This document shows, one piece after another, positions 1 to 53,649 of a stretch of 53,649 bases of DNA. The stretch's first letter is position 1; each line of letters starts with the position of its first letter. Source of the DNA: a virus; the IMG/VR virus record IMGVR_UViG_3300038678_000209, positions 1 through 53,649 of that record. One strand, written 5' to 3'. The position numbers were made by a program, and so were the translations under genes. A model generated the notes under the pieces. The model was given only the letters and a program-made list of their open reading frames with translations, searched no databases and was not told where the DNA came from.

Positions 1-127
1 TCCCGCCCGATAGCCGACGTGCGCAGGTTCCCACGACCTTTTCTCACCGCCAGTGGCTCGATGTTGCGGTAACGCATGAATCAACCGGTCCCCACCAATG
101 GCCGCTGTTATGGCAGTATCGGCCACA
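1..127. repeat. Left copy of 127-bp terminal repeat
   Basis: These 127 bases are identical to 53523-53649. A repeat of exactly 127 bases matches the largest k-mer used by common assemblers, so it is most simply the overlap left when a circular or circularly permuted molecule was assembled. The true circular length is then 53,522 bp. The sequence holds the start of the 53141-53599 gene, one 20-bp dispersed repeat and the end of the 108-3302 gene, so both genes are continuous across the junction. A genuine short direct terminal repeat cannot be excluded from sequence alone. Confidence 0.95.
82..101 (-). repeat. Dispersed 20-bp repeat, copy 1
   Basis: On the minus strand this reads CCATTGGTGGGGACCGGTTG, a perfect consensus copy. 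It lies between the end of the leftward gene 108-3302 and the start codon of the next leftward gene, five bases upstream of that ATG (counted on the circle). The GGGGA inside it is the only purine run near that start and may double as a ribosome binding site. The same copy appears at 53604-53623 because of the terminal overlap. Confidence 0.9.
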
Positions 128-3100
128 GGTCCGTATTGTCGTAGGTATCCACACCTGGTCCCTGTGTCCCGAATCGGTGAACTTTTTTGGCAAGCATCAT
201 TTTGAGCGCGCTCATTTTGCGCTGGAGTTGACGCTCGATTTCCGCACGCCGTTCGCTTTTGGCTTCGTTCGCGAGCACATCTAACGACGCGTAACAGGCG
301 ACTACGTGCTTGATGAGCCGCGAATACTGCGGCAGTACCTCGTATACCGTGGTGTCATCAGGGGCGGTGGTCCAATCGGGCCGCAGAGTCACCACCCGCG
401 TTGCGGTGTTGTACGCGGATGCGATGCGCTCTTGGCCGGCGCCTGTACCACTAAGCGTGCGGACCGTGTAGCCCGCGTAGGCGTGCGGGCGAATGTCGAG
501 TGTGCCGTCTGTTGGACTGGCCGGAAACGTAATCGAGTCGGCCGCTCCAGCAGCGGCAGTGGCGGTATGAATAGATACGTCACCTGCCGCGACATACAAC
601 ACCTCCAGTGTCTCAGCGGTGCGATTGAGGTGTTGAAACCGCAGTATGTTACCCTCGACCATAAATCCGTCGCCGCGAAATGTGTACGGGTTAGTGGGCC
701 AAACTTCGTGGGTTGGAATACCAGTATCCAAATCAATTTTTGCAATCCGCCAGATTTCAGCCATGTTGCATGGCAGCAAGTATTCTTGTGTGCCCTGTAC
801 AACTGGGACCTCGTACCGCACGAGGATTGGATGGTCCGTCTCGACGTTGATGGACGCGAGCACTTGATCGAACGCGCTGTGGATGTACTCGATCAAGTCG
901 GCGTCTGGGTACTTGGGTCCGGTGTCGGGTTCGTCAGTTGCCTTGCGGATGAGCGACACGCATTCGGACAAGAAGCCAACGCCGGATAGCGTACCGCTGG
1001 CAGAAACGACCAAGGGCGCGACCAAATCGGTGATTGCATCGCGGATAGCTTTAAGGGAATCGGTGCCGGTAGCGAACCCGGACCCCTGAATTGCTGTGGC
1101 TGCTTCGCCTAGAACCTCCAGCGAGTCAGTAGACGGCGTGTAAGTGCCAACGCCACTGGGAACCGTGGCTGCTTTGGACATCATGGCCCGAAGGTGACTA
1201 ATCAGGTTGTCGGGCGCAGAAGCTCCAAAGCCGGTAGACAACTTCAAAATCTCAACGAGGATAGCGGCACCCGGATCGGCCCAAACCTCAAACGTGTCTA
1301 CGCCTACTTCTGGGGTGAAGTCTAGAGCAGCATCCAAAGTGAAGGTGTTGGTGGACGCGGTGTAAACGCTTACGAGCCGGATATTAGGCTTGTTCCCAGA
1401 ATTCACGTCGCGGGCGAGGACCATCGCTCCGTTGTAGATGTCATCGGTGTCGTCTGCGCCCGCACCGGGAAGGTCGGCCGCCAACGCAATGAGTAGGCTG
1501 GCCGTTGAACCGGCTTGGATTGTAGTGTCGACAAGACGGGTAACCGGAACTGAATCGCTGCTCCATGCAGCGTCCCCACGATCCCGGATAGCTTCAAGGG
1601 AGTCAGTGGCAACCGCAAAGGTGCTGGTGTCGGAAGTCTTAGACATGATGTTGGAGAGTACTGTGCCATCGGCCACCTCAGGAGTCATATCGGGGTTGCT
1701 TGCGACCGGGGTCTTCATCAAGTGGTCAAGGTTGATGTCCAGCAGGGCCGTATCACATGCTGCATTGATCTGGTCTGGAGCAACCCGAGCAACCTCCGTA
1801 AGGGTAAGATTCGTAATCCCCGACGTTGAGATAATCCCTCGAATCGTCACCGTCCCACTGGTGCAGGTACCCTCGATGAGATTGGCCATTCCTTCGAAGT
1901 TCAGGGTATCGGTACCCGCATCCCCCATATTCTCAAGTTGGAGCCCACCGAAGTAATCGCGTACATGGACGTTTGAGCTGCCGAGGGCTCCCCCAAAGTC
2001 CAAAATCGGAGCCGTGGACCCAGTGACACCTGAGTGGCAAGAGTCCAACCAAATATCGCCTGCCTCAATGAGGGTCTGAGTTCCGGAAATCCGACAACTT
2101 TCCAGGTGGGTGTGGGCGATAAGGGAACAGGTCCCCATATCACAGTTTCGGAATGACTGGTTATCACCCGCGCCGGCCATCACTCCAGAAACATCGGCAC
2201 CCTCTACGTGGATACCAACCATTGTCTGACCCCCAAGGGCCAAGGTCCAGTTGTTACCAAAGAAAGAATAGGTAGATGCTGTAGCGGCAAGGGTAATGGA
2301 GGAACCGTTTATGACGTGGAAGTCCCGCATCCCCAAACTGGCTGCCAGAGTGAAGGCAGCCGTGATCGTGCTTACGGGATTGTCAGCGGTGCCGTCGACG
2401 AAGTCCTCCGTATTGGTATTGGACGCATTGGTATCTATGTAGATACGTCCATTTGAGTACCCGACTGAACGAGGCACAATAACGTAGTCGACTAGAATTT
2501 GATCGGTCTTGAGAGTAGTAGTGCCTACAAGGGCTACACTACCTGTCAGAAAGCGAATACGAACCAATCCCAGATTTGCCCCGGTCCCGGTATGAGCCGT
2601 TATTAGTTGATACTCAGCGTCCGCCAACGAAGTGTCGGAATCGAGGGTGCCAATTTGATCCCAGCCCGGAGTGCCCCAGTTGTATGCCCAAACCGTGAGG
2701 TTTTTTCCTGCCCCGGTCCCCTTGTCAAGTTGTATAGTGGCAGTAATCCCGCTGGCGAGTCCGTCCCCCCCGACAGAAAACTCGTAGTACACCTCAATCT
2801 TTTCGGTCCCATCCGTAACGGCTTCAATGTCATGTGTAACGCCGTCTTTGGCGAAGGTGCTATCCTCAGTATTGACTTCGTTCTCACCAGACGTTATGGT
2901 AAACCCGTTGGGGGATGCCTTGGGTGGAGTACTAACGGCAGACGAAGCCGGTACGAAGGGGTCTCCCAGTGTAATCTCCTCCACGGCGGGATGAAATCCA
3001 GTTTGAGTAACAACCAAAGTTACACCGGTGGCCCCCAAAGCAAAAGCTGCATCCGGCCAATCAACTCGGTATAAGCCGGGAGAAGACGTAGAATCCAGCT

Positions 3101-3302
3101 CAATCATCTTGTTGTCAGCGTGGGCAGAGTTTGTTGCGCCTAAAGCAGTGGCATCCACTTTGGCAGCAGGAGCCTCGCCGGTTCGTGTATACTGGAGATC
3201 AAAATTCGTTATGGTTGCGCCCGTCTCCGGCGCCCCAGTGGCAGAGTCCCCGACCATGACGGACCGAGTAACATTAGTCGTACCTTTGACAATGTTTGCC
3301 AT
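108..3302 (-). CDS. Large tail fibre-like protein with C-terminal adaptor-like region
   Basis: This is a 1064-residue protein starting at an ATG that overlaps the stop of the upstream beta-helix gene. Residues 1-120 look like a fibre-type beta domain. Residues about 125-275 are beta-rich. Residues about 285-500 carry a repetitive pattern rich in N, G, S and T, consistent with a right-handed parallel beta-helix. Residues about 500-780 contain recurring DSLEAIRD-like segments. The last ~270 residues differ in character: from PDADLIEYIHSAFDQVL onward they resemble phage head-tail adaptor proteins, with the helix, the VPVVQGTQEYLLP strand and a basic helical tail. If correct, this is a fusion of a receptor-binding or fibre-like protein to an adaptor, or an adaptor with a very large N-terminal extension. 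The assignment comes from sequence pattern only; structural prediction could change it. Confidence 0.6.
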   Translation of the reverse strand: MANIVKGTTNVTRSVMVGDSATGAPETGATITNFDLQYTRTGEAPAAKVDATALGATNSAHADNKMIELDSTSSPGLYRVDWPDAAFALGATGVTLVVTQTGFHPAVEEITLGDPFVPASSAVSTPPKASPNGFTITSGENEVNTEDSTFAKDGVTHDIEAVTDGTEKIEVYYEFSVGGDGLASGITATIQLDKGTGAGKNLTVWAYNWGTPGWDQIGTLDSDTSLADAEYQLITAHTGTGANLGLVRIRFLTGSVALVGTTTLKTDQILVDYVIVPRSVGYSNGRIYIDTNASNTNTEDFVDGTADNPVSTITAAFTLAASLGMRDFHVINGSSITLAATASTYSFFGNNWTLALGGQTMVGIHVEGADVSGVMAGAGDNQSFRNCDMGTCSLIAHTHLESCRISGTQTLIEAGDIWLDSCHSGVTGSTAPILDFGGALGSSNVHVRDYFGGLQLENMGDAGTDTLNFEGMANLIEGTCTSGTVTIRGIISTSGITNLTLTEVARVAPDQINAACDTALLDINLDHLMKTPVASNPDMTPEVADGTVLSNIMSKTSDTSTFAVATDSLEAIRDRGDAAWSSDSVPVTRLVDTTIQAGSTASLLIALAADLPGAGADDTDDIYNGAMVLARDVNSGNKPNIRLVSVYTASTNTFTLDAALDFTPEVGVDTFEVWADPGAAILVEILKLSTGFGASAPDNLISHLRAMMSKAATVPSGVGTYTPSTDSLEVLGEAATAIQGSGFATGTDSLKAIRDAITDLVAPLVVSASGTLSGVGFLSECVSLIRKATDEPDTGPKYPDADLIEYIHSAFDQVLASINVETDHPILVRYEVPVVQGTQEYLLPCNMAEIWRIAKIDLDTGIPTHEVWPTNPYTFRGDGFMVEGNILRFQHLNRTAETLEVLYVAAGDVSIHTATAAAGAADSITFPASPTDGTLDIRPHAYAGYTVRTLSGTGAGQERIASAYNTATRVVTLRPDWTTAPDDTTVYEVLPQYSRLIKHVVACYASLDVLANEAKSERRAEIERQLQRKMSALKMMLAKKVHRFGTQGPGVDTYDNTDLWPILP

Positions 3303-4363
3303 TACTGCTTTCCCGCTCGCTTATTCGGCATGAGGAGCCCCCCGCCGCCTCCGGCAACCGTACTTTCGATCGCGCCGATGTCAGCGCGCTGCGTGCTGCC
3401 GTTTTGTAGGTACCCATCAAATCCAGCGTTCTTCGCAGGGGACGCACTGCCAAGTGAATAGTCGCCTCCGGCTTCGTCTTCAAACTGCGGTGTCGAGACA
3501 ACTTCCCCCTCGAACGTTTGGAACCTGGAACCAGGGTAGGCTGTAGTGTTGTTATTCAAGAGGTTGTTTCGAGAAACGAAAAAGGTGCCCTGGCTCGCGC
3601 AATCAACTCCCTCGACACAATCATAGACAATGTTGTTGATTACCATTGTCCGTTTCCAGAAAGAACTCCCGAGATCGATGCCTGTGTTGGTGGTCTTACC
3701 GTCTCCGTCGATGGTGCATCTTAAAACAAACACAAACGTTCCGTTCCCACCCAAACACTCTATGGCATCGGCACCGTTCCCAAAGAATGTGCAATCAAAT
3801 ATAAACGCACCAGCACTTATTTCGGCTCCCTCACCCGTATTGTTGTCGAATCTGCATCCGATAACGAACGTTTGCCCGCTCCCATCTATTCCGGCACCGC
3901 CGTTCGAGCCGAATAAGCAGTTTTCAAAAAACGTGCGGTCACCACCAGCGTATCCATCCCCAGTTGAGTTAAGAAACGCACAGTTCTTAAAAATCAAATC
4001 GGAGCCGTCCATATTGGCATTGTTAACAGTCGCCCTTTTGAAGATGAAATTCTTGAATACGTAGTGTAGCGAACCAGTAATGGTATCGGCAATGCAAAGA
4101 GTGCGCGTGCTTTCTCCGTCTACGGTGGCTTGACCACCGTCTCCTGGTGTGCTTGTGTACCCCTCAAATGTGATGGTCGCGGATGAAGAACCGGCTGTGT
4201 CTATGAAAGCTGACTCGGTGTAATCGCCATCGGCTTTGACGTAAACTATATCGCCGGCTGCGACAGTATTCATGGCCTTATCTACGGTGGCCCATGCATT
4301 ACCTTCGCTCAGGCCGTCATCAACATCGTTGCCTGTCGCGTCCGAGACGTAGTAAGTTGCCAT
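3302..4363 (-). CDS. Parallel beta-helix tail protein (tailspike-like)
   Basis: The protein has 353 residues. It opens with YYVSDATGNDVDDG and AWATVDKAM, the usual entry of secreted or phage parallel beta-helix proteins, followed by short repeated turns such as NCLFGSNGGAG and DCTFFGNGADA. Near the end is SPAKNAGFDG with DIGAIES, a motif common at the C-terminus of such folds. It is clearly related to the 439-residue protein encoded just upstream (4747-6066), with matching GYTxTPGD, ISRNNLLN-like and SPAxNAGFD segments. A role in host binding or polysaccharide cleavage is likely, but no catalytic residues can be assigned. It is translationally coupled to the 1064-residue protein downstream through a TAATG overlap. 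Confidence 0.75.
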   Translation of the reverse strand: MATYYVSDATGNDVDDGLSEGNAWATVDKAMNTVAAGDIVYVKADGDYTESAFIDTAGSSSATITFEGYTSTPGDGGQATVDGESTRTLCIADTITGSLHYVFKNFIFKRATVNNANMDGSDLIFKNCAFLNSTGDGYAGGDRTFFENCLFGSNGGAGIDGSGQTFVIGCRFDNNTGEGAEISAGAFIFDCTFFGNGADAIECLGGNGTFVFVLRCTIDGDGKTTNTGIDLGSSFWKRTMVINNIVYDCVEGVDCASQGTFFVSRNNLLNNNTTAYPGSRFQTFEGEVVSTPQFEDEAGGDYSLGSASPAKNAGFDGYLQNGSTQRADIGAIESTVAGGGGGLLMPNKRAGKQ

Positions 4364-4378
4364 TGCGTGTGCTTTCGG

Positions 4379-4747
4379 TTACGGGCGCTGTTCAGGTCGG
4401 ATGAGGTTGCCGTCTTCGTCGTAGTGACCATGCATAGTATTGCCTTCCTTAGTGGGCCGGGTCACTGTACGACCATCCACCACAATATCTTCGGTCTCGG
4501 TCGGCTGATTTCGTGATACAACCGCTGTATTGGACCCTCCGACAGTGCTGCCGGGGGGCACTTCACAGTTGGTCAAATTGCACTCAAGAAACGACCGCGG
4601 CGTGTCGTCTCCTGGAAACAGCCGAACCCCATGCGCGCTGCTATCCTGATGAAACACGGGTTGCGGCTGCAAAAAGTTACAGCGGTAGTACGTGTCGTCC
4701 ACAACAGACGGCGTACTCTGCCCGGAAAAGTTCTTGCCACTTGTCAT
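4379..4747 (-). CDS. Small protein between two beta-helix genes
   Basis: A 122-residue protein beginning MTSGKNFSG. The ATG at 4747 is chosen because a strong GGAGG lies seven bases upstream and the start overlaps the stop of the preceding gene (TGATG). The sequence contains SFLECNLTNCEV, a beta-helix-like rung, and ends with GHYDEDGNLI, a pattern typical of short structural beta hairpins. It may be a small virion protein accompanying the spike proteins on either side. No family is recognised. Confidence 0.7.
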   Translation of the reverse strand: MTSGKNFSGQSTPSVVDDTYYRCNFLQPQPVFHQDSSAHGVRLFPGDDTPRSFLECNLTNCEVPPGSTVGGSNTAVVSRNQPTETEDIVVDGRTVTRPTKEGNTMHGHYDEDGNLIRPEQRP

Positions 4748-6066
4748 CACGCACCTCCTACATGCCAAGGATACAGAGGTGGAGTCTCGCCGGCCTCTGC
4801 AAGTTGCTGTTCAAGAGTTTGCTGTCGGGCTCCGATATCCATTCCTAAGTCGGTTCCCTCCAAAGTGCTCTCGTCGAACCCGGCGTTCCTCGCGGGCGAC
4901 ACAATGTTGAGTCGGTAGTCTTGGCTCGCCTCGTCTACAAAACCCGGAACGTCTAAAACTTCTCCCGCATACGTCGCGGCTCCACCAGCGTAGTTGTCCG
5001 TGTTGGCATTCAGAAGATTGTTTCGAGAGATAAGCAGCTCTCCTTGCCCTGACGGACTCTCGATTCCCGTTACGCAGTCGTGAACGATGTTGTTGACAAG
5101 GACATCCAAACTGTCGACTATCGGCTCCACATAGATGCCAAGGTTGCTGTCCTTTGAGTCCCCGTCAATCGTATTGTTTATCGCAATGCGAAATCCCAAA
5201 TTGAGCCCAGTAAAGGTGATTCCAGCACCACCGTTGCTGTAACACACGCACCCAAAAACCAACCCCGATTTGATCTTGATCCCGTCTCCCGCGTTACGGT
5301 ACGACCTGCATCCGATAACGACGGCAGACGAGTCGACGTGACACCCGTTATCGATGTTGTCCGAAAACTCGCACTCCTCAAACCGCCACCAGTCGTCTAT
5401 CTGTACCCCTGAACCCCCGTTGTTGTCAAACTTGCAGTTTTTGCATACGCCGTTGTCCAGACTACCAGAAATGCCGGCGCCGGTGTGGTTCGTACTCCGC
5501 ATGTTCTTGAAAACATGGTACACACCACTGGTTATAATGGTAGAAACCCCGCTACCTCTGGTTCCGCCCCCATTAATCGTGAACCTACCATCGTCACCCG
5601 GTGTAGTGGTGTACCCTTCAATGACGCATGGATCATCGATGGCAGCGACAACGTCGATGGTTATGGTCTCGGTGTAATCAGTGCCCCCCTTAACCCAACA
5701 CTTGTCCCCGGCGCCGTCAAGCGTCGTGTCCATGAACCGATTGATGGTGACAAACGCGCCTCCAATTGCCCACGTCAGCCCCGAAGCGGTCCCTGGAGTG
5801 GGCGTCACGGTTACCGTATCAAGGCCATCATCGACAGCAGTGATTTCAAAAAGGTCGGTACTGCGCCGACCGTTGATTTCACTATTGATGCGGATGCAAT
5901 CTCCCACCACCACAGCGGACAAGTCAGGAGTGTCGCTAGAAAGATCGACTGTGGTAGTTCCGTTCGTAGCCCCCGCGGTCCCGCTGACCTTGGCAGAACC
6001 GGCAGAGGTGCCCCCGTTGTTGTCAGAGCCCGCCACGTTGTCGACGTAGAAATCGTTGGCTGCCAC
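4747..6066 (-). CDS. Parallel beta-helix tail protein (tailspike-like)
   Basis: The protein has 439 residues and starts at a GTG. Residues 1-20 (FYVDNVAGSDNNGGTS) match the entry motif of phage beta-helix proteins. An inserted beta domain of about 80 residues follows, then EGYTTTPGDDGRFTINGGG and a ladder of short rungs with N, C and G (for example NCKFDNNGGSG and GCRSYRNAGDG). The C-terminal RLNIVSPARNAGFDE and DIGAR segments align by eye with the shorter protein at 3302-4363. The two probably arose by duplication and may form successive parts of one spike or bind different receptors. A catalytic activity such as lyase or hydrolase is possible but unproven. Confidence 0.75.
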   Translation of the reverse strand: MAANDFYVDNVAGSDNNGGTSAGSAKVSGTAGATNGTTTVDLSSDTPDLSAVVVGDCIRINSEINGRRSTDLFEITAVDDGLDTVTVTPTPGTASGLTWAIGGAFVTINRFMDTTLDGAGDKCWVKGGTDYTETITIDVVAAIDDPCVIEGYTTTPGDDGRFTINGGGTRGSGVSTIITSGVYHVFKNMRSTNHTGAGISGSLDNGVCKNCKFDNNGGSGVQIDDWWRFEECEFSDNIDNGCHVDSSAVVIGCRSYRNAGDGIKIKSGLVFGCVCYSNGGAGITFTGLNLGFRIAINNTIDGDSKDSNLGIYVEPIVDSLDVLVNNIVHDCVTGIESPSGQGELLISRNNLLNANTDNYAGGAATYAGEVLDVPGFVDEASQDYRLNIVSPARNAGFDESTLEGTDLGMDIGARQQTLEQQLAEAGETPPLYPWHVGGA

Positions 6067-6076
6067 GTGTCACCCC

Positions 6077-6406
6077 CTACGCGTTGCTACCGAAAAACCA
6101 CCCAACCACCTTCGCGCCAGCGTATACCCCTGTCACGAAGTACAAGCTCACCGTCTGTACATTCACGATGCCCAGCGAAGACAACTCAACGGCCTGGCCT
6201 GCTACCAGCTTCACGAGGAAATCTGTCGCACTGGCGTCGGCTGCGTTTACCTTCACAAACAGGTCATCGGTCGCGTCGCAGTTCGTCACGTACACAGGCC
6301 GCGCTGGGCTGGCAAAGGTCCGCACCTCTGTAACTGACCCAGGTGTTCCCGCTGTGGTGATAGCCGCTGCAATCGGCGCGCCCGTTCGGTTTGCATTCGC
6401 ACTCAT
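6077..6406 (-). CDS. Small beta-rich probable virion protein
   Basis: A 109-residue protein rich in V, T, A and short beta strands, with no signal peptide or membrane segment. The ATG at 6406 follows a GGGGA-type ribosome binding site. The segment RPVYVTNCDATDDLFVKVNA resembles small jelly-roll or collar-type phage proteins that present strands to a capsid or tail surface. It lies between the capsid region and the spike genes, so a structural role fits. The exact function is unknown. Confidence 0.65.
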   Translation of the reverse strand: MSANANRTGAPIAAAITTAGTPGSVTEVRTFASPARPVYVTNCDATDDLFVKVNAADASATDFLVKLVAGQAVELSSLGIVNVQTVSLYFVTGVYAGAKVVGWFFGSNA

Positions 6407-6484
6407 GTCAATTCCCCAAAAACACGGCCCGGTGATACCACACCAGGCCAGCGTATTAGTCCTAAAAATTTGGTCCTCTAGCCA

Positions 6485-6874
6485 TCATGTCAAGATGGGA
6501 ATCGGGCTACCAGACTTCTTCTGCACCCAATCCTGTACTTCGTGGCGCTCTTTCGCCTCTTCCGTCTCGACTTCCCACCCGCTCCGCACGGCATTTTCAA
6601 ACCTCTTCTTGATGTCACTTGCCGTCACACCATCACGGGACCTTTCAAGCTGCTTGACCAGCCGCCCGGTTGCAAACTCCATGTTTGGTCCGAGGTCGTC
6701 CACATCGTTTGCCAGCCCCCGATCCTTATTGATCCAATAGGCCAAAAACCACTGCTGTGTCTCTGTGTTGTACGCGGTAAACAACGAATCATCGCGAAGC
6801 CGCCGGCGTAGATGGCGCACAAAATCCGTTTCGATGATTTGATGTTCCCTGCGATCTATCGTAAACGGACCCAT
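6485..6874 (-). CDS. Hypothetical protein downstream of major capsid gene
   Basis: Using the ATG at 6874, which has GGAG nine bases upstream, the product is 129 residues beginning MGPFTIDRREHQII. A TTG at 6958 in the same frame would add 28 residues but lies inside a GC-rich hairpin just after the capsid gene, so it is less likely. The protein is mixed alpha/beta and ends in a charged helix (TEEAKERHEVQDWVQKK). Its place just after the capsid gene suggests a head-completion or head-tail role. It is not recognised. Confidence 0.65.
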   Translation of the reverse strand: MGPFTIDRREHQIIETDFVRHLRRRLRDDSLFTAYNTETQQWFLAYWINKDRGLANDVDDLGPNMEFATGRLVKQLERSRDGVTASDIKKRFENAVRSGWEVETEEAKERHEVQDWVQKKSGSPIPILT

Positions 6875-6933
6875 CCCGCAATTCTCCAAACCACCCGACT
6901 GGCGAGCCGAGCCGCTTACAAGGCTGCACTCGG

Positions 6934-6947
6934 CCCGCCGACGCGGG
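6934..6947 (-). terminator. GC-rich hairpin after major capsid gene
   Basis: CCCGC at 6934-6938 pairs with GCGGG at 6943-6947 around a 4-base loop, 14 bases beyond the stop codon of the capsid gene. There is no clear T-run in the leftward direction. It may act as an mRNA 3' stabiliser or a weak attenuator rather than a strong terminator, which would help set capsid protein in excess over downstream products. Confidence 0.35.
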
Positions 6948-6960
6948 AGGAACCTCAATT

Positions 6961-8499
6961 CTACGTTCCGTCAAAACCTGTGATTTCTGCGATATTGTGC
7001 AGAAGCAGGAAGTTCGGAGTCCGTGGCATCATCACACTCTTGCGCTCGGCCGGAGCCTGGAGCAAGTTGCTGAACTTACCGTTGTGGTCATAACGCGTGA
7101 AGATGCTATCAAACGCGCTCGCCCCACTGGACGCAAGGAACTGCATTTCATCACCAACCCGCTGGTCCATCCTTGTACCTGGAATCGGAGGCGGAACAAA
7201 CCGGTCGATGTCAAATACTCCGGCCTGGAATCGCCCCTTCTCCATGTACGTGCTGGTATGAATGTCCATCTTCCGGCCACCATACCGGTAGTTGAACACA
7301 TCCCAACCGGCCTCAACCTCGACTGCGCGCCCGTTCCGCTCGTACCGGAACCGACCTGGGTAGGTTCCCTTATTGTCGGTTGGGCCTTCAGTTCCACCCC
7401 GAACGAGGCTGTCGATGTTGTCGATAAACCCAAGCAGCACACCGTTCGTCGTGACGGCCTTCGGCAGATCGCTGTCGCGAAAGCTCTCTTTGAAGTACCC
7501 GACGTACCGGTTCAAGAGGCTCTCCGTGAGCGGAGCCGCCGATATGTCGCGCTTCATCGACTTGTACTCACCGTGGTCTCCAACGGTAATGCCGAAGAAG
7601 TCCGTAATGTCCGTTCCGTCGGCTACCCACGCCGCCATCGTGCCGGGCGTAAACCCGACGCTGTCCTTAAGCACGATGATGTCAAGGTCGCCGCCAGCAC
7701 CAGCATACGTGATCCCACCACCAAGCACAGTCGTAGTCTGCAACTCACCGCCGTCAATTCGCCGCAGCCGCACAACCTGCGCTTCGTAGTCAATGTTGTC
7801 CACATACACTAGGAAGTTGCTGTTGCGCTTCACGGTCCCAGCAGCGTTGAACAAATCAATCAGTTGACCCTTCTCCAGCCGGTGAATCCGACCAGTCGCA
7901 AGGGACGAACTCGCACCGGAAATGTCCACGTTGATCGCACCAGTGTCACCCGATACGTCCGTTACGGTCGCGCTCGTGTTTCCGATCGCGGCCAGCGCTA
8001 CAGTTGACGGCGCAGTCGAATAGAACGCACCAAGTTCTTGCTGCAACGTGAGCTTGGCCAGTCCCTTCACATAGAACGGCGTTACCGCCCCAATGCTGGA
8101 GTTCAGCCGATCAGTCTGGAGGATGTCACGTGGAATGAACAAGTTCAGCTTGTGCTTGACCAATTGTACCTGGGACGTGAGAAACGTCGGCGCACTTACC
8201 TCGTCGAAGCCCGGCCAAGTTTCTGGCGTACCAAACGCGGAAAAACTCCACGTCGGATCGTTGACCATATCGCTGCCCAGTGGGGACCCAAAACTTCCAC
8301 CGCCGGCCAGACCCAGACCCCAGACCTTCTTCACCTTGTAGTCGCGCCCAATGCCTTCATTGCGCACGACGTTTGACCACGTGCGCCGCGCCATAGCGTA
8401 CACCGGGTCCTTAATTACTCCTCTTTCGTAAATTGAAGGTAGAAGTTCCTCGCGAAGGGTCTGACTCAAAGTCGACTCGAGAATCGTGGTAGTAGCCAC
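6961..8499 (-). CDS. Major capsid protein
   Basis: The protein has 512 residues and starts at a GTG. It is assigned from position (after portal and scaffold), size and overall pattern: an N-terminal helical arm (LESTLSQTLREELLPSIYERG), VQLVKHKLNLFIPRDILQTD typical of the long helix/E-loop region of podovirus capsids, and a C-terminal half rich in aromatic beta strands (VEAGWDVFNYRYGG, FQAGVFDIDRF). It should form the HK97-fold shell assembled on the scaffold encoded upstream. A promoter inside the scaffold gene (9274-9302) and a hairpin after the capsid gene would favour high capsid expression. Mass spectrometry of virions would settle it. Confidence 0.75.
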   Translation of the reverse strand: MATTTILESTLSQTLREELLPSIYERGVIKDPVYAMARRTWSNVVRNEGIGRDYKVKKVWGLGLAGGGSFGSPLGSDMVNDPTWSFSAFGTPETWPGFDEVSAPTFLTSQVQLVKHKLNLFIPRDILQTDRLNSSIGAVTPFYVKGLAKLTLQQELGAFYSTAPSTVALAAIGNTSATVTDVSGDTGAINVDISGASSSLATGRIHRLEKGQLIDLFNAAGTVKRNSNFLVYVDNIDYEAQVVRLRRIDGGELQTTTVLGGGITYAGAGGDLDIIVLKDSVGFTPGTMAAWVADGTDITDFFGITVGDHGEYKSMKRDISAAPLTESLLNRYVGYFKESFRDSDLPKAVTTNGVLLGFIDNIDSLVRGGTEGPTDNKGTYPGRFRYERNGRAVEVEAGWDVFNYRYGGRKMDIHTSTYMEKGRFQAGVFDIDRFVPPPIPGTRMDQRVGDEMQFLASSGASAFDSIFTRYDHNGKFSNLLQAPAERKSVMMPRTPNFLLLHNIAEITGFDGT

Positions 8500-8529
8500 T
8501 GTTTCATCCGACCACGGTTAGCCCGTGAG

Positions 8530-8919
8530 TCATTCACTTTCTGCACTAGTGTAGTGCAATGCTCTATGACAATTAGCGCACAACAAAGTGCACTTCTCAA
8601 TTTCTTCCAGCAACCGTTTCCGGTTTCGGCTCCATCCTTGGCCGACAGAAAAACTTTTTGTTTCTCTGTCCTTATGGTGAAAGTCTAGGCACACCGGGCG
8701 TGATTCTCCACACACGCTGCACCCCACAGAAGACTTCAACTCGTCGGCCCACTCCCGATATTCCTTGTAATACGCCTTCGCCCAAACAGCACGCGACTTG
8801 GCGTACTTCTTTCGCCGCGCGGCAAATTGCGTAACCGAACGGCGATAGTAGGCGCGTCGCTTGGCGCGCTTCTCCTCTGGCGTCAACTTTGTCCACTTGC
8901 TTCCATTCCGCTTCGCCAC
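8530..8919 (-). CDS. HNH endonuclease
   Basis: A 129-residue protein with a basic N-terminal half (EKRAKRRAYYRRS and KKYAKSRAVW) and a C-terminal HNH core. The core has a CSVCGE zinc knuckle, CLDFHHKD holding the first catalytic histidine, and CTLLCANCHRALH with the second knuckle and last histidine. All key residues are present, so it is probably active. The start is a GTG with GGGGGAT upstream. It sits between scaffold and capsid genes, a typical insertion point for free-standing homing nucleases in phage late operons. It appears to have entered without disrupting either neighbour. Confidence 0.9.
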   Translation of the reverse strand: MAKRNGSKWTKLTPEEKRAKRRAYYRRSVTQFAARRKKYAKSRAVWAKAYYKEYREWADELKSSVGCSVCGESRPVCLDFHHKDRETKSFSVGQGWSRNRKRLLEEIEKCTLLCANCHRALHYTSAESE

Positions 8920-8922
8920 TGC

Positions 8923-9828
8923 TTATCCCCCCGGCAGTTGACTGCTCTCTCTTTCTATGAGCGCCTGATTGTACTTCATACGCTCCATCAAGTACTCATC
9001 GTGTGACTGCTCGTCCGCAAACGCAGGCACCCGCTCCGGCGCCTTCAACTCCTGATTCATTTGAAAGTCCGCCTGTGACCCCGGTCCCATTCCTGGTTGC
9101 GCGGGCCGCTCAAAAAACGGCGCTAGCCTCGCCTTCTCCGCGGCCACCGCTTGCTTAGCCGCTTGACCCCAGTTGTAGTCAAACCGATCACCGCGCTCGT
9201 CCACAAACCGTTGCAGCCGGTCCCGAATGATCGACTTCACCGAATCCTGCGCTTTCGGACTCGCCTGCTTCATATTATAGGACAACTCTTCGTCCAAGTC
9301 AAGCGCCTGCCCAATTGCCTGCTCAACCATGTGGCTATGGACAGCCCCAATCGCCTTTTGAGACCCCACATCCAACCGCGCGTACCCAATCGGCTCGTCA
9401 CCATCATCGGTACGCGCCCGCTTACCAGTCGACGTAGACGGCTCGTCAAGGTCCACGTCACCATCATCGTCGTCGTCTTTCAACTCCCCCTCAATTGCAG
9501 CGATAAGCGTGTCCAGCTCCCCCGCCGGCAAGTTCTTCACCTGCTCAAACAGCGCCGACGCGTCCACAGTAGCCTCCGCTGGTGCCGCCGCCACACTTGT
9601 CGATTGGACATTGGTGGGGACCGGTTGTGGCTCGCGATCCCCACCTGCAGCATCTGGCTGGGTGGACTTGTCGGGCGGTGCGGTGGCCTCCGTAGGAACG
9701 TCCACGTCAGCCGCGCGCCCAGTTGTCTGCGTGACCGCCGCGGGGGTCAAGTCGGGCGCGTTGCCCGGCGCTTGGTCCACGTTCGTGGTTCCGTCTGTTT
9801 GCGTTTGCGTATTGACTTCCGTGGGCAT
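8923..9828 (-). CDS. Scaffolding protein
   Basis: A 301-residue protein of scaffold character. The N-terminal ~90 residues are low-complexity (P, T, A, Q, D), a DDDDDGDVDLDE acidic stretch follows around residue 120, and the rest is largely helical and charged with no cysteine. The C-terminal region (RMKYNQALIERESSQLPGG) is the expected capsid-binding tail. It lies between portal and capsid genes, the standard scaffold position. A promoter (9274-9302) and one copy of the 20-bp repeat (9608-9627) lie inside the gene. The repeat encodes QPVPT in the flexible N-terminal part. Confidence 0.75.
   Translation of the reverse strand: MPTEVNTQTQTDGTTNVDQAPGNAPDLTPAAVTQTTGRAADVDVPTEATAPPDKSTQPDAAGGDREPQPVPTNVQSTSVAAAPAEATVDASALFEQVKNLPAGELDTLIAAIEGELKDDDDDGDVDLDEPSTSTGKRARTDDGDEPIGYARLDVGSQKAIGAVHSHMVEQAIGQALDLDEELSYNMKQASPKAQDSVKSIIRDRLQRFVDERGDRFDYNWGQAAKQAVAAEKARLAPFFERPAQPGMGPGSQADFQMNQELKAPERVPAFADEQSHDEYLMERMKYNQALIERESSQLPGG
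9274..9302 (-). promoter_or_regulatory. Internal sigma70-type promoter
   Basis: Read leftward, TTGACT at 9302-9297, a 17-base spacer and TATAAT at 9279-9274 give a near-consensus promoter inside the scaffold gene. It would start transcripts about 9267 and serve the end of the scaffold gene, the HNH gene and the major capsid gene. The match is as good as that of promoters found between genes, so it is unlikely to be chance alone. Confidence 0.65.
9608..9627 (+). repeat. Dispersed 20-bp repeat, copy 2
   Basis: Matches CCATTGGTGGGGACCGGTTG on the plus strand with one mismatch at the first base. It lies inside the leftward scaffold gene and is translated as QPVPTN in a flexible region. It pairs with copy 3 (12897-12916) in the same orientation, the two bracketing the band-7 and portal genes. 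Confidence 0.85.
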
Positions 9829-9831
9829 CTG

Positions 9832-10521
9832 CTAATTCCCTCCCTCAATTTTGATCTTTTCCACATTCACAATCGGCTGGACATTTTGTGACAGCGCAAG
9901 AAGCGCTGTGTCCACCGGCACATTCAACTCGGTTGCAGCGAATTTTGCCGCGCTAATTATACCTGCACATGACGCCTTCATAGCACATGACATTCGGCTA
10001 TGCGGGTCCTCGTGTTCAATCCTTTGGAACCTCGCGCAACGGATGCTCACGCCGCACCCTTCCAAGTCATCTACTACCGTACCGCGCAGCTCCTCTTCCA
10101 TAGCTCGGCTTTGCTCAGCGATAGTCTGGAATTCGTTGTCAGATAGTATCCGCCGCACGCACGCTTCCACAACTGCCAGTATGTGGACGGTAGGTTCATC
10201 GGATGACGCAAGGAACACTCCCAAGTCTACAATGTCGTAGATGATAATGGCGTCTGCGCTTAGCGCTACGCCGTCCCACGTCAGTCCAGTAACCTGTTCA
10301 GTTGACGCGACATTCCTAAGCGCGTGTTCCTTGACAATTGTTTGGCAAGATGTACAAATCCTCCACCCAGTTTCTAGTCCCGGTCCAGGATTCCCGAGTG
10401 TATACCTAACGGCGACTTCTCCTGGTCTTACGACGGCCCACTTCAACGGGAATAGCCAAACCACTGGGGTAACCAGCGCGTTCATCACCAATTCTAGGCA
10501 CCTTGCGAGGAACTCAAGCAT
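9832..10521 (-). CDS. SPFH/band-7 domain membrane-associated protein
   Basis: A 229-residue protein. A hydrophobic N-terminus (residues 1-30, LELVMNALVTPVVWLFPL) is followed by a stomatin/prohibitin-like (SPFH, band 7) domain: VVRPGEVAVRYTLGNPGPGLETGW near residues 30-50, then VASTEQVTGLTWDGVALSADAIIIYDIVD and the helical VEACVRRILSDNEFQTIAEQSRAMEEELRGTVVDDLEGCGV. Cellular SPFH proteins form oligomeric rings on membranes and regulate proteases or microdomains. Here the gene is coupled to the portal gene by a TGATG overlap and precedes the scaffold. Its role is unknown; possibilities are a membrane platform for assembly, protection against host proteases, or a virion component for entry. Confidence 0.8.
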   Translation of the reverse strand: MLEFLARCLELVMNALVTPVVWLFPLKWAVVRPGEVAVRYTLGNPGPGLETGWRICTSCQTIVKEHALRNVASTEQVTGLTWDGVALSADAIIIYDIVDLGVFLASSDEPTVHILAVVEACVRRILSDNEFQTIAEQSRAMEEELRGTVVDDLEGCGVSIRCARFQRIEHEDPHSRMSCAMKASCAGIISAAKFAATELNVPVDTALLALSQNVQPIVNVEKIKIEGGN

Positions 10522-12695
10522 CAAACGAACCCTTCCACGGGTACTTGCACACCGCCTGGCGGCTGGGTCGGAGGCGCTATGGCGCTGGCAGCAAGTGACT
10601 GGCCTTGTTGCTGTTGCTCAGCCGCAAGCCGCTGCTCAATCTCCGGCAACGCTTCCGCAGCCGCATCCTCTGGCAGCGGCAACCCCGCGGGATAGTCGCC
10701 CTTCATCCGTTCAAGGGCTTCTTTCCAAAGGACGAATTCCTGTTGCACTTCTTCGGTTGCCAGGCCGAACTCGATCTTGGACATGAACCGCTTCAACGCT
10801 CGCAGGTGTATGCTCGGGTCCTGCACGTGCTCGTCAAACTCAACCGGCCCCGGTTCCTTACCGTCGTTGAACAGCAAGATAATTTGCCAGATAGCCTTGC
10901 GCCATGTTTCGTACAAGTCTTTCGGTCCGCCCGGCACGTCCAGGTTTTCCTCGAACACTGCAAGCCAGTAGTTAATGTAGGACTCTTCCGGCGTCGCGCC
11001 AAGCAGCCCCGCCGCGTGATGCTCTGCCAATTCGCGCTTGCGAACGTCGGGGTCAGCGGGCACGCGGTCTTTCACATCCGTCTTGACTTCCCACGGTTGT
11101 GGTATCGGATTCTGCGCTAGTTCAAGCGATCCGGTTTCCGGGTTGAACACAACACCGGCCAGGTTCTCGTCGATGGTTGCTAGCTTAATCGTCTCGCCGC
11201 CCTGCAAGTTTTCGCGCGCCGACTGTAGAATGCGAGAGTAGATCGCAGCCATGCTGTCCGCCAAGTTCGCAGACGGCAGTCCCAATCCGATATTGCCCGT
11301 GTTGAACAGAAACCCGTGTCCTGCGGCGCCAATGTCCCGCCCGGCGGCTTGCCCCTCGTAGAACGGCCCCTGCCCAGCAAGGCTGTCGGATACGTCTTTC
11401 AAAAACACGCCAAAGTTTACGGGCAACAGCCCGATGTTCTTTGGTTGTATACTGATCGGCTGTGCGTTCGACGCTAGCGGATCAATTGTGTACTTATCCA
11501 TGCGCGGGCGGGGGCCGGGCTGGTTGTGCTTCTTCACATCGATGTTCATGCCGCTACTGACATACGTAGTGCCGAACATGTCCATTTCGCGGATGTTCCG
11601 CGCGACAGACGCGATGACCTTCTCGAACTGGTCATTGGCCGGAATCAGTGGTGCCACAAACCCACGTGAGAAGGCTGCTCCAGTATCCGTGTATCGCACT
11701 GCCTGTAACGGGCACACGATTCTGCGGCCTACAGCTTCGTAGTCGTCTTGGTAAATGATCTTGCGGCCGATCTTCAAGATGTACCGCGCCGTATAAGTCG
11801 CGTCATCCATGTACGGGTAGACTTCTTCCATCGGCACGTAGTAGCGGCCTGCCACATCAATGTCACGGTGCTCGTCCGCCTTGCCACTGCCAAGCGGCAC
11901 TCCCACAAATGCGCGCCCGCCGCCAATCTTTGGATCAGCCGGCGTCAGTACGTTGCCGTCTTGCAAGTACCGACCGTGTGTACCTCCCGTTGTTTCAGTA
12001 AGTAGCGAGTGGCCCGGCGGTTGGTTTCCCCACCCCACACGCACTCCAAGCAGATCAGATTCAACGTCGTACAGCGTATCCAAGTTGATGTCCCACCGGG
12101 TCTGTACGTAACTGCGGACCCACTCGTAGGGCATCCACCGCTTCCGCGCAATGCCCTGTATCGACTCGCAGCCCTCCGCAAACGCTGGCAAGAATCGAAG
12201 TTGCCTCGGCGGCACAACTTCGATGTGGTCTGGGTGTTGGGGGTCCGGCATTTCGTGGTGCGCAATGCCAACGATCCCGTACTTTACGAACGGCACTATG
12301 ATCGCGGTCTTAAGCCGATCAAGGTTAAGACCCGCCACACGTGCGTTCAATACCGCATTCGCGATCGCAGCGTTGCGCATGTCACCAAGCGATTCACCGC
12401 GCCGTCCTACTTTCGGCGATATGTCTGCGCGTAGCCACCGCCCCACTTCTACGAGGTAGCGGCGGACGATGTCTTCATAACGAAAGAGCACGTCCCCGCG
12501 CAAATGCTCAAAGCCGACCGCTACACGGCCAGCATACCGGTCGAGTGTCGTGAATTTTCTAGCGCCGCGGAGGTAGCCGTCGATGACTCTCCAGCCGGAC
12601 AAGTTGAGTCCCATTTCAGACTCGGCGGCAGTGAGTTCCATATCTAGGGATTCGGCCAGATGATCTTCGTCAGACGGTAGGTGATACCTTGCCAT
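10521..12695 (-). CDS. Portal protein
   Basis: A 724-residue protein with the size, order and composition of podovirus portals. The N-terminal half is mixed helix and strand with a long DNA-binding-style clip (residues about 150-330). A central NDQFEKVIASVARNIREMDMFG helix follows. The C-terminal part ends in an acidic/Q-rich barrel-like tail (EALPEIEQRLAAEQQQQGQS). The ATG at 12695 overlaps the upstream stop (TGATG). It forms the 12-mer ring at the packaging vertex, binding the terminase during filling and the adaptor afterwards. Confidence 0.85.
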   Translation of the reverse strand: MARYHLPSDEDHLAESLDMELTAAESEMGLNLSGWRVIDGYLRGARKFTTLDRYAGRVAVGFEHLRGDVLFRYEDIVRRYLVEVGRWLRADISPKVGRRGESLGDMRNAAIANAVLNARVAGLNLDRLKTAIIVPFVKYGIVGIAHHEMPDPQHPDHIEVVPPRQLRFLPAFAEGCESIQGIARKRWMPYEWVRSYVQTRWDINLDTLYDVESDLLGVRVGWGNQPPGHSLLTETTGGTHGRYLQDGNVLTPADPKIGGGRAFVGVPLGSGKADEHRDIDVAGRYYVPMEEVYPYMDDATYTARYILKIGRKIIYQDDYEAVGRRIVCPLQAVRYTDTGAAFSRGFVAPLIPANDQFEKVIASVARNIREMDMFGTTYVSSGMNIDVKKHNQPGPRPRMDKYTIDPLASNAQPISIQPKNIGLLPVNFGVFLKDVSDSLAGQGPFYEGQAAGRDIGAAGHGFLFNTGNIGLGLPSANLADSMAAIYSRILQSARENLQGGETIKLATIDENLAGVVFNPETGSLELAQNPIPQPWEVKTDVKDRVPADPDVRKRELAEHHAAGLLGATPEESYINYWLAVFEENLDVPGGPKDLYETWRKAIWQIILLFNDGKEPGPVEFDEHVQDPSIHLRALKRFMSKIEFGLATEEVQQEFVLWKEALERMKGDYPAGLPLPEDAAAEALPEIEQRLAAEQQQQGQSLAASAIAPPTQPPGGVQVPVEGFV

Positions 12696-13054
12696 CAAAT
12701 GTTCTCGTAAGAAGACTCGCCAGGCTCAGTCCAAGTCGTATCTGGTTGCTCCTCGGACGCACGCAACTCCCGCTGCCGCGCATACGTCCCAAACGCCTGG
12801 GCCAAATCGGAATTGCCCATTTGTACGAGCAAGAGTTCTTGAAGCCGATCAACGACAGGTAGCCAGTCCTGTACGGCGCTGCCAGCATGAGGTTGGCCAT
12901 TGGTGGGGACCGGTTGATTTACACGCACTTGCAACTCAGACACCTCGCGGTGCAGGCGTCCAACATCCGCGTGTAAGGATTGAAGAACCTGCGTGAGCTG
13001 GTCTACTGCCACGCGCTTCTGCTTGTTGGGTTTGTCACGATTCCAGAATGCCAT
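12695..13054 (-). CDS. Coiled-coil protein upstream of portal
   Basis: A 119-residue protein with a basic N-terminus (FWNRDKPNKQKRVAV), then a heptad-rich coiled coil (LTQVLQSLHADVGRLHREVSELQVRV) and an acidic tail. It starts at an ATG with a good GGGGGAGG ribosome binding site and follows a promoter at 13099-13127, making it the first gene of the portal operon. The 20-bp repeat inside it encodes NQPVPTNGQ immediately after the coiled coil. The function is unknown; a small head-assembly or packaging partner is possible. Confidence 0.7.
   Translation of the reverse strand: MAFWNRDKPNKQKRVAVDQLTQVLQSLHADVGRLHREVSELQVRVNQPVPTNGQPHAGSAVQDWLPVVDRLQELLLVQMGNSDLAQAFGTYARQRELRASEEQPDTTWTEPGESSYENI
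12897..12916 (+). repeat. Dispersed 20-bp repeat, copy 3
   Basis: A perfect copy on the plus strand, inside the leftward coiled-coil gene, where it encodes QPVPTNG. It shares flanking bases with copy 1 (GG before and ATT after), extending the identity to about 25 bases. Confidence 0.9.
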
Positions 13055-13098
13055 GTTGTCCTCCCCCCGCGCTGAGGCGGGTAATTTGGTTCCGCTTT

Positions 13099-13127
13099 AT
13101 TATAGGCCCCGCGCGCCGGGATTTCCA
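13099..13127 (-). promoter_or_regulatory. Sigma70-type promoter for portal operon
   Basis: Leftward TGGAAA at 13127-13122, a 17-base spacer and a perfect TATAAT at 13104-13099 occupy the 97-bp gap between the terminase gene and the coiled-coil gene. The -35 box is weaker than in the other promoters (4 of 6). Transcripts would start near 13092, about 40 bases upstream of the ATG at 13054. Confidence 0.7.
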
Positions 13128-13151
13128 CTGCGAAGCGAGGCTGTATTTTGT

Positions 13152-15062
13152 TCAGGCATAACCGATTATATCCCAGTCCACGCCGGTCGTATCGTCGCGC
13201 TGGGCCTGCTCCTCCTGCGCGCGGTAGTGGGCTTCCGCGACTTCGTCGGTCAGGCGCCCGGTTGCGATCGCGTGCTCAAAGTTGTCGAAGCCAAGATCGT
13301 CGTGGAGCTTGCCGTCTTTGAGCTGCTGGACCGCGTCAAGCGGGTCGGACGCGACTGAGATCGCAATGGGTGCCGCGCCCTTAGCGATGCCCTGGGTCAT
13401 GGCTACCGTGTCCAGAATGTCGTCGTGCTCCAGCAGGCCCATGTCGCTCGTGAACAGCTTGGTTTGATCCCACAGCGCCTTGTACGCAACTTCGTCCATG
13501 CGGTCTACAGGGTACTTGATGCGGAACTGCTCAAAGCGCCATGCGATACCTTTGATTTTCTCTGCTTTGGAAAACGTAGTGGGGAACTTGATGGGGATAA
13601 TTGCGGGGACCATTGAAGCGGCGCCGTCGGACACGCGCGCTTGTAGCTGCGGGAGCATGTCTTGGTAGAACCGCTCGTAGGTTTCCAGTTGTAGACCATA
13701 CGCCTCGATGCCAATGATATGAACTTGCCACTTAATCGCCATGTCAGTAAGGATTTTGACGAGTGTAGAGCGCTCTACTTTGCCCATCCAAGCGTCCAGG
13801 GAGAACAGCGTGTTGGGGTGGGCCTCAGTAGATTCCAAGCCAAATGCCTGGCACGCGGAGAAATCGGACATGTCGCTGATCGTGGGTGCGTAGTCGGCGG
13901 TGAGTATACGGTACATGCCCTGAACTGCGGGGCCAAAGGGGCGCACGAGCTTGCGCGGCACAGGGACAATGCGCAAGATTTCGGGGTCGTCCGCGTCTCG
14001 CACTTGGTCTAAGCGTGCGACTTGGTGAGTGACCAGCTTGGTTGCGGCTGACTGCAACGGGGACGTTGTATAGACTTGGTCGCGATCCTCCAGGTGGTAG
14101 GTCGTGAGTTCTGGGTGAATCTTGAGAAGCGCCTCTTCGTCTGTGGCCGGCGCGTTGAGACACTGCGCAGAAAATGCGGCCAGGCCAAGCTGCTTCTTTT
14201 CGTTCTCGATCCACTCTTCGTTCATAAACACGTCCGTAGACATATCGTGAACGGTCATCAGCGTGCGGTGGAAGAAGTCCGTAATCTTTGAGTCCTTGGA
14301 CTTGTACAGATTGTAGATGTACATCGCGCGCGAGTAGAGCGTGCCAACAATGCGCATGGGGATGGTTTTGCCCGGCGAACGGGCCATAGGGAGAAGGCCG
14401 TTGAAGAAGAAATCGTGGAAGCCGTGGCGCACGTCACCGGGATTGAGCACCTGCTCTTTGGACTTTTCCACGTCATCCACAACGATCAAGCCGGAGGGGC
14501 GTGTTCCTATGCTGGCGCCCATGAAGGGCTTGGCTTCGATCTTGCAGCGGCTCGTAGTCTCCAAGACGGACCCGCGGTTCCAAGTGCCGCTACCGCGCTT
14601 GGGTTTTTGTTTGCCGAAGTCGTCAATGATCCGAGAGTTGCTTTCCAATTGCGTGGCTAGACGGCCCAAGCGGGACGTGCAAAACTCGCGGGTGGCAAAG
14701 AACGCGGTGCATTCCCAGAACCGGCGCGTGACGAGGTTCCGCAGAATGTCTTCAAGCAGTTTGGTAGTTTTGCAGCCGCCACGCGGTGCGATGTGGATTA
14801 AACGTTTGTGCGTGTACCAGTCGCGTACCCACTCGGCGTGGGCCGGTGGAGACTCCACAAACGTGTCGGAGTACCAACCAGATTCCCAAGGGCGTAAATA
14901 CGTGTCGCAGAAGAATCGATCCGCAGCTACTTCAAGATCGGGTGGGCCATTGAGTGACGCGGCATTGACACGCGCCAGGCGTTTTCCGTCAAACGTTAGG
15001 TCTTCGTAGTCAGGAGGAAGCGGCCAGCGCTCGTTGCCTTCCTTGGGAAAAACAACAGGCAT
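13152..15062 (-). CDS. terL: Terminase large subunit
   Basis: A 636-residue packaging ATPase-nuclease. Residues 90-100 contain a Walker A variant (IAPRGGCKTT) followed by a helix. Around residue 195 GLIVVDDVEKS supplies Walker B with the catalytic acidic residue. The C-terminal RNase H-like nuclease has ILTADYAPTISDMSDFSA (first aspartate), HIIGIEAYG (glutamate) and LEHDDILDTVAM (last aspartate). All are expected in an active enzyme. It docks on the portal and drives DNA into the prohead, cutting concatemers. The start overlaps the stop of the preceding 63-residue gene (TAATG). Confidence 0.95.
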   Translation of the reverse strand: MPVVFPKEGNERWPLPPDYEDLTFDGKRLARVNAASLNGPPDLEVAADRFFCDTYLRPWESGWYSDTFVESPPAHAEWVRDWYTHKRLIHIAPRGGCKTTKLLEDILRNLVTRRFWECTAFFATREFCTSRLGRLATQLESNSRIIDDFGKQKPKRGSGTWNRGSVLETTSRCKIEAKPFMGASIGTRPSGLIVVDDVEKSKEQVLNPGDVRHGFHDFFFNGLLPMARSPGKTIPMRIVGTLYSRAMYIYNLYKSKDSKITDFFHRTLMTVHDMSTDVFMNEEWIENEKKQLGLAAFSAQCLNAPATDEEALLKIHPELTTYHLEDRDQVYTTSPLQSAATKLVTHQVARLDQVRDADDPEILRIVPVPRKLVRPFGPAVQGMYRILTADYAPTISDMSDFSACQAFGLESTEAHPNTLFSLDAWMGKVERSTLVKILTDMAIKWQVHIIGIEAYGLQLETYERFYQDMLPQLQARVSDGAASMVPAIIPIKFPTTFSKAEKIKGIAWRFEQFRIKYPVDRMDEVAYKALWDQTKLFTSDMGLLEHDDILDTVAMTQGIAKGAAPIAISVASDPLDAVQQLKDGKLHDDLGFDNFEHAIATGRLTDEVAEAHYRAQEEQAQRDDTTGVDWDIIGYA

Positions 15063-15253
15063 TATTCCCGCCAGTCAACAGCGTCCCACTTGCCCGTGAA
15101 CACTCCCCATGCCAGTTTGATTCGAGAGCGTATAGAGAACAACCCCAATGGCCTAGCAGGAAGCCACTTCTCTCCCGGCTTACACGCTTGAGGGCCAGTG
15201 GCGACGTGCTTGAACAAATTTACAATATCCCACAAGTTCGGTGCGCGTTTCAT
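15062..15253 (-). CDS. Small hypothetical protein before terminase
   Basis: A 63-residue protein with an ATG preceded by GGGAGG. It is basic and aromatic (NLWDIVNLFKHVATG, RSRIKLAWGVF, DAVDWRE). Its end is coupled to the large terminase by a TAATG overlap. No family is recognised. Position alone makes a packaging accessory possible. Confidence 0.7.
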   Translation of the reverse strand: MKRAPNLWDIVNLFKHVATGPQACKPGEKWLPARPLGLFSIRSRIKLAWGVFTGKWDAVDWRE

Positions 15254-15255
15254 TG

Positions 15256-16410
15256 TTACCTCCCTGCCGCGGCGAGCTGGTAGACTGTTAGAAAGCCGGC
15301 GACCATGCCGCAGACGCGCGCGATCTGCTCGTTGCCAATGCAGTTACCGCTGCGCGAGCCACGGAGGAACTTGGACATCTGGTGAACAAACTTGGGGTGC
15401 GCGACCATCGAGTTGAACACCTCGTTGAACGCTTCCCGGCGCTCAGGAGGCCACTCGTTGTACTGGGCCGCGCGGGATAGCTGGCACCAATACTGGCGAA
15501 AGACCTTTTGCGGGTTGCGCTTCAAGATCATTCGCTGCAACTCTTGCAGGCCCTTGTCCAAATCAGGATCGTCTTCGACTTGTGTAGCCACGCATGGAGG
15601 AGGCTCGTCATAAGACGTACCCAGCGTGGGCTCATCGTCAACGTCAGGATCAAGTTCGTCGAGGTCGTCCTGAAGCTCCTCGTCAAGCTCGGCAAGGGCT
15701 TCAGTGGCGTCTTGGGAACGGTCGTCGTTGAAGTTGGGATCCAGAGGTAGGCCCGCGAGTCGACAGTCTTCTTCGCTTGGCGTAAATCGAGTTGTTGGGG
15801 GGGCTTCAGCGCGTTCGTCGCGTTCGGCGAGGGCTCGGACGATCATGTCCACGCCGCGCTCCAAGCGGGACATGCGCTCTTCTAGCATGGCGTTAGTTGA
15901 AATCGGAATCGGTGGAGTCGGGGCCGCAGTCGTTGAGGGAGCCGGACAGCGTGGTCCAACCGGTGGACCCCTCGGGACGGCGGGCTTTGGTGTGTTTCTT
16001 GAGCCCTTTGGACGACCGCGCTTCCGTGGGAGCGGATGCAACGGGTCCAGCTTCGGCGGCTCGGCGTTGCTCAACTGCTGCACGTTCTTCGCGGCCGACG
16101 AGGGATTGGTCCCCAACGGGGGACCCGTCCGGATGTATGGTTGTACTGGAGGCTCGGCGCGGTTCGTCTGCGGCTGAGGTGTGTCGGTGCTCACGTCCGT
16201 CTGGGCGTCGATTTCCTTCTGCCTCGCGCTCCGAGCGCGGAACTCCTCTTTCGACAGTTGAAGGTGGCAGTTGTCCGCTTGGCCGATCTTGACCCGGATT
16301 GGCGTGTCCGAACCGACAGGGGTGGCCAAGGTTTCGGCAGTGCCAGGAAAGTGGCCTCCCGGTCCCGCCAACTGGTTCTCCAAGTCTGGTGGAGTTTGCG
16401 ACTGCGTCAT
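15256..16410 (-). CDS. AT-hook protein, candidate small terminase
   Basis: A 384-residue protein with an excellent GGGAGG upstream of the ATG. The N-terminal ~130 residues are proline- and threonine-rich. RKRGRPKGSRN near residue 130 is a canonical AT-hook for minor-groove DNA binding. A helix follows (AMLEERMSRLERGVDMIVRALAERDER), then a strongly acidic stretch (ELDEELQDDLDELDPDVDDE), and a C-terminal helical domain. It lies just ahead of the terminase genes. DNA binding plus this position make a small-terminase or DNA-recognition role plausible, but the fold is not that of known small terminases. An overlapping frame (15893-16501) is open across its first half. Confidence 0.65.
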   Translation of the reverse strand: MTQSQTPPDLENQLAGPGGHFPGTAETLATPVGSDTPIRVKIGQADNCHLQLSKEEFRARSARQKEIDAQTDVSTDTPQPQTNRAEPPVQPYIRTGPPLGTNPSSAAKNVQQLSNAEPPKLDPLHPLPRKRGRPKGSRNTPKPAVPRGPPVGPRCPAPSTTAAPTPPIPISTNAMLEERMSRLERGVDMIVRALAERDERAEAPPTTRFTPSEEDCRLAGLPLDPNFNDDRSQDATEALAELDEELQDDLDELDPDVDDEPTLGTSYDEPPPCVATQVEDDPDLDKGLQELQRMILKRNPQKVFRQYWCQLSRAAQYNEWPPERREAFNEVFNSMVAHPKFVHQMSKFLRGSRSGNCIGNEQIARVCGMVAGFLTVYQLAAAGR

Positions 16411-16501
16411 TGGTTTCCTCCCTTAACTCGTGTTGTGGTTCTACCTCAACCAGTTCGGCCAAGGCCCCATGATACCGTTCAAGTAGCTCAACCGTGGTCA
16501 C
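15893..16501 (-). CDS. Possible gene overlapping the AT-hook gene
   Basis: A 202-codon open frame begins at a GTG overlapping the stop of the upstream gene (GTGA) and runs for about 500 bases inside the AT-hook gene in another frame. The first 30 residues (MTTVELLERYHGALAELVEVEPQ) look like a genuine helix and precede the AT-hook start. The remainder is arginine-, serine- and proline-rich, as expected of an out-of-frame reading of GC-rich DNA. Either a real dual-coding gene exists or only the upstream part was once coding. The AT-hook frame is the better supported of the two. Confidence 0.3.
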   Translation of the reverse strand: MTTVELLERYHGALAELVEVEPQHELREETNDAVANSTRLGEPVGGTGRPLSWHCRNLGHPCRFGHANPGQDRPSGQLPPSTVERGVPRSEREAEGNRRPDGREHRHTSAADEPRRASSTTIHPDGSPVGDQSLVGREERAAVEQRRAAEAGPVASAPTEARSSKGLKKHTKARRPEGSTGWTTLSGSLNDCGPDSTDSDFN

Positions 16502-16803
16502 TTTGTCTTCTCGGGAATCCGTTCAAGCTCTTCAGAACCGCCGCGGAGGCGCTCGGCGAAGCTCTTTAGGGTGCGCAAGCCCCGTAGCAAGTCGCTACCT
16601 GCTTTTCCACGTGGCTTGGGAACCGGACCGAGCAGCTTGTCTGCACGCGCAACAACGCGTTGATACGCAGCGCGTTCTCGTGGGGCGAGTGATCGGGCCT
16701 TGCGGCCAACGGTTACGCGGTTTTTATCAAGTGCAGCTTGCGCAGCTCGCCGTTGAGCCTCAACGTCTTTTCGGGTTCCCGCAGTGGATTTATTCTTTGC
16801 CAT
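16498..16803 (-). CDS. Basic helical hypothetical protein
   Basis: A 101-residue, strongly basic, almost wholly helical protein (RKDVEAQRRAAQAALDKNRV and PRERAAYQRVVARADKLL) with no cysteine. It could bind DNA or RNA, but no family is recognised. It starts at an ATG at 16803, three bases from the stop of the next gene upstream. Confidence 0.65.
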   Translation of the reverse strand: MAKNKSTAGTRKDVEAQRRAAQAALDKNRVTVGRKARSLAPRERAAYQRVVARADKLLGPVPKPRGKAGSDLLRGLRTLKSFAERLRGGSEELERIPEKTK

Positions 16804-16806
16804 GAG

Positions 16807-17058
16807 TCAACTTTCTTTCGGTACGGCGCGGTGTCTGAACCTGCGCCAGTACGAGTCAGCGTAGTTGCGGCACTTCGGGCAGTGGTTTTCTTCCAACTCG
16901 CTGCCCAGCAAGTCCGCCAGCGCAAACAGTGCGCTGCACGCTATACATTTGACGGTGTTACTATCCGGTCCGTCCAGTTTGAACATCGTAGCATAAGGGA
17001 CAAATGGGTCATCTGGACACACGGTAGCGCCTGCTTCCTTCCCGCGTCTGTGGATCAT
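16807..17058 (-). CDS. Zinc-binding hypothetical protein
   Basis: An 83-residue protein with two cysteine pairs, CIAC and CPKC, separated by about 20 residues, a zinc-ribbon arrangement. The ATG overlaps the stop of the upstream gene (ATGA). Function is unknown; small zinc ribbons in phages often act as nucleic-acid or host-protein binders. Confidence 0.65.
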   Translation of the reverse strand: MIHRRGKEAGATVCPDDPFVPYATMFKLDGPDSNTVKCIACSALFALADLLGSELEENHCPKCRNYADSYWRRFRHRAVPKES

Positions 17059-17678
17059 ACAACCCCCGGCAACGAGTGGCGGTAGTCAGGAGAACGGCCG
17101 TAGTTGGAACGCATCGGTGGCCGTGCAATGGCGCCAGGTGCTCGTTTCTCGGCGCGGGTAGATTCGGCATCAGTGCGCTTGCGGTCTCGGTACCGCTGCA
17201 TGGCCGTGTCGATTTCCATACCAATACCCAACCCAGAGAGCAACCCTTGAAGCGTACCAGATACGCTAGACGGCTGAACGAACGCGGCGCCTTTGAGGAG
17301 CGCGGAGGAAATAGCCTGTTTGCGCTCAGATTCGGCGGACGCGGATGGACTAAGCTTGGTCAAATCTACGGAAACGTCGGGCGGTGTCGGACCAGGAATC
17401 TCCTTCCGAGCGCGGACGCGGCCACGGGGGGCTTGGCTGGATGGCCTTCCTGTAACGCCCAATGGCGAGACGGTACCCCTCCGCGGCTTCCGCTTGCTAC
17501 CTGTCAGTTTTGGTCTAGGTGCCCGCGGTGGTCGTGGTGCTTTCTTGGGCTGTAGTTGCGGGTCGAGTATCTCGCGCGCTGTCGCTCTCCGAGACGGTCT
17601 CGCGAACTCAAACTCAAAGTCCGCACCTCGACCAGAACTTCGCGCTGGAAACGTTTTGTCTAACGGAACGAGCGGCAT
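17055..17678 (-). CDS. Basic proline-rich hypothetical protein
   Basis: A 207-residue protein. Residues 30-110 are rich in R, K and P (QPKKAPRPPRAPRPK) and look disordered. A short hydrophobic glycine-containing segment (SGTLQGLLSGLGIGMEIDTAM) follows, then a basic tail. It lies in the region before the terminase, together with another glycine-rich gene, and may be a minor virion or DNA-associated protein. No family is recognised. Confidence 0.6.
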   Translation of the reverse strand: MPLVPLDKTFPARSSGRGADFEFEFARPSRRATAREILDPQLQPKKAPRPPRAPRPKLTGSKRKPRRGTVSPLGVTGRPSSQAPRGRVRARKEIPGPTPPDVSVDLTKLSPSASAESERKQAISSALLKGAAFVQPSSVSGTLQGLLSGLGIGMEIDTAMQRYRDRKRTDAESTRAEKRAPGAIARPPMRSNYGRSPDYRHSLPGVV

Positions 17679-17679
17679 C

Positions 17680-17961
17680 TTAGAACCTCAACTGTTGCGC
17701 GAAGTCAAATCCAGCGGCAGCCGCCGACGTTTTCGCGGCCAACTGCTGCTGCTTGAACCGGTTGAGCGTGTCCATTATGGCGGTCATACGCCGGCGCTTT
17801 GGGCGAGACGCAGCCTCTTCCTTCTTGCGCTGCTTCCGGCGCTCCACGTCGGAAAGGATGCCCGTGCCCAAACCAACTGCGCCACCAATTGCACCCGCAG
17901 GACCGAGCAGCGCTCCGGCCGCGCCCGCTCCAGGTCCGCCATAGCCTACACCTGCTGGCAT
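17680..17961 (-). CDS. Glycine/alanine-rich small protein
   Basis: A 93-residue protein. Residues 1-40 are almost entirely G, A and hydrophobic residues (GAAGALLGPAGAIGGAVGLGTG), a glycine-zipper pattern that may insert into membranes. A basic helical region follows (ERRKQRKKEEAASRPKRRR). AGGAG lies a suitable distance upstream of the ATG. It could be an ejected virion protein that meets the cell membrane, or a lysis accessory. Confidence 0.65.
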   Translation of the reverse strand: MPAGVGYGGPGAGAAGALLGPAGAIGGAVGLGTGILSDVERRKQRKKEEAASRPKRRRMTAIMDTLNRFKQQQLAAKTSAAAAGFDFAQQLRF

Positions 17962-17973
17962 CGTATCGTTCTC

Positions 17974-18132
17974 CTACTTCTGCGCGGCCACAACCAGCGC
18001 GTCGTTGATAGTCTGTTCCCACGCTGCTACGCGGTCCGAAAGTACGTCAAACCCACGTGATAACGGCTCCAGGTTGCAACTGCAACACACCGCGACGCCG
18101 CACACAAAGAGTAAACACGCTAGCTTTTTCAT
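17974..18132 (-). CDS. Small lipoprotein (spanin-like candidate)
   Basis: A 52-residue protein beginning MKKLACLLFVCGVAVCCSC, a lipoprotein-type signal sequence with a charged start, a hydrophobic core and a cysteine cluster at 16-19 that would supply the acylated residue. The mature part is only about 34 residues (NLEPLSRGFDVLSDRVAAW). This size fits outer-membrane spanin subunits, but the lipobox is not canonical and no embedded partner gene is seen. It is the first gene after the promoter at 18181-18209. Confidence 0.6.
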   Translation of the reverse strand: MKKLACLLFVCGVAVCCSCNLEPLSRGFDVLSDRVAAWEQTINDALVVAAQK

Positions 18133-18180
18133 CTGTTCAAACCTCTCTAGTTTCCCAATGTGCTTCTTCCTCTGCTCTGT

Positions 18181-18209
18181 ATTATAGCCGCAAGCGCGCT
18201 TCCGGTCAA
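18181..18209 (-). promoter_or_regulatory. Sigma70-type promoter
   Basis: Leftward TTGACC at 18209-18204, a 17-base spacer and TATAAT at 18186-18181. It overlaps the last codons of the zinc-finger gene upstream and would start transcripts near 18174, about 40 bases before the lipoprotein gene. It would serve the lipoprotein-to-terminase operon. Confidence 0.8.
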
Positions 18210-19111
18210 GTTGACCACGCATTGGCCAAGCCATTCAGGCGGTCTTCGGGGGTGCCCTCATAGCAGGCGCGTTCTAGATCGGTCATCGGTCGGGACTCAG
18301 CCTCTTCCTGCGCGGCCCGCAGATTGTCGCCGGTCGGATCAGGCTGGCATGGAACCATGGGAGCGTCCGGCTTCGAGGCATTGGCGTACCGTCTTCGGCG
18401 ACGGCGCTTCTTGGACACGCGAGACGTGTAGCTGCCTGGTGGCTCGGTGTCCCAACCAACCTCCCGTTGGCCGGCAGCGTGGGACTCGACCTTGTCTTCA
18501 TGCGACCACGTGCGGCGCTTGGACTTCTTGTGGGAACGGGCTTCCTCCATGCGCACGTGAGACTGCTCCCGCAGGACATTATCAGCTCGCGCGACGGCTT
18601 CGTGTGAGGGAATGCCCTGCGCGAGCAGCTTGTCGTATTCGCGGACGTGGGCAGGACCGCGGGTGGGGATGCCAGCGCCGACCTTGCGGAACTTCACGCG
18701 GCACCGCTTGTGCCACAAATAGTGACCTTTCAAGCCTTCGCCGTACTCCTCCAGGATTTCGTCCGGCGAGCGCGGGATAGCGTCGAATTCGTCGGTGGCT
18801 TCATTGAAAACTAGATCGCGGCCCACTGCCCACTTGGAGAGGCCAGTGCCGTCAAGCCACTTGGCAGCGATCCAGACGGCATGTTTGGGGTCCATGGGCT
18901 CATTGCACACCCCGCATTGGCCTTCTTGCTGTTTCCACTGGGCGTATTTGCACTGGTAGAGGGCCATGCGCACGTCTGCTGTCGTGAAGCCAACGCGATC
19001 GCACTTGCGGACAGACCCAACACCGGGCTTCCACGTGTTCGTCTTCCGCTTGTTGAACCGACGACCACACGTCTCGCACCTGCCCGTTCGATTCTGACCC
19101 GCGTTTTTCAT
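18206..19111 (-). CDS. Zinc-finger protein, HNH-like arrangement
   Basis: A 301-residue protein with AGGAGG eight bases upstream of the ATG. CETCGRRF (residues 12-19) forms one half of a zinc site, and CGVCNEPMD around residue 65 another. HKRCRVKF near residue 134 adds His and Cys. The spacing recalls treble-clef or HNH folds, but a clear catalytic histidine pair is not visible. The C-terminal half is charged and lysine/arginine-rich (SKKRRRRRRYANASK) and probably disordered. It has its own promoter and a long 5' leader with an inverted repeat. A DNA-binding or nuclease role is inferred only. Confidence 0.6.
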   Translation of the reverse strand: MKNAGQNRTGRCETCGRRFNKRKTNTWKPGVGSVRKCDRVGFTTADVRMALYQCKYAQWKQQEGQCGVCNEPMDPKHAVWIAAKWLDGTGLSKWAVGRDLVFNEATDEFDAIPRSPDEILEEYGEGLKGHYLWHKRCRVKFRKVGAGIPTRGPAHVREYDKLLAQGIPSHEAVARADNVLREQSHVRMEEARSHKKSKRRTWSHEDKVESHAAGQREVGWDTEPPGSYTSRVSKKRRRRRRYANASKPDAPMVPCQPDPTGDNLRAAQEEAESRPMTDLERACYEGTPEDRLNGLANAWST

Positions 19112-19152
19112 GCCGAAAACCTCCTTTTCAAGTGAGAGTTAAAAAAACCACC

Positions 19153-19212
19153 GCGCAAAACGGCATATTGTGATAAGAGAGAAATAGTAATAGCAAGACT
19201 GTCGTTTTGCGC
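19153..19212. repeat. Inverted repeat in 5' leader of zinc-finger gene
   Basis: GCGCAAAACG at 19153-19162 and CGTTTTGCGC at 19203-19212 form a perfect 10-base stem with a 40-base AT-rich loop. It lies within the predicted transcript leader that begins near 19233 and ends at the ATG at 19111. It may be an operator pair bound as DNA or a leader RNA structure controlling the gene. Confidence 0.6.
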
Positions 19213-19239
19213 CCCCTCTTTTTCCAGTGACACCGTACC

Positions 19240-19269
19240 ATTATAGCTGCGGGCCGGGCAGCGGGTCAA
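19240..19269 (-). promoter_or_regulatory. Sigma70-type promoter
   Basis: Leftward TTGACC at 19269-19264, an 18-base spacer and TATAAT at 19245-19240, just after the small membrane-protein gene. It drives the zinc-finger gene through a leader of about 120 bases. Confidence 0.75.
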
Positions 19270-19274
19270 GTGGG

Positions 19275-19385
19275 TCATGGGGTTCCTCCGCGGAACAGCA
19301 GGATGAGCCAATAGACCGCGGCTGCCACGAAGGCGAGCGCGACGGCGCCGGCACACGCGAGGATGACCCAACCGATCAGATGCAC
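19275..19385 (-). CDS. Tiny membrane protein
   Basis: A 36-residue protein starting at a GTG, four bases after the stop of the methyltransferase gene, whose last codons supply a GGAG ribosome binding site. Almost the whole sequence is one membrane helix (LIGWVILACAGAVALAFVAA then VYWLILLFRGG). It may be a holin-like, superinfection or membrane-signalling peptide. Coding is supported by spacing and composition, not by a known family. Confidence 0.5.
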   Translation of the reverse strand: MHLIGWVILACAGAVALAFVAAAVYWLILLFRGGTP

Positions 19386-19388
19386 GGG

Positions 19389-20186
19389 TCACTCCACAGG
19401 GGTGCTGCAAAGAGACTCACTGGATGTATGCCCCCAGAGAGGGTCACCAGGCGTAATGCTTGCCATCCGAGCGCAGGCACCACCGGCATACAGCTTGGAC
19501 AGCTCGATGCCCAGCCAGCGGCGGTTCAGCTTCTTGGCGACGGCGGGGGTGGTGCCGCTGCCTACGAAGGGGTCAAGCACGAGATCGCCCTCGTTGGAAC
19601 AGGCTCGAATAATGCGGCCGAGGACCTGCTCAGGCATCTGGCAACCGTGAAAGCCTTGGCGTTCGTTGTGGGTGCCGCAGACTCGCGGGAACTCCCACGT
19701 GTCGTCGGGGATGCGGCCACGAGGATCAGCTCGTTTGTCGCCCGCGAGCTGGCGGGCAGACGGCACGCGGATTGCGTCCGCGTTGAACGTGAAGTGCTTG
19801 GGGTCCTTGACAAAGTAGAGCAAGTGCGTGTGGCTGCGCGTAAACTTGCGCTTGCAATTGACGCCAAACGTGTAGTGCCAAATGACCCAATTTCGGCAAT
19901 GCAGGCCAAGATTACTCGTGCAGATGACCTTCAACTCAGCCGCGTAGTCATCGCCGATGGCAAGCCAAAAGGTGCCGTTGGGCTTGAGCATACGTACAAC
20001 TGCGCTGATCCACTCACGTGACCAACGGAGGTAGTCGATGTGAGGTTGCTTGTCGTTGTAGTCGTCGTACTCGTAGCCGATGTTGAACGGCGGGTCGGCG
20101 AAGACGAGGTCGACTGAGCCCGCGTCGAGCTTGGCGAGTTCCTGAATGCAATCGCCGTGGATGATTTGATCTAAGTCAGTTGTCAT
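19389..20186 (-). CDS. DNA methyltransferase (N6-adenine or N4-cytosine), beta class
   Basis: A 265-residue enzyme. The start at 20186 is chosen because AGGAGG sits seven bases upstream and the protein then begins [13 protein letters not shown], typical of the family. The catalytic motif DPPFN is at residues 31-35 and the SAM-binding FVGSGTT at 207-213, that is, in the beta-class order of amino-methyltransferases. IHGDC and [10 protein letters not shown] are well conserved. No partner restriction enzyme is seen, so it is an orphan methylase, probably protecting phage DNA from host restriction or marking it for packaging or regulation. It is preceded by a tiny membrane-protein gene and a promoter. 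Confidence 0.93.
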
Positions 20187-20220
20187 GTTAGTTCCTCCTG
20201 GTTGCTGGATAGTAATACCG

Positions 20221-20343
20221 TCAAATCGTGGGCAAGTCAAGCACGAAGTTGGGGGTGGAGACGAGGTGGATCGCGTACACAAACGCCCCGACTAGGAGCG
20301 TCGCGATTGCGGCCACGTACAGAATGGTCAGAGCAGAGCGCAT
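20221..20343 (-). CDS. Tiny membrane protein
   Basis: A 40-residue protein beginning [19 protein letters not shown], with one predicted membrane helix and a short outer tail ([12 protein letters not shown]). A GGAGG lies nine bases upstream of the ATG. It is the first gene after the promoter at 20368-20396, with the methyltransferase following. Function unknown. Confidence 0.65.
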
Positions 20344-20367
20344 TGCGGGGGTCCTCCCTTCTGCTCG

Positions 20368-20396
20368 ATCATACCCCCGGCACGCAGGCGGGTCAA
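20368..20396 (-). promoter_or_regulatory. Sigma70-type promoter for methyltransferase operon
   Basis: Leftward TTGACC at 20396-20391, a 17-base spacer and TATGAT at 20373-20368. A strong inverted repeat (20398-20429) abuts the -35 box, a position suited to an activator or repressor. Confidence 0.75.
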
Positions 20397-20397
20397 G

Positions 20398-20429
20398 TTG
20401 TCAGAAAAGTAGGTGCGTTTTTCTGACAA
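20398..20429. promoter_or_regulatory. 11-bp inverted repeat next to promoter (operator candidate)
   Basis: TTGTCAGAAAA at 20398-20408 is the reverse complement of TTTTCTGACAA at 20419-20429, with a 10-base spacer. It starts one base upstream of a -35 box. No T-run follows on the leftward strand, so a protein-binding operator is more likely than a terminator. Bases 20430-20665 up to the next gene hold nothing else recognisable. Confidence 0.55.
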
Positions 20430-20665
20430 AGCGCCAGCCGGGCGCGCGGTTGATTGCTGTTTTCTGGGTGCCGGGATAACAGCAGGGCTAGAATTGCGAC
20501 AGTGTGAGCTGGTAAAGTGGAAACGCGAGAAGTGTGAGTCTCAGTGGAATGTGGGTCCGACCGCGGGACCACGGGCGGCCGCGTGTGACCCGGGCGCGGG
20601 ACAGGAGGGCGACAAACTGCGGTTGCTGGCCGTGCCCCACATCTTCCATAGCCAAGCAGGCGTAC

Positions 20666-20884
20666 CTACTCGTTGCGGACGATGGCTGCGTTGGCAAACA
20701 TCACAACTTCATCCAACTTCGTGAGCGCAACTGACTGCTCTCGGCTGGATGGTGTGCTTTCCGCGATGCACTCTGCCAGAACCTTAGCGTGCGCGCGGAT
20801 GCTGGTGTAGCGTGCAAGCTGGTCATCCTTTGGAGGATGGTGCGTGAAGTCTCGGTCTATGCGCTCTCTCATCTTGTCGTCCAT
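20666..20884 (-). CDS. Small acidic-helical hypothetical protein
   Basis: A 72-residue protein (MDDKMRERIDRDFTHHPPKD at the start) that is entirely helical. It resembles small phage proteins in which a charged HHPPK-type N-terminus is followed by a helix pair (residues 25-70), a widespread uncharacterised acyl-carrier-sized family. GAAAGGA lies upstream of the ATG, and a near-consensus promoter is 20 bases further. It is the first leftward gene, opposite the first rightward gene across a 525-bp control region. Confidence 0.75.
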   Translation of the reverse strand: MDDKMRERIDRDFTHHPPKDDQLARYTSIRAHAKVLAECIAESTPSSREQSVALTKLDEVVMFANAAIVRNE

Positions 20885-20904
20885 TGGTTTTTCCTTTCTA
20901 GTGG

Positions 20905-20933
20905 ATTATACCGCCAACGCGAGGGCGGATCAA
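20905..20933 (-). promoter_or_regulatory. Leftward sigma70-type promoter
   Basis: TTGATC at 20933-20928, a 17-base spacer and TATAAT at 20910-20905, read leftward. The transcript would start about 20898 and reach the ATG at 20884 almost at once. Confidence 0.75.
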
Positions 20934-21235
20934 CCGCAAAAAGCAGCGTGCCCCACATTTTTCGTAGACAACGTGGGGTGCCAATCGTCTCTATTCCCCG
21001 TCGCTCTGGGGGTCCATCGGGGTCCGCTCGCGCCCCGCGTTATCGGTCCCCACCTACCACGCGCCGCGCTCGCGCCCCTGGTTATAGGGCCTGTGCTGAT
21101 CACGCAGTCTGTGCTGGATTATCGGTCGCGTGGCCCGCACGCCACATGTATGATGCTTAAACGCAACACGTGTGTCCAGCGTGCGAGCGCGCGAGCACCC
21201 CCGGGTGGTGGGCAATAGTACTCATGTGCTAGTGG

Positions 21236-21266
21236 CTAATTGAGACTGAGTCTCATTATCAATTAG
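21236..21266. promoter_or_regulatory. Nested inverted repeats (operator candidate)
   Basis: CTAATTGA at 21236-21243 is the reverse complement of TCAATTAG at 21259-21266. Inside it lies TGAGACTGAGTCTCA at 21241-21255, a perfect palindrome around one central base. The two overlapping symmetries cannot both form as RNA, so binding of dimeric regulators is the simpler reading. Confidence 0.55.
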
Positions 21267-21310
21267 GTTGTCTTGACTCAATCCACCCTTAGCGGCCCCA
21301 CCCCCCCAAC

Positions 21311-21324
21311 TTAGGCTAGCCTAA
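21311..21324. promoter_or_regulatory. 14-bp perfect palindrome upstream of rightward promoter
   Basis: TTAGGCTAGCCTAA is perfectly self-complementary and ends 24 bases before the -35 box of the rightward promoter. This is a typical operator position for an activator or repressor. No regulator gene is obvious in the genome. Confidence 0.55.
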
Positions 21325-21348
21325 ATTGTAACATCTTGGTTTCACGCC

Positions 21349-21377
21349 TTGACATCACGCGCTAGGCATCATACACT
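21349..21377 (+). promoter_or_regulatory. Rightward promoter for first small-gene operon
   Basis: A perfect TTGACA at 21349-21354, a 17-base spacer and TACACT at 21372-21377. It lies 33 bases upstream of the first rightward gene. The -10 box is weaker than in the leftward promoters, suggesting activation by a protein bound at the palindrome upstream. Confidence 0.65.
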
Positions 21378-21409
21378 TAGACTGAATCGCCGAAACGGAG
21401 GCACACGCA

Positions 21410-21817
21410 ATGGAGCCTAAAACATTCTTTTGTGTTGACTGCCAACAGACCCTACCCGCGCAAGACAACAGCCGAACTGGGTCTGGCGGTACGGGCTACG
21501 CCACGAGCGGTGACGCCGACACCCGTGGACCATCAGGCAAGGTCTGTTACGCTTGCTGTGGCGTCCGCGATCGACGCTACATGATCCGCAACGGCCGGAT
21601 AGACTTATACTGGAACAGCCTCCGGGTTTCTAACTGGCCCGGCTCTCTATCATTTAAGGCAGACTGTTACCGAATTAGCTTCCACAACATGGCTGGCAAA
21701 AACGGACGCACCGACGTTTGGTTTACCGGCCCGGATGGTTTCACTTGGCACGGTGTCAACATCGGAGACCACCAAATCATTCGGTGTAAGCGCACGAAAA
21801 CTAAGGCTGCCGCTTAA
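21410..21817 (+). CDS. Zinc-binding early hypothetical protein
   Basis: A 135-residue protein. CVDC (residues 8-11) and CYAC (residues 46-49) form a probable zinc site spanning a G/T/S-rich loop. The C-terminal half is beta-rich with many aromatic residues (KNGRTDVWFTGPDGFTWHGV) and a basic end. ACGGAGG precedes the ATG. As the first gene after the rightward promoter it is likely expressed early, perhaps to act on the host. No family is recognised. Confidence 0.75.
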   Translation: MEPKTFFCVDCQQTLPAQDNSRTGSGGTGYATSGDADTRGPSGKVCYACCGVRDRRYMIRNGRIDLYWNSLRVSNWPGSLSFKADCYRISFHNMAGKNGRTDVWFTGPDGFTWHGVNIGDHQIIRCKRTKTKAAA

Positions 21818-21892
21818 CGCTCGCGCACGTGGATTGTAGACTTGAGCAATCACGTGATGGTCACGCGGTTCTAACAAACGGAGGTTTTTGGA

Positions 21893-22207
21893 ATGTCAAA
21901 ATGCAAGAACACGAACGGATCGGCCTTTATGACCGGTACAGCAGTTGAAGAAACCATGTACGTTGTCGAAGATGTCGGCCCGGTGCCGCGCGACGCATTT
22001 TCGCTGGCTGACTACTTGTCCGAGGATGGCGACGTAGTGTCAATCGAGCGCACGTCCGGATGGTGGTCTCGCTTGTCCGCGCCCGGGTACCTGGACTGTA
22101 CAGACTGGCAAGGTCCGTACAAAACCGAACGCGAAGCGCTGATAGATTTGGCCGAAACGCACGATGTCTGCCCGCAATGCTGGCAGCAATGCTGGGAGCA
22201 AGAGTGA
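21893..22207 (+). CDS. Hypothetical protein, acidic
   Basis: A 104-residue acidic protein with a good ACGGAGG before the ATG. It ends with a cysteine-rich helix (CPQCWQQCWEQE) that may bind zinc. The central part has YLDCTDWQGPYKTEREALIDLAE, a pattern seen in small phage proteins of unknown role. Its stop overlaps the next start. Confidence 0.7.
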   Translation: MSKCKNTNGSAFMTGTAVEETMYVVEDVGPVPRDAFSLADYLSEDGDVVSIERTSGWWSRLSAPGYLDCTDWQGPYKTEREALIDLAETHDVCPQCWQQCWEQE

Positions 22208-22755
22208 TGAAAAGCTACATACCAAAATATCTGGACCGATGGACTAGACCCGACCACTACGTGGGCGCCGAATGGTATGACTACTTTGGCTCCGGTGTGG
22301 GCCAGCACCGCGATTCCGATTGCCTAGAGCGCGCCAATTTCCGGGCAATGCTCAGCGCGCTTGGGTTTGATGACGACGAACTTCCTTCGGACGATTGCCC
22401 AACGGTAGACGATGACCCCACTCGGGTGATCGTCCAAGAAAATCACTGGGCTGTCGGTTGGGTGGAATGGATTGCCATACACCATACGGACGCTGACGGG
22501 CTTCGGATCGCTGACGAGCAAAAGTCCAGATTACAGGACTATCCTGTATTGGACGAAGAACTCCGGTCCGAGTATGAAGACGATGAGTGTTGCAAAGTAT
22601 GGACAAATTGCTACGACCCGCGCGAGCGCGCTGCATACTTGCGGGACCATATTTCCAAACCGGCCGGTTTGTTCAGAGAACTCCGGTCCGCTATTCGTGG
22701 CGATTGGTACGAAGCGGCAAACCTCTTACCTTGCCCATCCGACCTATTATGTTAG
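22207..22755 (+). CDS. Acidic hypothetical protein
   Basis: A 182-residue protein starting at the ATG that overlaps the previous stop (TGATG). It is rich in D, E, W and Y. The first 25 residues (YIPKYLDRWTRPDHYVGAEW) and the central VGWVEWIAIHHTDADG are distinctive. The acidic, aromatic character could mimic DNA, but this is speculation. No family recognised. Confidence 0.7.
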   Translation: MKSYIPKYLDRWTRPDHYVGAEWYDYFGSGVGQHRDSDCLERANFRAMLSALGFDDDELPSDDCPTVDDDPTRVIVQENHWAVGWVEWIAIHHTDADGLRIADEQKSRLQDYPVLDEELRSEYEDDECCKVWTNCYDPRERAAYLRDHISKPAGLFRELRSAIRGDWYEAANLLPCPSDLLC

Positions 22756-22768
22756 AAAGCCGAACATA

Positions 22769-22873
22769 ATGGAGCTACTCTACTGTGCCGCGTTCCTGGT
22801 GTGCCAGCTTGCGGGCTTGGTCATTCTGGGTTTGATCTTCAGCGTCGATCGCAAACAGAAAAGCAAGACTTGA
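22769..22873 (+). CDS. Tiny membrane protein
   Basis: A 34-residue protein with one membrane helix (LLYCAAFLVCQLAGLVILGL) followed by a basic tail (VDRKQKSKT). The ribosome binding site is weak. Tiny single-helix proteins recur in this genome, which supports coding. Confidence 0.45.
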   Translation: MELLYCAAFLVCQLAGLVILGLIFSVDRKQKSKT

Positions 22874-23002
22874 CATTTTGTGTGTGCGAACAACAGTCTT
22901 GGTACTACCCATTCTCTTATACCATAGACTGCCGTTCCACCACACAATTTTCCAGCTTGTACTTTACATGTGCTCGCATTGCGGCGGATTCGTTGATGCC
23001 GC

Positions 23003-23031
23003 TTGACTTTCCGCGTGCGGCATTCTACCAT
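23003..23031 (+). promoter_or_regulatory. Rightward promoter
   Basis: TTGACT at 23003-23008, a 17-base spacer and TACCAT at 23026-23031, in a 181-base gap. It would start transcripts just upstream of the ATG at 23055. Confidence 0.5.
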
Positions 23032-23054
23032 CGAACGGAAGGGAGCCGATTACC

Positions 23055-23252
23055 ATGATTACAGCAGAAGAACGACTTGCGATAGCTGCGGACCGTCGGT
23101 TGTGGATCATAGGGGCGAGCTTCGATGCTAACCAAGCACAAAGCAAACCTCGCGAGACGTGTGGCTGCGGTTTCAAGATTCGCGGACCTAACCACGGATC
23201 GGGGACTCATCACAAGATGAGACACCCCAAATTGCGAAAGGGCGGTAAGTAA
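23055..23252 (+). CDS. Small hypothetical protein
   Basis: A 65-residue protein with GGGAG upstream of the ATG. The N-terminal helix (EERLAIAADRRLWIIGASF) leads to a short Cys/His/Gly-rich C-terminal part (CGCGFKIRGPNHGSGTHHK). It could bind a metal or nucleic acid. It is the first gene after the promoter at 23003-23031. Confidence 0.65.
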   Translation: MITAEERLAIAADRRLWIIGASFDANQAQSKPRETCGCGFKIRGPNHGSGTHHKMRHPKLRKGGK

Positions 23253-23253
23253 C

Positions 23254-23376
23254 ATGATCGGAACAGCAATTGCTATCGGTGTAGGAGTAGTCGTGATTGC
23301 GTTCGCGGGCTGGACGGTTCATTCAGACTTGCACGGCGTTCCGTACTACCGACCGCGTCACCGCCGACGTTTCTAG
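23254..23376 (+). CDS. Tiny membrane protein
   Basis: A 40-residue protein one base after the preceding stop. One membrane helix (IGTAIAIGVGVVVIAFAGW) is followed by a basic, aromatic tail (YYRPRHRRRF). Topology suggests an inner-membrane peptide with a cytoplasmic tail. Function unknown. Confidence 0.5.
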   Translation: MIGTAIAIGVGVVVIAFAGWTVHSDLHGVPYYRPRHRRRF

Positions 23377-23409
23377 TCTTGCTCCGTGCAAGAGAAAGGA
23401 CCAATAACC

Positions 23410-23823
23410 ATGATGACCAAAAAGGACTTCATTGCCCTCGCCGACGCCATCCGCCAACACAATGAGTCTCCAGCAGTCGGACCAATATTTACGCCGGATC
23501 ACCTTAACACTCTTGCGCATACCTGCCGCAAGAGCAACCCGCGATTTGACCGTGGGCGCTGGCTAGGCTACATCCGCGGCGAGTGTGGCCCCAATGGCGG
23601 CGCGGTCCGCAAACCAAAAGAGGCGCCTAAGGAAGACGCGCCGAAGCAAGTGGATAGGTCTGCAATTCACCATTTGTGCGAAGTGCTAGAGTGGGGTAAA
23701 GGAAACCGCGGCCGTAGGGACTGCAACCCATACGGCGTGCCGGAAATCGAGGCTGCGCTGCGGTTCCTCGGAGAACTCCAGGGCGTCGACTGGCTGAACG
23801 CCGAAACGGAGACCAATACGTGA
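23410..23823 (+). CDS. Hypothetical protein with two helical domains
   Basis: A 137-residue protein. Residues 1-60 (FIALADAIRQHNESPAVG, then LNTLAHTCRKSNPRFDRGRW and GYIRGECGPNGG) match a compact phage domain often found alone. A charged linker with PKEAPKEDAPK follows, then a second helical part. GAAAGGA lies upstream. It couples to the next gene through a GTGA overlap. No biochemical role is known. Confidence 0.75.
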   Translation: MMTKKDFIALADAIRQHNESPAVGPIFTPDHLNTLAHTCRKSNPRFDRGRWLGYIRGECGPNGGAVRKPKEAPKEDAPKQVDRSAIHHLCEVLEWGKGNRGRRDCNPYGVPEIEAALRFLGELQGVDWLNAETETNT

Positions 23824-24002
23824 CAGACCTACAAGCATTGAAGTACGCAGTGGACGCGCTCCGGCACAATGCTGATTGCGACTTTTTCGCGTGTCCAGGC
23901 CACAAGAAACCACCAGTGGACATGGCAACGTGTAGGCGTTGCCGATCGCTTTGGGAGCTCAACAAACACATGCGGAAGAGAAAGAAAAGTGGTGCTACAT
24001 GA
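23820..24002 (+). CDS. Small zinc-binding protein
   Basis: A 60-residue protein starting at the GTG that overlaps the previous stop. The cysteines and histidine in CDFFACPGHKK and TCRRC would form a zinc site. A very basic end (KHMRKRKKSG) suggests nucleic-acid contact. Confidence 0.65.
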   Translation: MTDLQALKYAVDALRHNADCDFFACPGHKKPPVDMATCRRCRSLWELNKHMRKRKKSGAT

Positions 24003-24199
24003 AGAAACACGAGCAAATTGTCTACCTTGCGTCGGCAGGAGCAGTAAAAACGTTTGTAATCTTCTGTTGCGACAAGTGCGAAACCGAGTACGTAGAGCGA
24101 ACCACACACGTATACCTTGCCGCACGCAAAGCAGCAGCCTTGGGGTGGTGTGTAAAGGACTTAGGCAACATTCTCTGTCCCAAGTGCGCGGGAGAGTAG
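23999..24199 (+). CDS. Small zinc-ribbon protein
   Basis: A 66-residue protein with an ATGA start overlap. CDKC and CPKC, about 37 residues apart, form a zinc ribbon around a beta hairpin (YVERTTHVYLAARKAAALGW). Function unknown; in this position it is part of the early small-gene operon. Confidence 0.7.
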   Translation: MKKHEQIVYLASAGAVKTFVIFCCDKCETEYVERTTHVYLAARKAAALGWCVKDLGNILCPKCAGE

Positions 24200-24201
24200 C
24201 C

Positions 24202-24390
24202 ATGAAACCGCAATCTACCATTGGTGGGGACCGGTTAACGGACCCGCGATCGTGCGCAAACTGCGGTCGCCGCCCGCGCCTGCCCACTCTCCAGCACTGT
24301 GGACGCTGCTACGAATACCTAAAGCCCCTTGTACGCGCGTGGGCACGCAAGCAGAACCCCATCCCTGGAGAGGACATACCAGAATGTTGA
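24202..24390 (+). CDS. Small zinc-binding protein carrying the 20-bp repeat
   Basis: A 62-residue protein with CANC and CGRC pairs and a C-terminal helix (YLKPLVRAWARKQNP). The repeat at 24218-24237 encodes TIGGDRLT near the N-terminus, so the conserved DNA word is read here in the opposite sense to that of the leftward genes. Confidence 0.7.
   Translation: MKPQSTIGGDRLTDPRSCANCGRRPRLPTLQHCGRCYEYLKPLVRAWARKQNPIPGEDIPEC
24218..24237 (+). repeat. Dispersed 20-bp repeat, copy 4
   Basis: Matches the consensus on the plus strand except the last base (A for G). It is inside the small rightward zinc-protein gene. It faces copy 5 (26487-26506) across the divergent gene cassette and terminator. Confidence 0.85.
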
Positions 24391-24461
24391 CAACGCGAGC
24401 AACGCGCGAGGCTATACGCATCGTGGCGTATACAGTCTTACTCACACTCGCGCTGTGGTAA
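24384..24461 (+). CDS. Tiny membrane peptide
   Basis: A 25-residue open frame overlapping the previous gene. The sequence (RIVAYTVLLTLALW at the end) is one short membrane helix. A GGAG lies 14 bases upstream. Its very small size makes the call uncertain. Confidence 0.35.
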   Translation: MLTTRATREAIRIVAYTVLLTLALW

Positions 24462-24506
24462 CACAGCAGCGACAGATTGACAGATTTTCATTCGGAGAAA
24501 CAATCA

Positions 24507-24905
24507 ATGTGTGCGACCAATGATTTAACAGAACTGCGAAAGTTGCGGCGGAAGATGAAATCCATCCGCGCGTGGAAAGTCCTTCGGAAATCCGGCTTGA
24601 ACGTATGGACCAGGTACGCTCTGGCAGAGTACGGCCCCGGACAGGTAAGGGCTAAAGGTGTGTCCCGCGCGACTTGCTACGGGAAGCGCGGGCTGCACGT
24701 CTACCGCACGAAACGGGACGCTAGTAGCACAGCGTGTGGGGCTCGGGTTGCCGTGCCGATCTACATTAACCCCAGGGATTTGATCGCCGCCGAACCCCCC
24801 AAGGGGGACCTCCCAGAGCTGGTAGTGTGTAGGCTTACGATTCGGCCCGAAGACTGGGCCGCGGCCGGCCTGCCCAAACGCGCAACCCGCCGCCGTTACG
24901 TCTAG
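24507..24905 (+). CDS. Basic hypothetical protein
   Basis: A 132-residue basic protein. The ATG at 24507 has TCGGAG at a good distance. LRKLRRKMKSIRAWKVLRKSG near the N-terminus is a charged helix, followed by a beta-rich region with conserved-looking YGPGQVRAKGVS and HVYRTKRDA. It could bind nucleic acid. No family recognised. Confidence 0.7.
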   Translation: MCATNDLTELRKLRRKMKSIRAWKVLRKSGLNVWTRYALAEYGPGQVRAKGVSRATCYGKRGLHVYRTKRDASSTACGARVAVPIYINPRDLIAAEPPKGDLPELVVCRLTIRPEDWAAAGLPKRATRRRYV

Positions 24906-24919
24906 CGAAAGGAAAGACG

Positions 24920-25090
24920 ATGGCTGTATTGACAGATGAAGGCATGATGCGCGCGGCGTGCGTCATGCGTGAAGCTGCCGATCGAATGGAACGATCGATG
25001 ATGCGGCTGGACCAAATAGACAGGCAGCTCGAACGATTTGAACTGGCCACTGAGCGACTTATCCAGGTTGTGTCGTCAAACGAAGGATGA
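24920..25090 (+). CDS. Small coiled-coil protein
   Basis: A 56-residue helical protein (MREAADRMERSMMRLDQIDR) with a good GAAAGGA upstream. It has regular heptads and likely oligomerises. Function unknown. Confidence 0.65.
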   Translation: MAVLTDEGMMRAACVMREAADRMERSMMRLDQIDRQLERFELATERLIQVVSSNEG

Positions 25091-25126
25091 GAAATTGACC
25101 AGGGCAGCGCCCTAGGAGTTAAAACG

Positions 25127-25387
25127 ATGGATCAGACATTGCCAGACGAGTGTCTCGCGAGAATTCCCGGTACAAGCGAAGTTATTGTGATCCGGCGTGG
25201 GGAATCCGGGTACCACGAAACCGATTGGGGCGAGCAAACAGGCGAGTGGATCGACCAAGAGAACAAGCGACGTGGCGTAGTCCCCGCCCAGTGTAAGGCC
25301 ATGATTATCGGGTCGATATTTGGCTGGGATGTGCCCGGGGCATTCGCGACTTCGGACATTGCCCAAGGTCTCGGCTTGACAACATGA
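25127..25387 (+). CDS. Small hypothetical protein, last of the operon
   Basis: An 86-residue acidic protein with AGGAG upstream of the ATG. The segment GTSEVIVIRRGESGYHETDW is beta-like, followed by a helical C-terminus. A strong bidirectional terminator follows at 25422-25460. No family recognised. Confidence 0.7.
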   Translation: MDQTLPDECLARIPGTSEVIVIRRGESGYHETDWGEQTGEWIDQENKRRGVVPAQCKAMIIGSIFGWDVPGAFATSDIAQGLGLTT

Positions 25388-25421
25388 ACATAACTTTCGT
25401 GCTCGCGTTGCAGCAGGAAAG

Positions 25422-25460
25422 CGGCCCGGCCCACTCCGGTTGTGGAGTGAGCGCGGGCCG
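25422..25460. terminator. Bidirectional terminator
   Basis: CGGCCCG (25422-25428) pairs with CGGGCCG (25454-25460), and CACTCC (25432-25437) with GGAGTG (25444-25449), around a 6-base loop. The stem is followed by TTGTTGGTT in the rightward direction. It lies between the ends of rightward and leftward genes and should stop both. Confidence 0.75.
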
Positions 25461-25499
25461 TTGTTGGTTGCTTCAATCTGCCGTTGCCTCGCGCTCGCG

Positions 25500-26054
25500 C
25501 TAGGCGATTGCTTCGTTTGTCGGCACCAGCGTGATGACGAAGTCCACTTCGGCCGTGGCGCCGGTAGTCGTGCCGGATACCGCAAGCTGGCATCGGAGCG
25601 TCCGACCGGTAGACCAAACGGTGGCTGCCGAGTTGACCAGGATGCGCTCGGTAGGCAAGCCCACAGTGTCACTGTCGATATCCACGTCTGCTACAACATC
25701 GGTAAACGACTCGCTCGCGGCACCATCGCCCACTTGCACCTTGACATCGTGGTCCGGTGCCCCACCAGTTCGCAAGACACGCACAATCGTTTTCACGTCG
25801 ACGATGCGGTACTTTTTCGCCAGCGTGGGCTTGGACAGCACGTTGTGGATCGCACCCGCAGCATCGTAGGCCACGTCCGCAGCTACGATTCCCTTAACTA
25901 CGACGGTAACCGGCGCGCCAAACATCACGGCGTCGTTCGCCGCGAACGCCAAGCTTGACCGCGTGCCGGCTGCGTCTTGAGTGAAAACGCCAGTAGCCTC
26001 TTCTTGGCTAAAATCTGACTCTACGTGCGGTGTCCAGTTTTTTACTACTGGCAT
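25500..26054 (-). CDS. Beta-rich probable virion protein in early region
   Basis: A 184-residue protein composed mainly of beta strands, alanine- and valine-rich, without signal or membrane segments (for example DAVMFGAPVTVVVKGIVAAD and VEVDFVITL-type strands). This resembles capsid decoration or other surface proteins. It is on the opposite strand to its early neighbours and follows a membrane-protein gene controlled by the promoter at 26544-26572. A structural gene away from the late block suggests separate acquisition or a need for separate control. Confidence 0.6.
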   Translation of the reverse strand: MPVVKNWTPHVESDFSQEEATGVFTQDAAGTRSSLAFAANDAVMFGAPVTVVVKGIVAADVAYDAAGAIHNVLSKPTLAKKYRIVDVKTIVRVLRTGGAPDHDVKVQVGDGAASESFTDVVADVDIDSDTVGLPTERILVNSAATVWSTGRTLRCQLAVSGTTTGATAEVDFVITLVPTNEAIA

Positions 26055-26057
26055 GGT

Positions 26058-26357
26058 TCAACTTCCTTTCGTTTCGTTTTTACCCGTTGAGTGCTCGCGA
26101 TCACGCGCCCGCTCCACTCCCAACAGGATCCCTAGCCTTATCACTTCGCCCGTTAGCGCGACCAGCTCGCCGCGCATGGCGTCAATCGACTTCTCCTGCC
26201 GCGCTTGCGCTGTCGCCAACGTCTCCACCCGATCTCGTACCATCCGTTCCACTTCCGCGCGCGTGACCAACGAGCGCGCCAGAGTGAACCACGTGCCCGC
26301 GCTACCAATCACGCCCGCCAAGATCGCAGGTATCAGTTGTGCCAGCGAAATTTCCAT
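26058..26357 (-). CDS. Membrane-anchored coiled-coil protein (holin or inner spanin candidate)
   Basis: A 99-residue protein. Residues 5-30 (LAQLIPAILAGVIGSAGTWF) form one membrane helix, followed by a long charged coiled coil (RDRVETLATAQARQEKSID) and a hydrophilic end. This N-anchored layout fits an inner-membrane spanin or a small holin. No endolysin is recognisable nearby, so the lysis assignment is tentative. It is the first gene of a leftward cassette with a ~180-base leader. Confidence 0.55.
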   Translation of the reverse strand: MEISLAQLIPAILAGVIGSAGTWFTLARSLVTRAEVERMVRDRVETLATAQARQEKSIDAMRGELVALTGEVIRLGILLGVERARDREHSTGKNETKGS

Positions 26358-26374
26358 TCTCGCTCTATCCAGGT

Positions 26375-26459
26375 CCCCGTGATTACTTGGCTCACGGGGT
26401 CAGAGGCCAAGTCCCAAGCCATAAGGCTGGGACCCACTCTCGCGTGTGTCAAAAGTGGG
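26375..26459 (-). promoter_or_regulatory. Structured 5' leader of leftward cassette
   Basis: The leader between the promoter (26544-26572) and the ATG at 26357 contains three stems: CCCCGTGA/TCACGGGG (26375-26382 with 26392-26399), GTCCCAAGCC/GGCTGGGAC with one bulge (26411-26420 with 26425-26433), and CCCACT/AGTGGG (26433-26438 with 26454-26459). The first stem ends 17 bases before the start codon and may occlude the ribosome binding site. A translational switch or attenuator is possible. Confidence 0.5.
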
Positions 26460-26486
26460 CGGGGGTCCAGGATTGCGTGCTGCACT

Positions 26487-26506
26487 CAACCGGTCCCCAC
26501 CAATGG
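26487..26506 (-). repeat. Dispersed 20-bp repeat, copy 5
   Basis: A perfect copy on the minus strand, within the leader of the leftward cassette and about 40 bases downstream of the expected transcript start. Short palindromes (GTGCTGCAC and CGCAGTCCTGCG) flank it on both sides. Here it is non-coding. Confidence 0.9.
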
Positions 26507-26543
26507 CGCAGTCCTGCGTTCCTGGAGCCTGCCCGTCCGGTCT

Positions 26544-26572
26544 ATTATAGGCCGCAATTTTGTCCAGGTCAA
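26544..26572 (-). promoter_or_regulatory. Leftward sigma70-type promoter
   Basis: TTGACC at 26572-26567, a 17-base spacer and TATAAT at 26549-26544. It drives the 26357-25500 cassette. Its -35 box is only five bases from that of the opposing rightward promoter. Confidence 0.85.
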
Positions 26573-26577
26573 CCCTC

Positions 26578-26606
26578 TTGACATGGCCCTTCGAGGGCGC
26601 TATCGT
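26578..26606 (+). promoter_or_regulatory. Rightward promoter for replication operon
   Basis: A perfect TTGACA at 26578-26583, a 17-base spacer and TATCGT at 26601-26606 (weak -10). It is back-to-back with the leftward promoter and would start transcripts upstream of the 26650 gene and the DNA polymerase. One regulator bound here could control both. Confidence 0.6.
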
Positions 26607-26649
26607 CGAGTGGAAGGCAAAAGTGTTTCCTGTTAAATGGAGAAGAACC

Positions 26650-26886
26650 ATGAAGGTTGAAAATGCAGAAACCGCAAGTAAAGGACAGTTGTTGAGTTCG
26701 TTTGGGCTGGGGGATTGCGTCCGCCTTGTTGGTCCGGAAAACGGTTTCGGTCACCCGTTTATCGGTCACGTATACATTGTCAGCAGTTTTAACGGGCATT
26801 CGGTGGCGGTCAATCTTTTCGATGGGTGCCACCGAGAAAGCGGTGGGTTCGTGCTCGAACCGAACGCGAAAGTCGTCATCGAATGA
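26650..26886 (+). CDS. Small hypothetical protein before DNA polymerase
   Basis: A 78-residue, beta-rich protein. GLGDCVRLVGPENGFGHPFIG followed by YIVSSFNGHSVAVNLFDG suggests a small barrel, like phage proteins of the KOW/SH3 type, but the match is only general. AATGGAG precedes the ATG. Its stop overlaps the polymerase start (ATGA), so it is coupled to replication. Confidence 0.7.
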   Translation: MKVENAETASKGQLLSSFGLGDCVRLVGPENGFGHPFIGHVYIVSSFNGHSVAVNLFDGCHRESGGFVLEPNAKVVIE

Positions 26887-29564
26887 ACTTCGCTCCAGGT
26901 AGTCACGTCTTGGAGGAGCCGCTTGCGGAGGGCTACTCGCGCCGCGTGGTGCCGACGTTTCCGCTGCACGTCAACGGACGGCAAACTGCCCTGCTAGTTC
27001 TTGGGGAGGCGCCTGGCCGGCAAGAAGACGAGACTGGCGAGCCGTTTGTTGGGTGGTCGGGCCAATTGCTCCGTACTGCGTACATCGACTACTGGAAGCT
27101 GCAGGACCACGCGGATGTGTTCTTGTCCAATGCGGTGCGGTCTCGCCCGCCTGGCAATCGCACGCCTAAGCCGAAAGAGATTAAGGCGCACGCGGACATG
27201 CTCGTCCACGACGTGACCGAATTGCAGTCGGCGTACTCAGAGGTGTTCGTGTTGTGCGCTGGTGCGGTGGCGTGCCAAGCGCTGGGCATGGCCAAGACGC
27301 TCACCGCAGCATTCAAGAGCCAAGGCGGCACTCTGCCATTCGCGTCGGGGCACGTGCGCGCGTATGCCACGTTTCACCCAGCGTCCCTTGCAGACCGTAG
27401 CAAAAACAAACGGCGCCGGGGACCACGCCGTGCCCGCACCGACAAAGGACCAGCGCTGGAGTCGCACTTGTCACTCCTGAAGCGGGCGCTATCAGGCCAG
27501 GACCCACCCGTCAGGTCTGTGCATTGTGATGGTGGCCAGTACTGGCTTACTGCACCAGGCTCTCACTACTCAGCACCTAACATTCCGAAGGTGCTATGCT
27601 GTGACATTGAAACGTGGGGCTGTTTAGCCGGACACGAGCAATCGCAGTTTCATCCCCAGAAGATTCTACATTGGGATGACGTGCCACAGTCGGAAGTGCT
27701 AGTAAGTGCTGCTGTATCTTGGGAAGGCAGCGCAGGATTCTACGACTTATCGGACCCTCATCACCGGCAGAATCTTGTAAACATGTTCTATTGGGCTCAA
27801 GTAGACGGTTGTACGCTGCTGTTTCATAACCTTGCGTTTGATGTGCCGTTTCTGCGTTGGTTTTTGCCGGCGTGTGCTCGGTACTTAGAGCCGCCGACCA
27901 AGTTTGCCGACTTGATGATTGAATCGCACATGGTGGATGATTTGCGGCCCGAGCGTTCACTCAAAGCGTTGTCGCCGCTCATGCTTGGCCAGCGCGGACT
28001 GTACACTGATGAGCAGCGCGCGCTTGAATACATAGGACCAGACGACCCTGAGCTGGCGCGCTACAATGTGGCTGATGTAGAGCGCACTCTGGCGTGTTAC
28101 CATCGATGCCGCGAAGCGTTCCCGCGCATTTACGGTACAGGTACGAACAAAGGCTCGCCATACGCAGACGATTGGTCCTCCAAGGTGTTGCATCTTGTTA
28201 CGCACATGACCGAAGTCGGCATCCCGATTGACGAGTCTGGCCTGCGCGCTTTGGACGTGCGGCTGCGTGTCCGCTTGGAGCGCATCGAACGGCTAGCACA
28301 GAGCGTCTTGGGCTTTGTACTTTCGGGGAAGGGCTCCGACATTTCCAAGCGCTCGGCGGTATCGGATGCCGCAGCGCTGTGCCCAGACGATGTCGCTGCG
28401 CAAGTTGCGTTGACCAAAACCGGCAAGTTTCCCTACGATGAAGTTACACGCGCGTTGCTCATGCCTGAAATCCAAGGACGCACTGGCAATTCACCGCGGC
28501 AGGGGGCATGGCGCAAGCTGCACGTGTTGGGGCTGCACCAAGGCGTTGCTAAGCTCATCAACACGTACACGGCGCCGATGCTCAGGGGCCGCGTCAAGAA
28601 GAAAGCGACTAAGGAAACCAAGACAAAGCCAGCGCGCGAAGCAGTTATCAACCACGCACCGCGTGTCATTCACGGGCGCATCTACCCGACGTGGTACCCG
28701 GTGCCCCGCGAGTTTGGGGACACGGGCCAGTCGGGTGGTACGCGGCAGATACGGTTTGCAGCCAAGGACCCGTCCGTTCCGACGTTTCCGCCCTGCATTA
28801 AAGACCTGCTGCAAATTGACATCTGGGCCGACTACTCAGGTATCGAACTGCGCACGGCTGCGCTGATGTCCGGTGACCCGGTGATGATGGCCGAGCTGTC
28901 CGGCGACGACGGCGACTTGCATACCCGCACGGCGCGCGTTATCCTTGGGAACAAGTTTGTAGATGACAGGATCAAGATGTACGGCCCGAAGGCGTGGAAA
29001 GGTGGCAAACACCGCTATGCTGGTAAGCGCACCAATTTTCTCATGCTCTACCTGGGAGGTGCAGACAAGCTGCAAGCTACACTCTTAGACGCGCTTGGGG
29101 AGAACTACCCGGTGTCCCGGTGCCAGCAGATCATTACCGACTTTTGGGCCGTGTACCTTGGACTGCGTGCTTTTCTTGACGGTGTGATTGACTTCGTTCG
29201 TCGCAAGGGCTATTATGAATTACCGCTGACGGGTCACTCGCGCTTGTTCGATCGGCACAACCCGCCGATCAACGAGTGTGCAAACTTCCCGTTTCAAGCG
29301 ACGGCGGCTGCCATCACAATTTGTGCTCAGTACGAGCTGTGGCAACTGGCGCGGTCAGAAGGTGTGGGGATGAACTGTGGCTGTAACATCTATGATGCTG
29401 TCGGAATCGAGCTGCACGCCCGCGAGCGCCGGCTGCACGGAACGCAGCGTGCTCGTGCTCTCATCGATCGCGCGCTCCCCAAGCCGTCGTACTACAGAGA
29501 CTTGTGTTCCCACTTGGGACGAACCTTACCCCTAGCCTACGAAGTAAAGGAACCAAAACGATGA
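26883..29564 (+). CDS. Family A DNA polymerase fused to uracil-DNA-glycosylase-like domain
   Basis: An 893-residue two-part enzyme. Residues 1-205 form a family-4 uracil-DNA-glycosylase-like domain: GEAPG at 41-45, EPFVGWSGQLL, RPPGNR at 89-93 and HPA at 165-167. The cysteine normally before RPPGNR, which holds the iron-sulfur cluster, is serine here. Residues 235-410 are a 3'-5' exonuclease with DIE (241-243), HNLAFD (315-320) and YNVAD (394-398). Residues 440-893 are the polymerase: motif A DYSGIELR (D650), motif B R711-K715-F719-Y723, and motif C YDA (D838), where the family usually has HDE. SPO1-like phages are known to have a UDG-like domain on a related polymerase. It replicates the phage genome; the N-terminal domain may sense uracil or aid processivity. 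Confidence 0.92.
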   Translation: MNFAPGSHVLEEPLAEGYSRRVVPTFPLHVNGRQTALLVLGEAPGRQEDETGEPFVGWSGQLLRTAYIDYWKLQDHADVFLSNAVRSRPPGNRTPKPKEIKAHADMLVHDVTELQSAYSEVFVLCAGAVACQALGMAKTLTAAFKSQGGTLPFASGHVRAYATFHPASLADRSKNKRRRGPRRARTDKGPALESHLSLLKRALSGQDPPVRSVHCDGGQYWLTAPGSHYSAPNIPKVLCCDIETWGCLAGHEQSQFHPQKILHWDDVPQSEVLVSAAVSWEGSAGFYDLSDPHHRQNLVNMFYWAQVDGCTLLFHNLAFDVPFLRWFLPACARYLEPPTKFADLMIESHMVDDLRPERSLKALSPLMLGQRGLYTDEQRALEYIGPDDPELARYNVADVERTLACYHRCREAFPRIYGTGTNKGSPYADDWSSKVLHLVTHMTEVGIPIDESGLRALDVRLRVRLERIERLAQSVLGFVLSGKGSDISKRSAVSDAAALCPDDVAAQVALTKTGKFPYDEVTRALLMPEIQGRTGNSPRQGAWRKLHVLGLHQGVAKLINTYTAPMLRGRVKKKATKETKTKPAREAVINHAPRVIHGRIYPTWYPVPREFGDTGQSGGTRQIRFAAKDPSVPTFPPCIKDLLQIDIWADYSGIELRTAALMSGDPVMMAELSGDDGDLHTRTARVILGNKFVDDRIKMYGPKAWKGGKHRYAGKRTNFLMLYLGGADKLQATLLDALGENYPVSRCQQIITDFWAVYLGLRAFLDGVIDFVRRKGYYELPLTGHSRLFDRHNPPINECANFPFQATAAAITICAQYELWQLARSEGVGMNCGCNIYDAVGIELHARERRLHGTQRARALIDRALPKPSYYRDLCSHLGRTLPLAYEVKEPKR

Positions 29565-30409
29565 AAGATAAGCTCGTAATCTACCATGCCAACTGCCCCG
29601 ACGGATTCACCGGGGCGTGGCTCCTGTGGCGTGCATTCGGCGACGATGGCGTTCAATACTGCCCAGCCAATTACGGGGATGATCCGCCTGACGTTGCGGG
29701 AAAGGACGTGTACATTGTAGATTTTTCGTACCCGCGAAACGTGTTGCAAGATATGTACTCCAAGGCGGCATCCCTCCAGGTGTGGGACCACCACAAGACC
29801 GCTGAAAAAAACTGCCGTGGACTTAACTTCTGTACCTTCGATATGAACCGCTGTGGATCGCGTCTTCTGTTCGAGACCTTCATCTGCGACAACTACCCGC
29901 TTATCTATGCGCATGACAAAGCGCAAGAGTTTGTGCGGTACATCGACGATAATGACCGCGGGGTTAGAAACGCGTACAAGACGGACAATGTCCGAGCGGC
30001 GTACCTCGCAACGCCGTTTGAGTTTCCTCAGTGGGGCGCCCTTGTCGCACGGGGCGTGGGCGAATGGGTTAGTCGCGGCAGGCAGATTCTTGATTACCAA
30101 CAATTGCTCATTGACCAGCACGCGTGTACAGTTACGCGTAGGTTGTTTCTGGCCCGTGAGTTCTTCATCAAGATTCCAATTGTCAATTTGACTTGCAAGC
30201 ACATCATTTCTCCGCTGCTTGGGGAGCTAGCAGAGCACGCACCGTTTGCTGCTGCGTTCTGGTTCGATGGCAAGCAATGGACCTTTTCGTTGCGTTCTCG
30301 CAAAGGGGGTACTGACGTATCTGAAGTCGCACGGGGGTTTGGCGGCGGTGGGCACAAAAACGCAGCCGGCTTCCGCGTAGAGAACCTTTCCGACGCGGTA
30401 CAACTATGA
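29561..30409 (+). CDS. DHH-family phosphoesterase
   Basis: A 282-residue enzyme coupled to the polymerase by an ATGA overlap. Metal-binding motifs are clear: YHANCPDG (H9, D14), VDFSYPR (D54) and WDHHKT (D76, H77, H78), with the C-terminal GGGGHKNAAGF substrate-binding DHHA1 motif at about 261-271. Members of this group are RecJ-like or oligoribonuclease (NrnA)-type enzymes that degrade short nucleic acids or cyclic dinucleotides. A role recycling short DNA or RNA, or removing a host signalling nucleotide, is possible. All key residues are present. Confidence 0.88.
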   Translation: MKDKLVIYHANCPDGFTGAWLLWRAFGDDGVQYCPANYGDDPPDVAGKDVYIVDFSYPRNVLQDMYSKAASLQVWDHHKTAEKNCRGLNFCTFDMNRCGSRLLFETFICDNYPLIYAHDKAQEFVRYIDDNDRGVRNAYKTDNVRAAYLATPFEFPQWGALVARGVGEWVSRGRQILDYQQLLIDQHACTVTRRLFLAREFFIKIPIVNLTCKHIISPLLGELAEHAPFAAAFWFDGKQWTFSLRSRKGGTDVSEVARGFGGGGHKNAAGFRVENLSDAVQL

Positions 30410-30567
30410 GCCACGTAGTGACAGTATTGTTGATAGTCGCCTATGTCGCGTTGACGGCTATCTGCGCGGTTGAAAAGCGGTGGCCTGTGTGCCTATACTG
30501 GGTTGGGGCCGCAATCGTGACAGGCGGCGTATTGTGGATGAGCACCCGTATGGAGATTTCAAAGTGA
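30406..30567 (+). CDS. Small membrane protein
   Basis: A 53-residue protein with ATGA overlap to the gene before and GTGA overlap to the gene after. It has two hydrophobic stretches (VVTVLLIVAYVALTAICAV and VCLYWVGAAIVTGGVLWM), so it likely spans the membrane twice as a hairpin. Its location in the replication operon hints at membrane attachment of the replication machinery or a lysis role. Confidence 0.65.
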   Translation: MSHVVTVLLIVAYVALTAICAVEKRWPVCLYWVGAAIVTGGVLWMSTRMEISK

Positions 30568-31796
30568 GTAAGACAATCGAAGACCGTGTTATCGACTGGA
30601 TTAGCCGCCACGGCAACAAGGGCACTGCGCCCCGCGATTTGGTCGCTTCCCGCATTGTGCCCAGCGCCATTAATGCAAATTTGATACTCAAGCGGCTATC
30701 CGCAACGGAGCGTGGAACGTGGAAAGGTAAGAAGTTCTATCTGCTCAGCTCACAGGTACGCGACGGGACCGACTTAGACACCCGCGACCCGCGGTTCCGC
30801 TCCGACTTGCTGCGGCTTCTGCGCAGGCCCACCACGATCAAGCAACTAGGTTCTAAGCTGTGCATTCATGCTACCGACGTGGAACAGGCTTTAACTGATT
30901 TGGAGGGGTCAGGTTACATCGTCGAGCGCATCGGCCAGCGCGTTACGTTGGGAACTGCGGTGCCTGAAAGTGCCCGTCGCATTGTACGCGCCAACCATTT
31001 CATCGACAAGCCAGTGAAGTTTGGTATAGTTGCCGATATGCACTTGTGCTCTAAATCCCAGCGGCTTGACGTTCTCGAAGCTGCTTACGATGAGTTTGCT
31101 GCACAAGGTATTGACACGGTATTGTGTCCCGGTAACTATGTCGACGGTGAAGCGCGATTCAACCGCCACGAATTGTACGCTCATGGAATTGCAGACCAGT
31201 GCCAGTATTGCATCGACCATTGGCCGCAGCGCAAGGGTATCAAGACGTTCTATATCGATGGGGACTGCCATGAAGGATGGTATCTTACGCGTGAGGGAAT
31301 TGAATTTGGCCGGTACCTCATGTTGGAGGCGCAGCGACAAGGTCGGGAAGACCTTATATACCTCGGGTCAATGGAAGCGGACATTGAGCTGAAAGCGCCG
31401 AAAGGCTCTGCGGTTATCAAGATCATGCACCCTGGCGGCGGTACAGCTTACGCTATTTCATACGCAGTCCAGAAGCTCGCTGAGAGCTACCAGGGGGGAG
31501 AGAAACCCGCAGTCGCAATTGTAGGCCACTACCACAAATTCGAGTATTCGTTTCCGCGTTCAATCCACATGCTGCAACCGGGTTGCTGCCAAGACCAAAC
31601 GCGATTCATGCGTAAGCTCAAGCTCGCAGCGCACGTCGGCTTCTCCACTATAGAGTTGCAGCAGGACGTTGGCGGTTCAATCACGCGCTTTACCCCAACC
31701 TTCTTCCCGTTTTGGGACCGCGGCTACTACCTGTCCCGTGACGGGCAAGCTGCCGCGGCGCGGCTCCAACGCAAAACCAAGGCACGTCGCAAATGA
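30564..31796 (+). CDS. Metallophosphoesterase with N-terminal winged-helix region
   Basis: A 410-residue protein using the GTG that overlaps the preceding stop. Residues 1-130 are helical and repeat a winged-helix-like pattern twice (TIEDRVIDWISRHGN and SDLLRLLRRPTTIKQLG). From residue 150 a calcineurin-type phosphoesterase follows: VADMH (D158, H160), PGNYVDG (usually GDxxD; here N), YIDGDCHEGW and VGHYHKFEY, the last histidine motif. Such proteins act as nucleases or phosphatases. The DNA-binding-like start suggests a phage DNA-processing enzyme with sequence or structure preference. Confidence 0.85.
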   Translation: MSKTIEDRVIDWISRHGNKGTAPRDLVASRIVPSAINANLILKRLSATERGTWKGKKFYLLSSQVRDGTDLDTRDPRFRSDLLRLLRRPTTIKQLGSKLCIHATDVEQALTDLEGSGYIVERIGQRVTLGTAVPESARRIVRANHFIDKPVKFGIVADMHLCSKSQRLDVLEAAYDEFAAQGIDTVLCPGNYVDGEARFNRHELYAHGIADQCQYCIDHWPQRKGIKTFYIDGDCHEGWYLTREGIEFGRYLMLEAQRQGREDLIYLGSMEADIELKAPKGSAVIKIMHPGGGTAYAISYAVQKLAESYQGGEKPAVAIVGHYHKFEYSFPRSIHMLQPGCCQDQTRFMRKLKLAAHVGFSTIELQQDVGGSITRFTPTFFPFWDRGYYLSRDGQAAAARLQRKTKARRK

Positions 31797-31984
31797 TAAG
31801 GGTGTTTGTAGACGAGTTGGACGACGCGAATGGGGACCAACCCTACGAGGAGTCTCCCAATGTGTGGATTTGCCGCCGGTGCTCTGCGGAAATCTACCAC
31901 CGCGATTCGCTATGCCGCTTTTGCAAATGCGCCGACACGGCGGCCCGCAAATTCGGGCTCCTGGAGGAACCAGACGATGAGTAA
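31793..31984 (+). CDS. Small zinc-ribbon protein
   Basis: A 63-residue protein with CRRC and CRFC pairs separated by 14 residues, and an acidic N- and C-terminus (VFVDELDDANGDQPYEESP; LLEEPDDE). It overlaps both neighbours and has the look of a one-domain zinc ribbon that binds another protein. Confidence 0.7.
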   Translation: MIRVFVDELDDANGDQPYEESPNVWICRRCSAEIYHRDSLCRFCKCADTAARKFGLLEEPDDE

Positions 31985-32483
31985 GGGTTCACATGTCCGG
32001 CCGTACAACAGAAAGAAGTTTGGCAAAGAATACGATCGTATTTTCGGCGTTAAGGAACTTAACGTATGGGAGGATGCGCCGCCAAAAGGGGAGGATGAAG
32101 AATCTTGCCCAGGATGTGGGGGATCGGGTTGTCTAGAAGGACCCAACCACTGCCCCTGCCGAGAAGAGGACGCAAATGGAATTCAAGGGGACACCGGAGA
32201 CGGAACGCGCGATTGGTCAGACGGTGGACGCATTGCTTACGTGCCCCAAGAGCCGGGAGGAGCACCTGATTCGCAAGCTGCGGAGCCTGTGGAATCGCCG
32301 CCTCGCGGAAATCGCCAAGCACCGCTCGACCTGCACCCTCTCGACACCGCCTATTGGATTTACTCCGGCTACCGCGGCGAGTTCAACTGTCCCCACGGAG
32401 TTGGACACGGCAACCACATCCACGGCTGCTGCCACAAGCACTGCTGCACGCGAGACGACTTCCCCCTGCGAAAGGATAAGTAA
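31977..32483 (+). CDS. Cys/His-rich protein, possibly frame-disrupted
   Basis: A 168-residue open frame with GGAGGA upstream of the ATG. The first 65 residues (with CPGCGGSGC and CPC) and the last 48 (FNCPHGVGHGNHIHGCCHKHCC) look like real coding with zinc-binding residues. The middle 45 residues are poor in recognisable structure, and a convincing helical protein is encoded there in the next frame (32176 onward). A single-base change may have joined or split two genes, or the two may overlap. The stop overlaps the next start (TAATG). Confidence 0.55.
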   Translation: MSKGSHVRPYNRKKFGKEYDRIFGVKELNVWEDAPPKGEDEESCPGCGGSGCLEGPNHCPCREEDANGIQGDTGDGTRDWSDGGRIAYVPQEPGGAPDSQAAEPVESPPRGNRQAPLDLHPLDTAYWIYSGYRGEFNCPHGVGHGNHIHGCCHKHCCTRDDFPLRKDK

Positions 32484-32517
32484 TGCAGAAGAAACGCCAA
32501 CGCAAGATGTCCGGTAG
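32176..32517 (+). CDS. Overlapping helical reading frame, C-terminus doubtful
   Basis: A 113-codon frame beginning MEFKGTPETERAIGQTVDAL and continuing as a charged helix (REEHLIRKLRSLWNRRLAEI) to about residue 52. After that it becomes a T/S/A-rich sequence characteristic of out-of-frame reading. AGAAGAGGA lies upstream of the ATG. The true product may end by a -1 shift into the 31977 frame near 32310-32335, giving a helix plus the Cys/His tail. Confidence 0.4.
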   Translation: MEFKGTPETERAIGQTVDALLTCPKSREEHLIRKLRSLWNRRLAEIAKHRSTCTLSTPPIGFTPATAASSTVPTELDTATTSTAAATSTAARETTSPCERISNAEETPTQDVR

Positions 32518-32710
32518 GCGCCGCGCCGTTGTTGCCACGCGCAAGGCCGAAGTTGCCGAGCTGAAAGACGCGCGGTTCGCCGAAATCGCCGACATGATTG
32601 CTGGGCGCCTTGAACCCTGCATCGAGTTGCTAGTCAAAGCTGAAGTCGCCAAGGCGATAGCTGGTCTATACAAGTGCCAGCTCCCGTTGGAGGAGGCTTC
32701 TGGTGAGTAG
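32483..32710 (+). CDS. Small basic-helical protein
   Basis: A 75-residue protein. A very basic start (MQKKRQRKMSGRRRAVVATR) is followed by two helices (EVAELKDARFAEIADMIAGR). It may bind DNA. It is coupled to both neighbours by overlapping start and stop codons. Confidence 0.65.
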   Translation: MQKKRQRKMSGRRRAVVATRKAEVAELKDARFAEIADMIAGRLEPCIELLVKAEVAKAIAGLYKCQLPLEEASGE

Positions 32711-32921
32711 CTGCGAAAAATGTTGGCGGGATGCGCACCGCAGCTCTGACCTAGATGTCGCCGACGAGTACCGTCGTCTCATGGAAGAACGGCACTCTAA
32801 TCCTTGCACACCCGAAGAGCAAGCCGGCCTAGACGCTACGGAGTGCCCGTGCTGCGGTCGCAAAACTATCCACCAACACACACAGGAGCCCATGTGCGGA
32901 TGCAAACTGCTACAGTTATAA
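32703..32921 (+). CDS. Small zinc-binding protein
   Basis: A 72-residue protein starting at a GTG. CEKC with H12 and CPCC with later histidines and cysteines (TIHQHTQEPMCGC) could bind one or two zinc ions. Its end overlaps the start of the ERCC4-type nuclease by 22 bases. Confidence 0.65.
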   Translation: MSSCEKCWRDAHRSSDLDVADEYRRLMEERHSNPCTPEEQAGLDATECPCCGRKTIHQHTQEPMCGCKLLQL

Positions 32922-33502
32922 TTGACTCGCGGGAGGACCCGCACTGGCGCTTGCCGTTTCCAGACCACGTTAAGGTCCACCCGCAGCGGTCCCGTAACCC
33001 GGTCATCATAAAAATCAAAAAGCGAGTTGACAAACTCGATGCCGGAGACTATTGTTTAGACGGGCACGCAAGTCGGTGTTTGGTCGAGACCAAGCGGTCG
33101 GCCCGTGAGCTGGCGGGCAACTTGCTCACTGACGACTTCCGCCGGGCCAACGCAGCTTTTGAGAAGCTTTCTTGTGCGACCGCGTTTCCGCTGCTGGTCT
33201 GCGAGTTTAGCCAAGCTGACTTACTCACCGAAGCAGAAGACGGCCGCGTGATGGACGCACTCGCCTGGTGCATCGCACGCCACCGCTTGAACGTGTGGTT
33301 TGCTGGCCCGCGGGGTGCCAAAGACGCACGCCGCAAAACCGCTGAATGTGCCTTACGTTTGATGCTTGAACTGTCTAATTGGGAGGAACCGCCGTGCAAA
33401 AACTCACCGAACAACAAGTCCGACACTGGATCAACTCTATCGTTAGCCACGAAGGTCCCGAAGACGGCGAGCACGCAATCTCGCCAGTTGCCCGATTTGT
33501 AA
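32900..33502 (+). CDS. ERCC4-type nuclease
   Basis: A 200-residue protein using the ATG at 32900. IIDSRED (D9), KLDAGDYCLD (D50) and VETKRS (E63, K65) give the D-GD-ExK pattern of XPF/ERCC4-family endonucleases, with FRRANAAFEKLS and PLLVCEFSQADL as following core helices and strand. The usual ERK triplet is ETK here. Such enzymes cut branched DNA such as flaps, forks or recombination joints. The last ~35 residues overlap the next gene, so the functional core probably ends near residue 165. Confidence 0.85.
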   Translation: MQTATVIIDSREDPHWRLPFPDHVKVHPQRSRNPVIIKIKKRVDKLDAGDYCLDGHASRCLVETKRSARELAGNLLTDDFRRANAAFEKLSCATAFPLLVCEFSQADLLTEAEDGRVMDALAWCIARHRLNVWFAGPRGAKDARRKTAECALRLMLELSNWEEPPCKNSPNNKSDTGSTLSLATKVPKTASTQSRQLPDL

Positions 33503-33675
33503 CCTGCGCGCTCGCGGATGTACCTTACGTGGAGACATACAATGCGCTGGAACTCATCCGCAACAGCAACAGCCTGCGTAAGTTCCGCGCGTTTCTGGAT
33601 GAAGTTGTGCGGGTCATGGACGACTGCGACATACAGCCTTGGCCCGCCGCCAACGAACAGGAGAAGTCCACATGA
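33394..33675 (+). CDS. Small hypothetical protein
   Basis: A 93-residue, helical protein beginning at a GTG (QKLTEQQVRHWINSIVSHEG). GGAGGAA lies upstream. The start region lies inside the nuclease gene. It ends near a conserved-looking MDDCDIQPWP. No family recognised. Confidence 0.65.
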   Translation: MQKLTEQQVRHWINSIVSHEGPEDGEHAISPVARFVTCALADVPYVETYNALELIRNSNSLRKFRAFLDEVVRVMDDCDIQPWPAANEQEKST

Positions 33676-34226
33676 TACCGTCTTGTGGTCACGGAACACT
33701 CGTCGCGGACGGCACATGTCCAGAGTGCAACGCGGAATTCGCGCGAATCCAACAGTGCGATTTGGATTCGATGGTTACGGGCTCCAGCGACACCAAGCCG
33801 ACAAACCCCAAAGATCGCGCAGCCACGTCGCGACTGGACTTGAGCCTGTTCCCGGCGACGGCCCGCGCCTACGGGGCGCTTGCCATGACAGAGGGGCATT
33901 TGAAGTATGGCGGCTACAACTACCGAGAAGCAGGCGTACTGGCGTCGATCTATTACGCCGCTGCGGGCCGCCACTTGGACAAGTGGTTCAATGGTCAAAC
34001 GTGCGATCCCAAAACGGGTATTCCCCACCTCGCCAACGCTCTTGCCTGCATTGCGGTCCTCATCGATGCAGTGGAGTGCGCCAAATTGAATGATGATCGG
34101 CCCCCGCGCTGCAATATGGACAACATACTCCAATGGGCCGAACAGCGCGTAATCGGGTTACAAGAGCTGTTTCCTAGCGGCCCCGCGCGCTACACTCACG
34201 CGGCCAACTCAGGAGACCCAACGTGA
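33672..34226 (+). CDS. DUF5664-like protein (dATP/dGTP diphosphohydrolase N-terminal type)
   Basis: A 184-residue protein. After a CX6H..CPEC zinc-like start, residues 40-135 match a family found at the N-terminus of phage dATP/dGTP diphosphohydrolases: TNPKDRAATSRLDLSLFP, GHLKYGGYNYREAGV, AAAGRHLDKWFNGQTCD and GIPHLANALACIAVLIDA. The histidines and acidic residues may bind metal or nucleotide. The MazG-type C-terminal domain that does the hydrolysis in such enzymes is missing, so activity is uncertain. It fits with the nucleotide-metabolism genes further right. Confidence 0.8.
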   Translation: MIPSCGHGTLVADGTCPECNAEFARIQQCDLDSMVTGSSDTKPTNPKDRAATSRLDLSLFPATARAYGALAMTEGHLKYGGYNYREAGVLASIYYAAAGRHLDKWFNGQTCDPKTGIPHLANALACIAVLIDAVECAKLNDDRPPRCNMDNILQWAEQRVIGLQELFPSGPARYTHAANSGDPT

Positions 34227-35284
34227 TCTCTGACCTTTCCAAGATGACGGAAGTGCGGGAGGTTCCGCTGCGGTCCACGTTCATGTCGGACTCTGAGCGC
34301 TGCCCCCGCTACGCCTTGCTGCGCCACCGCGCCGGGCTGGTCCCGCGTGGTCACACGTCCGACGCGCGCTTCCGCGGGGACATCATGCACAAGATCGTTG
34401 CCGAGGTCCTCCGTGGCAAGACGCAGGAGCAAGCAGAGAGTGCTGCCCATACTCGCCTGACCGAAACATCACAGAGCATCGTCGATTCGCTCACAGACTC
34501 CGGCTACACGCCCGCGGGCAAGACCCCCGAGGAAGCGATCAAAAGCCTAGAGACCGAGACCAAGGTCGCCATTGCCATGTCCCGCGCCTACTGTAAGTTC
34601 TTCGGCATCCGCGCTGGCTCAGCCAACGTTCTTGTAGATCACGACGGCAAAATCGTCCACAACTCGCTACCTGTTTATGTAACTTGTATAGAACGCTTCG
34701 TCGGACATCACTTGTCTGAATGTAGTGAAGCGGGGGCTCTAGACGCGGTCTTGATAGACGAACCCAAGCGGAACCTGTATGTACTCGACCATAAAACCAG
34801 CGGACGAGACGGGGTACAGTATATACGGACCCTCCCGCTTGCTGCCCAGACGTTGTTATATCCGCGCCTAGCTGCCACCTTGTGCGCAGAGACAGACTTA
34901 CAGATTGCCGGAATCATCTACAACGTAATCCGCACGCCGACCATCCGTTGCTGCAAAACGGACGACAACGACCTTGACAAGTACGCTGCGCGCGTAGAGC
35001 AATGGTACGAAGACAACCTTGACACTACTATGGCACAAACAATCATTTGTCCCTCGCCGGAGTTGAAGATACTCTCGGTACAGCGGCACGAACGCGCTGC
35101 GGGGTACTGCACAGCGCCCCCACTGCTGGAGAACTTCCCGGCTTGTGGAGGAGCTGCTTGCCATGCCTACAACAGCTTATGTGCCTACATAGGGTTATGT
35201 ACTTTGGACACTAGTCTCTGGCCAGAACAATTGGCGCGCTTCGATAAGGACTTCCGCGATGACGAGCCTACAGTGGGCAACTAG
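34223..35284 (+). CDS. Cas4/RecB-like iron-sulfur nuclease
   Basis: A 353-residue protein starting at a GTG. A first cysteine (C27 in SERCPRYALL) and a C-terminal cluster (C308, C313, C320, C326) make the four-cysteine iron-sulfur arrangement of Cas4/AddB-like nucleases. The PD-(D/E)xK core is ALDAVLIDE (D174) and YVLDHKTSG (D189-K191). The family makes 3' or 5' single strands for recombination. It lies just upstream of a RecA-like ATPase and a probable single-strand binding protein, from which it is separated only by an HNH gene, suggesting a recombination module. Confidence 0.88.
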   Translation: MISDLSKMTEVREVPLRSTFMSDSERCPRYALLRHRAGLVPRGHTSDARFRGDIMHKIVAEVLRGKTQEQAESAAHTRLTETSQSIVDSLTDSGYTPAGKTPEEAIKSLETETKVAIAMSRAYCKFFGIRAGSANVLVDHDGKIVHNSLPVYVTCIERFVGHHLSECSEAGALDAVLIDEPKRNLYVLDHKTSGRDGVQYIRTLPLAAQTLLYPRLAATLCAETDLQIAGIIYNVIRTPTIRCCKTDDNDLDKYAARVEQWYEDNLDTTMAQTIICPSPELKILSVQRHERAAGYCTAPPLLENFPACGGAACHAYNSLCAYIGLCTLDTSLWPEQLARFDKDFRDDEPTVGN

Positions 35285-35798
35285 TAAGCCTATACCAACT
35301 TTGCCGGGATACCGTGCTACAAGTGACGGCACCGTGTGGTCTAGTCGATGTTGCGGCGTTGGACCTGGGAATTGGCGTGCAGCCTTGTGCCCTGAAGAGT
35401 GGAAACAAATCTGCGGCAGCATCAACAAGGGATACCTACGCGCTGAGTTTCAATTGAACGGTCAGCCAACGCGCCGTCATCTGCACCAAGTGATCTGCGA
35501 AGCATTCCACGGACTGCGACCTGGTCTGAATCCTTTTTGGCAGGCAGCGCATAAAAACGGCGACCATTTCGATAACCGCCCCGTAAATCTGTATTGGGCC
35601 ACTGCCAAAGAGAACATGGCAGATCAGTACCGTCATGGCACCCGTGTTTCCAAGTTGACTGAAGAACATGTGCGTGAAATCTTACAATCGACGGATGGAC
35701 CTACCAAATTGGCTGTGCGGTTTGGCGTATCCGTTCCTACCGTTTGCAACATCCGAGCAGGACGCAAATGGAAACGTTTGAAAGGAATCCAACAATGA
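35259..35798 (+). CDS. NUMOD/HNH homing endonuclease
   Basis: A 179-residue protein. The N-terminus (PIPTLPGYRATSDGTVWSS) is a NUMOD4-like segment. HLHQVICEAFHG, WQAAHKNGDHFDNRPVNLYW forms the HNH core (with AHKNGD and the N and H motifs). The C-terminus (LTEEHVREILQ, KLAVRFGVSVPTVCNIRAG) is a helix-turn-helix DNA-binding region. It has been inserted between the Cas4-like and RecA-like genes without disrupting them. The 26-base overlap and the ATGA at its end preserve translation coupling. Confidence 0.92.
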   Translation: MTSLQWATSKPIPTLPGYRATSDGTVWSSRCCGVGPGNWRAALCPEEWKQICGSINKGYLRAEFQLNGQPTRRHLHQVICEAFHGLRPGLNPFWQAAHKNGDHFDNRPVNLYWATAKENMADQYRHGTRVSKLTEEHVREILQSTDGPTKLAVRFGVSVPTVCNIRAGRKWKRLKGIQQ

Positions 35799-36757
35799 CG
35801 ACGACCCAAAGCGTTACGAACGTAATGACCAAGCGCGCGGTGAAGTTGCCCGCTGCGCTTACCGGCAAGATGAGGGTGTGCGCGCCGTTTGAGGCACCGG
35901 ACCTGGACTCGTTGTTCCTCGTGATCCAGGGGCGCCCTGGCTGCGGCAAGTCCTCATTGGTCGCATCCAACCCGCGCTGCCTCTTCTTCGATCTGGAGAA
36001 GAACGCAGGTACAGTAATCGACCCTGCCGCCGAGCGCGTCCAGGTGCGGCCCACATCGACTACCGCAGCCAAGGATATTCGCGCCGGTGTGGATGGCTTC
36101 TTGTCCGCTTACCGCACTGACACTGCGCTTCGCGGGGCCATTTCCACAATCGCGTTCGACTCATACGATCGCCTTGTGGAGATTTTCCTCCGAGACCTGT
36201 GCCGCGAACACAACCTGGAAGACGCCGGCGAGTACAAGACCGGCCACGGCAAAGGCTACTTCAAGGTCCGCGATGAGCTATTTGATATGTTCGAGCGCAT
36301 CCTGCAAGCCGGGTTGGGTGTCGTGCTTACGGCCCACTTGGGGCCACAAGACATTCGTATCCCCGGCAAGAGCGAACCAGAAACACACATCACGCTTTCA
36401 GTGTCTAAGACATTCCGCAACACACTCGTGCGCACCCGGCATATGATGTTTCGTATAGAGTGCCAGCCCGTTATGGTTACCAAGACGACTGCCGCTGGCG
36501 TCAAGATCAAGTTGCCGTCCAACGATCCGTCAGCATGTGAGTACGTGCTTATTACTAACACGTCCACCCATGCCAACGACTTCGACTCGCCCAAGTCGTC
36601 AGTTCCAATTGATTCCAAGTTAGTCATCCCAGCAGCGGGTTGCTGGCAGGCGCTTCGGGATGCCTACACGGGCGCCGTAGAAAAACGAAGAAACCAGAGC
36701 CGTGCCCTTGACACCACAGCTCCCAAAGGCAATAATCAAACAGGAGCGCGCGAGTAG
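35795..36757 (+). CDS. RecA-like ATPase (Sak4/AAA_24 type)
   Basis: A 320-residue protein. Walker A is GRPGCGKSS at residues 46-54, followed by LFFDLEKNAGTVIDP. ISTIAFDSYDRLVEIF supplies Walker B, and VVLTAHLGPQDIRIP a sensor motif. This matches phage RecA-like single-strand annealing or strand-exchange ATPases of the Sak4 type. Such proteins work with a single-strand binding protein, probably the next gene. The start is the ATG overlapping the HNH gene stop (ATGA). Confidence 0.87.
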   Translation: MTTTQSVTNVMTKRAVKLPAALTGKMRVCAPFEAPDLDSLFLVIQGRPGCGKSSLVASNPRCLFFDLEKNAGTVIDPAAERVQVRPTSTTAAKDIRAGVDGFLSAYRTDTALRGAISTIAFDSYDRLVEIFLRDLCREHNLEDAGEYKTGHGKGYFKVRDELFDMFERILQAGLGVVLTAHLGPQDIRIPGKSEPETHITLSVSKTFRNTLVRTRHMMFRIECQPVMVTKTTAAGVKIKLPSNDPSACEYVLITNTSTHANDFDSPKSSVPIDSKLVIPAAGCWQALRDAYTGAVEKRRNQSRALDTTAPKGNNQTGARE

Positions 36758-36799
36758 CCGCTCCGTCCGTCAGTCAGTTACAGCAAGAGGAGAGTTTCA

Positions 36800-37297
36800 A
36801 TGTCGGAAGAGCAAGGATTCATGGACGTTTTGGCTGGGTTCATTCCCGTAGCCAGAGACACCGAAGTTGGGGACGGTGGTTACTTCATCCCCAAGGGCGA
36901 GAAGCATCTGTCTCTCAACACCGCCGAGTTCGAGCCGGGCACGAACGACTACGGCCCGTTCGTCAAGGCCACTCTCACATGGGGCATCTGCGACCCCGGT
37001 GAGGACCAGGACCGCGAGTTCTCGACGGTCTACTTCGTGAACACAATGAAGCCGGATAAAGGTACCGGCGTTGCTAAGCTGTCCTTTGGCGGTCAAGACC
37101 TGCTGCGCCTCGCCGCTGTATTTGCAGGTGAGCCGATTGCAGACAACAACCCTGTCAACGCCGCAGCGGTCATCCAGGGCTCCATTGGCGCCGTTATCAA
37201 AGCCAAGTGCTCCGCGCGCAAGAACCCAAAGACGGGCGACGAGTATCCACGCGTCCGCCCGCTCTCCCTGGAAGCTATCCCGGCAACCACTCAGTAA
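36800..37297 (+). CDS. Probable single-stranded DNA-binding protein
   Basis: A 165-residue protein with AAGAGGAG upstream. The sequence GGYFIPKGEKHLSLNTAEFEPG, VKATLTWGICDPGE and STVYFVNTMKPDKGTGVAKLSFGG resembles an OB-fold phage DNA-binding protein family that accompanies RecA-like genes. SIGAVIKAKCSARKNPKTGDEYPR gives a basic strand typical of a DNA contact. The identification is from pattern and neighbourhood. Confidence 0.6.
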   Translation: MSEEQGFMDVLAGFIPVARDTEVGDGGYFIPKGEKHLSLNTAEFEPGTNDYGPFVKATLTWGICDPGEDQDREFSTVYFVNTMKPDKGTGVAKLSFGGQDLLRLAAVFAGEPIADNNPVNAAAVIQGSIGAVIKAKCSARKNPKTGDEYPRVRPLSLEAIPATTQ

Positions 37298-37391
37298 GGC
37301 GGGAAGTACCGGGCGTGGCAGCTCGGAGAGACGAGCCGTTCGGCGCCAGCTAACGGTGGGGGCTGACAGGCGAGTTCAAGGCTCGCCCGCC
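37298..37391 (+). other. tRNA-like folded element
   Basis: Downstream of the preceding stop are stems laid out as in a tRNA: GGCGG (37298-37302) with CCGCC (37387-37391) as an acceptor-like closing stem, GCTC/GAGC (37321-37324 with 37333-37336), CCGTT/AACGG (37336-37340 with 37352-37356), and GCGAG-TTCAAGG-CTCGC (37370-37386), a classic T-arm with a TTCRANN loop. The anticodon-like loop is 11 bases, not 7, and the spacing is too long. It is probably a tRNA-like regulatory or decayed tRNA element rather than a working tRNA. Confidence 0.3.
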
Positions 37392-37443
37392 GAAGTGGAG
37401 ACTGAATGGGGCGACACCTGCCCGAATGACAAATACGCATGGG

Positions 37444-37463
37444 CCATTGGTGGGGACCGGTTG
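37444..37463 (+). repeat. Dispersed 20-bp repeat, copy 6
   Basis: A perfect copy on the plus strand in the 242-base gap between the ssDNA-binding gene and the next small gene, downstream of the tRNA-like element. It faces copy 7 (38405-38424) across three small genes. Confidence 0.9.
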
Positions 37464-37539
37464 GGGTCATGCGTTCCAGTCGTCCAAAGTGGCGTGACCG
37501 GGGAGAGAGTTCCCCCTTTCTACTAAAGGAAAACTACCA

Positions 37540-37758
37540 GTGAAGTTCACAGTGAATAATTCTCCGCAGACCGACGTAACCTTCCGCGCGGAAATTGATG
37601 AAGACGGCGATCTAATGCTGTACGCCAACGACTGCAAGCTACTCTTCATTACACACAAGGGAGGCCACTTAGCTCGGATGAGCGTGCCGAACGACCGGCG
37701 CGCGGCGTTGGCAGGGCTCTCATTCGATGAAGAAGACCACATTGAACTATCTGTATGA
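37540..37758 (+). CDS. Small hypothetical protein
   Basis: A 72-residue protein starting at a GTG with AAAGGA upstream. It is beta-rich (VTFRAEIDEDGDLMLYANDC, LFITHKGGH) with a short acidic end. No family recognised. First of three genes bracketed by inverted copies of the 20-bp repeat. Confidence 0.65.
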   Translation: MKFTVNNSPQTDVTFRAEIDEDGDLMLYANDCKLLFITHKGGHLARMSVPNDRRAALAGLSFDEEDHIELSV

Positions 37759-37919
37759 GCAGAACGCACAAAGGACAAAAAGGCGCCGGGTACGAATACT
37801 GGCAAACGCGAATCTCCAAGTGGTTGCGCTCGCCGGGTTCGTGGACCAAGCGCACGACTAACCGCATCCTGCGCCGCACGCGCAAACAGAAAGACAAGAG
37901 TCAATGCCACCAACCGTAG
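37755..37919 (+). CDS. Small basic phage protein
   Basis: A 54-residue, very basic protein (SRTHKGQKGAGYEYWQTRIS, followed by RTTNRILRRTRKQKDKSQ). It resembles a short basic protein that recurs in many phages beside recombination genes. ATGA overlap with the gene before. It may bind nucleic acid. Confidence 0.65.
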   Translation: MSRTHKGQKGAGYEYWQTRISKWLRSPGSWTKRTTNRILRRTRKQKDKSQCHQP

Positions 37920-38401
37920 TCCTTCATGGGTTCACCGTGGACCCCCGTCGCGATTGTGTAACGTGCCGGGAATGCGGCGCTTCTTTCGCTGCGATTGGGT
38001 TGCGCACTCAGGCGTTGCGTGTAGCGCGGTTGATGGGGCGCCCTTCGATCAACGTGCATCACTGCGCCGAACCACCGGCACCAGCAGTCCACATCGCTTG
38101 CGTGGCGCAACTCGTGTCTCTGGATCAACCTGCGCACGAGCCCAAGCATCTGCCTGGCGAGCCGGGGTTTGAACACGAGGTTGAGTGCGAACCGGCTGTG
38201 TGCCGATGGTGCAAGGACAAGCGCGAGATAACCATCAACTTCAAGACCAGGCCGTGCGATTGCGTGAAGCAGGAGAACACCGGTTGCGTGGGACAGGAGG
38301 ACATCGGCAGCGGGTGGGAAGTGCTCCTCGACGCCGCGCAGACGCAGGAGAAAATCGGTAGGGGGTGGAAAGTCAAGCATGAGTACCGCGGGCTTTGGTA
38401 A
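37904..38401 (+). CDS. Hypothetical protein with zinc-like cysteines
   Basis: A 165-residue protein. CVTCRECGASF near the start and CRWCKDKREI with CDCVK later give several possible zinc ligands. The rest is alternately helical and proline-rich. It starts within the previous gene. Function unknown. Confidence 0.65.
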   Translation: MPPTVVLHGFTVDPRRDCVTCRECGASFAAIGLRTQALRVARLMGRPSINVHHCAEPPAPAVHIACVAQLVSLDQPAHEPKHLPGEPGFEHEVECEPAVCRWCKDKREITINFKTRPCDCVKQENTGCVGQEDIGSGWEVLLDAAQTQEKIGRGWKVKHEYRGLW

Positions 38402-38404
38402 CGA

Positions 38405-38424
38405 CAACCGGTCCCCACCAATGG
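38405..38424 (-). repeat. Dispersed 20-bp repeat, copy 7
   Basis: A perfect copy on the minus strand, four bases after the stop of the preceding gene and about 29 bases before the next ATG. Non-coding. Confidence 0.9.
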
Positions 38425-38452
38425 CAGAATTTGTATTTAACGGAGAAAACTA

Positions 38453-38674
38453 ATGAAGATTGTGGACACAGTTGAAGCTCCTAAAATGTGTACGGTGTGT
38501 GATATTGAGGACGGGGGAACGTTCGAGTGGGATGGAAGCTACTACATCCGTCCGGGGTACGGCGTGCGACGTACAGGAGACATCGGCGGGGTGGGTCTAG
38601 CGACTGGCGACTTTGTTTCTAATTCTGTTACGTTGATGGTGCGCCGTGTGACAATGGAAGCGCGCGTGTTGTGA
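38453..38674 (+). CDS. Small hypothetical protein
   Basis: A 73-residue protein with ACGGAG upstream of the ATG. It is beta-rich with CTVCDIEDG near the start and may be a small beta barrel. GTGA overlap with the next gene. Not recognised. Confidence 0.65.
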   Translation: MKIVDTVEAPKMCTVCDIEDGGTFEWDGSYYIRPGYGVRRTGDIGGVGLATGDFVSNSVTLMVRRVTMEARVL

Positions 38675-39168
38675 GGCAAACGCAGGTACAACTAGACTTG
38701 CACACGCACTGGCGGGCGCCGGGGCAGGCGAGCGGGGTCAAGGTGCGGTTGGCTGCGGCCAAGATGCCGATGGCTGTGAAGATTGCCATGCGCAGTTTGC
38801 CCGCGCAAACACGGATTGCGTGGGGTGGGCCGTATTCGCAAGAGCCGCCGGCCATGCGTGTGGTGTGGGGGTGGCCACTAGCGGATGACTGGCACAAGAT
38901 CGGCGTGTACTCGGGCTTGGCCGACAGCGACCCACGCACGCGAATGCGTTGGACCGTCTCCAAGCGCGCGCTGCGGTTGCAGATGGGACACGAAACACTT
39001 CCCTGTAGCAAATGGAATGGCGTGTTGTCCTGCGATCCCGACGAGAAAACCCCAATGCGCATAGTTCTACATGCGCGCCCGCAATTGTACGTACTCCGCA
39101 CGCCCCCGCGGGAGCGCCCCGTCGCCCCGAAACTTGGGACCCCCTTCCCAGAGATTGTGCTGCCATGA
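38671..39168 (+). CDS. Hypothetical protein, basic, tryptophan-rich
   Basis: A 165-residue protein starting at a GTG. It is basic with many tryptophans and prolines (QTRIAWGGPYSQEPPAM, RVVWGWPLADDWHKIG). A competing open frame on the other strand exists, but the overlapping start and stop on both sides fit the rightward operon. No family recognised. Confidence 0.55.
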   Translation: MRQTQVQLDLHTHWRAPGQASGVKVRLAAAKMPMAVKIAMRSLPAQTRIAWGGPYSQEPPAMRVVWGWPLADDWHKIGVYSGLADSDPRTRMRWTVSKRALRLQMGHETLPCSKWNGVLSCDPDEKTPMRIVLHARPQLYVLRTPPRERPVAPKLGTPFPEIVLP

Positions 39169-39362
39169 GTGGTTGTATTGGTAGGCACAGACCCCGCTCT
39201 CCCGTCGAGGAGAACGCAGAACGCCAACAACCGGAAAACTGGGTTGTCTGTAGCCATTGCAATTGCCGCATGATTGGCTGCGGTGGTGTACCTTGGACGC
39301 ATACGTGCGGGACTTGTGGGAAGCCTGTGTGCGATGACTGCGAGCGGCAATGCAACGGTTAG
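39165..39362 (+). CDS. Small zinc-binding protein
   Basis: A 65-residue protein whose ATG overlaps the preceding stop. CSHCNC, CGTCGKPVCDDC and the final CNG give at least two zinc sites, a RING or treble-clef-like pattern. Its end overlaps the start of the helicase-like gene. Confidence 0.7.
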   Translation: MSGCIGRHRPRSPVEENAERQQPENWVVCSHCNCRMIGCGGVPWTHTCGTCGKPVCDDCERQCNG

Positions 39363-40519
39363 ACGAGCTGTACCAAGAAGCGTTTGGGTGGGGGCCTGCG
39401 CAACTGGCGTGTGTGCATCTGGCGCTGGGGTGCTATCTGGCGCCGCGGTGGCCGATGCACCAGAGCCCCGCGTGGGCCGTTATGGTTGGTCCGCAATCGT
39501 GTGGCAAGAGCACGATACTGAGCATGTTTGACGGCATCCCATACAGCGTGTGCGTGGACCATCTAACACGCAATGCGCTTACGTCGTGCTACTCGGACGA
39601 AGATGACCCGGAGGCGGACCACTCACTGTTCCACAAGCTGTCGGTGAACACGCATCCGGTAGGAGAGAAAGTGTGGATTGTGCAAGAGCTGTCGTCTATA
39701 CTCGCGATGGAGCCTGTGGTTCTGGAGAAGCACTTTGCCGATCTACGCGCGGCGCACGTGGGTAAGCACGTATCACATGGTGGGATGAGTGGTACACGCG
39801 TCCGCAACATCGGGTCGTTTGGTATGCTGATCGGGACTACGGAGGCGTTCGAGCCGATACGCGCCAAGATGACTACCTTTGGGGACCGCTTCCTGGCGAT
39901 CCGCATGGCCCGGCACGCGGACGCATTCGAGGACCTGCGCGCTGAGTCTGATCGCGCTTGGGCTTGCGACGCGAGCAAGCAGGCTCGGATGAAGCTCCTA
40001 ATCCGGGAGGAGACGCACAAGATCATCAATCGCGGCATCGCCAACTTGTCAAGTCCGGTAGCCGGGAACGACCCGCCTGCAATTTCTATTCCGCCTGCGC
40101 TAGCGGATCGGTTGTCGGCGTGGACCACGATCCACAGCACATTCGCGACGGCGCCGCTGCATAACGGCGTACTAGCAACAGCGGTGGGCAAGCCGTACCG
40201 TATAGTGGAGCAAGTGCGGTCGTGGGGAGATACCCACGCGCTGCTGGATGAACGGACTGAATGGAACGAGTCCGAAATATCTGTGGCCCGGCGCGTGTTT
40301 CAGGATTCCATGCCGCGAGGCCATTGGGATTTGTTATCGGCGCTCGCGCAGCCCAACGGTGCGCCTACCACGAACATGAACCTGATTCGGCAGTGGGCTT
40401 ATTTGGGTGCAGTGGAAACCACAGATGGTTCGGACATAGAATGGCGTAGGGACCAGTCGTACCGTCTTACGGAGAAGTATCGCCAAATGGCGGAAAGGAC
40501 AAGGTATTTCGATGAATAA
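39350..40519 (+). CDS. P-loop ATPase, helicase-like
   Basis: A 389-residue protein. The Walker A motif GPQSCGKST is at residues 47-55. KVWIVQELSSIL looks like Walker B, and SFGMLIGTTE with AKMTTFGDRFLAIRMAR is an arginine-finger-containing segment typical of phage D5/DUF3987-type helicase-primase ATPases. A helical C-terminal region follows, including a winged-helix-like part. The position in the replication operon supports a role as replicative helicase or loader. No other helicase is found. Confidence 0.75.
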   Translation: MQRLDELYQEAFGWGPAQLACVHLALGCYLAPRWPMHQSPAWAVMVGPQSCGKSTILSMFDGIPYSVCVDHLTRNALTSCYSDEDDPEADHSLFHKLSVNTHPVGEKVWIVQELSSILAMEPVVLEKHFADLRAAHVGKHVSHGGMSGTRVRNIGSFGMLIGTTEAFEPIRAKMTTFGDRFLAIRMARHADAFEDLRAESDRAWACDASKQARMKLLIREETHKIINRGIANLSSPVAGNDPPAISIPPALADRLSAWTTIHSTFATAPLHNGVLATAVGKPYRIVEQVRSWGDTHALLDERTEWNESEISVARRVFQDSMPRGHWDLLSALAQPNGAPTTNMNLIRQWAYLGAVETTDGSDIEWRRDQSYRLTEKYRQMAERTRYFDE

Positions 40520-40862
40520 CACGCGACAAACTAGGGTATACGTTGCAGGTCCATACTCTGGTGGGGACACTGCTGTGAACGTGAGGACAGCGATAATCGC
40601 TGCAAACCAATTGCGAGACCGCAGATTTGCGCCGTTTGTTCCACATCTTACACACTTTTGGCACCTGGTTTGCCCGCGGGATTACGAAGACTGGCTAGAC
40701 CTGGACAATCAGTTCTTGCCGTGTTGCGATTGCGTGCTGCGGCTGCCTGGAGAGTCCAGCGGCGCGGACAAAGAAGTGGAACTGGCACGGTCTCTCGGTC
40801 TCCCGGTGTACAAATCGATTTGCGACCTACTGCACGAGGAAGAGGTGTCCCGTGAACAATAA
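40512..40862 (+). CDS. DUF4406/nucleoside 2-deoxyribosyltransferase-like protein
   Basis: A 116-residue protein. VYVAGPYSGGDTAVN at the start, PFVPHLTHFWH, EDWLDLDNQFLPCCDCVLRL and ESSGADKEVELARSLG are the hallmarks of the DUF4406 family, with the fold of nucleoside 2-deoxyribosyltransferases. The catalytic-type D and E are present. It may hydrolyse or exchange the base of a (deoxy)nucleoside, altering nucleotide pools. It precedes an HD phosphohydrolase, forming a nucleotide-metabolism pair. Confidence 0.85.
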   Translation: MNNTRQTRVYVAGPYSGGDTAVNVRTAIIAANQLRDRRFAPFVPHLTHFWHLVCPRDYEDWLDLDNQFLPCCDCVLRLPGESSGADKEVELARSLGLPVYKSICDLLHEEEVSREQ

Positions 40863-41448
40863 ATGGTGCAAAACAGTTGACGGCAAGGAAATCAACCTGT
40901 TTGATCCGGACCCATCACTATTTACGGTGGACCGCATCGCGAACGCGTTAGCGCGGATCAACCGGTTTGCGGGCGCCTGGGAACGCGCCGTCAGTGTAGC
41001 CCGCCATTCCATGCGCGTGGCCGAACGGTTGCGCTCCGATGGCTGTGACATCGAAACCCAGTTGCAGGGCCTCTTCCACGATGCCGCCGAAGCCTTCACC
41101 ACTGACATTCCTTCCCCGCTAAAGCGGCTCTTATCTATCAAAGTTCCATCGACGCGCGAGCAGGGGCGCTTGAGCTTTGGGGTATTCGAGGACGAAATGC
41201 TGCGCCAAATCTTCAATCGCTTAGAGATTGTGTGGCCCCTGCGGCTGGAAACAGAAAAGGCCGACGAGATGCTCACGGAACACGAAAAGCCTTGGGTTGC
41301 TGGCAAAGAGTGTGACTTGTACTGCTTCCTGTCGACGGACCCAGACGTTGTTGCGGCGGCGTTCAAGTACCGTGCGGAGAAGCTATTCTATGAACGCGCG
41401 CATACCAGCGACATACCAACGGAGGAGCTTCCAAGTGGCACGACATAA
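40852..41448 (+). CDS. HD-domain phosphohydrolase (nucleotidase-like)
   Basis: A 198-residue protein starting at a GTG. RIANALARINRFAGAWERAVS leads to RHSMRVAERL (H52), then LFHDAAEAF (H76, D77) and TTDIPSPLKRLL with a further aspartate. This is the pattern of YfbR/DatZ-type HD nucleotidases and dNTP hydrolases that act on deoxynucleotides. DatZ enzymes deplete dATP in phages that replace adenine with 2-aminoadenine. No PurZ synthetase is present here, so that full pathway is not supported; general nucleotide breakdown is more likely. Confidence 0.85.
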   Translation: MNNKWCKTVDGKEINLFDPDPSLFTVDRIANALARINRFAGAWERAVSVARHSMRVAERLRSDGCDIETQLQGLFHDAAEAFTTDIPSPLKRLLSIKVPSTREQGRLSFGVFEDEMLRQIFNRLEIVWPLRLETEKADEMLTEHEKPWVAGKECDLYCFLSTDPDVVAAAFKYRAEKLFYERAHTSDIPTEELPSGTT

Positions 41449-41722
41449 TCTAATCCAATGTGACCTATGCGGGGAGGTCATTCCAAAGCCCGCCGTCGTC
41501 AGGTTCTCAGCAGTTTTACGGTGGTCCAATATATCTCCAAATGGAACAGCAATCCCGGAAAAGGACGTGCCCGTTACTTTGGGGGACCTGTGTTTGAGTT
41601 GCCTTATACTCCTCAAGAGTGGGTTGCACTTTCAGGTGGTAAAATGGGTGGAAGAACACACTAAAGCAGCGGTCGGAAAGTTGCCGTACCGAGTTGTTGA
41701 CCAACCACCTACGGAAAGATAG
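41435..41722 (+). CDS. Small zinc-binding protein, last rightward gene
   Basis: A 95-residue protein using the GTG at 41435, just after GGAGGAGC. CDLCGE and CLSC form a probable zinc ribbon with a beta sheet between them (VVRFSAVLRWSN). Its stop overlaps by 14 bases the end of the leftward late operon. No terminator hairpin is visible at this convergence, so read-through transcripts may oppose each other. Confidence 0.65.
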   Translation: MARHNLIQCDLCGEVIPKPAVVRFSAVLRWSNISPNGTAIPEKDVPVTLGDLCLSCLILLKSGLHFQVVKWVEEHTKAAVGKLPYRVVDQPPTER

Positions 41723-44700
41723 TCGGGACGCGGGTGCGCTGGCGTCCTATGCTGTAAATGTCAACTTCAGACATAGGATCGAGTTCGTTGGTGTAGGTGG
41801 GCAGCTCAGCCGCGACTGGCTTGTACAGGCCACTGCGAACGGCGCGGCCGACTGGCCCTTGGAACGCGGCTGCTTCGTAGAACGGGCGCACGTCGCGCGG
41901 TAGGGCGGATAACTGCTTCTCGATACGGGTCATCTTGCGGCGCCGCTGCATCTGCTTCAACTGGTCCGTTGTGAGCGCGATCGGGTGGCCAAACCGACGC
42001 TCATGCTCGGCCTCGATGTTGGACGCTTTGGTAGCATCGTTGGCGAACAGAGCGTCCAAGTAGAGCCGGCGCGTTTCCTTGATCGCGTTCGAGTCCAGCC
42101 GCAACCGGTTTGCCAGTTCAGCTTCCTGGTCAATTGCGCCGCCCTTGATTCCCAGCGAGTGACGGACAAGTTCCCACGGCTTGTAGTACCCGACCAGGCT
42201 GCCCTTCCCGGTATACACGGGAATGCGGCCGGTGTGCGGGTCTCGGCCTGCGTAATTGGCGTGCTTGCGGTTGAGCCACCGAGCGGCCGGCTTGCCCACG
42301 CCCTCATTGATTCCTGGCACCAACCCCAGAGCGCGAGCGGCTGCCACGCCGCCAGGTACCAGCAACGGCATCTGCCGCGTGAACTGGTCCCAGTCTCCGG
42401 ACCCCGCCGCAGATAGAAACCCCCCCACTACGGTCGCGGCTGGGGGCACGATAGGAAGCGGCGCCAAAATGCTTCCGCGGTCATCGACGTTTGTAAAAGA
42501 CGGCAGCGCACCTCCAATCAGGGCATCCTTCATGCTCACGCCGAACGTCTGGCCGACTTCCATAGTCGCCCACGAGAACATGATCTGGCGAGAGATTTGC
42601 GAGAAGTCCCGATCTTCAATCGCGCGCCGGAATCCCTCCAGCGTAAACTCAGTGAATTTCGTGGGGAACATGGCCAATTGCCGAATGACCGGCTGCCCAA
42701 ACGCCCCAGCAGGAAGGAACGCCATCGGGGTATCAGTCAATCCTGGCACGAACTGGGTCCGCACAGCCACTTGGTGTGCGTGCTTGATCGCTTCCGCCCC
42801 GCGCATGCCACCTGCTTTAGCGTGTGTCAGGCCAGCGTAAAACCCCGTCATACGCACGTTGGTTTCCGACAGCTTGAACATTGACATGGCTGCACGCTTG
42901 GCTTTCTCTACCGTACTTACACCGATAGGCGCCGTCTTTTGCAACCGGTAAGCAGATTCCATAGCGCGTCCAAGCACCTCGTCCGTGAGTGGGCTACCGT
43001 GCAATCCAGATTCTACAAACTCAGGGAACGCGCGCTTGATTGCGTCTGTGTGTCCAAGTTTTTGCGCTAGCCGCGCCTCGAAATACCGCGGCATCCGCTT
43101 CAGCACTTCCAATTGACCCGCAAGTGCGTTCCCCCCGCCTACCAGCGTTGAAGTTGTAAGAACTGTCTGGAACGTGTTCTTGAACGCAGCAGACGGGTTG
43201 AGCCCTAGCGTGCTCAGGTAGAAGTAGCTAGCAACCGAGTGGGAGAACCCACGCAGGCTGAAGGCGCCCATGCTGCTACTATACATGTCCCGCATGTGGT
43301 TGGCAAAGTCGTCGCCCACTGCCGCCCGGACTCGCGGTGATTCCATTAGGCCGATGACTTGCCCCCACCGCTGGTCCCATAACTGTGCATTGAGAGCCTG
43401 ACGGGGTGTCGGCCTACCCAGCGCAGACGGGATGACGGTGTTCTCCAGCATACGCGCGCGCCAGCCGGACCGTGCGTCTACCTTACCAAGCAGCTTTGCG
43501 CGCTGTAACTCTCCGAGAATCTTTGGCCCGTTCCCGCGGATCGACCACGCATACGTATTCCCGATTGAGTGATAGTAGTTCTGGAGGACTGGTTCCAGGC
43601 GCAGTGAATACTGCTTGGGCATGTGCTCTGCGATGCCAGTCACGAACAGGTCCCGCTCGCCGTCCGCCACAAGGTTTTTGCCCTGCGCGGTAATCTCATC
43701 CAGCGTCTTACGGCGGAACGTTCGGAGCGTGCGGTCGGACAGTCCTGCTTTTCCAAATCCCTTGAGCAGCTTGTCCTTTACGCCGTTCTGCAATCGGGTC
43801 AGGGCCGCAGGGTCCACCAAGTCCCCGAGGAGCCCGAGTTCCTGGAGCGCCGGCATCATAGCGCCCTCGCGGCGGTAAAACTCTCGACCCAAAAACGTAA
43901 CGGTTTGCAGTTGCGCCTTGCGGGAAAACTCTTGCCCATTTGCTGTAGCGGTGATCGCATCGTGTAGCCGTTTGGCGTCGGCCTGCGTTCGGATCGTCCG
44001 GTGCGGCATGTAGTCCGGGACGCCTTTCCACTTGCCCTGCTTGAGCCACGTTTGCATGGCCTTCATGTCGGACACGTCGTAGCCCAGCCCCTCCAAGCGC
44101 TTCGCTGTGTCCCGCAGTCCAGTGATAAACTCCGGCCGGTTGAACACATGATCGCGTGTATGGTCTAACGCCACCCGCACATCTGCGCTCAGTTGGCGCA
44201 GGGCAGGGGTCATGGCTTCTTCAAGGCGCGGCACCAGCGGCCCAACATCCTTCCACCCGTGTGGTGCTTTCAGGTGCAGCTTTTCCCCGTGCAGGAACGC
44301 CATCACTTGCTCACGCGCATTAGGCATTCGCCCTGCAGCGCGTGTGTACTTATCAAATGCAGGTGCGAGCATCCCGTCCACGTATGTGCTATTGATCTCG
44401 TTTTTGGCAAGAACAATGTCGTCTAGAAGGTCAGGCACCGGCGTCCCGCGAAACGCCCCACGTGCCCCCGCAAAACCGCGCAACACGGGTATACGCGCCA
44501 ACATGCCGTCAATTTGGCTCTTGACTTTGAACAACGCTTTGGCTGACGGGATCGGAGAAACGAATGTGAGTGCGATGGACATCATGACCGCGGGGTTGGT
44601 CAGGGTCTCCATGATGCGGCCCTGTAACGAGTCGCGGCGGATTCCCCACTTGCGCAGGAGTTGATCCCGTTCCCCAATGGTCAGGGATTCGGGGGAGAGC

Positions 44701-44804
44701 ATAGACCGCCAGCCGGCATCTAGGTCCCCCATTGAAATGGCCTGGAACGCTTGCCCCGGCCTGTCGAGAATCCCGATTGGCGCTATGCCTGGTCCGTCCG
44801 GCAC
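41709..44804 (-). CDS. Very large internal/ejection-type virion protein
   Basis: A 1031-residue protein starting at a GTG with GGAGGAG upstream. It is mostly helical with scattered hydrophobic segments (NPAVMMSIALTFVSPIPSA, LAPLPIVPPAATVVGGFLSAAG) and a basic C-terminal tail. Size and gene position after the tail genes match the internal virion or ejection proteins of podoviruses, which pass into the host with the DNA. The long helical region resembles large polyvalent protein domains. No peptidoglycan-cleaving motif is recognised. Confidence 0.6.
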   Translation of the reverse strand: MPDGPGIAPIGILDRPGQAFQAISMGDLDAGWRSMLSPESLTIGERDQLLRKWGIRRDSLQGRIMETLTNPAVMMSIALTFVSPIPSAKALFKVKSQIDGMLARIPVLRGFAGARGAFRGTPVPDLLDDIVLAKNEINSTYVDGMLAPAFDKYTRAAGRMPNAREQVMAFLHGEKLHLKAPHGWKDVGPLVPRLEEAMTPALRQLSADVRVALDHTRDHVFNRPEFITGLRDTAKRLEGLGYDVSDMKAMQTWLKQGKWKGVPDYMPHRTIRTQADAKRLHDAITATANGQEFSRKAQLQTVTFLGREFYRREGAMMPALQELGLLGDLVDPAALTRLQNGVKDKLLKGFGKAGLSDRTLRTFRRKTLDEITAQGKNLVADGERDLFVTGIAEHMPKQYSLRLEPVLQNYYHSIGNTYAWSIRGNGPKILGELQRAKLLGKVDARSGWRARMLENTVIPSALGRPTPRQALNAQLWDQRWGQVIGLMESPRVRAAVGDDFANHMRDMYSSSMGAFSLRGFSHSVASYFYLSTLGLNPSAAFKNTFQTVLTTSTLVGGGNALAGQLEVLKRMPRYFEARLAQKLGHTDAIKRAFPEFVESGLHGSPLTDEVLGRAMESAYRLQKTAPIGVSTVEKAKRAAMSMFKLSETNVRMTGFYAGLTHAKAGGMRGAEAIKHAHQVAVRTQFVPGLTDTPMAFLPAGAFGQPVIRQLAMFPTKFTEFTLEGFRRAIEDRDFSQISRQIMFSWATMEVGQTFGVSMKDALIGGALPSFTNVDDRGSILAPLPIVPPAATVVGGFLSAAGSGDWDQFTRQMPLLVPGGVAAARALGLVPGINEGVGKPAARWLNRKHANYAGRDPHTGRIPVYTGKGSLVGYYKPWELVRHSLGIKGGAIDQEAELANRLRLDSNAIKETRRLYLDALFANDATKASNIEAEHERRFGHPIALTTDQLKQMQRRRKMTRIEKQLSALPRDVRPFYEAAAFQGPVGRAVRSGLYKPVAAELPTYTNELDPMSEVDIYSIGRQRTRVPTIFP

Positions 44805-44807
44805 AAG

Positions 44808-46082
44808 TTAGACTCCTCCCGCCGCCTCGCGTAGAATCGCGTCAAATTGCTTCATCACGTCGTCTGTTTGCCGCGGCTGTGGCGCTACCGGCAGTCTCGC
44901 GCTGCCCAATCGGATGCGGCCCGGCGTCTGCGCCCGCTGGCCACCTTGCTGCGCCCGCAACTGCTCAATCTCTGGGTTGGGTGCCGTGATCGTACTCAGT
45001 ACGTCGCGGGTCAGGTCCATCTCTTGCGTAACCGCGTTGAATCGTCCGATCTTGGCCTGCCGCTCTCGCTCCTTCATGGCCGCAAGAAACTGCCCCGCGC
45101 TGATAGCGCCACCCTCCGGCGTTGGGACCCTGTGGCCCCCACCAAGCTCCGGCGGCACCTCTCCGGTGATCCGCATTGTAGCTTCAAATTCTTTCCGCCT
45201 GCGCGCCCCTTTCGCCGCCGCACCAATTTGCCACACCGCCAGACCCGCACCGATTACCGGGATTACTTTTCCTTTTAGTGCGCGACCTAAGAACCCTGCA
45301 ATTCCTTTTCGCCCAGCGGCAGCGCCGGCACCCGCCGCGGCCTCACCACCTGCTGCGGCTACTGGAGCACCTGCGCCAGGCCTACGCGGAGCAGCAGGCA
45401 CAATCGGCCCACCACGTCCCGCAGGTACAATCGCTGTAGTTGGCGCTGCGCGGCCGGCAAACGACACCGGTTCTGCCAGTCCCGGAGGCGGCGGCAGCGC
45501 GGGGAACCGCATTCCAATCGGGAGCTTGCGCGGGGAGAGTTGTGCTGCCATCAATACAGTCTGCTTGATACCCGCGTCTCGGCTTACTCGGCCCAGCAGC
45601 GCCCCCGCGGTTACGGTCGCTAGCGGTCCAGCCGTCGCCATTACACGACTCGACGGCATCTTTCGCAGGGACTCCAACGCCTCGGGCGGCACACCAGCCT
45701 CCTCCGCAGCGTCCAGCGCAGCCTCAACCACCTGGCGGGCGTCTTGCTTGCTCATTTTTGGCACGAGCATTGCGTAGCCAACTTGCAGGTCGTTCACGAA
45801 CTCGCGCTGCGCATCTGCGTTCCCGATCATGTCCCGCAGCGGCTTGGGGAGATCGCTGGTCTTTCCCGACTTTCCTACCGTTGTAATCAGGCGTTCGGTC
45901 AGGTATTTCTTCGCTGCGCTCGGTGTGCTCTGCGCGCGAAGGCTCTCCCGCAACCGGCTCCGAATTGCAGCAAAGCGCTCCCTACCCGGTGCTTTCAACA
46001 GAACATCGCCCCAGCCGGACGCGTGTTCCAGCAGGGCTTCCATGTCAATCTCACCAGTCTCAGTTCGGTAGTGGTCTGGCAT
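44808..46082 (-). CDS. Virion protein, alanine/glycine-rich (ejection-type)
   Basis: A 424-residue protein. Residues 1-160 are helical (LLEHASGWGDVLLKAPGRE). A glycine-, alanine- and proline-rich centre (PAAPRRPGAGAPVAAAGGEA) may be membrane-active, with KGIAGFLGRALKGKVIPVIGAGLAVW as a possible membrane segment. The C-terminus is helical. It probably accompanies the 1031-residue protein as another internal virion component. Confidence 0.55.
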   Translation of the reverse strand: MPDHYRTETGEIDMEALLEHASGWGDVLLKAPGRERFAAIRSRLRESLRAQSTPSAAKKYLTERLITTVGKSGKTSDLPKPLRDMIGNADAQREFVNDLQVGYAMLVPKMSKQDARQVVEAALDAAEEAGVPPEALESLRKMPSSRVMATAGPLATVTAGALLGRVSRDAGIKQTVLMAAQLSPRKLPIGMRFPALPPPPGLAEPVSFAGRAAPTTAIVPAGRGGPIVPAAPRRPGAGAPVAAAGGEAAAGAGAAAGRKGIAGFLGRALKGKVIPVIGAGLAVWQIGAAAKGARRRKEFEATMRITGEVPPELGGGHRVPTPEGGAISAGQFLAAMKERERQAKIGRFNAVTQEMDLTRDVLSTITAPNPEIEQLRAQQGGQRAQTPGRIRLGSARLPVAPQPRQTDDVMKQFDAILREAAGGV

Positions 46083-46248
46083 CGTTAAAGTTCCCAGGTT
46101 GTTCCATGATGAATGCTGTTGTTTCTTTTCCTATGACCGTTTTGATCCTAGCTAGAAACGCCGCCGACTCTGACTCCGTTTTTACATACTTAGTCGGCAA
46201 CCAAACAACAAATTTCGCCTTTGAACACAGTTTCTCATTGCCGTTCAT
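46060..46248 (-). CDS. Small hypothetical protein
   Basis: A 62-residue protein starting with GGAGGAAG upstream and an ATGA overlap to the preceding gene. It is beta-rich (KAKFVVWLPTKYVKTESES) and could be a small accessory domain. Its composition is lower in GC than its neighbours. It overlaps the next gene by 23 bases. Confidence 0.6.
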   Translation of the reverse strand: MNGNEKLCSKAKFVVWLPTKYVKTESESAAFLARIKTVIGKETTAFIMEQPGNFNDARPLPN

Positions 46249-46721
46249 CGTTCTTCCTCCCTAGACGTTAATGGCGGCAGAGCCGCCGTGCGCTTGCTAG
46301 GCGGTGTATACGGTCCAGCACGAGTCGGATCAAACCTTGCAGCTAGGTCTTCCGGGTCCATGCCGACCTGCGCGGCTACCTGCCGGATCAACGGGACATC
46401 GCGTGTGGCGAACCCACCGCCACGTATGCCCTTCTCCACGGGACTGACAAAGCCCCTCTCTAGCCCTGTCTTCGTACTCAAAAGCCGCTGGTTCCTACGA
46501 GCACGCGCCATGCTAAACTCAGTTTCCACGTCCTCGCGGGCTGCCATTCGCCTCGCAGCAGCCTGCACTTGTTTCTTCTGCGCAGCGCGTATGGTCTCTG
46601 CCAGATTGACATTGGGGTCATTTGCGCCCTGGTACATTTCGTAGACGAATGAAGCTAACGCGGTAGCGTACAAGCCACCTTGCAAAAGCTTCCATCCAGC
46701 GAGTAACAGCGGTGCGGCCAT
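46245..46721 (-). CDS. Small virion protein with N-terminal membrane helix
   Basis: A 158-residue protein. LLLAGWKLLQGGLYATALASFVYEMY (residues 5-30) is hydrophobic and may span a membrane. The rest is charged and helical (AAQKKQVQAAARRMAAREDV), ending SREEER. Its place among ejection-type genes suggests a minor internal virion protein that contacts the host membrane. Confidence 0.6.
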   Translation of the reverse strand: MAAPLLLAGWKLLQGGLYATALASFVYEMYQGANDPNVNLAETIRAAQKKQVQAAARRMAAREDVETEFSMARARRNQRLLSTKTGLERGFVSPVEKGIRGGGFATRDVPLIRQVAAQVGMDPEDLAARFDPTRAGPYTPPSKRTAALPPLTSREEER

Positions 46722-46735
46722 CTTATTCTCCCTAC

Positions 46736-49096
46736 CTACTGCGGAAACGGACTCGGCTGCGCTTGTGGACGCTGCGGCTGCTGCGGTTGTTGTGGCTGCT
46801 GTGGACCACCGCCCCCAACTTGCGCCGGACTTAGTTGCGCTGCACCGCCGGGTTGCGCCTGTACAGGCGATTGCGCTGGTTGTACCGGTTGCTGCTCCGG
46901 AACGTTAGCAGGCCCAACCTTGGGCGGCTGCGGTGCCGCCTGCACTGCTTGAGAACGCGCCCGCGACTCCAGCACGCGATCCGTAAAGCTCTGAATCGGC
47001 TGCTTCCGTTCCTTGCGCGCCGGCAGAGCAGTTGTAGTCCCGATAGGCGACTCGTACAATTGTGACCGTTCGTTGAACTCCGGTATTGCAGTAAACGGAT
47101 TCGTAATCCCATGTTTGGCCGCGTCTTGGTGGTGCGCGCGTACCGTATTGAACTCGGAGTCTCGTTCCGGATCGGTATGCAATGGATCGTCGCCGCTCCC
47201 TGCGTTGTAGTATTCGCGCAGCCCTCGTCGCGATCCTGGCCGGTTGTGCAACTCTGCGATGCTCTGCAATACCCCCCGTGGAGCCCGAAACAACTTGTTC
47301 TCCCGTGTGCGCACCGCTTGTGCTGTTTCCGCCGAGATTTTGCCTTCGTCCACCAACCCCTCAAGTTCATGCGGCTCCAACACACTCAACACCGCAGTCG
47401 CGTGCCCATCTTTAAGCACTGCCATAGCGTGGTTGTTTTCTTGCCATGTCCGCATGATCGTGTTATTCTTGATCGGAAGCAGCATCCGCTCTCGGTGCCA
47501 CCTGTTCCACTTGCTAATTACCTGGCTCACCGCTGCCTCGGCCAGCTCAGGCGGAATCGCCATTTGCTCTTCCGCAGTCGGCGCAGTATCCAGTACAGTA
47601 AGTGGCTGACGCTGGGACACGCGGTGCCTAGCTCGGGTTATGTCCGTTGCAGTCTCCGGGTCAACTCCCGATTCGATCAACTGCGCACGTCTAAGTGACC
47701 CCAACCACGCTCCTACATTCCCGCGAAACGTCGGGTCCGTCGTTGCGCCGGTCAGGATTTCCTGCATCTGCGTTGCGAGCGCAGACATCGGAATCGTATC
47801 GTACATATCCTCAGCCATGCGTACTTGGAAGTCCGCATCCGACTCGCCGTCCTTACGGATACCCGGAGCCCAACGGTTCGGGTCATCGTCAGAAAGTCCC
47901 AAGCGAAGCGCACGATCGGTAGCTTCTGAAGAAGCACGAGTGCCCTCCAACACAGTCGAATAAATCTGCCGTACAACCTGTTCAGGCGTCGCGCCTGTCT
48001 GCTCCCACTTTCTTGGATTTGGCACCAGCGCATTTGCAACTGCATCCGGCAGCGCCGTCGCAACTGCGTCTCCGTATTCCTTGTACATCCGCTCAAGTGG
48101 CTCGCCCATTTCCTCCGCTTCCAGTACATCTGCCGCCACACGCAAATGGTACTGCCGCCGCGCCTCTTCCGACTGCATCACAGCCAGTACGAGGTCGTCC
48201 TGCTTTGCCTTTGTGATCGCCTTGAAAGACACCGGATTGACCATGACGAACTTCGGGTCGTCCATACTCATAGCCCACACGCCACCCTTGGGGTACCCAT
48301 TGTACAGTTCCCACTCGCGGGCCTCCTCCGGCGTCAGCATAGGCAAGTCCAGCTTCAGCGCTTCCAGCATCGCTGCCGGAATTGGCATCATAGGCTGCTC
48401 AAACGCTCCAGCTGGCCCCGTAGTCGTTGCCTCCCCGCGTATAAGCGCTTGGTTCGCCTGCGCCACCATCGCGTGTAGCTTGTCTGCGTAGGGGCTGTCA
48501 AGCATGTCTTCCCGTACCACCTGCGCCATGCGAGCCAAGTCAAGCATTTGCTGCCGAGTTTCCAGTCCCTTTGGCCCAAGCCGATCCCACGCATTCGCGG
48601 CGTCCATATCGTAGACCCAGTCAACAGCAGACCCTACCGACTCGGCAATCGTCGCGGCCCCCCGCTCCTGCTCGTCCAACAACCGCCCTTTTTTCGCTTC
48701 ATTCTCCTGAATGATACTTGCCAGTTCCGCCCCTTCACGCTGTACCTTGCTCGTAAGCTCACGCTGGTAGTCTATCGTCTCCAACTGGAACCTACGTCCT
48801 TCCTCAGTCAGAGCCTCTTGACGTTCCTCCTGCCGTCGAGTTTCCACTCGCTGCTCGGCCTGATTTACTGCGCGCTGTGCCGCGTCCGCCACCTGTGACA
48901 CCGCCGCTTGCGTCTGCTCAGCCTGCTGCGCCTGTGCTTGCGTAGCCCCGCGCACAAACTGGTTCATGGATTTGCCCATCGCGTCTATAAACGCCTGCAC
49001 GGACTGTACCAAGTTTGCACCACCAGCGCCGCTACCGCCACGGGACAGTGCCGCCTGCACCAGTTGTTGTCTATCGAATCGCGGTTGCGGTGGCAT
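46736..49096 (-). CDS. Large coiled-coil virion protein
   Basis: A 786-residue protein; the ATG at 49096 follows GGAGGG and lies one base after the previous stop. Residues 30-130 are Q/A/E-rich coiled coil (QAQAQQAEQTQAAVSQVADA). The middle is helical, and the last ~80 residues are proline/glutamine-rich repeats (PQQPQQPQQPQRPQAQP). This resembles an internal virion protein with a flexible tail. A role in DNA ejection is inferred from size, position and composition. Confidence 0.6.
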   Translation of the reverse strand: MPPQPRFDRQQLVQAALSRGGSGAGGANLVQSVQAFIDAMGKSMNQFVRGATQAQAQQAEQTQAAVSQVADAAQRAVNQAEQRVETRRQEERQEALTEEGRRFQLETIDYQRELTSKVQREGAELASIIQENEAKKGRLLDEQERGAATIAESVGSAVDWVYDMDAANAWDRLGPKGLETRQQMLDLARMAQVVREDMLDSPYADKLHAMVAQANQALIRGEATTTGPAGAFEQPMMPIPAAMLEALKLDLPMLTPEEAREWELYNGYPKGGVWAMSMDDPKFVMVNPVSFKAITKAKQDDLVLAVMQSEEARRQYHLRVAADVLEAEEMGEPLERMYKEYGDAVATALPDAVANALVPNPRKWEQTGATPEQVVRQIYSTVLEGTRASSEATDRALRLGLSDDDPNRWAPGIRKDGESDADFQVRMAEDMYDTIPMSALATQMQEILTGATTDPTFRGNVGAWLGSLRRAQLIESGVDPETATDITRARHRVSQRQPLTVLDTAPTAEEQMAIPPELAEAAVSQVISKWNRWHRERMLLPIKNNTIMRTWQENNHAMAVLKDGHATAVLSVLEPHELEGLVDEGKISAETAQAVRTRENKLFRAPRGVLQSIAELHNRPGSRRGLREYYNAGSGDDPLHTDPERDSEFNTVRAHHQDAAKHGITNPFTAIPEFNERSQLYESPIGTTTALPARKERKQPIQSFTDRVLESRARSQAVQAAPQPPKVGPANVPEQQPVQPAQSPVQAQPGGAAQLSPAQVGGGGPQQPQQPQQPQRPQAQPSPFPQ

Positions 49097-49097
49097 C

Positions 49098-50564
49098 TTA
49101 CTCAAACCCTCCCCCAAGAAGCATACTGCCAAAGCCTAGTATGGCACCCGCAGGACCGGGAATCATTTGCATAAACAACTGAGACATCGTAGCCGCCTTC
49201 GCCCACTCTTCCCCCGCAGCCAACGCGTCTAGCATGTTATTGTAGCCGCCCGCCTGGAGCTTCGTCGCAAAGTCGGTCCCCAAGATGTTCTGCCCAATCG
49301 CAAAGTGATTCGTCATAAAGTCGTAGGGCAACTGGCTTACGTAGTTTTCCGAATCCAACAGCGCCAAGCTCGTACCGTCCTTAGCATCGCGATAATTCGC
49401 CGTCAGGTTGTCATAGTTGAACCGAATCGAATCCGCGTTGTTCCGTGCATTGATCCGCAGCTCATCAAATCCAGCCGAAATATCCGCGGCCTTCGTGTAC
49501 GCACCCGCGACCGCTTGTATCTCCGCACCGCCCAATACCGCAAGCGACTGGTTCCTTGCAGTAGACGCGGCAGCAACAGACTGCATTGTACTTACCATCG
49601 CACCCGTTTGCAATGCTGTAAAGTCTTTGATGTTCGCGCCGATGGTAGTCGCGATCTGCATCGACCCGGTTACACGCAGTTGTGCAATCAGCGCCGACTT
49701 GCGGCCCGGCGGAATGTTCGGGTCTGCATTGATTTTCGCTTCTGCATTGCGCATGGCTTGCTGCTGCGCGCTCACCGCAGCCTGCGCCGCCGCATTCTTT
49801 CCCTCCAGCGCTATGCCAACCGCTTCGCGCCCCAACCCCTCGATACGGTCAATGTCAACGTCAGTTGTCTCTTTGTACTTGTCCGCAATCCCACTTAGCG
49901 CATCCTGCACCTGCCCCGGCAACTGGGACGCATCCTGCTTGGCTTGGTCGGCAATATCGTCTGCCGCCTGTACCGTCGCATCCAGCCGCTCCCGCCCCTC
50001 AGCCAGTTGCGTCTCCGTATCTGCCTCACGCCCTGAAATGGCAGTTTCAGCTTTTTGCAGCGACTCCTCCGCAGCCGCCGTCTCGGTTTCAGCCAGGCCC
50101 TCCAGCGACTTCAAAGACTTCGCTCCAAACTCTCCAATTGCGGGCGCCTCAATTTGCCCAGTCTCAGGGTCCACGCTTCCCGTGAACCCGCTCACGTCTT
50201 GCGCAGGATACGTATGCAACCGCCCACTTTCATCCCGGTACACCTCCTCTCCCCCGCCGCTGCTAACGAGTGTCAAACCCGCTCGATCTCGCCCGGTACC
50301 CCCAGGCTTCCCCTGGTCGGCGCCCGTATCCGACCCAGTAGCTCCCTCCCTTAGCTTCGCCCCAGCACGAGCCTTGCCAATGGTGGGGACCGGTTGTGTC
50401 CCCGCGATTGTGCTGGTACCCGTACCCGTACCCGCACCCGCACCCGACTGCTCGCCAGCCCGCGCCTTGCGCCGCTTGGCGGTCCTGCTCACAGCGCTCC
50501 CGAGGCGCCTCAGAGACGTGGTCCGCGTTTGAGTCTCGTTTGGTGATGTAGGTGCCGTTGCCAT
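49098..50564 (-). CDS. Virion protein with long coiled coil
   Basis: A 488-residue protein. The first ~125 residues are low-complexity (G, T, A, R, P). Residues 160-230 form a long coiled coil (LAETETAAAEESLQKAETA, TQLAEGRERLDATVQAADD). The rest is helical, ending in a hydrophobic glycine-rich tail (QLFMQMIPGPAGAILGFGS). The ATG at 50564 lies 18 bases from a TATAAT box. One copy of the 20-bp repeat encodes QPVPTIGKA. It is the first of the ejection-type operon. Confidence 0.6.
   Translation of the reverse strand: MATAPTSPNETQTRTTSLRRLGSAVSRTAKRRKARAGEQSGAGAGTGTGTSTIAGTQPVPTIGKARAGAKLREGATGSDTGADQGKPGGTGRDRAGLTLVSSGGGEEVYRDESGRLHTYPAQDVSGFTGSVDPETGQIEAPAIGEFGAKSLKSLEGLAETETAAAEESLQKAETAISGREADTETQLAEGRERLDATVQAADDIADQAKQDASQLPGQVQDALSGIADKYKETTDVDIDRIEGLGREAVGIALEGKNAAAQAAVSAQQQAMRNAEAKINADPNIPPGRKSALIAQLRVTGSMQIATTIGANIKDFTALQTGAMVSTMQSVAAASTARNQSLAVLGGAEIQAVAGAYTKAADISAGFDELRINARNNADSIRFNYDNLTANYRDAKDGTSLALLDSENYVSQLPYDFMTNHFAIGQNILGTDFATKLQAGGYNNMLDALAAGEEWAKAATMSQLFMQMIPGPAGAILGFGSMLLGGGFE
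50377..50396 (+). repeat. Dispersed 20-bp repeat, copy 8
   Basis: Matches the consensus on the plus strand except one base (A for T at position 4). It lies inside the leftward coiled-coil gene in the same frame as copies 2 and 3 (QPVPT). It faces copy 1 across the tail hub gene and the 152-residue gene. Confidence 0.85.
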
Positions 50565-50581
50565 GCTACTCTGTCCCACTG

Positions 50582-50610
50582 ATTATAGGCCGGTAGACCC
50601 GCGTTTTCAA
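50582..50610 (-). promoter_or_regulatory. Sigma70-type promoter for ejection operon
   Basis: Leftward TTGAAA at 50610-50605, a 17-base spacer and TATAAT at 50587-50582. It lies in the 48-base gap between the tail hub and coiled-coil genes, giving the ejection-type genes their own transcript start. Confidence 0.75.
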
Positions 50611-50612
50611 CC

Positions 50613-53141
50613 CTACCCGGGCCGCGTGGATGCTTCAGATGCGGACAATTGGCCCCGCACCAACAGCGCGTCAATCTCGAAATCCATGTTGGACCCGTAT
50701 GCCTCCAGGAATGGGTACAGCTTGGTGCCACCGCGATTCGCGCGCACGTTCACTTGGTCGGGCACGCGGTTTACACGCACCGCACTGGTTGTGAGCACTG
50801 TATCCCGCGTTCGCAGCCCCATGTCAACAAATGCGTTGGGATCGGACGCGGTGGTCTCGCCGCTCAGTTCCTCGATACTTGCGCTCATAGAATGTCCCAC
50901 CTTCCGCGGAAATGGATCATCAGACCCCATTCCAGACAACCTGGCAAACCGCGCACGGAATACCACGGGCGCGATCGAGTAGCGGTCGTCCACGGACAGC
51001 GCGCCGGGCAAGCCGCTTACAGTCAACTCGGTGTCGGACACGCGGGCTGTAATCTCCACCTCCGAGGCAGCGTGATCGCCGGACAGAATATACGCGCTGT
51101 GGCCTACAACGTTTTGCGGAAACGTAGCGCCGCTGTCGATGATCGCTGTGGCTGAGGCTGACGTAACCTGCCCGTTTACAGTGTCGGACGCACCGGCGCC
51201 AACCATAGTGATTTTGCCGGACTCGCGGAAAGCGTCAATTACGCTGACCGAGCCGTTGGATGCAACCAAGTAACTGCGCTGTCCCGCGCCGTTGGATAGA
51301 ACATCCTGGCCGTCAGTTACGAAAGCCCACGGGCAATTCACCACACGTGTGACGGCTCCAGTGGCCTCCCACAAGATGACCATTTCCTTCTTGTTCGTGT
51401 TCAGAAGAATGAGTGCGCCGGCAAACGAATCATACCCAAGTTTCACCTCGGAAATTGTTTTGCCCCACTGGCGGTCGTCAGTGATGAGCCGGTTAACGAG
51501 TTTGACGTTGCGCACCTCGTTGGTCAAGCCATCAATTTCCTTTACGCCGGTGGCCGTCAATACATAGAGCGTGTCCCCGGCCGCCACTGCGCCGTCTTGG
51601 CTCAGGGCCGAGATTTTGTTGACAATGCGGGTTACCGTAACGCCAGTGCCTGCTCGCGCTATACGGTACACAGACTTGTTCGTGAGAGCAAAGGCAACTG
51701 ACGACCCCGCGTACAGATTAAGTACGTGTTCAGAAGGATCGTTTAGCGGCTCGTAGTTGAGCACAGGAAAGTTTTCCGGCTCATCAAGATTAATAGCACT
51801 CCAGACAATGCTCTCAGGCAAGCGGTCCTGCTTGGTCCACGATTCATCCAAACCGGCATCGTCCGGCGACGCCTGATCTGTAACCCCAATGAGCATGTTA
51901 TCAAAGCCGAGCACGCGCTTCATGCGCGGTGCAGCCCCGAAGTCGTGATGTTCCGGGCTGTACTCCTCGCTGGTGAACAGCCCCTCATCTGCAATGTGCT
52001 CGATGTCACGCACGAAATCGGTAGTTTTGCCATCCACGTCTGCCACAGTAAGCTGCCAAGACGCAGACCCCACTCCACTTGGCTGTGTAAACAGTGGTTC
52101 GTATGGTCGGTACTCGTAGAGCCGCTGAACCGGTCGGTATTTACCCGCAGTCACCCCGGTCTCGTTGCGGGGTGTTCTCCAAAGACGGAATCCATCTACA
52201 TGTCCAACCCCCCAATGCAACGGCGCTGTATCGGTATCGCTGATTTGGCGCCGCAACTGGTGATAACCAGGCGTAGGATTGTCTTGCGGAAGCCATAGTT
52301 TGTTGAACACGTAGCGTGCGCTCTCAGTTGCTCCCGCCCCAACAGAGTGTGTCTTGAGCCGCAAGAAGGACCGCAAGTTGTGTTTTTGTGATACAAGTTC
52401 GGCGCCGAATGTATACTGTCCCTCTGCCAGTGTGCGGCCGGAGGTGGTTACTTCCACGTTAAAAATGTTGGTGGGAGTGCCAATGCGGTCTGTGTTTACC
52501 GAGGTAACCAAACAGCGCTCCGGCAGGATTCCCGCAATGCGGCCTTGCCACCCACCAGCGTACCGGTCCCAATCGTTGACCTTGAAATCCCAAAAGTACG
52601 CTTTGTTGTAAGGTGGTGCCCTGAGATTTACAATGCTCACGGTACTAGTAGAGGCTCCCGAATTAACGAAGTACAAGTACCGCCCCAAGTAACCGATGTC
52701 GTACCGATCAAATGACGTGGGCTTCCAGTCAGTCCACAAATTGAAGTCTTCAAGTTGCACAACGTCGGCACTACCGTCTTCTGAATCGCGGTACGCAAAG
52801 TAGAGGGCTTTTCCGTCCGCAGTTTGGTTGTCCGCCAAGATGACCAGACCAGAAAGTGTGTAGGGTGATACACCCTTTTGCACACTTGCGTACCTGACCA
52901 GTTGGATGTTGTCAATTTGCTCAATTGTAGTTACGCCGGTCTCCGGCGCGGGGATGCCGTGAATGGACTCGCCGCCAAAGCCGGGAAACACGCGCAATCC
53001 ACCCTCGTTCCGACCATCAACTCCAGTGGCTTCCACCAGCATCCGCGGATCAACAGCGTTGGGGGACATGCGCAAGTCCATGCCGGGAAACCACGGCCGG
53101 TAGAACCACTTTCCATGGTTGTCGTGTTTCCGTTCAGGCAT
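50613..53141 (-). CDS. Tail hub/nozzle candidate (beta-propeller-like)
   Basis: An 842-residue protein made almost wholly of beta strands. Repeating segments such as LYFAYRDSEDGSADVV, IGYLGRYLYFVNSG, MLIGVTDQA, LYAGSSVAFALTNKSVYRI and LYVLTATGVKEI are propeller-like blades with a turn every ~45 residues. IVWSAINLDEPENFP resembles a motif in podovirus tail tubular or nozzle proteins. It probably forms the distal tail tube opening and carries spikes. The start overlaps the preceding stop (TAATG). Confidence 0.65.
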   Translation of the reverse strand: MPERKHDNHGKWFYRPWFPGMDLRMSPNAVDPRMLVEATGVDGRNEGGLRVFPGFGGESIHGIPAPETGVTTIEQIDNIQLVRYASVQKGVSPYTLSGLVILADNQTADGKALYFAYRDSEDGSADVVQLEDFNLWTDWKPTSFDRYDIGYLGRYLYFVNSGASTSTVSIVNLRAPPYNKAYFWDFKVNDWDRYAGGWQGRIAGILPERCLVTSVNTDRIGTPTNIFNVEVTTSGRTLAEGQYTFGAELVSQKHNLRSFLRLKTHSVGAGATESARYVFNKLWLPQDNPTPGYHQLRRQISDTDTAPLHWGVGHVDGFRLWRTPRNETGVTAGKYRPVQRLYEYRPYEPLFTQPSGVGSASWQLTVADVDGKTTDFVRDIEHIADEGLFTSEEYSPEHHDFGAAPRMKRVLGFDNMLIGVTDQASPDDAGLDESWTKQDRLPESIVWSAINLDEPENFPVLNYEPLNDPSEHVLNLYAGSSVAFALTNKSVYRIARAGTGVTVTRIVNKISALSQDGAVAAGDTLYVLTATGVKEIDGLTNEVRNVKLVNRLITDDRQWGKTISEVKLGYDSFAGALILLNTNKKEMVILWEATGAVTRVVNCPWAFVTDGQDVLSNGAGQRSYLVASNGSVSVIDAFRESGKITMVGAGASDTVNGQVTSASATAIIDSGATFPQNVVGHSAYILSGDHAASEVEITARVSDTELTVSGLPGALSVDDRYSIAPVVFRARFARLSGMGSDDPFPRKVGHSMSASIEELSGETTASDPNAFVDMGLRTRDTVLTTSAVRVNRVPDQVNVRANRGGTKLYPFLEAYGSNMDFEIDALLVRGQLSASEASTRPG

Positions 53142-53599
53142 TATTTCCGCACCACTACAAATTCGCGGGACATATCCCCCAGCAGCGCATTGAGTACCTG
53201 CGCAACATTCGCCACTGTAGGACTGGCCACATCCAGCTCTCTTGATACAGTACTGTCGTCGGACGCGTATAGCCGCCGTATGGGAGACGGCCCCTCTGCG
53301 GCAAACTCATCGCGCCCACCCCGCCTGCGATCCTGCGCCAGCTCATTCACTGGTACCATATCCGGCATTTGGCGGGTTGGCTTGTCTTGTTCCCACTCTG
53401 ACTGCACAGACTCGTGCTGAAACGTCTCCTCTCCAACGATCAACGTAGGCGCCGCCGAGCGGCGCATGTCTGGCTCAAATGGCGATGCCAGTTCACTTGG
53501 GCTGAACAACCGAACGCGCGTTTCCCGCCCGATAGCCGACGTGCGCAGGTTCCCACGACCTTTTCTCACCGCCAGTGGCTCGATGTTGCGGTAACGCAT
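53141..53599 (-). CDS. Hypothetical protein before tail hub
   Basis: A 152-residue protein. A basic N-terminus (PLAVRKGRGNLRTSAIG) is followed by a charged middle and a helical end (PTVANVAQVLNALLGDMSRE). The 20-bp repeat lies five bases upstream of the ATG. It lies between the large fibre/adaptor gene and the tail hub, so a small tail or adaptor partner is likely. Confidence 0.65.
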   Translation of the reverse strand: MRYRNIEPLAVRKGRGNLRTSAIGRETRVRLFSPSELASPFEPDMRRSAAPTLIVGEETFQHESVQSEWEQDKPTRQMPDMVPVNELAQDRRRGGRDEFAAEGPSPIRRLYASDDSTVSRELDVASPTVANVAQVLNALLGDMSREFVVVRK

Positions 53600-53649
53600 G
53601 AATCAACCGGTCCCCACCAATGGCCGCTGTTATGGCAGTATCGGCCACA
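53523..53649. repeat. Right copy of 127-bp terminal repeat
   Basis: Identical to bases 1-127. It includes a second sighting of copy 1 of the 20-bp repeat at 53604-53623. On the circular map it should be counted once. Confidence 0.95.

Follow-up and report, generated by a model that had tools for sequence, protein, structure and literature searches.

Eight dispersed copies of a 20-letter word in a phage genome as possible members of a family of lineage-specific, genome-wide words

The eight near-identical repeats dispersed around the genome of an uncultured phage are, on the reading that we tentatively prefer, genome-wide words with which the phage marks its own DNA, and which a phage-encoded reader co-evolving with them would recognise, probably during recombination or packaging.

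The window – the whole stretch of 53,649 nt that was analysed – has identical 127-base ends, a closing overlap, and represents a circular phage genome of 53,522 bp. This genome holds eight independent copies of the 20-letter word CCATTGGTGGGGACCGGTTG, five of them exact (starts 82, 12897, 26487, 37444 and 38405) and three with one mismatch (9608, 24218 and 50377); five lie on the plus strand and three on the minus strand (82, 26487 and 38405). All eight had been listed in a first-pass annotation of the sequence, and its judgement that they recur beyond chance holds, there being no match with up to three mismatches in 100 dinucleotide-preserving shuffles of the window. Equally sound was its description of repeats that are neither tandem nor confined to non-coding DNA. 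A ninth match (53604..53623, minus strand) is the first copy met again through the 127-bp terminal overlap, and to this match alone does the suspicion of assembly artefact apply: the other eight have differing flanks and were met again in a second, independent contig.

Three copies lie antisense within well-supported genes: 9608..9627 (plus strand, one mismatch) in gene 8923-9828, in a QPVPTN frame; 12897..12916 (plus, exact) in gene 12695-13054, between portal and terminase, with a variant word inside the homologous gene of the relative G008; and 50377..50396 (plus, one mismatch) in gene 49098-50579, in a QPVPTI frame. A fourth, 24218..24237 (plus, one mismatch), is sense and spans codons 6-12 of a small gene whose ATG is at 24202. 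The three inexact copies are all exact in G001, a relative about 85% identical to the window. The remaining four are intergenic: 82..101 (minus, exact; two changes in G001) lies between two minus-strand genes, immediately upstream of the start codon (ATG) of gene 53141-53599 once the circle is closed; 26487..26506 (minus, exact) is predicted to form the hairpin at the apex of a structured transcript; 37444..37463 (plus, exact) carries an inverted repeat, ACGCATG/CATGCGT, on its flanks and is matched by a variant word at the corresponding place of G008; and 38405..38424 (minus, exact) lies between two plus-strand genes. Roughly three of the window's copies run with transcription and four against it. 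The QPVPTN/I frame common to the three antisense copies raised the possibility of a protein motif, but because non-coding and sense copies exist we take selection to act on the DNA.

Absence of the word from related phages, which by the first-pass annotation's own account would have refuted it, is not what is found. G001 keeps all eight copies, in the same places and on the same strands, nearly unmutated: the words differ from those of the window at 0.009 differences per base, whereas the value for G+C-rich controls is about 0.14. Words also stay in place in two other clades, with 56 of 65 and 76 of 114 identical and 32 and 25 expected, counts that come from pairs that are not independent. Inner variants of the word are very few in several lineages; more are tolerated in the words of the G007/G021 clade, of the G015 clade and of G002.

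More distant relatives, traced through the terminase large subunit (13152..15062, minus strand), have their own, different words, mostly G-runs and up to 20 letters long; their existence lay beyond the reach of a reading of a single genome. When one k-mer cut-off was applied to both sets, 16 of 18 long family records passed, compared with two of 20 unrelated viral control contigs, and the contrast was modest in 12-kb windows. Copy number ranges between lineages from two (G008) to about 30, and therefore no set number appears to be needed for function; in some relatives, some of them short (G003, L029, L030, L032 and L034), the word was not seen. A tree of 39 of the 48 terminases, from which nine loci were omitted as partial or unused and on which words were assigned by hand at 31 tips, needs nine changes for its ten words, which is the minimum, with no reversals; shuffled labels needed at least 13. 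Eight tips are unlabelled, among them L042 and L047, which hold two copies and one copy, respectively, of CTGGTGGGG. Sister lineages have half a word in common, in the manner of dialects, and the tree displays the congruence of lineage dialects with phylogeny that a system of the DNA uptake sequence (DUS) type would lead one to look for.

No relative of the terminase was found in the bacterial and archaeal genomes searched; the window's terminase and portal matched nothing in the phage collection, nor did any cultured member of the family come to light. Two distant family terminases matched 26 and 32 phage records weakly; the three of these that were examined are Zobellviridae, with top scores of 10.7, 16.9 and 23.2 and words that are not G-runs.

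The orientation and placement of the words were examined over ten word lineages (183 copies, with genes from a crude purpose-made gene caller). There is no polarity with respect to transcription (56 sense, 66 antisense, p 0.42). Sixty-one of the 183 copies lie outside genes, against about 10% expected, and 122 inside. A lean toward the terminase strand is evident over the ten lineages (111 on, 72 off, p 0.005); the window itself has none (three on, five off). Strand counts are 20 versus 5 in G015, 13 versus 17 in G009, which also has inverted word pairs, and 14 on versus 7 off the terminase strand in G019, and in the G015 clade the lean persists within genes on the other strand (9:2, 9:1 and 7:2). 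Even spacing was considered and set aside: the window's apparent four pairs about a quarter-genome apart have p 0.21, and over the ten lineages the signal is weak (Fisher p 0.017).

We suggest that a phage-encoded protein or complex would read the word on DNA, acting on the whole genome and not on the nearest gene, and that its specificity may drift with lineage, such that the words behave as dialects. Of the processes that could be served, recombination or packaging of replicated DNA seems likeliest, a role to which gene content and weak polarity point: a Sak4-like recombinase and a PD-(D/E)XK nuclease are retained in the family, frequently with an ERCC4-like nuclease, and a travelling machine would need words that favour one strand, as those of several lineages do. 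The packaging and recombination options of the first-pass annotation are where the evidence points; the tiny mobile word that it also offered has little in its favour, because copies stay in place between relatives. Among 17 long records Sak4 is present in 16, PD-(D/E)XK in 15 and the ERCC4-like nuclease in 12, and in the window the two family-conserved candidate actors are the PD-(D/E)XK nuclease (34223..35284, plus strand) and the Sak4-like ATPase (35744..36757, plus strand). In a comparison of two word groups, divergence was greatest in a small protein encoded just upstream of the terminase (26% identity, against 56% for the terminase itself). Two observations speak against it as the reader: the polymerase has diverged almost as far (27%), and in the window's clade this protein is without a homologue. 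Structure models of two such proteins were poor (pLDDT 48.8 and 47.5).

The strongest rival, which we nonetheless consider unlikely, is that the words are site-specific nick sites, at which a co-evolving phage nickase cuts one strand per word late in infection, leaving single-chain interruptions. Nick sites are the closest phage precedent for strict, dispersed, lineage-specific words: those of T5 (R/GCGCRGG), the phiKMV group (CGACxxxxxCCTA/CTCCGG) and tf (TACT/RTGMC, 14 sites, all on one strand) are described in PMC3517423, which proposes co-evolution of nickase and site and reports the function of the nick words in T5, phiKMV and tf as unknown. The lean of several lineages to one strand would suit such an activity, as would the conserved nucleases of the family. 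However, the words are not confined to one strand as in tf – the window has 5 and 3, G009 13 and 17, G015 20 and 5 – and no DNA ligase match was found among the window proteins scanned.

Quite improbable, in our estimation, is the alternative that the words bind a phage regulator, as stoperators or operators do, silencing or tuning many transcription units. To the eye CCATTGGTGGGGACCGGTTG contains an imperfect dyad, GGT-GGGG-ACC, copies are in excess outside genes, and a promoter-like site stands a short way upstream of copy 26487. But genes contain two thirds of the copies, the words of other lineages are not dyads, and several lineages have few inner variants. Mycobacteriophage stoperators follow the direction of transcription and require a repressor; the resemblance to them drawn by the first-pass annotation fits poorly with words that are sense and antisense in similar number. 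Its remark that no repressor is visible agrees with the scan, in which no repressor or integrase family was matched among the window proteins covered, which comprise part of the open reading frames and many proteins without any family.

Copy 26487 belongs to a predicted structured RNA (26410..26541, minus strand; fold z -4.7), which bears it at the tip, follows a promoter-like TTGACC-17-TATAAT site (judged by eye) and has its 5′ part conserved in G001. The word can itself fold as an RNA hairpin, AUUGGU-GGGG-ACCGGU, and copies 26487 and 37444 both lie within structured non-coding DNA, a circumstance that a pure DNA reading does not need. As a general reading an RNA element was rejected: in 14 records the words' own flanks showed hardly more pairing than swapped ones, or no more, and a good many copies lie antisense within genes. 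A three-sequence fold at 37444 shows little covariation, most stem pairs being gaps in G008, and tRNA and Rfam scans of the window gave no matches. RNA structure at word copies is a local oddity.

A little less probable than the regulator is the proposal that the words are Chi sites for the host's RecBCD or AddAB, by which host repair would be led to spare or use the DNA of the phage. The words are asymmetric and G-rich and occur at Chi-like density, and that of one clade, GCTGGTGGGG, contains the Chi of E. coli, GCTGGTGG. Yet GCTGGTGG is not enriched alone; in G007 it occurs mainly with a following G (24 versus 2, 2 and 0), and the enrichment of this longer form is alike in four relatives. 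Known Chi sites are shorter than these words. An 18-letter piece of CCATTGGTGGGGACCGGTTG was not found in 84,980 bacterial and archaeal genomes, a search with the 18-mer that leaves room for a shorter host word. Also in favour is the over-representation of Chi in lambdoid phages without recombinases (PMC3784561); against it, this family encodes a recombinase of its own.

Slightly less credible still is a selfish or mutationally spread word without function for the phage. Copy number does differ greatly between lineages, and at a few places the word has been replaced as a block between clean flanks; but the copies are conserved in their positions far beyond background, and the replacements are few (eight of 179 words with at least five changes to a relative, about three expected), most being one site seen in several pairs. 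That the words are T7-like promoters of a phage RNA polymerase is very improbable: the k-mer signal of T7 promoters is indeed just as strong (score 63), but all 17 of the T7 sites found are on the coding strand and 14 of the 17 outside genes, whereas the family's words are equally sense and antisense with 122 of 183 inside genes, and no RNA polymerase family was matched among the window proteins scanned.

Self-marking words read by a phage-encoded protein would bear on two open questions: how phages recognise their own DNA amid that of hosts and rivals, and what separates phage lineages. One may go further, doubtful though the step is, and suppose that in this family of uncultured phages, with genomes of about 50 kb, private lineage words let the co-evolving reader tell own DNA from that of host or rival phage in the course of recombination or packaging, the dialects acting as barriers between lineages. 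Words that change half at a time offer a natural series of reader-target pairs, in which co-variation could point to the reader and binding could put it to the test. There may also be consequences for how the nick-site words of T5, phiKMV and tf are understood. In the open-access literature, subscription papers and preprints lying outside the search, we found no earlier report of word dialects in phages.

Several known systems invite comparison. Like the nick words of T5, phiKMV and tf, the family's words are strict, dispersed and different between phage groups; unlike those of tf they occur on both strands, are mostly G-rich and up to 20 letters long, and are known here from sequence alone. 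With mycobacteriophage stoperators they have in common dispersed, asymmetric phage sites that vary in sequence by group, but they lack transcription polarity and no repressor match accompanies them among the proteins scanned. KOPS and SRS, the motifs that orient DNA translocation, are likewise G-rich, purine-rich and strand-polar; the polarity of the family's words is weak and lineage-dependent, and no match to an FtsK-like motor was found among the proteins scanned. Chi resembles them in being asymmetric, G-rich and oriented independently of genes, but belongs to the host and is recognised by the host's RecBCD, whereas the family's words change along the phage tree. The DUS of the Neisseriaceae, according to PMC3630211, have a common core and lineage-specific flanks, lie in and between genes on both strands, and are congruent with phylogeny. 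These dialects are likewise lineage-specific, genome-wide words, and their inverted pairs have a parallel in G009; they differ in belonging to a transformable bacterium and not to a virus, in numbering thousands against two to about 30, and in serving DNA uptake, none being known here. The self-marking words would work in the manner of Chi or of DUS dialects, but through a reader that the phage itself encodes and with words that are for the most part longer, and, if they do encode self-identity, would be the phage counterpart of the DUS dialects.

A sequence search of the window found the word CCATTGGTGGGGACCGGTTG, its top repeated word, at all eight places to which the first-pass annotation had assigned it, five copies being exact and three carrying one mismatch; with up to three mismatches allowed, it had no match in 100 dinucleotide-preserving shuffles of the window. 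A ninth match, at 53604, is site 82 over again, since the first and last 127 bases are identical and the record closes into a 53,522 bp circle. The surprise expressed at the repeats was justified. The feature is no artefact.

When viral contigs were searched with a slightly loosened word, one other record was matched, IMGVR_UViG_3300043256_000267 (G001; 55,579 bp). The annotation had tied its reading to the presence of the word in related phages, and G001 carries eight copies, in the order and on the strands seen in the window, seven equal to the consensus and the eighth with two changes. All three mismatched window copies are exact in G001, and the window in turn has the exact form of the altered G001 copy. 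Different copies have mutated in the two genomes, which argues for maintenance over recent copying. The two records are 84.5% identical over their aligned parts; six of seven exact 16-mer words in the alignment are identical (0.009 differences per base), as against 11-13% of G+C-rich control 16-mers (about 0.14 differences per base).

About three window copies are sense with respect to transcription and four antisense, while that at 26487 (-) lies in non-coding DNA ahead of the polymerase gene. Those at 82 (-) and 37444 (+) lie between genes in the sense direction, that at 24218 (+), also sense, is close to where a small gene begins (ATG at 24202), that at 38405 (-) lies between genes in antisense, and those at 9608, 12897 and 50377 (all +) fall antisense within opposite-strand genes, in a common frame that reads QPVPT(N/I). 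A word copy forms the apical hairpin of a predicted structured RNA (26410-26541, -; z -4.7), which is preceded by a promoter-like TTGACC-17-TATAAT, is without an Rfam match and has its 5' part kept in G001. A non-coding stretch at 37296-37500 (+), near-identical in G001, has by eye a tRNA-like look, in which ARAGORN found no tRNA, followed by a long hairpin enclosing a word copy. Downstream of copy 38405 (38405-38457, +) an ATG from the word's reverse strand starts, by eye, a 10-11 codon ORF overlapping the start of the next gene in the window and G001; it may be either a leader peptide or chance.

Searches with the window terminase detected no relative among annotated phages, bacterial genomes or archaeal genomes; a family alignment search of viral contigs gave 47 loci, and our family sample comprises the window and 20 records (18, plus two short ones). 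Records with both halves are laid out alike: one strand carries a terminase-portal-capsid-tail block and the other a block that includes polymerase, a PD-(D/E)XK nuclease and a Sak4-like recombinase. All 17 long records encode terminase, portal, capsid-like and tail proteins plus two large proteins; Sak4 is present in 16 of them, polymerase and PD-(D/E)XK nuclease in 15 (absent only from G010 and G011, of 36-37 kb) and an ERCC4-like nuclease in 12. The window's copy of this last, family-conserved nuclease lies at 32804-33502 (+; profile match PDB 1j22, E 6.7e-6). The window also encodes a single protein with a uracil-DNA glycosylase domain and a family A DNA polymerase (26826-29564, +; Pfam), a DNA methyltransferase (19389-20282), an SPFH/Band 7 domain protein inside the structural gene block (9832-10524, -; Pfam 1.4e-10) and, at 33639-34226 and 40852-41448 (+), a strong dATP/dGTP diphosphohydrolase domain and an HD/YfbR-like 5'-deoxynucleotidase below the Pfam cut-off, pairs of which can go with modified bases. 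Upstream of the terminase (15256-16410, -) is a fast-evolving, largely disordered protein with, by eye, an AT-hook-like KRGRPKGS, possibly a small terminase.

Words were detected by comparing 10-mer counts with an order-2 Markov expectation, and in most records the top outlier is a dispersed word unlike that of the window: CCGGGAGAGA in G002 (16 copies), TGTGGGTGAG in G004 (11 in 22 kb), CCGGGACAAG in G005 (10 in 19 kb), TGTGGGAGGG in G006 (28), GACGGGGGAC in G009 (31), CGTGGGGGGA in G015, G012 and G013 (18, 15 and 12), TGAGTGGGGG in G018 and G019 (22 and 20, in records 99.9% identical), GCTGGTGGGG in G007, G021, G011, G016 and G017 (18, 17, 8, 7 and 7), GTGGTTCCAG in G010 (9) and the near-palindromic GCCTCTGCAG, without a G-run, in G022 (12). 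No word was found in the 8.7 kb of G003. G008, the next nearest relative after G001 (terminase identity 61%), has no strong 10-mer outlier, but a 26-letter variant, GGATTGGTGGGGACCTCCTCCGCGCG, is present twice, in places and in a relative orientation that match window copies 12897 and 37444; the counterpart of the former lies, by eye, at the corresponding codons of the homologue.

We built a terminase tree with 39 tips and labelled 31 of them with 10 words; the words fit it with nine changes, the fewest possible, compared with at least 13 in 1,000 label shuffles. Sister lineages have half a word in common: ATTGGTGGGGACC is common to the window and G008, the right-hand parts differing, and G002 (ACCGGGAGAGAT) and G004 (TTTTGTGGGTGAGATT) have GGG-W-GAGAT in common, the left-hand parts differing. 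Half-shared words would be the expected trace of a slowly drifting two-sided recognition. The window's word has the look of a dialect within a system spanning the family.

By the same 10-mer measure lambda scores 10, N4 13, phiKMV 15, T5 24 and T7 63 (T5 and N4 over their first 50 kb only), the T7 score being that of its promoters. For an even comparison we took about 36-40 kb from each of 20 viral contigs, picked by length among those containing a neutral 14-mer. Scores of at least 20 were reached by 16 of 18 family records (G001, at 19.7, and G008, at 10.5, fell under) and 2 of 20 controls, with a Mann-Whitney p of 1.2e-5 that is generous because the family records share kinship. In the two high-scoring controls the words are mostly intergenic (5/6 and 18/21 copies). 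Control contig G038 (L257, L258), an unrelated virus, has 21 copies of ACTGGCAACT/AGTTGCCAGT, 18 between genes, which look operator- or promoter-like. The contrast in 12-kb windows is modest: 11/42 family against 4/41 control at scores of at least 16, and 6 against 2 at 20 or above (p 0.009). CGTGGGGGGA occurs once in 666 kb of control loci and eight times in a single 15.9-kb family locus.

Properties were counted on 183 copies, from a single record for each of ten word lineages, with our own gene caller. Within genes 56 copies are sense and 66 antisense (p 0.42), and hence there is no transcription polarity; 61 of the 183 are not wholly in a gene, where about 10% would be expected (p 2e-17). 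The terminase strand holds 111 copies and the opposite strand 72 (p 0.005), a lean that is strong in G015 (20 to 5), G018 (18 to 6) and G021 (15 to 5) and absent from the window (3 to 5), G009 (13 to 17) and G002 (7 to 9). For the G015 clade the lean persists within genes of the other strand (9 to 2, 9 to 1 and 7 to 2), and there it tracks the genome, not the gene. In G006, 23 copies of the 15-letter word are exact and four differ by one letter, always the first or last; strictness is similar in G009, G018, G005 and the window. Inner variants are better tolerated in G007, G021, G015, G012 and G002, and G004 has a single one. Two other clades also keep their words in place between relatives, 56 of 65 being identical in one (32 expected) and 76 of 114 in the other (25 expected), with each pair taken both ways and the pairs non-independent. 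Close pairs show no clear excess in lineages other than G009, where 5/5 are inverted; three were folded, all giving strong hairpins between genes (L072, about 1431-1497, 12849-12911 and 14572-14643), two of them between convergent genes. Even spacing of the words is slight at most.

The results show a DNA word conserved in place, free of transcription direction and lineage-bound. We infer a reader carried by the phage, which would act on the whole genome, since the words track the phage's own phylogeny and none of the 84,980 bacterial and archaeal genomes searched (contigs of at least 3 kb) gave a match to the window's 18-mer. The likeliest process is recombination or packaging, and to this reading as a whole we give a little under an even chance. 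Between two word groups the protein just upstream of the terminase is the most diverged (26% identity, versus 56% for the terminase), a hint towards packaging only; the polymerase, at 27%, comes close.

That the words are nick sites is unlikely. Among phages their closest likeness, going by passages in PMC3517423, is to the nick words found in T5, phiKMV and tf, but those of tf occupy one strand only. Another candidate is host Chi, which lambdoid phages use according to passages in PMC3784561. One clade has GCTGGTGG inside its word, and there the octamer is enriched mainly when G comes next. Chi is alike in style but is a word of the host, and its known forms are shorter. Stoperators and promoters are contradicted by the orientation of the words. 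The feature is not an ordinary operator set. Searches of open-access papers turned up no description of comparable phage words. Closest in behaviour, as far as the relevant passages of PMC3630211 describe them, are the DUS dialects, with their common core, lineage-specific flanks and inverted pairs; the hairpins between convergent gene ends in G009 resemble the DUS pairs at terminators.

Follow-up and report, generated by a model that had tools for sequence, protein, structure and literature searches.

A podovirus-type adaptor fold and a beta-rich N-terminal arm encoded by a single gene of an uncultivated phage

Head-to-tail adaptors are usually small, conserved connectors, and fibres are separate parts that are swapped rapidly; the question raised by the locus described here is whether a single chain serves as both. 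The window, by which we mean the whole stretch of 53,649 nucleotides that was analysed (IMG/VR record IMGVR_UViG_3300038678_000209), carries on its minus strand a single unbroken open reading frame that starts with an ATG at 3302, runs to 108 and encodes 1,064 amino acids. A sequence-only reading had proposed that a fibre-like part and an adaptor are fused in this gene, a claim that is borne out by the single frame, by the adaptor fold of the C-terminal part and by the recurrence of the fusion in eleven relatives. We put at about 0.8 the probability that the product of this gene is an adaptor of the portal vertex to which an arm is covalently joined.

Genomic setting of the fused gene

The two ends of the window are identical over 127 bp (1-127 and 53523-53649), and the record is therefore probably circular, at ~53.5 kb, or a complete permuted genome. 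The structural genes lie on the minus strand and cross the seam of the window, the gene that follows the fused gene (53599-53141) beginning just beyond it. Their order on that strand is terminase-like, portal, scaffold and capsid-like, two beta-helix-type genes, the fused gene, a 152-aa gene and a putative nozzle. The features around the fusion are as follows.

108..3302, minus strand: whole fused gene, 1,064 aa, stop codon at 108-110; the same fusion is found in 11 relatives
53141..53599, minus strand: small, poorly conserved gene of 152 aa separating the fused gene from the putative nozzle
50613..53141, minus strand: putative nozzle, 842 aa, downstream of the fused gene and conserved next to the fusion in the relatives (alignment 41-83% identity)
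3302..4363, minus strand: beta-helix protein, 353 aa, adjoining the fused gene (PF13229, E 1.1e-9); similar genes lie here in L008 and L013
4747..6066, minus strand: second beta-helix-type protein, 439 aa, sharing 40% identity with that of 353 aa

The labels portal, scaffold and capsid-like were assigned from gene order and size only. Family searches with the capsid, portal and putative nozzle of the window returned no match, and thus no confirmation of a nozzle function for the 842-aa protein; the gene order is consistent with an adaptor placed between capsid and nozzle. The portal, the large terminase (TerL) and the putative nozzle gave zero tblastn matches among 50,697 phage records, and the phage thus belongs to a lineage without a sequenced isolate in those records.

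Several other features of this genome were recorded. The two beta-helix-type genes ahead of the fused gene (3302-6066, minus strand) are candidates for separate spikes or decoration proteins. At about residues 675-725 the putative nozzle (50613-53141, minus strand) contains a module that weakly resembles the small beta module of the fused protein described below (hhalign E 0.048). At 9832-10524 on the minus strand, with the portal-like gene on one side and the scaffold-like gene on the other, lies the gene of an SPFH/Band 7 protein (PF01145, E 1.4e-10), a membrane-associated family for which this position is unusual. An open reading frame at 26826-29564 on the plus strand combines a uracil-DNA glycosylase domain (PF03167, E 8.7e-17, residues 53-195) with a family A DNA polymerase (PF00476, E 1.4e-16, residues 667-867). 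The 19-bp element AACCGGTCCCCACCAATGG occurs as eight dispersed copies with at most one core mismatch (85+, 9608-, 12897-, 24218-, 26490+, 37444-, 38408+ and 50377-), in both orientations and both within and between genes, against a chance expectation of 0.02; nine copies, one of them the seam duplicate, are found when up to two mismatches are allowed, and the sister phage L008 has one exact copy. The element is possibly operator- or stoperator-like, or a phage promoter.

The C-terminal adaptor domain

Three features make up the C-terminal part of the protein.

111..983, minus strand: head-to-tail adaptor domain, residues 774-1064 (VIA-align; BFVD E 7.7e-15; hhalign score with SU10-family adaptors higher than in any of 40 column shuffles)
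330..581, minus strand: beta domain inserted in the adaptor, residues 908-991 (structure matches by VIA-align)
111..173, minus strand: conserved C-terminal tail, residues 1044-1064, a candidate portal-embracing segment with a G-DT-DN motif in all relatives

Residues 693-1064 were modelled with AlphaFold2 from an alignment of eleven sequences (the window protein and ten homologues), with a mean pLDDT of 65.5; confidence is low in the linker and the C-terminal tail and lies mostly at 66-90 in the adaptor core, with a minimum of 54. In the model a four-helix bundle is formed from two helix pairs (777-789 and 800-822; 992-1013 and 1016-1043), between which lies a small beta region (strands 827-905) corresponding to the fibre dock. 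The elements thus follow the order alpha1-alpha2, beta, alpha3-alpha4, as in T7 gp11, and two helices, a beta region and two further helices are the plan of both T7 gp11 and SU10 gp11 (PMC6702177, PMC9509320). VIA-align placed the model against some 20 solved podovirus adaptors with Z scores of 7.6-11.7 over 158-182 aligned residues, the span covered being model residues 83-356, equivalent to residues 775-1048 of the window protein. The best scores were obtained with HRP29 (Z 11.7), KHP30 (11.6), T7 gp11 (11.1, 7ey7_M), KP32 (10.3) and SU10 (8.9), and the top rows consist nearly entirely of podovirus adaptors (HRP29, KHP30, Carin 1, T7, Kp7, PhiM1, KP32, P-SCSP1u, VP1, SU10, N4 and DEV). Models that have no clear match usually score Z 7-8 in this comparison, a level that the best adaptor rows exceed. 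Foldseek searches of BFVD returned a 306-aa protein (A0A1B1IV71) at E 7.7e-15 and a 296-aa 'Head to tail adaptor' (A0A8S5UJN4) at E 1.2e-10; these uncultured-phage adaptors are the best fold matches, are about the size of the adaptor part and are too short to carry an arm.

At the level of sequence the adaptor is divergent. Seven of the eleven family members match the Pfam family PF24175 (SU10_adaptor) weakly, the best at E 0.0012 and 19.8 bits, and all of these matches fall below the curated cut-off of 27 bits; the window protein has no PF24175 match, and by that family's own cut-off the fused protein lies outside SU10_adaptor. Neither Pfam nor PHROGs had a match to any part of the window protein, and direct sequence searches of the PDB gave nothing relevant. 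A profile alignment with ten SU10-family adaptors is nevertheless collinear, with an hhalign score of 24.0, and none of 40 shuffles of the columns scored above 21.2. The last ~290 residues, as modelled, are a podovirus head-to-tail adaptor at the level of fold. The sequence-only reading, to which the C-terminal ~270 residues had looked like a portal-binding type of adaptor and which had named structure prediction as the check, is upheld on this point, since podovirus adaptors head the structure matches (Z up to 11.7) and the domain is not merely another fibre domain. Its two-part division of the protein also stands, with the boundary, which it had placed at ~780, moved: the split lies nearer residue 775 than 780-790.

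The domain inserted at residues 908-991 is of a type found in tail-tip, baseplate and spike proteins. It matches the gene transfer agent (GTA) structure 6tba_7A (Z 10.2), JBD30 8rk3_O, chi 8vjh_D, T5 Dit 4jmq_A and a Klebsiella capsule lyase. It might be argued from this tail-tip or spike module that the whole C-terminal domain is some other fibre or baseplate domain that merely resembles an adaptor. We consider this very improbable. The match to adaptors extends over 160-180 residues and takes in the first beta region as well as both pairs of helices, with Z scores above the 7-8 of unmatched models; a named adaptor is among the BFVD matches; and the sequence support, if weak, is collinear. 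The sequence matches found in Klebsiella, Raoultella and Pam2 phages are confined to the inserted module (residues ~940-1000) and have no bearing on the adaptor, and L012, which matches solely through this module, was rejected as an adaptor relative. In L018 the family-profile positions of the adaptor insert (224-300) also match a second stretch of the same open reading frame, in the arm (E 7.5e-4), and from this second match one module has probably been used twice within the chain. The tail at residues 1044-1064 is disordered in the model though conserved, and by analogy with T7 and SU10 it may be a segment that embraces the portal.

The N-terminal arm and the fused family

Ahead of the adaptor, four modules and a linker can be delineated.

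2958..3302, minus strand: N-domain, residues 1-115, Ig-like beta fold (pLDDT mostly 66-84, 54 at residues 51-60)
2472..2918, minus strand: beta-sandwich resembling carbohydrate-binding modules (CBMs), residues 129-277 (Z 6-8 to CBMs and the phi812 baseplate, VIA-align)
1713..2459, minus strand: predicted right-handed parallel beta-helix, residues 282-530 (best Z 10.0 to GH87 5zru_A, 221 residues, rmsd 4.9)
1263..1538, minus strand: small beta module of the DDxYN type, residues 589-680 (Z 7.1 to lambda tail tip 8k35_A)
984..1247, minus strand: stalk-like linker, residues 686-773, with TDSLE/TDSLK motifs (low pLDDT, one helix at 749-773)

The AlphaFold2 model of residues 1-690 has a mean pLDDT of 57.2 and is beta-rich, some parts being without a confident fold. 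The N-domain is 55-92% identical among the type-1 relatives. The CBM-like sandwich, modelled at low-to-moderate pLDDT, is confined to the window, L008, L019 and L023, together with a standalone arm protein (L043). Residues 282-530 match GH87 beta-helix enzymes at Z 9-10 (VIA-align), with pLDDT reaching 70-82 only at residues 381-460. The L018 stretch equivalent to the small beta module is the one to which the section of the family profile covering the adaptor insert also aligns. The earlier description of the first part as fibre and beta-helix structure probably holds for the window protein, which is beta-rich and GH87-like at residues 282-530, and does not extend to every relative, the beta-helix being optional in the family; because some of them lack it, the label 'fibre' suits the window member better than the family as a whole.

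Scans of IMG/VR viral contigs converge on the same eleven relatives that contain the adaptor, and all eleven are fused, their adaptors being preceded by 234-936 residues and the whole proteins being 530-1225 aa long; contigs of GTDB genomes yielded no relative. That the window is one uncultivated contig speaks for an assembly or frameshift artefact, but because the architecture recurs in 11 other IMG/VR contigs (530 to 1225 aa) the fusion is not a frameshift or a chimera of one assembly, and the chance of such an artefact is close to negligible. In L014 and L015 the adaptor is preceded by 234 residues, comprising N-domain and linker, and the beta-helix is absent. One contig with the putative nozzle and no adaptor match (L035) was considered as an exception and set aside, being a linear fragment that starts inside the nozzle gene.

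A free adaptor was also sought. No conserved internal start with a Shine-Dalgarno sequence was found at the adaptor boundary, and each of the six relatives searched over the whole record (6/6) has one such adaptor gene. The sequence-only reading had held that there is no separate adaptor gene; in the window none was found with PF24175, an SU10-family profile or the adaptor part itself, sequence searches being weak for adaptors as divergent as these, such that the first two also miss the known one.

The linker modelled at low confidence between the two parts would suit a precursor that is cleaved after translation into a fibre and an adaptor. Its register, however, is fixed across the fused family, with the TDSLE-type motif 49-51 and the TDSLK-type motif 27-29 residues ahead of the adaptor start in 12/12 genomes, and it is 50-82% conserved even in distant members, which suits a structural stalk better than a disposable spacer. 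No candidate protease for such processing was noticed, and we regard cleavage as unlikely. A similar motif (TDSIEALRD) is present in a standalone fibre-like protein of the siphovirus record MW202621, and for this reason the linker may derive, judging from sequence, from a fibre stalk.

The modules have been exchanged among these proteins. Between the window and L013 the adaptors are 64% identical and the N-domains are unrelated, whereas between the window and L023 the beta-helix is 81%, the N-domain 72-74% and the adaptor 44% identical. The N-domain that replaces that of the window in L013 and L018 has no detectable relation to it, type 1 and type 2 giving no significant hhalign match by which homology could be detected. 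The standalone L043 protein (794 aa), from another phage, carries a similar sandwich/beta-helix module (44% identical) and the MW202621.1 protein (720 aa) an N-domain related to that of the window (33%); both end in other C-terminal sequences and not in an adaptor. Sequence comparison thus indicates that N-terminal modules and adaptors have separate histories, with recombination inside the chain. This is the exchange pattern of host-range modules, but with the virion anchor at the C-terminus rather than the N-terminus: the N-terminal virion anchor that defines a tail fibre or tailspike is absent, the anchoring adaptor being C-terminal in 12/12 proteins.

Possible role of the arm at the portal vertex

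By analogy with T7 and SU10, twelve adaptor subunits would form a ring at the portal clip and provide the seat of the tail. The N-terminal ~770 residues would then form an exchangeable arm, consisting of the Ig-like domain, the carbohydrate-binding-like sandwich, the beta-helix, the small beta module and the stalk-like linker, which we infer to project from the neck, in matching copy number, while held by its C-terminal end. Such a polarity would be opposite to that of the usual separate trimeric fibre, which docks by its N-terminus. The likely job of the arm would be first contact with surface polysaccharide, or the carrying of further beta-helix spikes at the neck; from their position and folds, the arms probably touch surface glycans.

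The main rival to a receptor-binding arm is that the N-terminal part of the fusion decorates the neck or serves there as a platform for docking: the conserved N-domain would bind other virion parts, such as the beta-helix proteins encoded nearby, and the beta-helix would be an ornament that members can do without. Consistent with this, N-domain and linker remain where the beta-helix is absent (L014 and L015, 234 residues), and the window, L008 and L013 have separate beta-helix genes immediately ahead of the fused one. The 530-aa short relatives, moreover, have almost no arm past the N-domain, which means that the fused part can do without a receptor-binding function. Against it, the N-domain is swapped in L013 and L018 for one with no detectable relation to it, which better fits a host-facing module, and CBM-like and beta-helix folds are those commonly seen in spikes that bind glycans. 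We give decoration or docking an appreciable chance, about one that a third of the weight would express.

The adaptor fold itself is already known from T7 and SU10; the covalent arm sets the fused protein apart from both. T7 gp11 (tail tubular protein A) shares the helix-bundle and beta-domain plan, but it is an armless protein of ~196 aa, and the fibres of that phage are separate gp17 proteins docked at the junction of gp11 and gp12. The SU10 adaptor gp11 (PF24175), which resembles the fused protein in fold, in a weak sequence match and in a collinear profile alignment, supplies attachment sites for fibres, six separate trimeric gp12 long tail fibres being attached by their N-termini; the fused protein, in contrast, has one arm per adaptor chain, joined at its C-terminal end. 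Annotated genes of SU10-family adaptors encode armless proteins of ~200-250 aa, the Vp_R1 annotation being shorter. No precedent for an adaptor-fibre fusion was found in the open-access literature searched; PMC10386132 was rejected as a precedent, the 'fusion' that it describes being recombination between genomes.

These observations lead us to suggest, tentatively and at somewhat less than even odds, a short-tailed phage lineage that has no separately docked fibres, in which the exchangeable host-recognition module is the N-terminal part of the adaptor, displayed as twelve covalent arms attached by their C-termini, such that host contact could act directly on the genome-sealing ring. If the arm does bind the host, receptor contact and genome release would be connected by a covalent route, and the standing question of how fibre contact opens the podovirus neck would become testable. 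The fused protein would also be a natural example of module display on the portal vertex.

Follow-up and report, generated by a model that had tools for sequence, protein, structure and literature searches.

A short SPFH/Band 7 gene overlapping the portal-position gene of a phage that probably infects planctomycetes

What is an SPFH/Band 7 protein doing among the likely head genes of a phage? The window analysed here is the whole 53,649-nucleotide IMG/VR virus record IMGVR_UViG_3300038678_000209. At 9832-10521, on the reverse strand, it carries an ATG-initiated gene for a 229-residue protein, which the initial annotation had read as a Band-7 protein coupled to the portal gene and placed ahead of the scaffold. 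The family assignment holds. In the Pfam search the protein matches PF01145 Band_7 at 42 bits (E 1.4e-10), the curated cut-off being 23.6 bits, with residues 30-169 (10015-10434) aligned to positions 2-146 of the 176 in the profile, and its counterpart in the one related phage scores 50.7 bits; both proteins are members of the SPFH/Band 7 superfamily by profile score. A six-frame scan of the record gave no other Band_7 match. On this profile evidence, the SPFH/Band 7 domain encoded at 9832-10521 is genuine. An N-terminal membrane anchor, as found in the superfamily, is predicted ahead of the domain: mean hydropathy peaks at 1.74 over residues 8-26, within a hydrophobic segment at residues 8-28 (10438-10500) that includes P19 and P25, and a low-confidence AlphaFold2 model places a helix at residues 2-28. 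The protein also has eight cysteines.

The earlier picture of a membrane ring should be treated with care, since the protein lacks the long coiled coil from which HflK/C, stomatin and flotillin build their cages. Cage-forming SPFH proteins, QmcA among them, have this long coiled coil in their C-terminal part; here only about 60 residues follow the domain (residues 170-229, 9835-10014), and when the phage protein is aligned with SPFH relatives of full length it has no counterpart of the coiled-coil block that comes next. Stomatin, QmcA and HflK-HflC resemble the window protein in having the SPFH domain after an N-terminal membrane segment, which in stomatin is likewise short and contains proline, but they are cellular proteins of about 290-420 residues with long coiled coils. 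An AlphaFold2 model built from a two-sequence alignment was unusable (pLDDT 33.6), and adding two SPFH relatives from viral contigs to the alignment gave a model that is still of low confidence (pLDDT 45.7). SPFH proteins account for 35 of the 36 best PDB matches of this seeded model (stomatin, HflK/C, QmcA, flotillin and prohibitin), and its core of 78-79 residues lies 2.5-3.0 A from stomatin SPFH domains. The matches agree with the Pfam result, but at low confidence and with some circularity, since the model was built from an alignment that included SPFH sequences. The protein reached no curated NCBIfam cut-off and was assigned to no SPFH subfamily there: the HflK equivalog scored 13.1-15.4 bits against a cut-off of 159.4, and no HflC match was listed. 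A comparison of group profiles settled on no single subfamily, the PHROGs, including the phage SPFH profile phrog_200, gave no match at E 1, and a search of a defence library gave none.

The neighbourhood of the gene is compact. The stop codon of the upstream 725-residue gene (10521-12698, reverse strand) overlaps the SPFH start codon in the sequence TGATG (10519-10523), and the SPFH stop codon lies 3 nt ahead of the next start (TAG-CAG-ATG, with GAGGGAGGG upstream), which belongs to a 301-residue gene (8923-9828, reverse strand). No promoter or terminator belonging to the SPFH gene itself stands out. The large terminase subunit, TerL (636 residues, 13152-15062, reverse strand), is the sole head or packaging gene confirmed by homology (phrog_38, E 6.9e-25). 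The 725-residue gene occupies the portal position, as judged by its place after TerL, its size and its Q-rich C terminus, the acidic 301-residue product occupies the scaffold position, and a 512-residue gene (6961-8499, reverse strand), 93% identical in the related phage, occupies that of the major capsid protein (MCP). The portal, scaffold and capsid identities are likely from order, size and composition. The labels 'portal' and 'scaffold' used in the initial annotation are therefore kept here as positions: the first two proteins have no match in Pfam, PHROGs or PDB, the 512-residue protein has no family match, and none of the three shows profile similarity to the protein in the same position of the phages LUZ24 and NV1. 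On these profiles LUZ24 and NV1 were rejected as relatives of the head genes. The negatives are weak, because even TerL shows no profile similarity to the LUZ24 and NV1 TerL, which indicates that two-sequence profiles have little reach. The LUZ24 gene between portal and scaffold encodes a short protein that is not SPFH-like. By sequence reading rather than from a Pfam scan, a likely HNH endonuclease gene (8530-8919, reverse strand) separates the scaffold-position gene from the capsid-position gene. In the related phage those two genes are only 65 nt apart with no HNH gene between them, and similar sequences occur elsewhere, so this gene appears to be mobile.

The related phage, IMGVR_UViG_3300043256_000267 (55.6 kb, IMG/VR), has the same arrangement. 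Its SPFH protein is 91% identical, with residues 1-41 and the last 29 (201-229) unchanged; the order TerL, 119-residue gene, 725-residue gene, SPFH, 301-residue gene and 512-residue gene is common to both phages, and the TGATG overlap and the TAG-CAG-ATG junction are identical. The overlap behind the proposed coupling to the upstream gene is thus present in both phages. Between the two phages the SPFH gene has a dN/dS of 0.114, compared with 0.036 for the 725-residue gene, 0.061 for the 512-residue gene and 0.193 for the 301-residue gene, which indicates that the SPFH gene is maintained under purifying selection. Conservation of the pairing of the 725-residue and SPFH genes is seen at short range only, in one relative whose SPFH protein is 91% identical. 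Scans of IMG/VR with SPFH, portal-position, MCP-position and TerL queries and with a TerL motif gave this one related contig; tblastn against INPHARED with the same four proteins, a TerL scan of genome contigs, and a search of 392 planctomycete genomes with TerL and portal-position profiles gave nothing.

Phages are already known to carry SPFH genes. What is new here is a truncated version that overlaps the gene in the portal position, of which we found no report in the open-licence papers searched. SPFH genes have been described in the T4-like phages 44RR, Aeh1 and RB43 (PMC1524935), in Vi01-like phages (PMC3220722, PMC10892097) and in Bruynoghevirus relatives (PMC8540360), as well as in a P4-like satellite (PMC4936722), and gp49 of mycobacteriophage LeBron, described as 'Band-7-like', is among cytotoxic genes (PMC13148394). 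In those phages whose context was checked, apart from the exception given below, the proteins are longer (NV1 276 residues, Hallingskeid 284, X1 454, Brizo 459, Bambus 462) and are encoded away from the head genes, in early or accessory regions, so that the placement within the head genes, overlapping the portal-position gene, is indeed unusual, as had been remarked. The 'lipoproteins' of phrog_200, such as gp11 of Pseudomonas phage NV1, are likewise phage-encoded SPFH proteins, but the gp11 gene belongs to the early region and is separated from the portal gene by about 34 kb, and the 229-residue window protein has no phrog_200 match. A linked pair of portal-position and Band-7 genes was found in the single relative, whereas the other phages checked carry their SPFH genes outside head operons, the exception in context being the unrelated podovirus MW202733 (Podoviridae sp. 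ctgrD200, T7-like), which has a mini-SPFH gene of about 190 codons directly after TerL. Like the window protein, it is a podovirus protein with an SPFH domain behind a short hydrophobic segment ending in L(W/F)PLK, and a packaging gene adjoins it; the two nevertheless have no detectable pairwise similarity (E 0.36), and the MW202733 protein is nearer to QmcA (33 bits) and is encoded about 18 kb from its portal gene. In INPHARED the MW202733 terminase has more than 2,500 relatives, whereas tblastn with the mini-SPFH protein found only a few distant SPFH genes of cellular type elsewhere, which suggests a separate acquisition. The two cases beside packaging genes are suggestive but do not make a pattern. 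The 'prohibitin-like protein' annotated in MW202733.1 (19911-20489) does not take up the whole of its open frame, which starts immediately behind the terminase stop.

The host is probably a planctomycete, as judged from sequence relationships. The main clue is an N4/N6 DNA methylase (19389-20282, reverse strand) for which 80 relatives in bacterial genomes were reported, at up to 64% identity; 78 are from named planctomycetes (Pirellulales, Phycisphaerae and others) and two are named only 'bacterium'. A profile of the phage SPFH protein found no close relative in 21 planctomycete genomes, so none of the host genes sampled in these genomes is a recent source of the phage gene.

As to function, we tentatively favour a membrane-anchored late factor, a tether or platform that may help the portal-position protein to assemble, or head building to start, at the inner membrane. 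The SPFH protein would be produced late and in concert with the portal-position protein; it would sit on the cytoplasmic side of the inner membrane, as its eight cysteines and short proline-containing segment suggest; its domain would oligomerise into a patch or open ring; and this would tether or seat the portal-position protein, helping its assembly at the membrane. Head building is the usual role of genes that lie between those for portal and scaffold. This reading is favoured for that reason and because the start of the gene is tied to the 725-residue gene, and there are precedents for both the task and the means. In T4 the portal initiator requires gp40 and is bound to the membrane (PMC9958956), so that the proposed shared task, portal initiation at the inner membrane, would resemble that of gp40 and YidC on the gp20 portal, by analogy only; the means would resemble those of a B. 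subtilis SPFH protein that links the phage-shock protein to the membrane (PMC8581546). The SPFH domain, the conserved overlap and gene order, the dN/dS of 0.114, the lack of an evident promoter or terminator of its own and the mini-SPFH gene beside the MW202733 terminase support the tether; it is weakened by the positional identity of the portal, by the reliance on one relative at 91% identity, by low GC3 and by the distance of about 18 kb between the MW202733 gene and its portal gene. A stronger version, in which an SPFH protein has turned into a dedicated head-assembly factor, a membrane platform co-translated with the portal where portal rings and procapsids start, is doubtful. Outside T4, little is understood of the way in which portal rings are initiated at the membrane, and the same is true of what the recurring phage SPFH proteins do; an overlap between a small SPFH gene and a gene in the portal position would join both questions and would offer a simple protein pair for testing.

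A somewhat less probable explanation is that a late-made mini-SPFH protein acts on host HflK/C-FtsH or on other SPFH assemblies by binding or capping them, and would thereby shield phage proteins or preserve the membrane until lysis. HflK/C controls FtsH (PMC12048511), a protein that has lost the coiled coil would be suited to a capping role, and Band_7 matches were found in five of the six planctomycete genomes searched, including adjoining HflC-like and HflK-like genes. The sequence itself leans weakly towards HflK and stomatin types, but its HflK scores fall far under the cut-off. Host-modulating phage genes are, moreover, usually early and do not belong to a head operon. Elsewhere in the window, a 93-residue protein (17680-17961, reverse strand) has a weak match to the holin family phrog_1350 (E 0.0024), so lysis genes may sit near 17-18 kb, away from the SPFH gene.

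Slightly less probable again is a moron-type cargo gene, for example for superinfection exclusion or envelope protection, that rides in the late operon and is unrelated to the portal. Composition favours it: GC3 of the SPFH gene is 0.55, the second lowest of 34 genes (mean 0.645, sd 0.051), its GC content is also low, and low GC3 is what a recent arrival might show. The likely HNH gene two genes away, missing from that place in the relative, likewise favours cargo, as it indicates that the region accepts insertions, and most phage SPFH genes are scattered accessory genes (PMC3220722, PMC13239085). Against this, no promoter or terminator marks the gene as a unit of its own, and the exact start overlap and the 3-nt gap at its end are both conserved in the relative. 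Were it cargo only, SPFH proteins would still be seen to be picked up repeatedly by unrelated phages. The least probable reading, that the protein is part of the virion and at entry is either injected into the host membrane or stays behind in it, draws on an SPFH lipoprotein that gave three spectra in the CsCl-purified Vi01-like phage Sajous1, but low counts may be debris, as the same report warns (PMC10892097), that protein is a differently annotated family member from an unrelated phage, and nothing in the window sequence marks a virion protein.

The 3' end of the SPFH gene raises a separate matter. A 62-nt block (9824-9885, reverse strand) spanning this end together with the ribosome-binding site and start of the next gene is identical in the relative, and is the second-longest exact match in a comparison with 20 kb of that phage. 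Only one synonymous change falls within the last 30 SPFH codons; the portal-position, MCP-position and TerL genes have about 9-11 for every 30 codons, and none of their 30-codon windows is that low. From the block, nucleotide conservation beyond the protein code reaches about 10026. RNA structure at the conserved end was not significant (z -0.95 to +1.02). The block is possibly the ribosome-binding region or promoter of the scaffold-position gene, or a cis element; alternatively, it may be a recombined tract. On the forward strand, a 912-residue frame at 26826-29564, whose start codon is uncertain, holds a uracil-DNA glycosylase domain together with a family A DNA polymerase.
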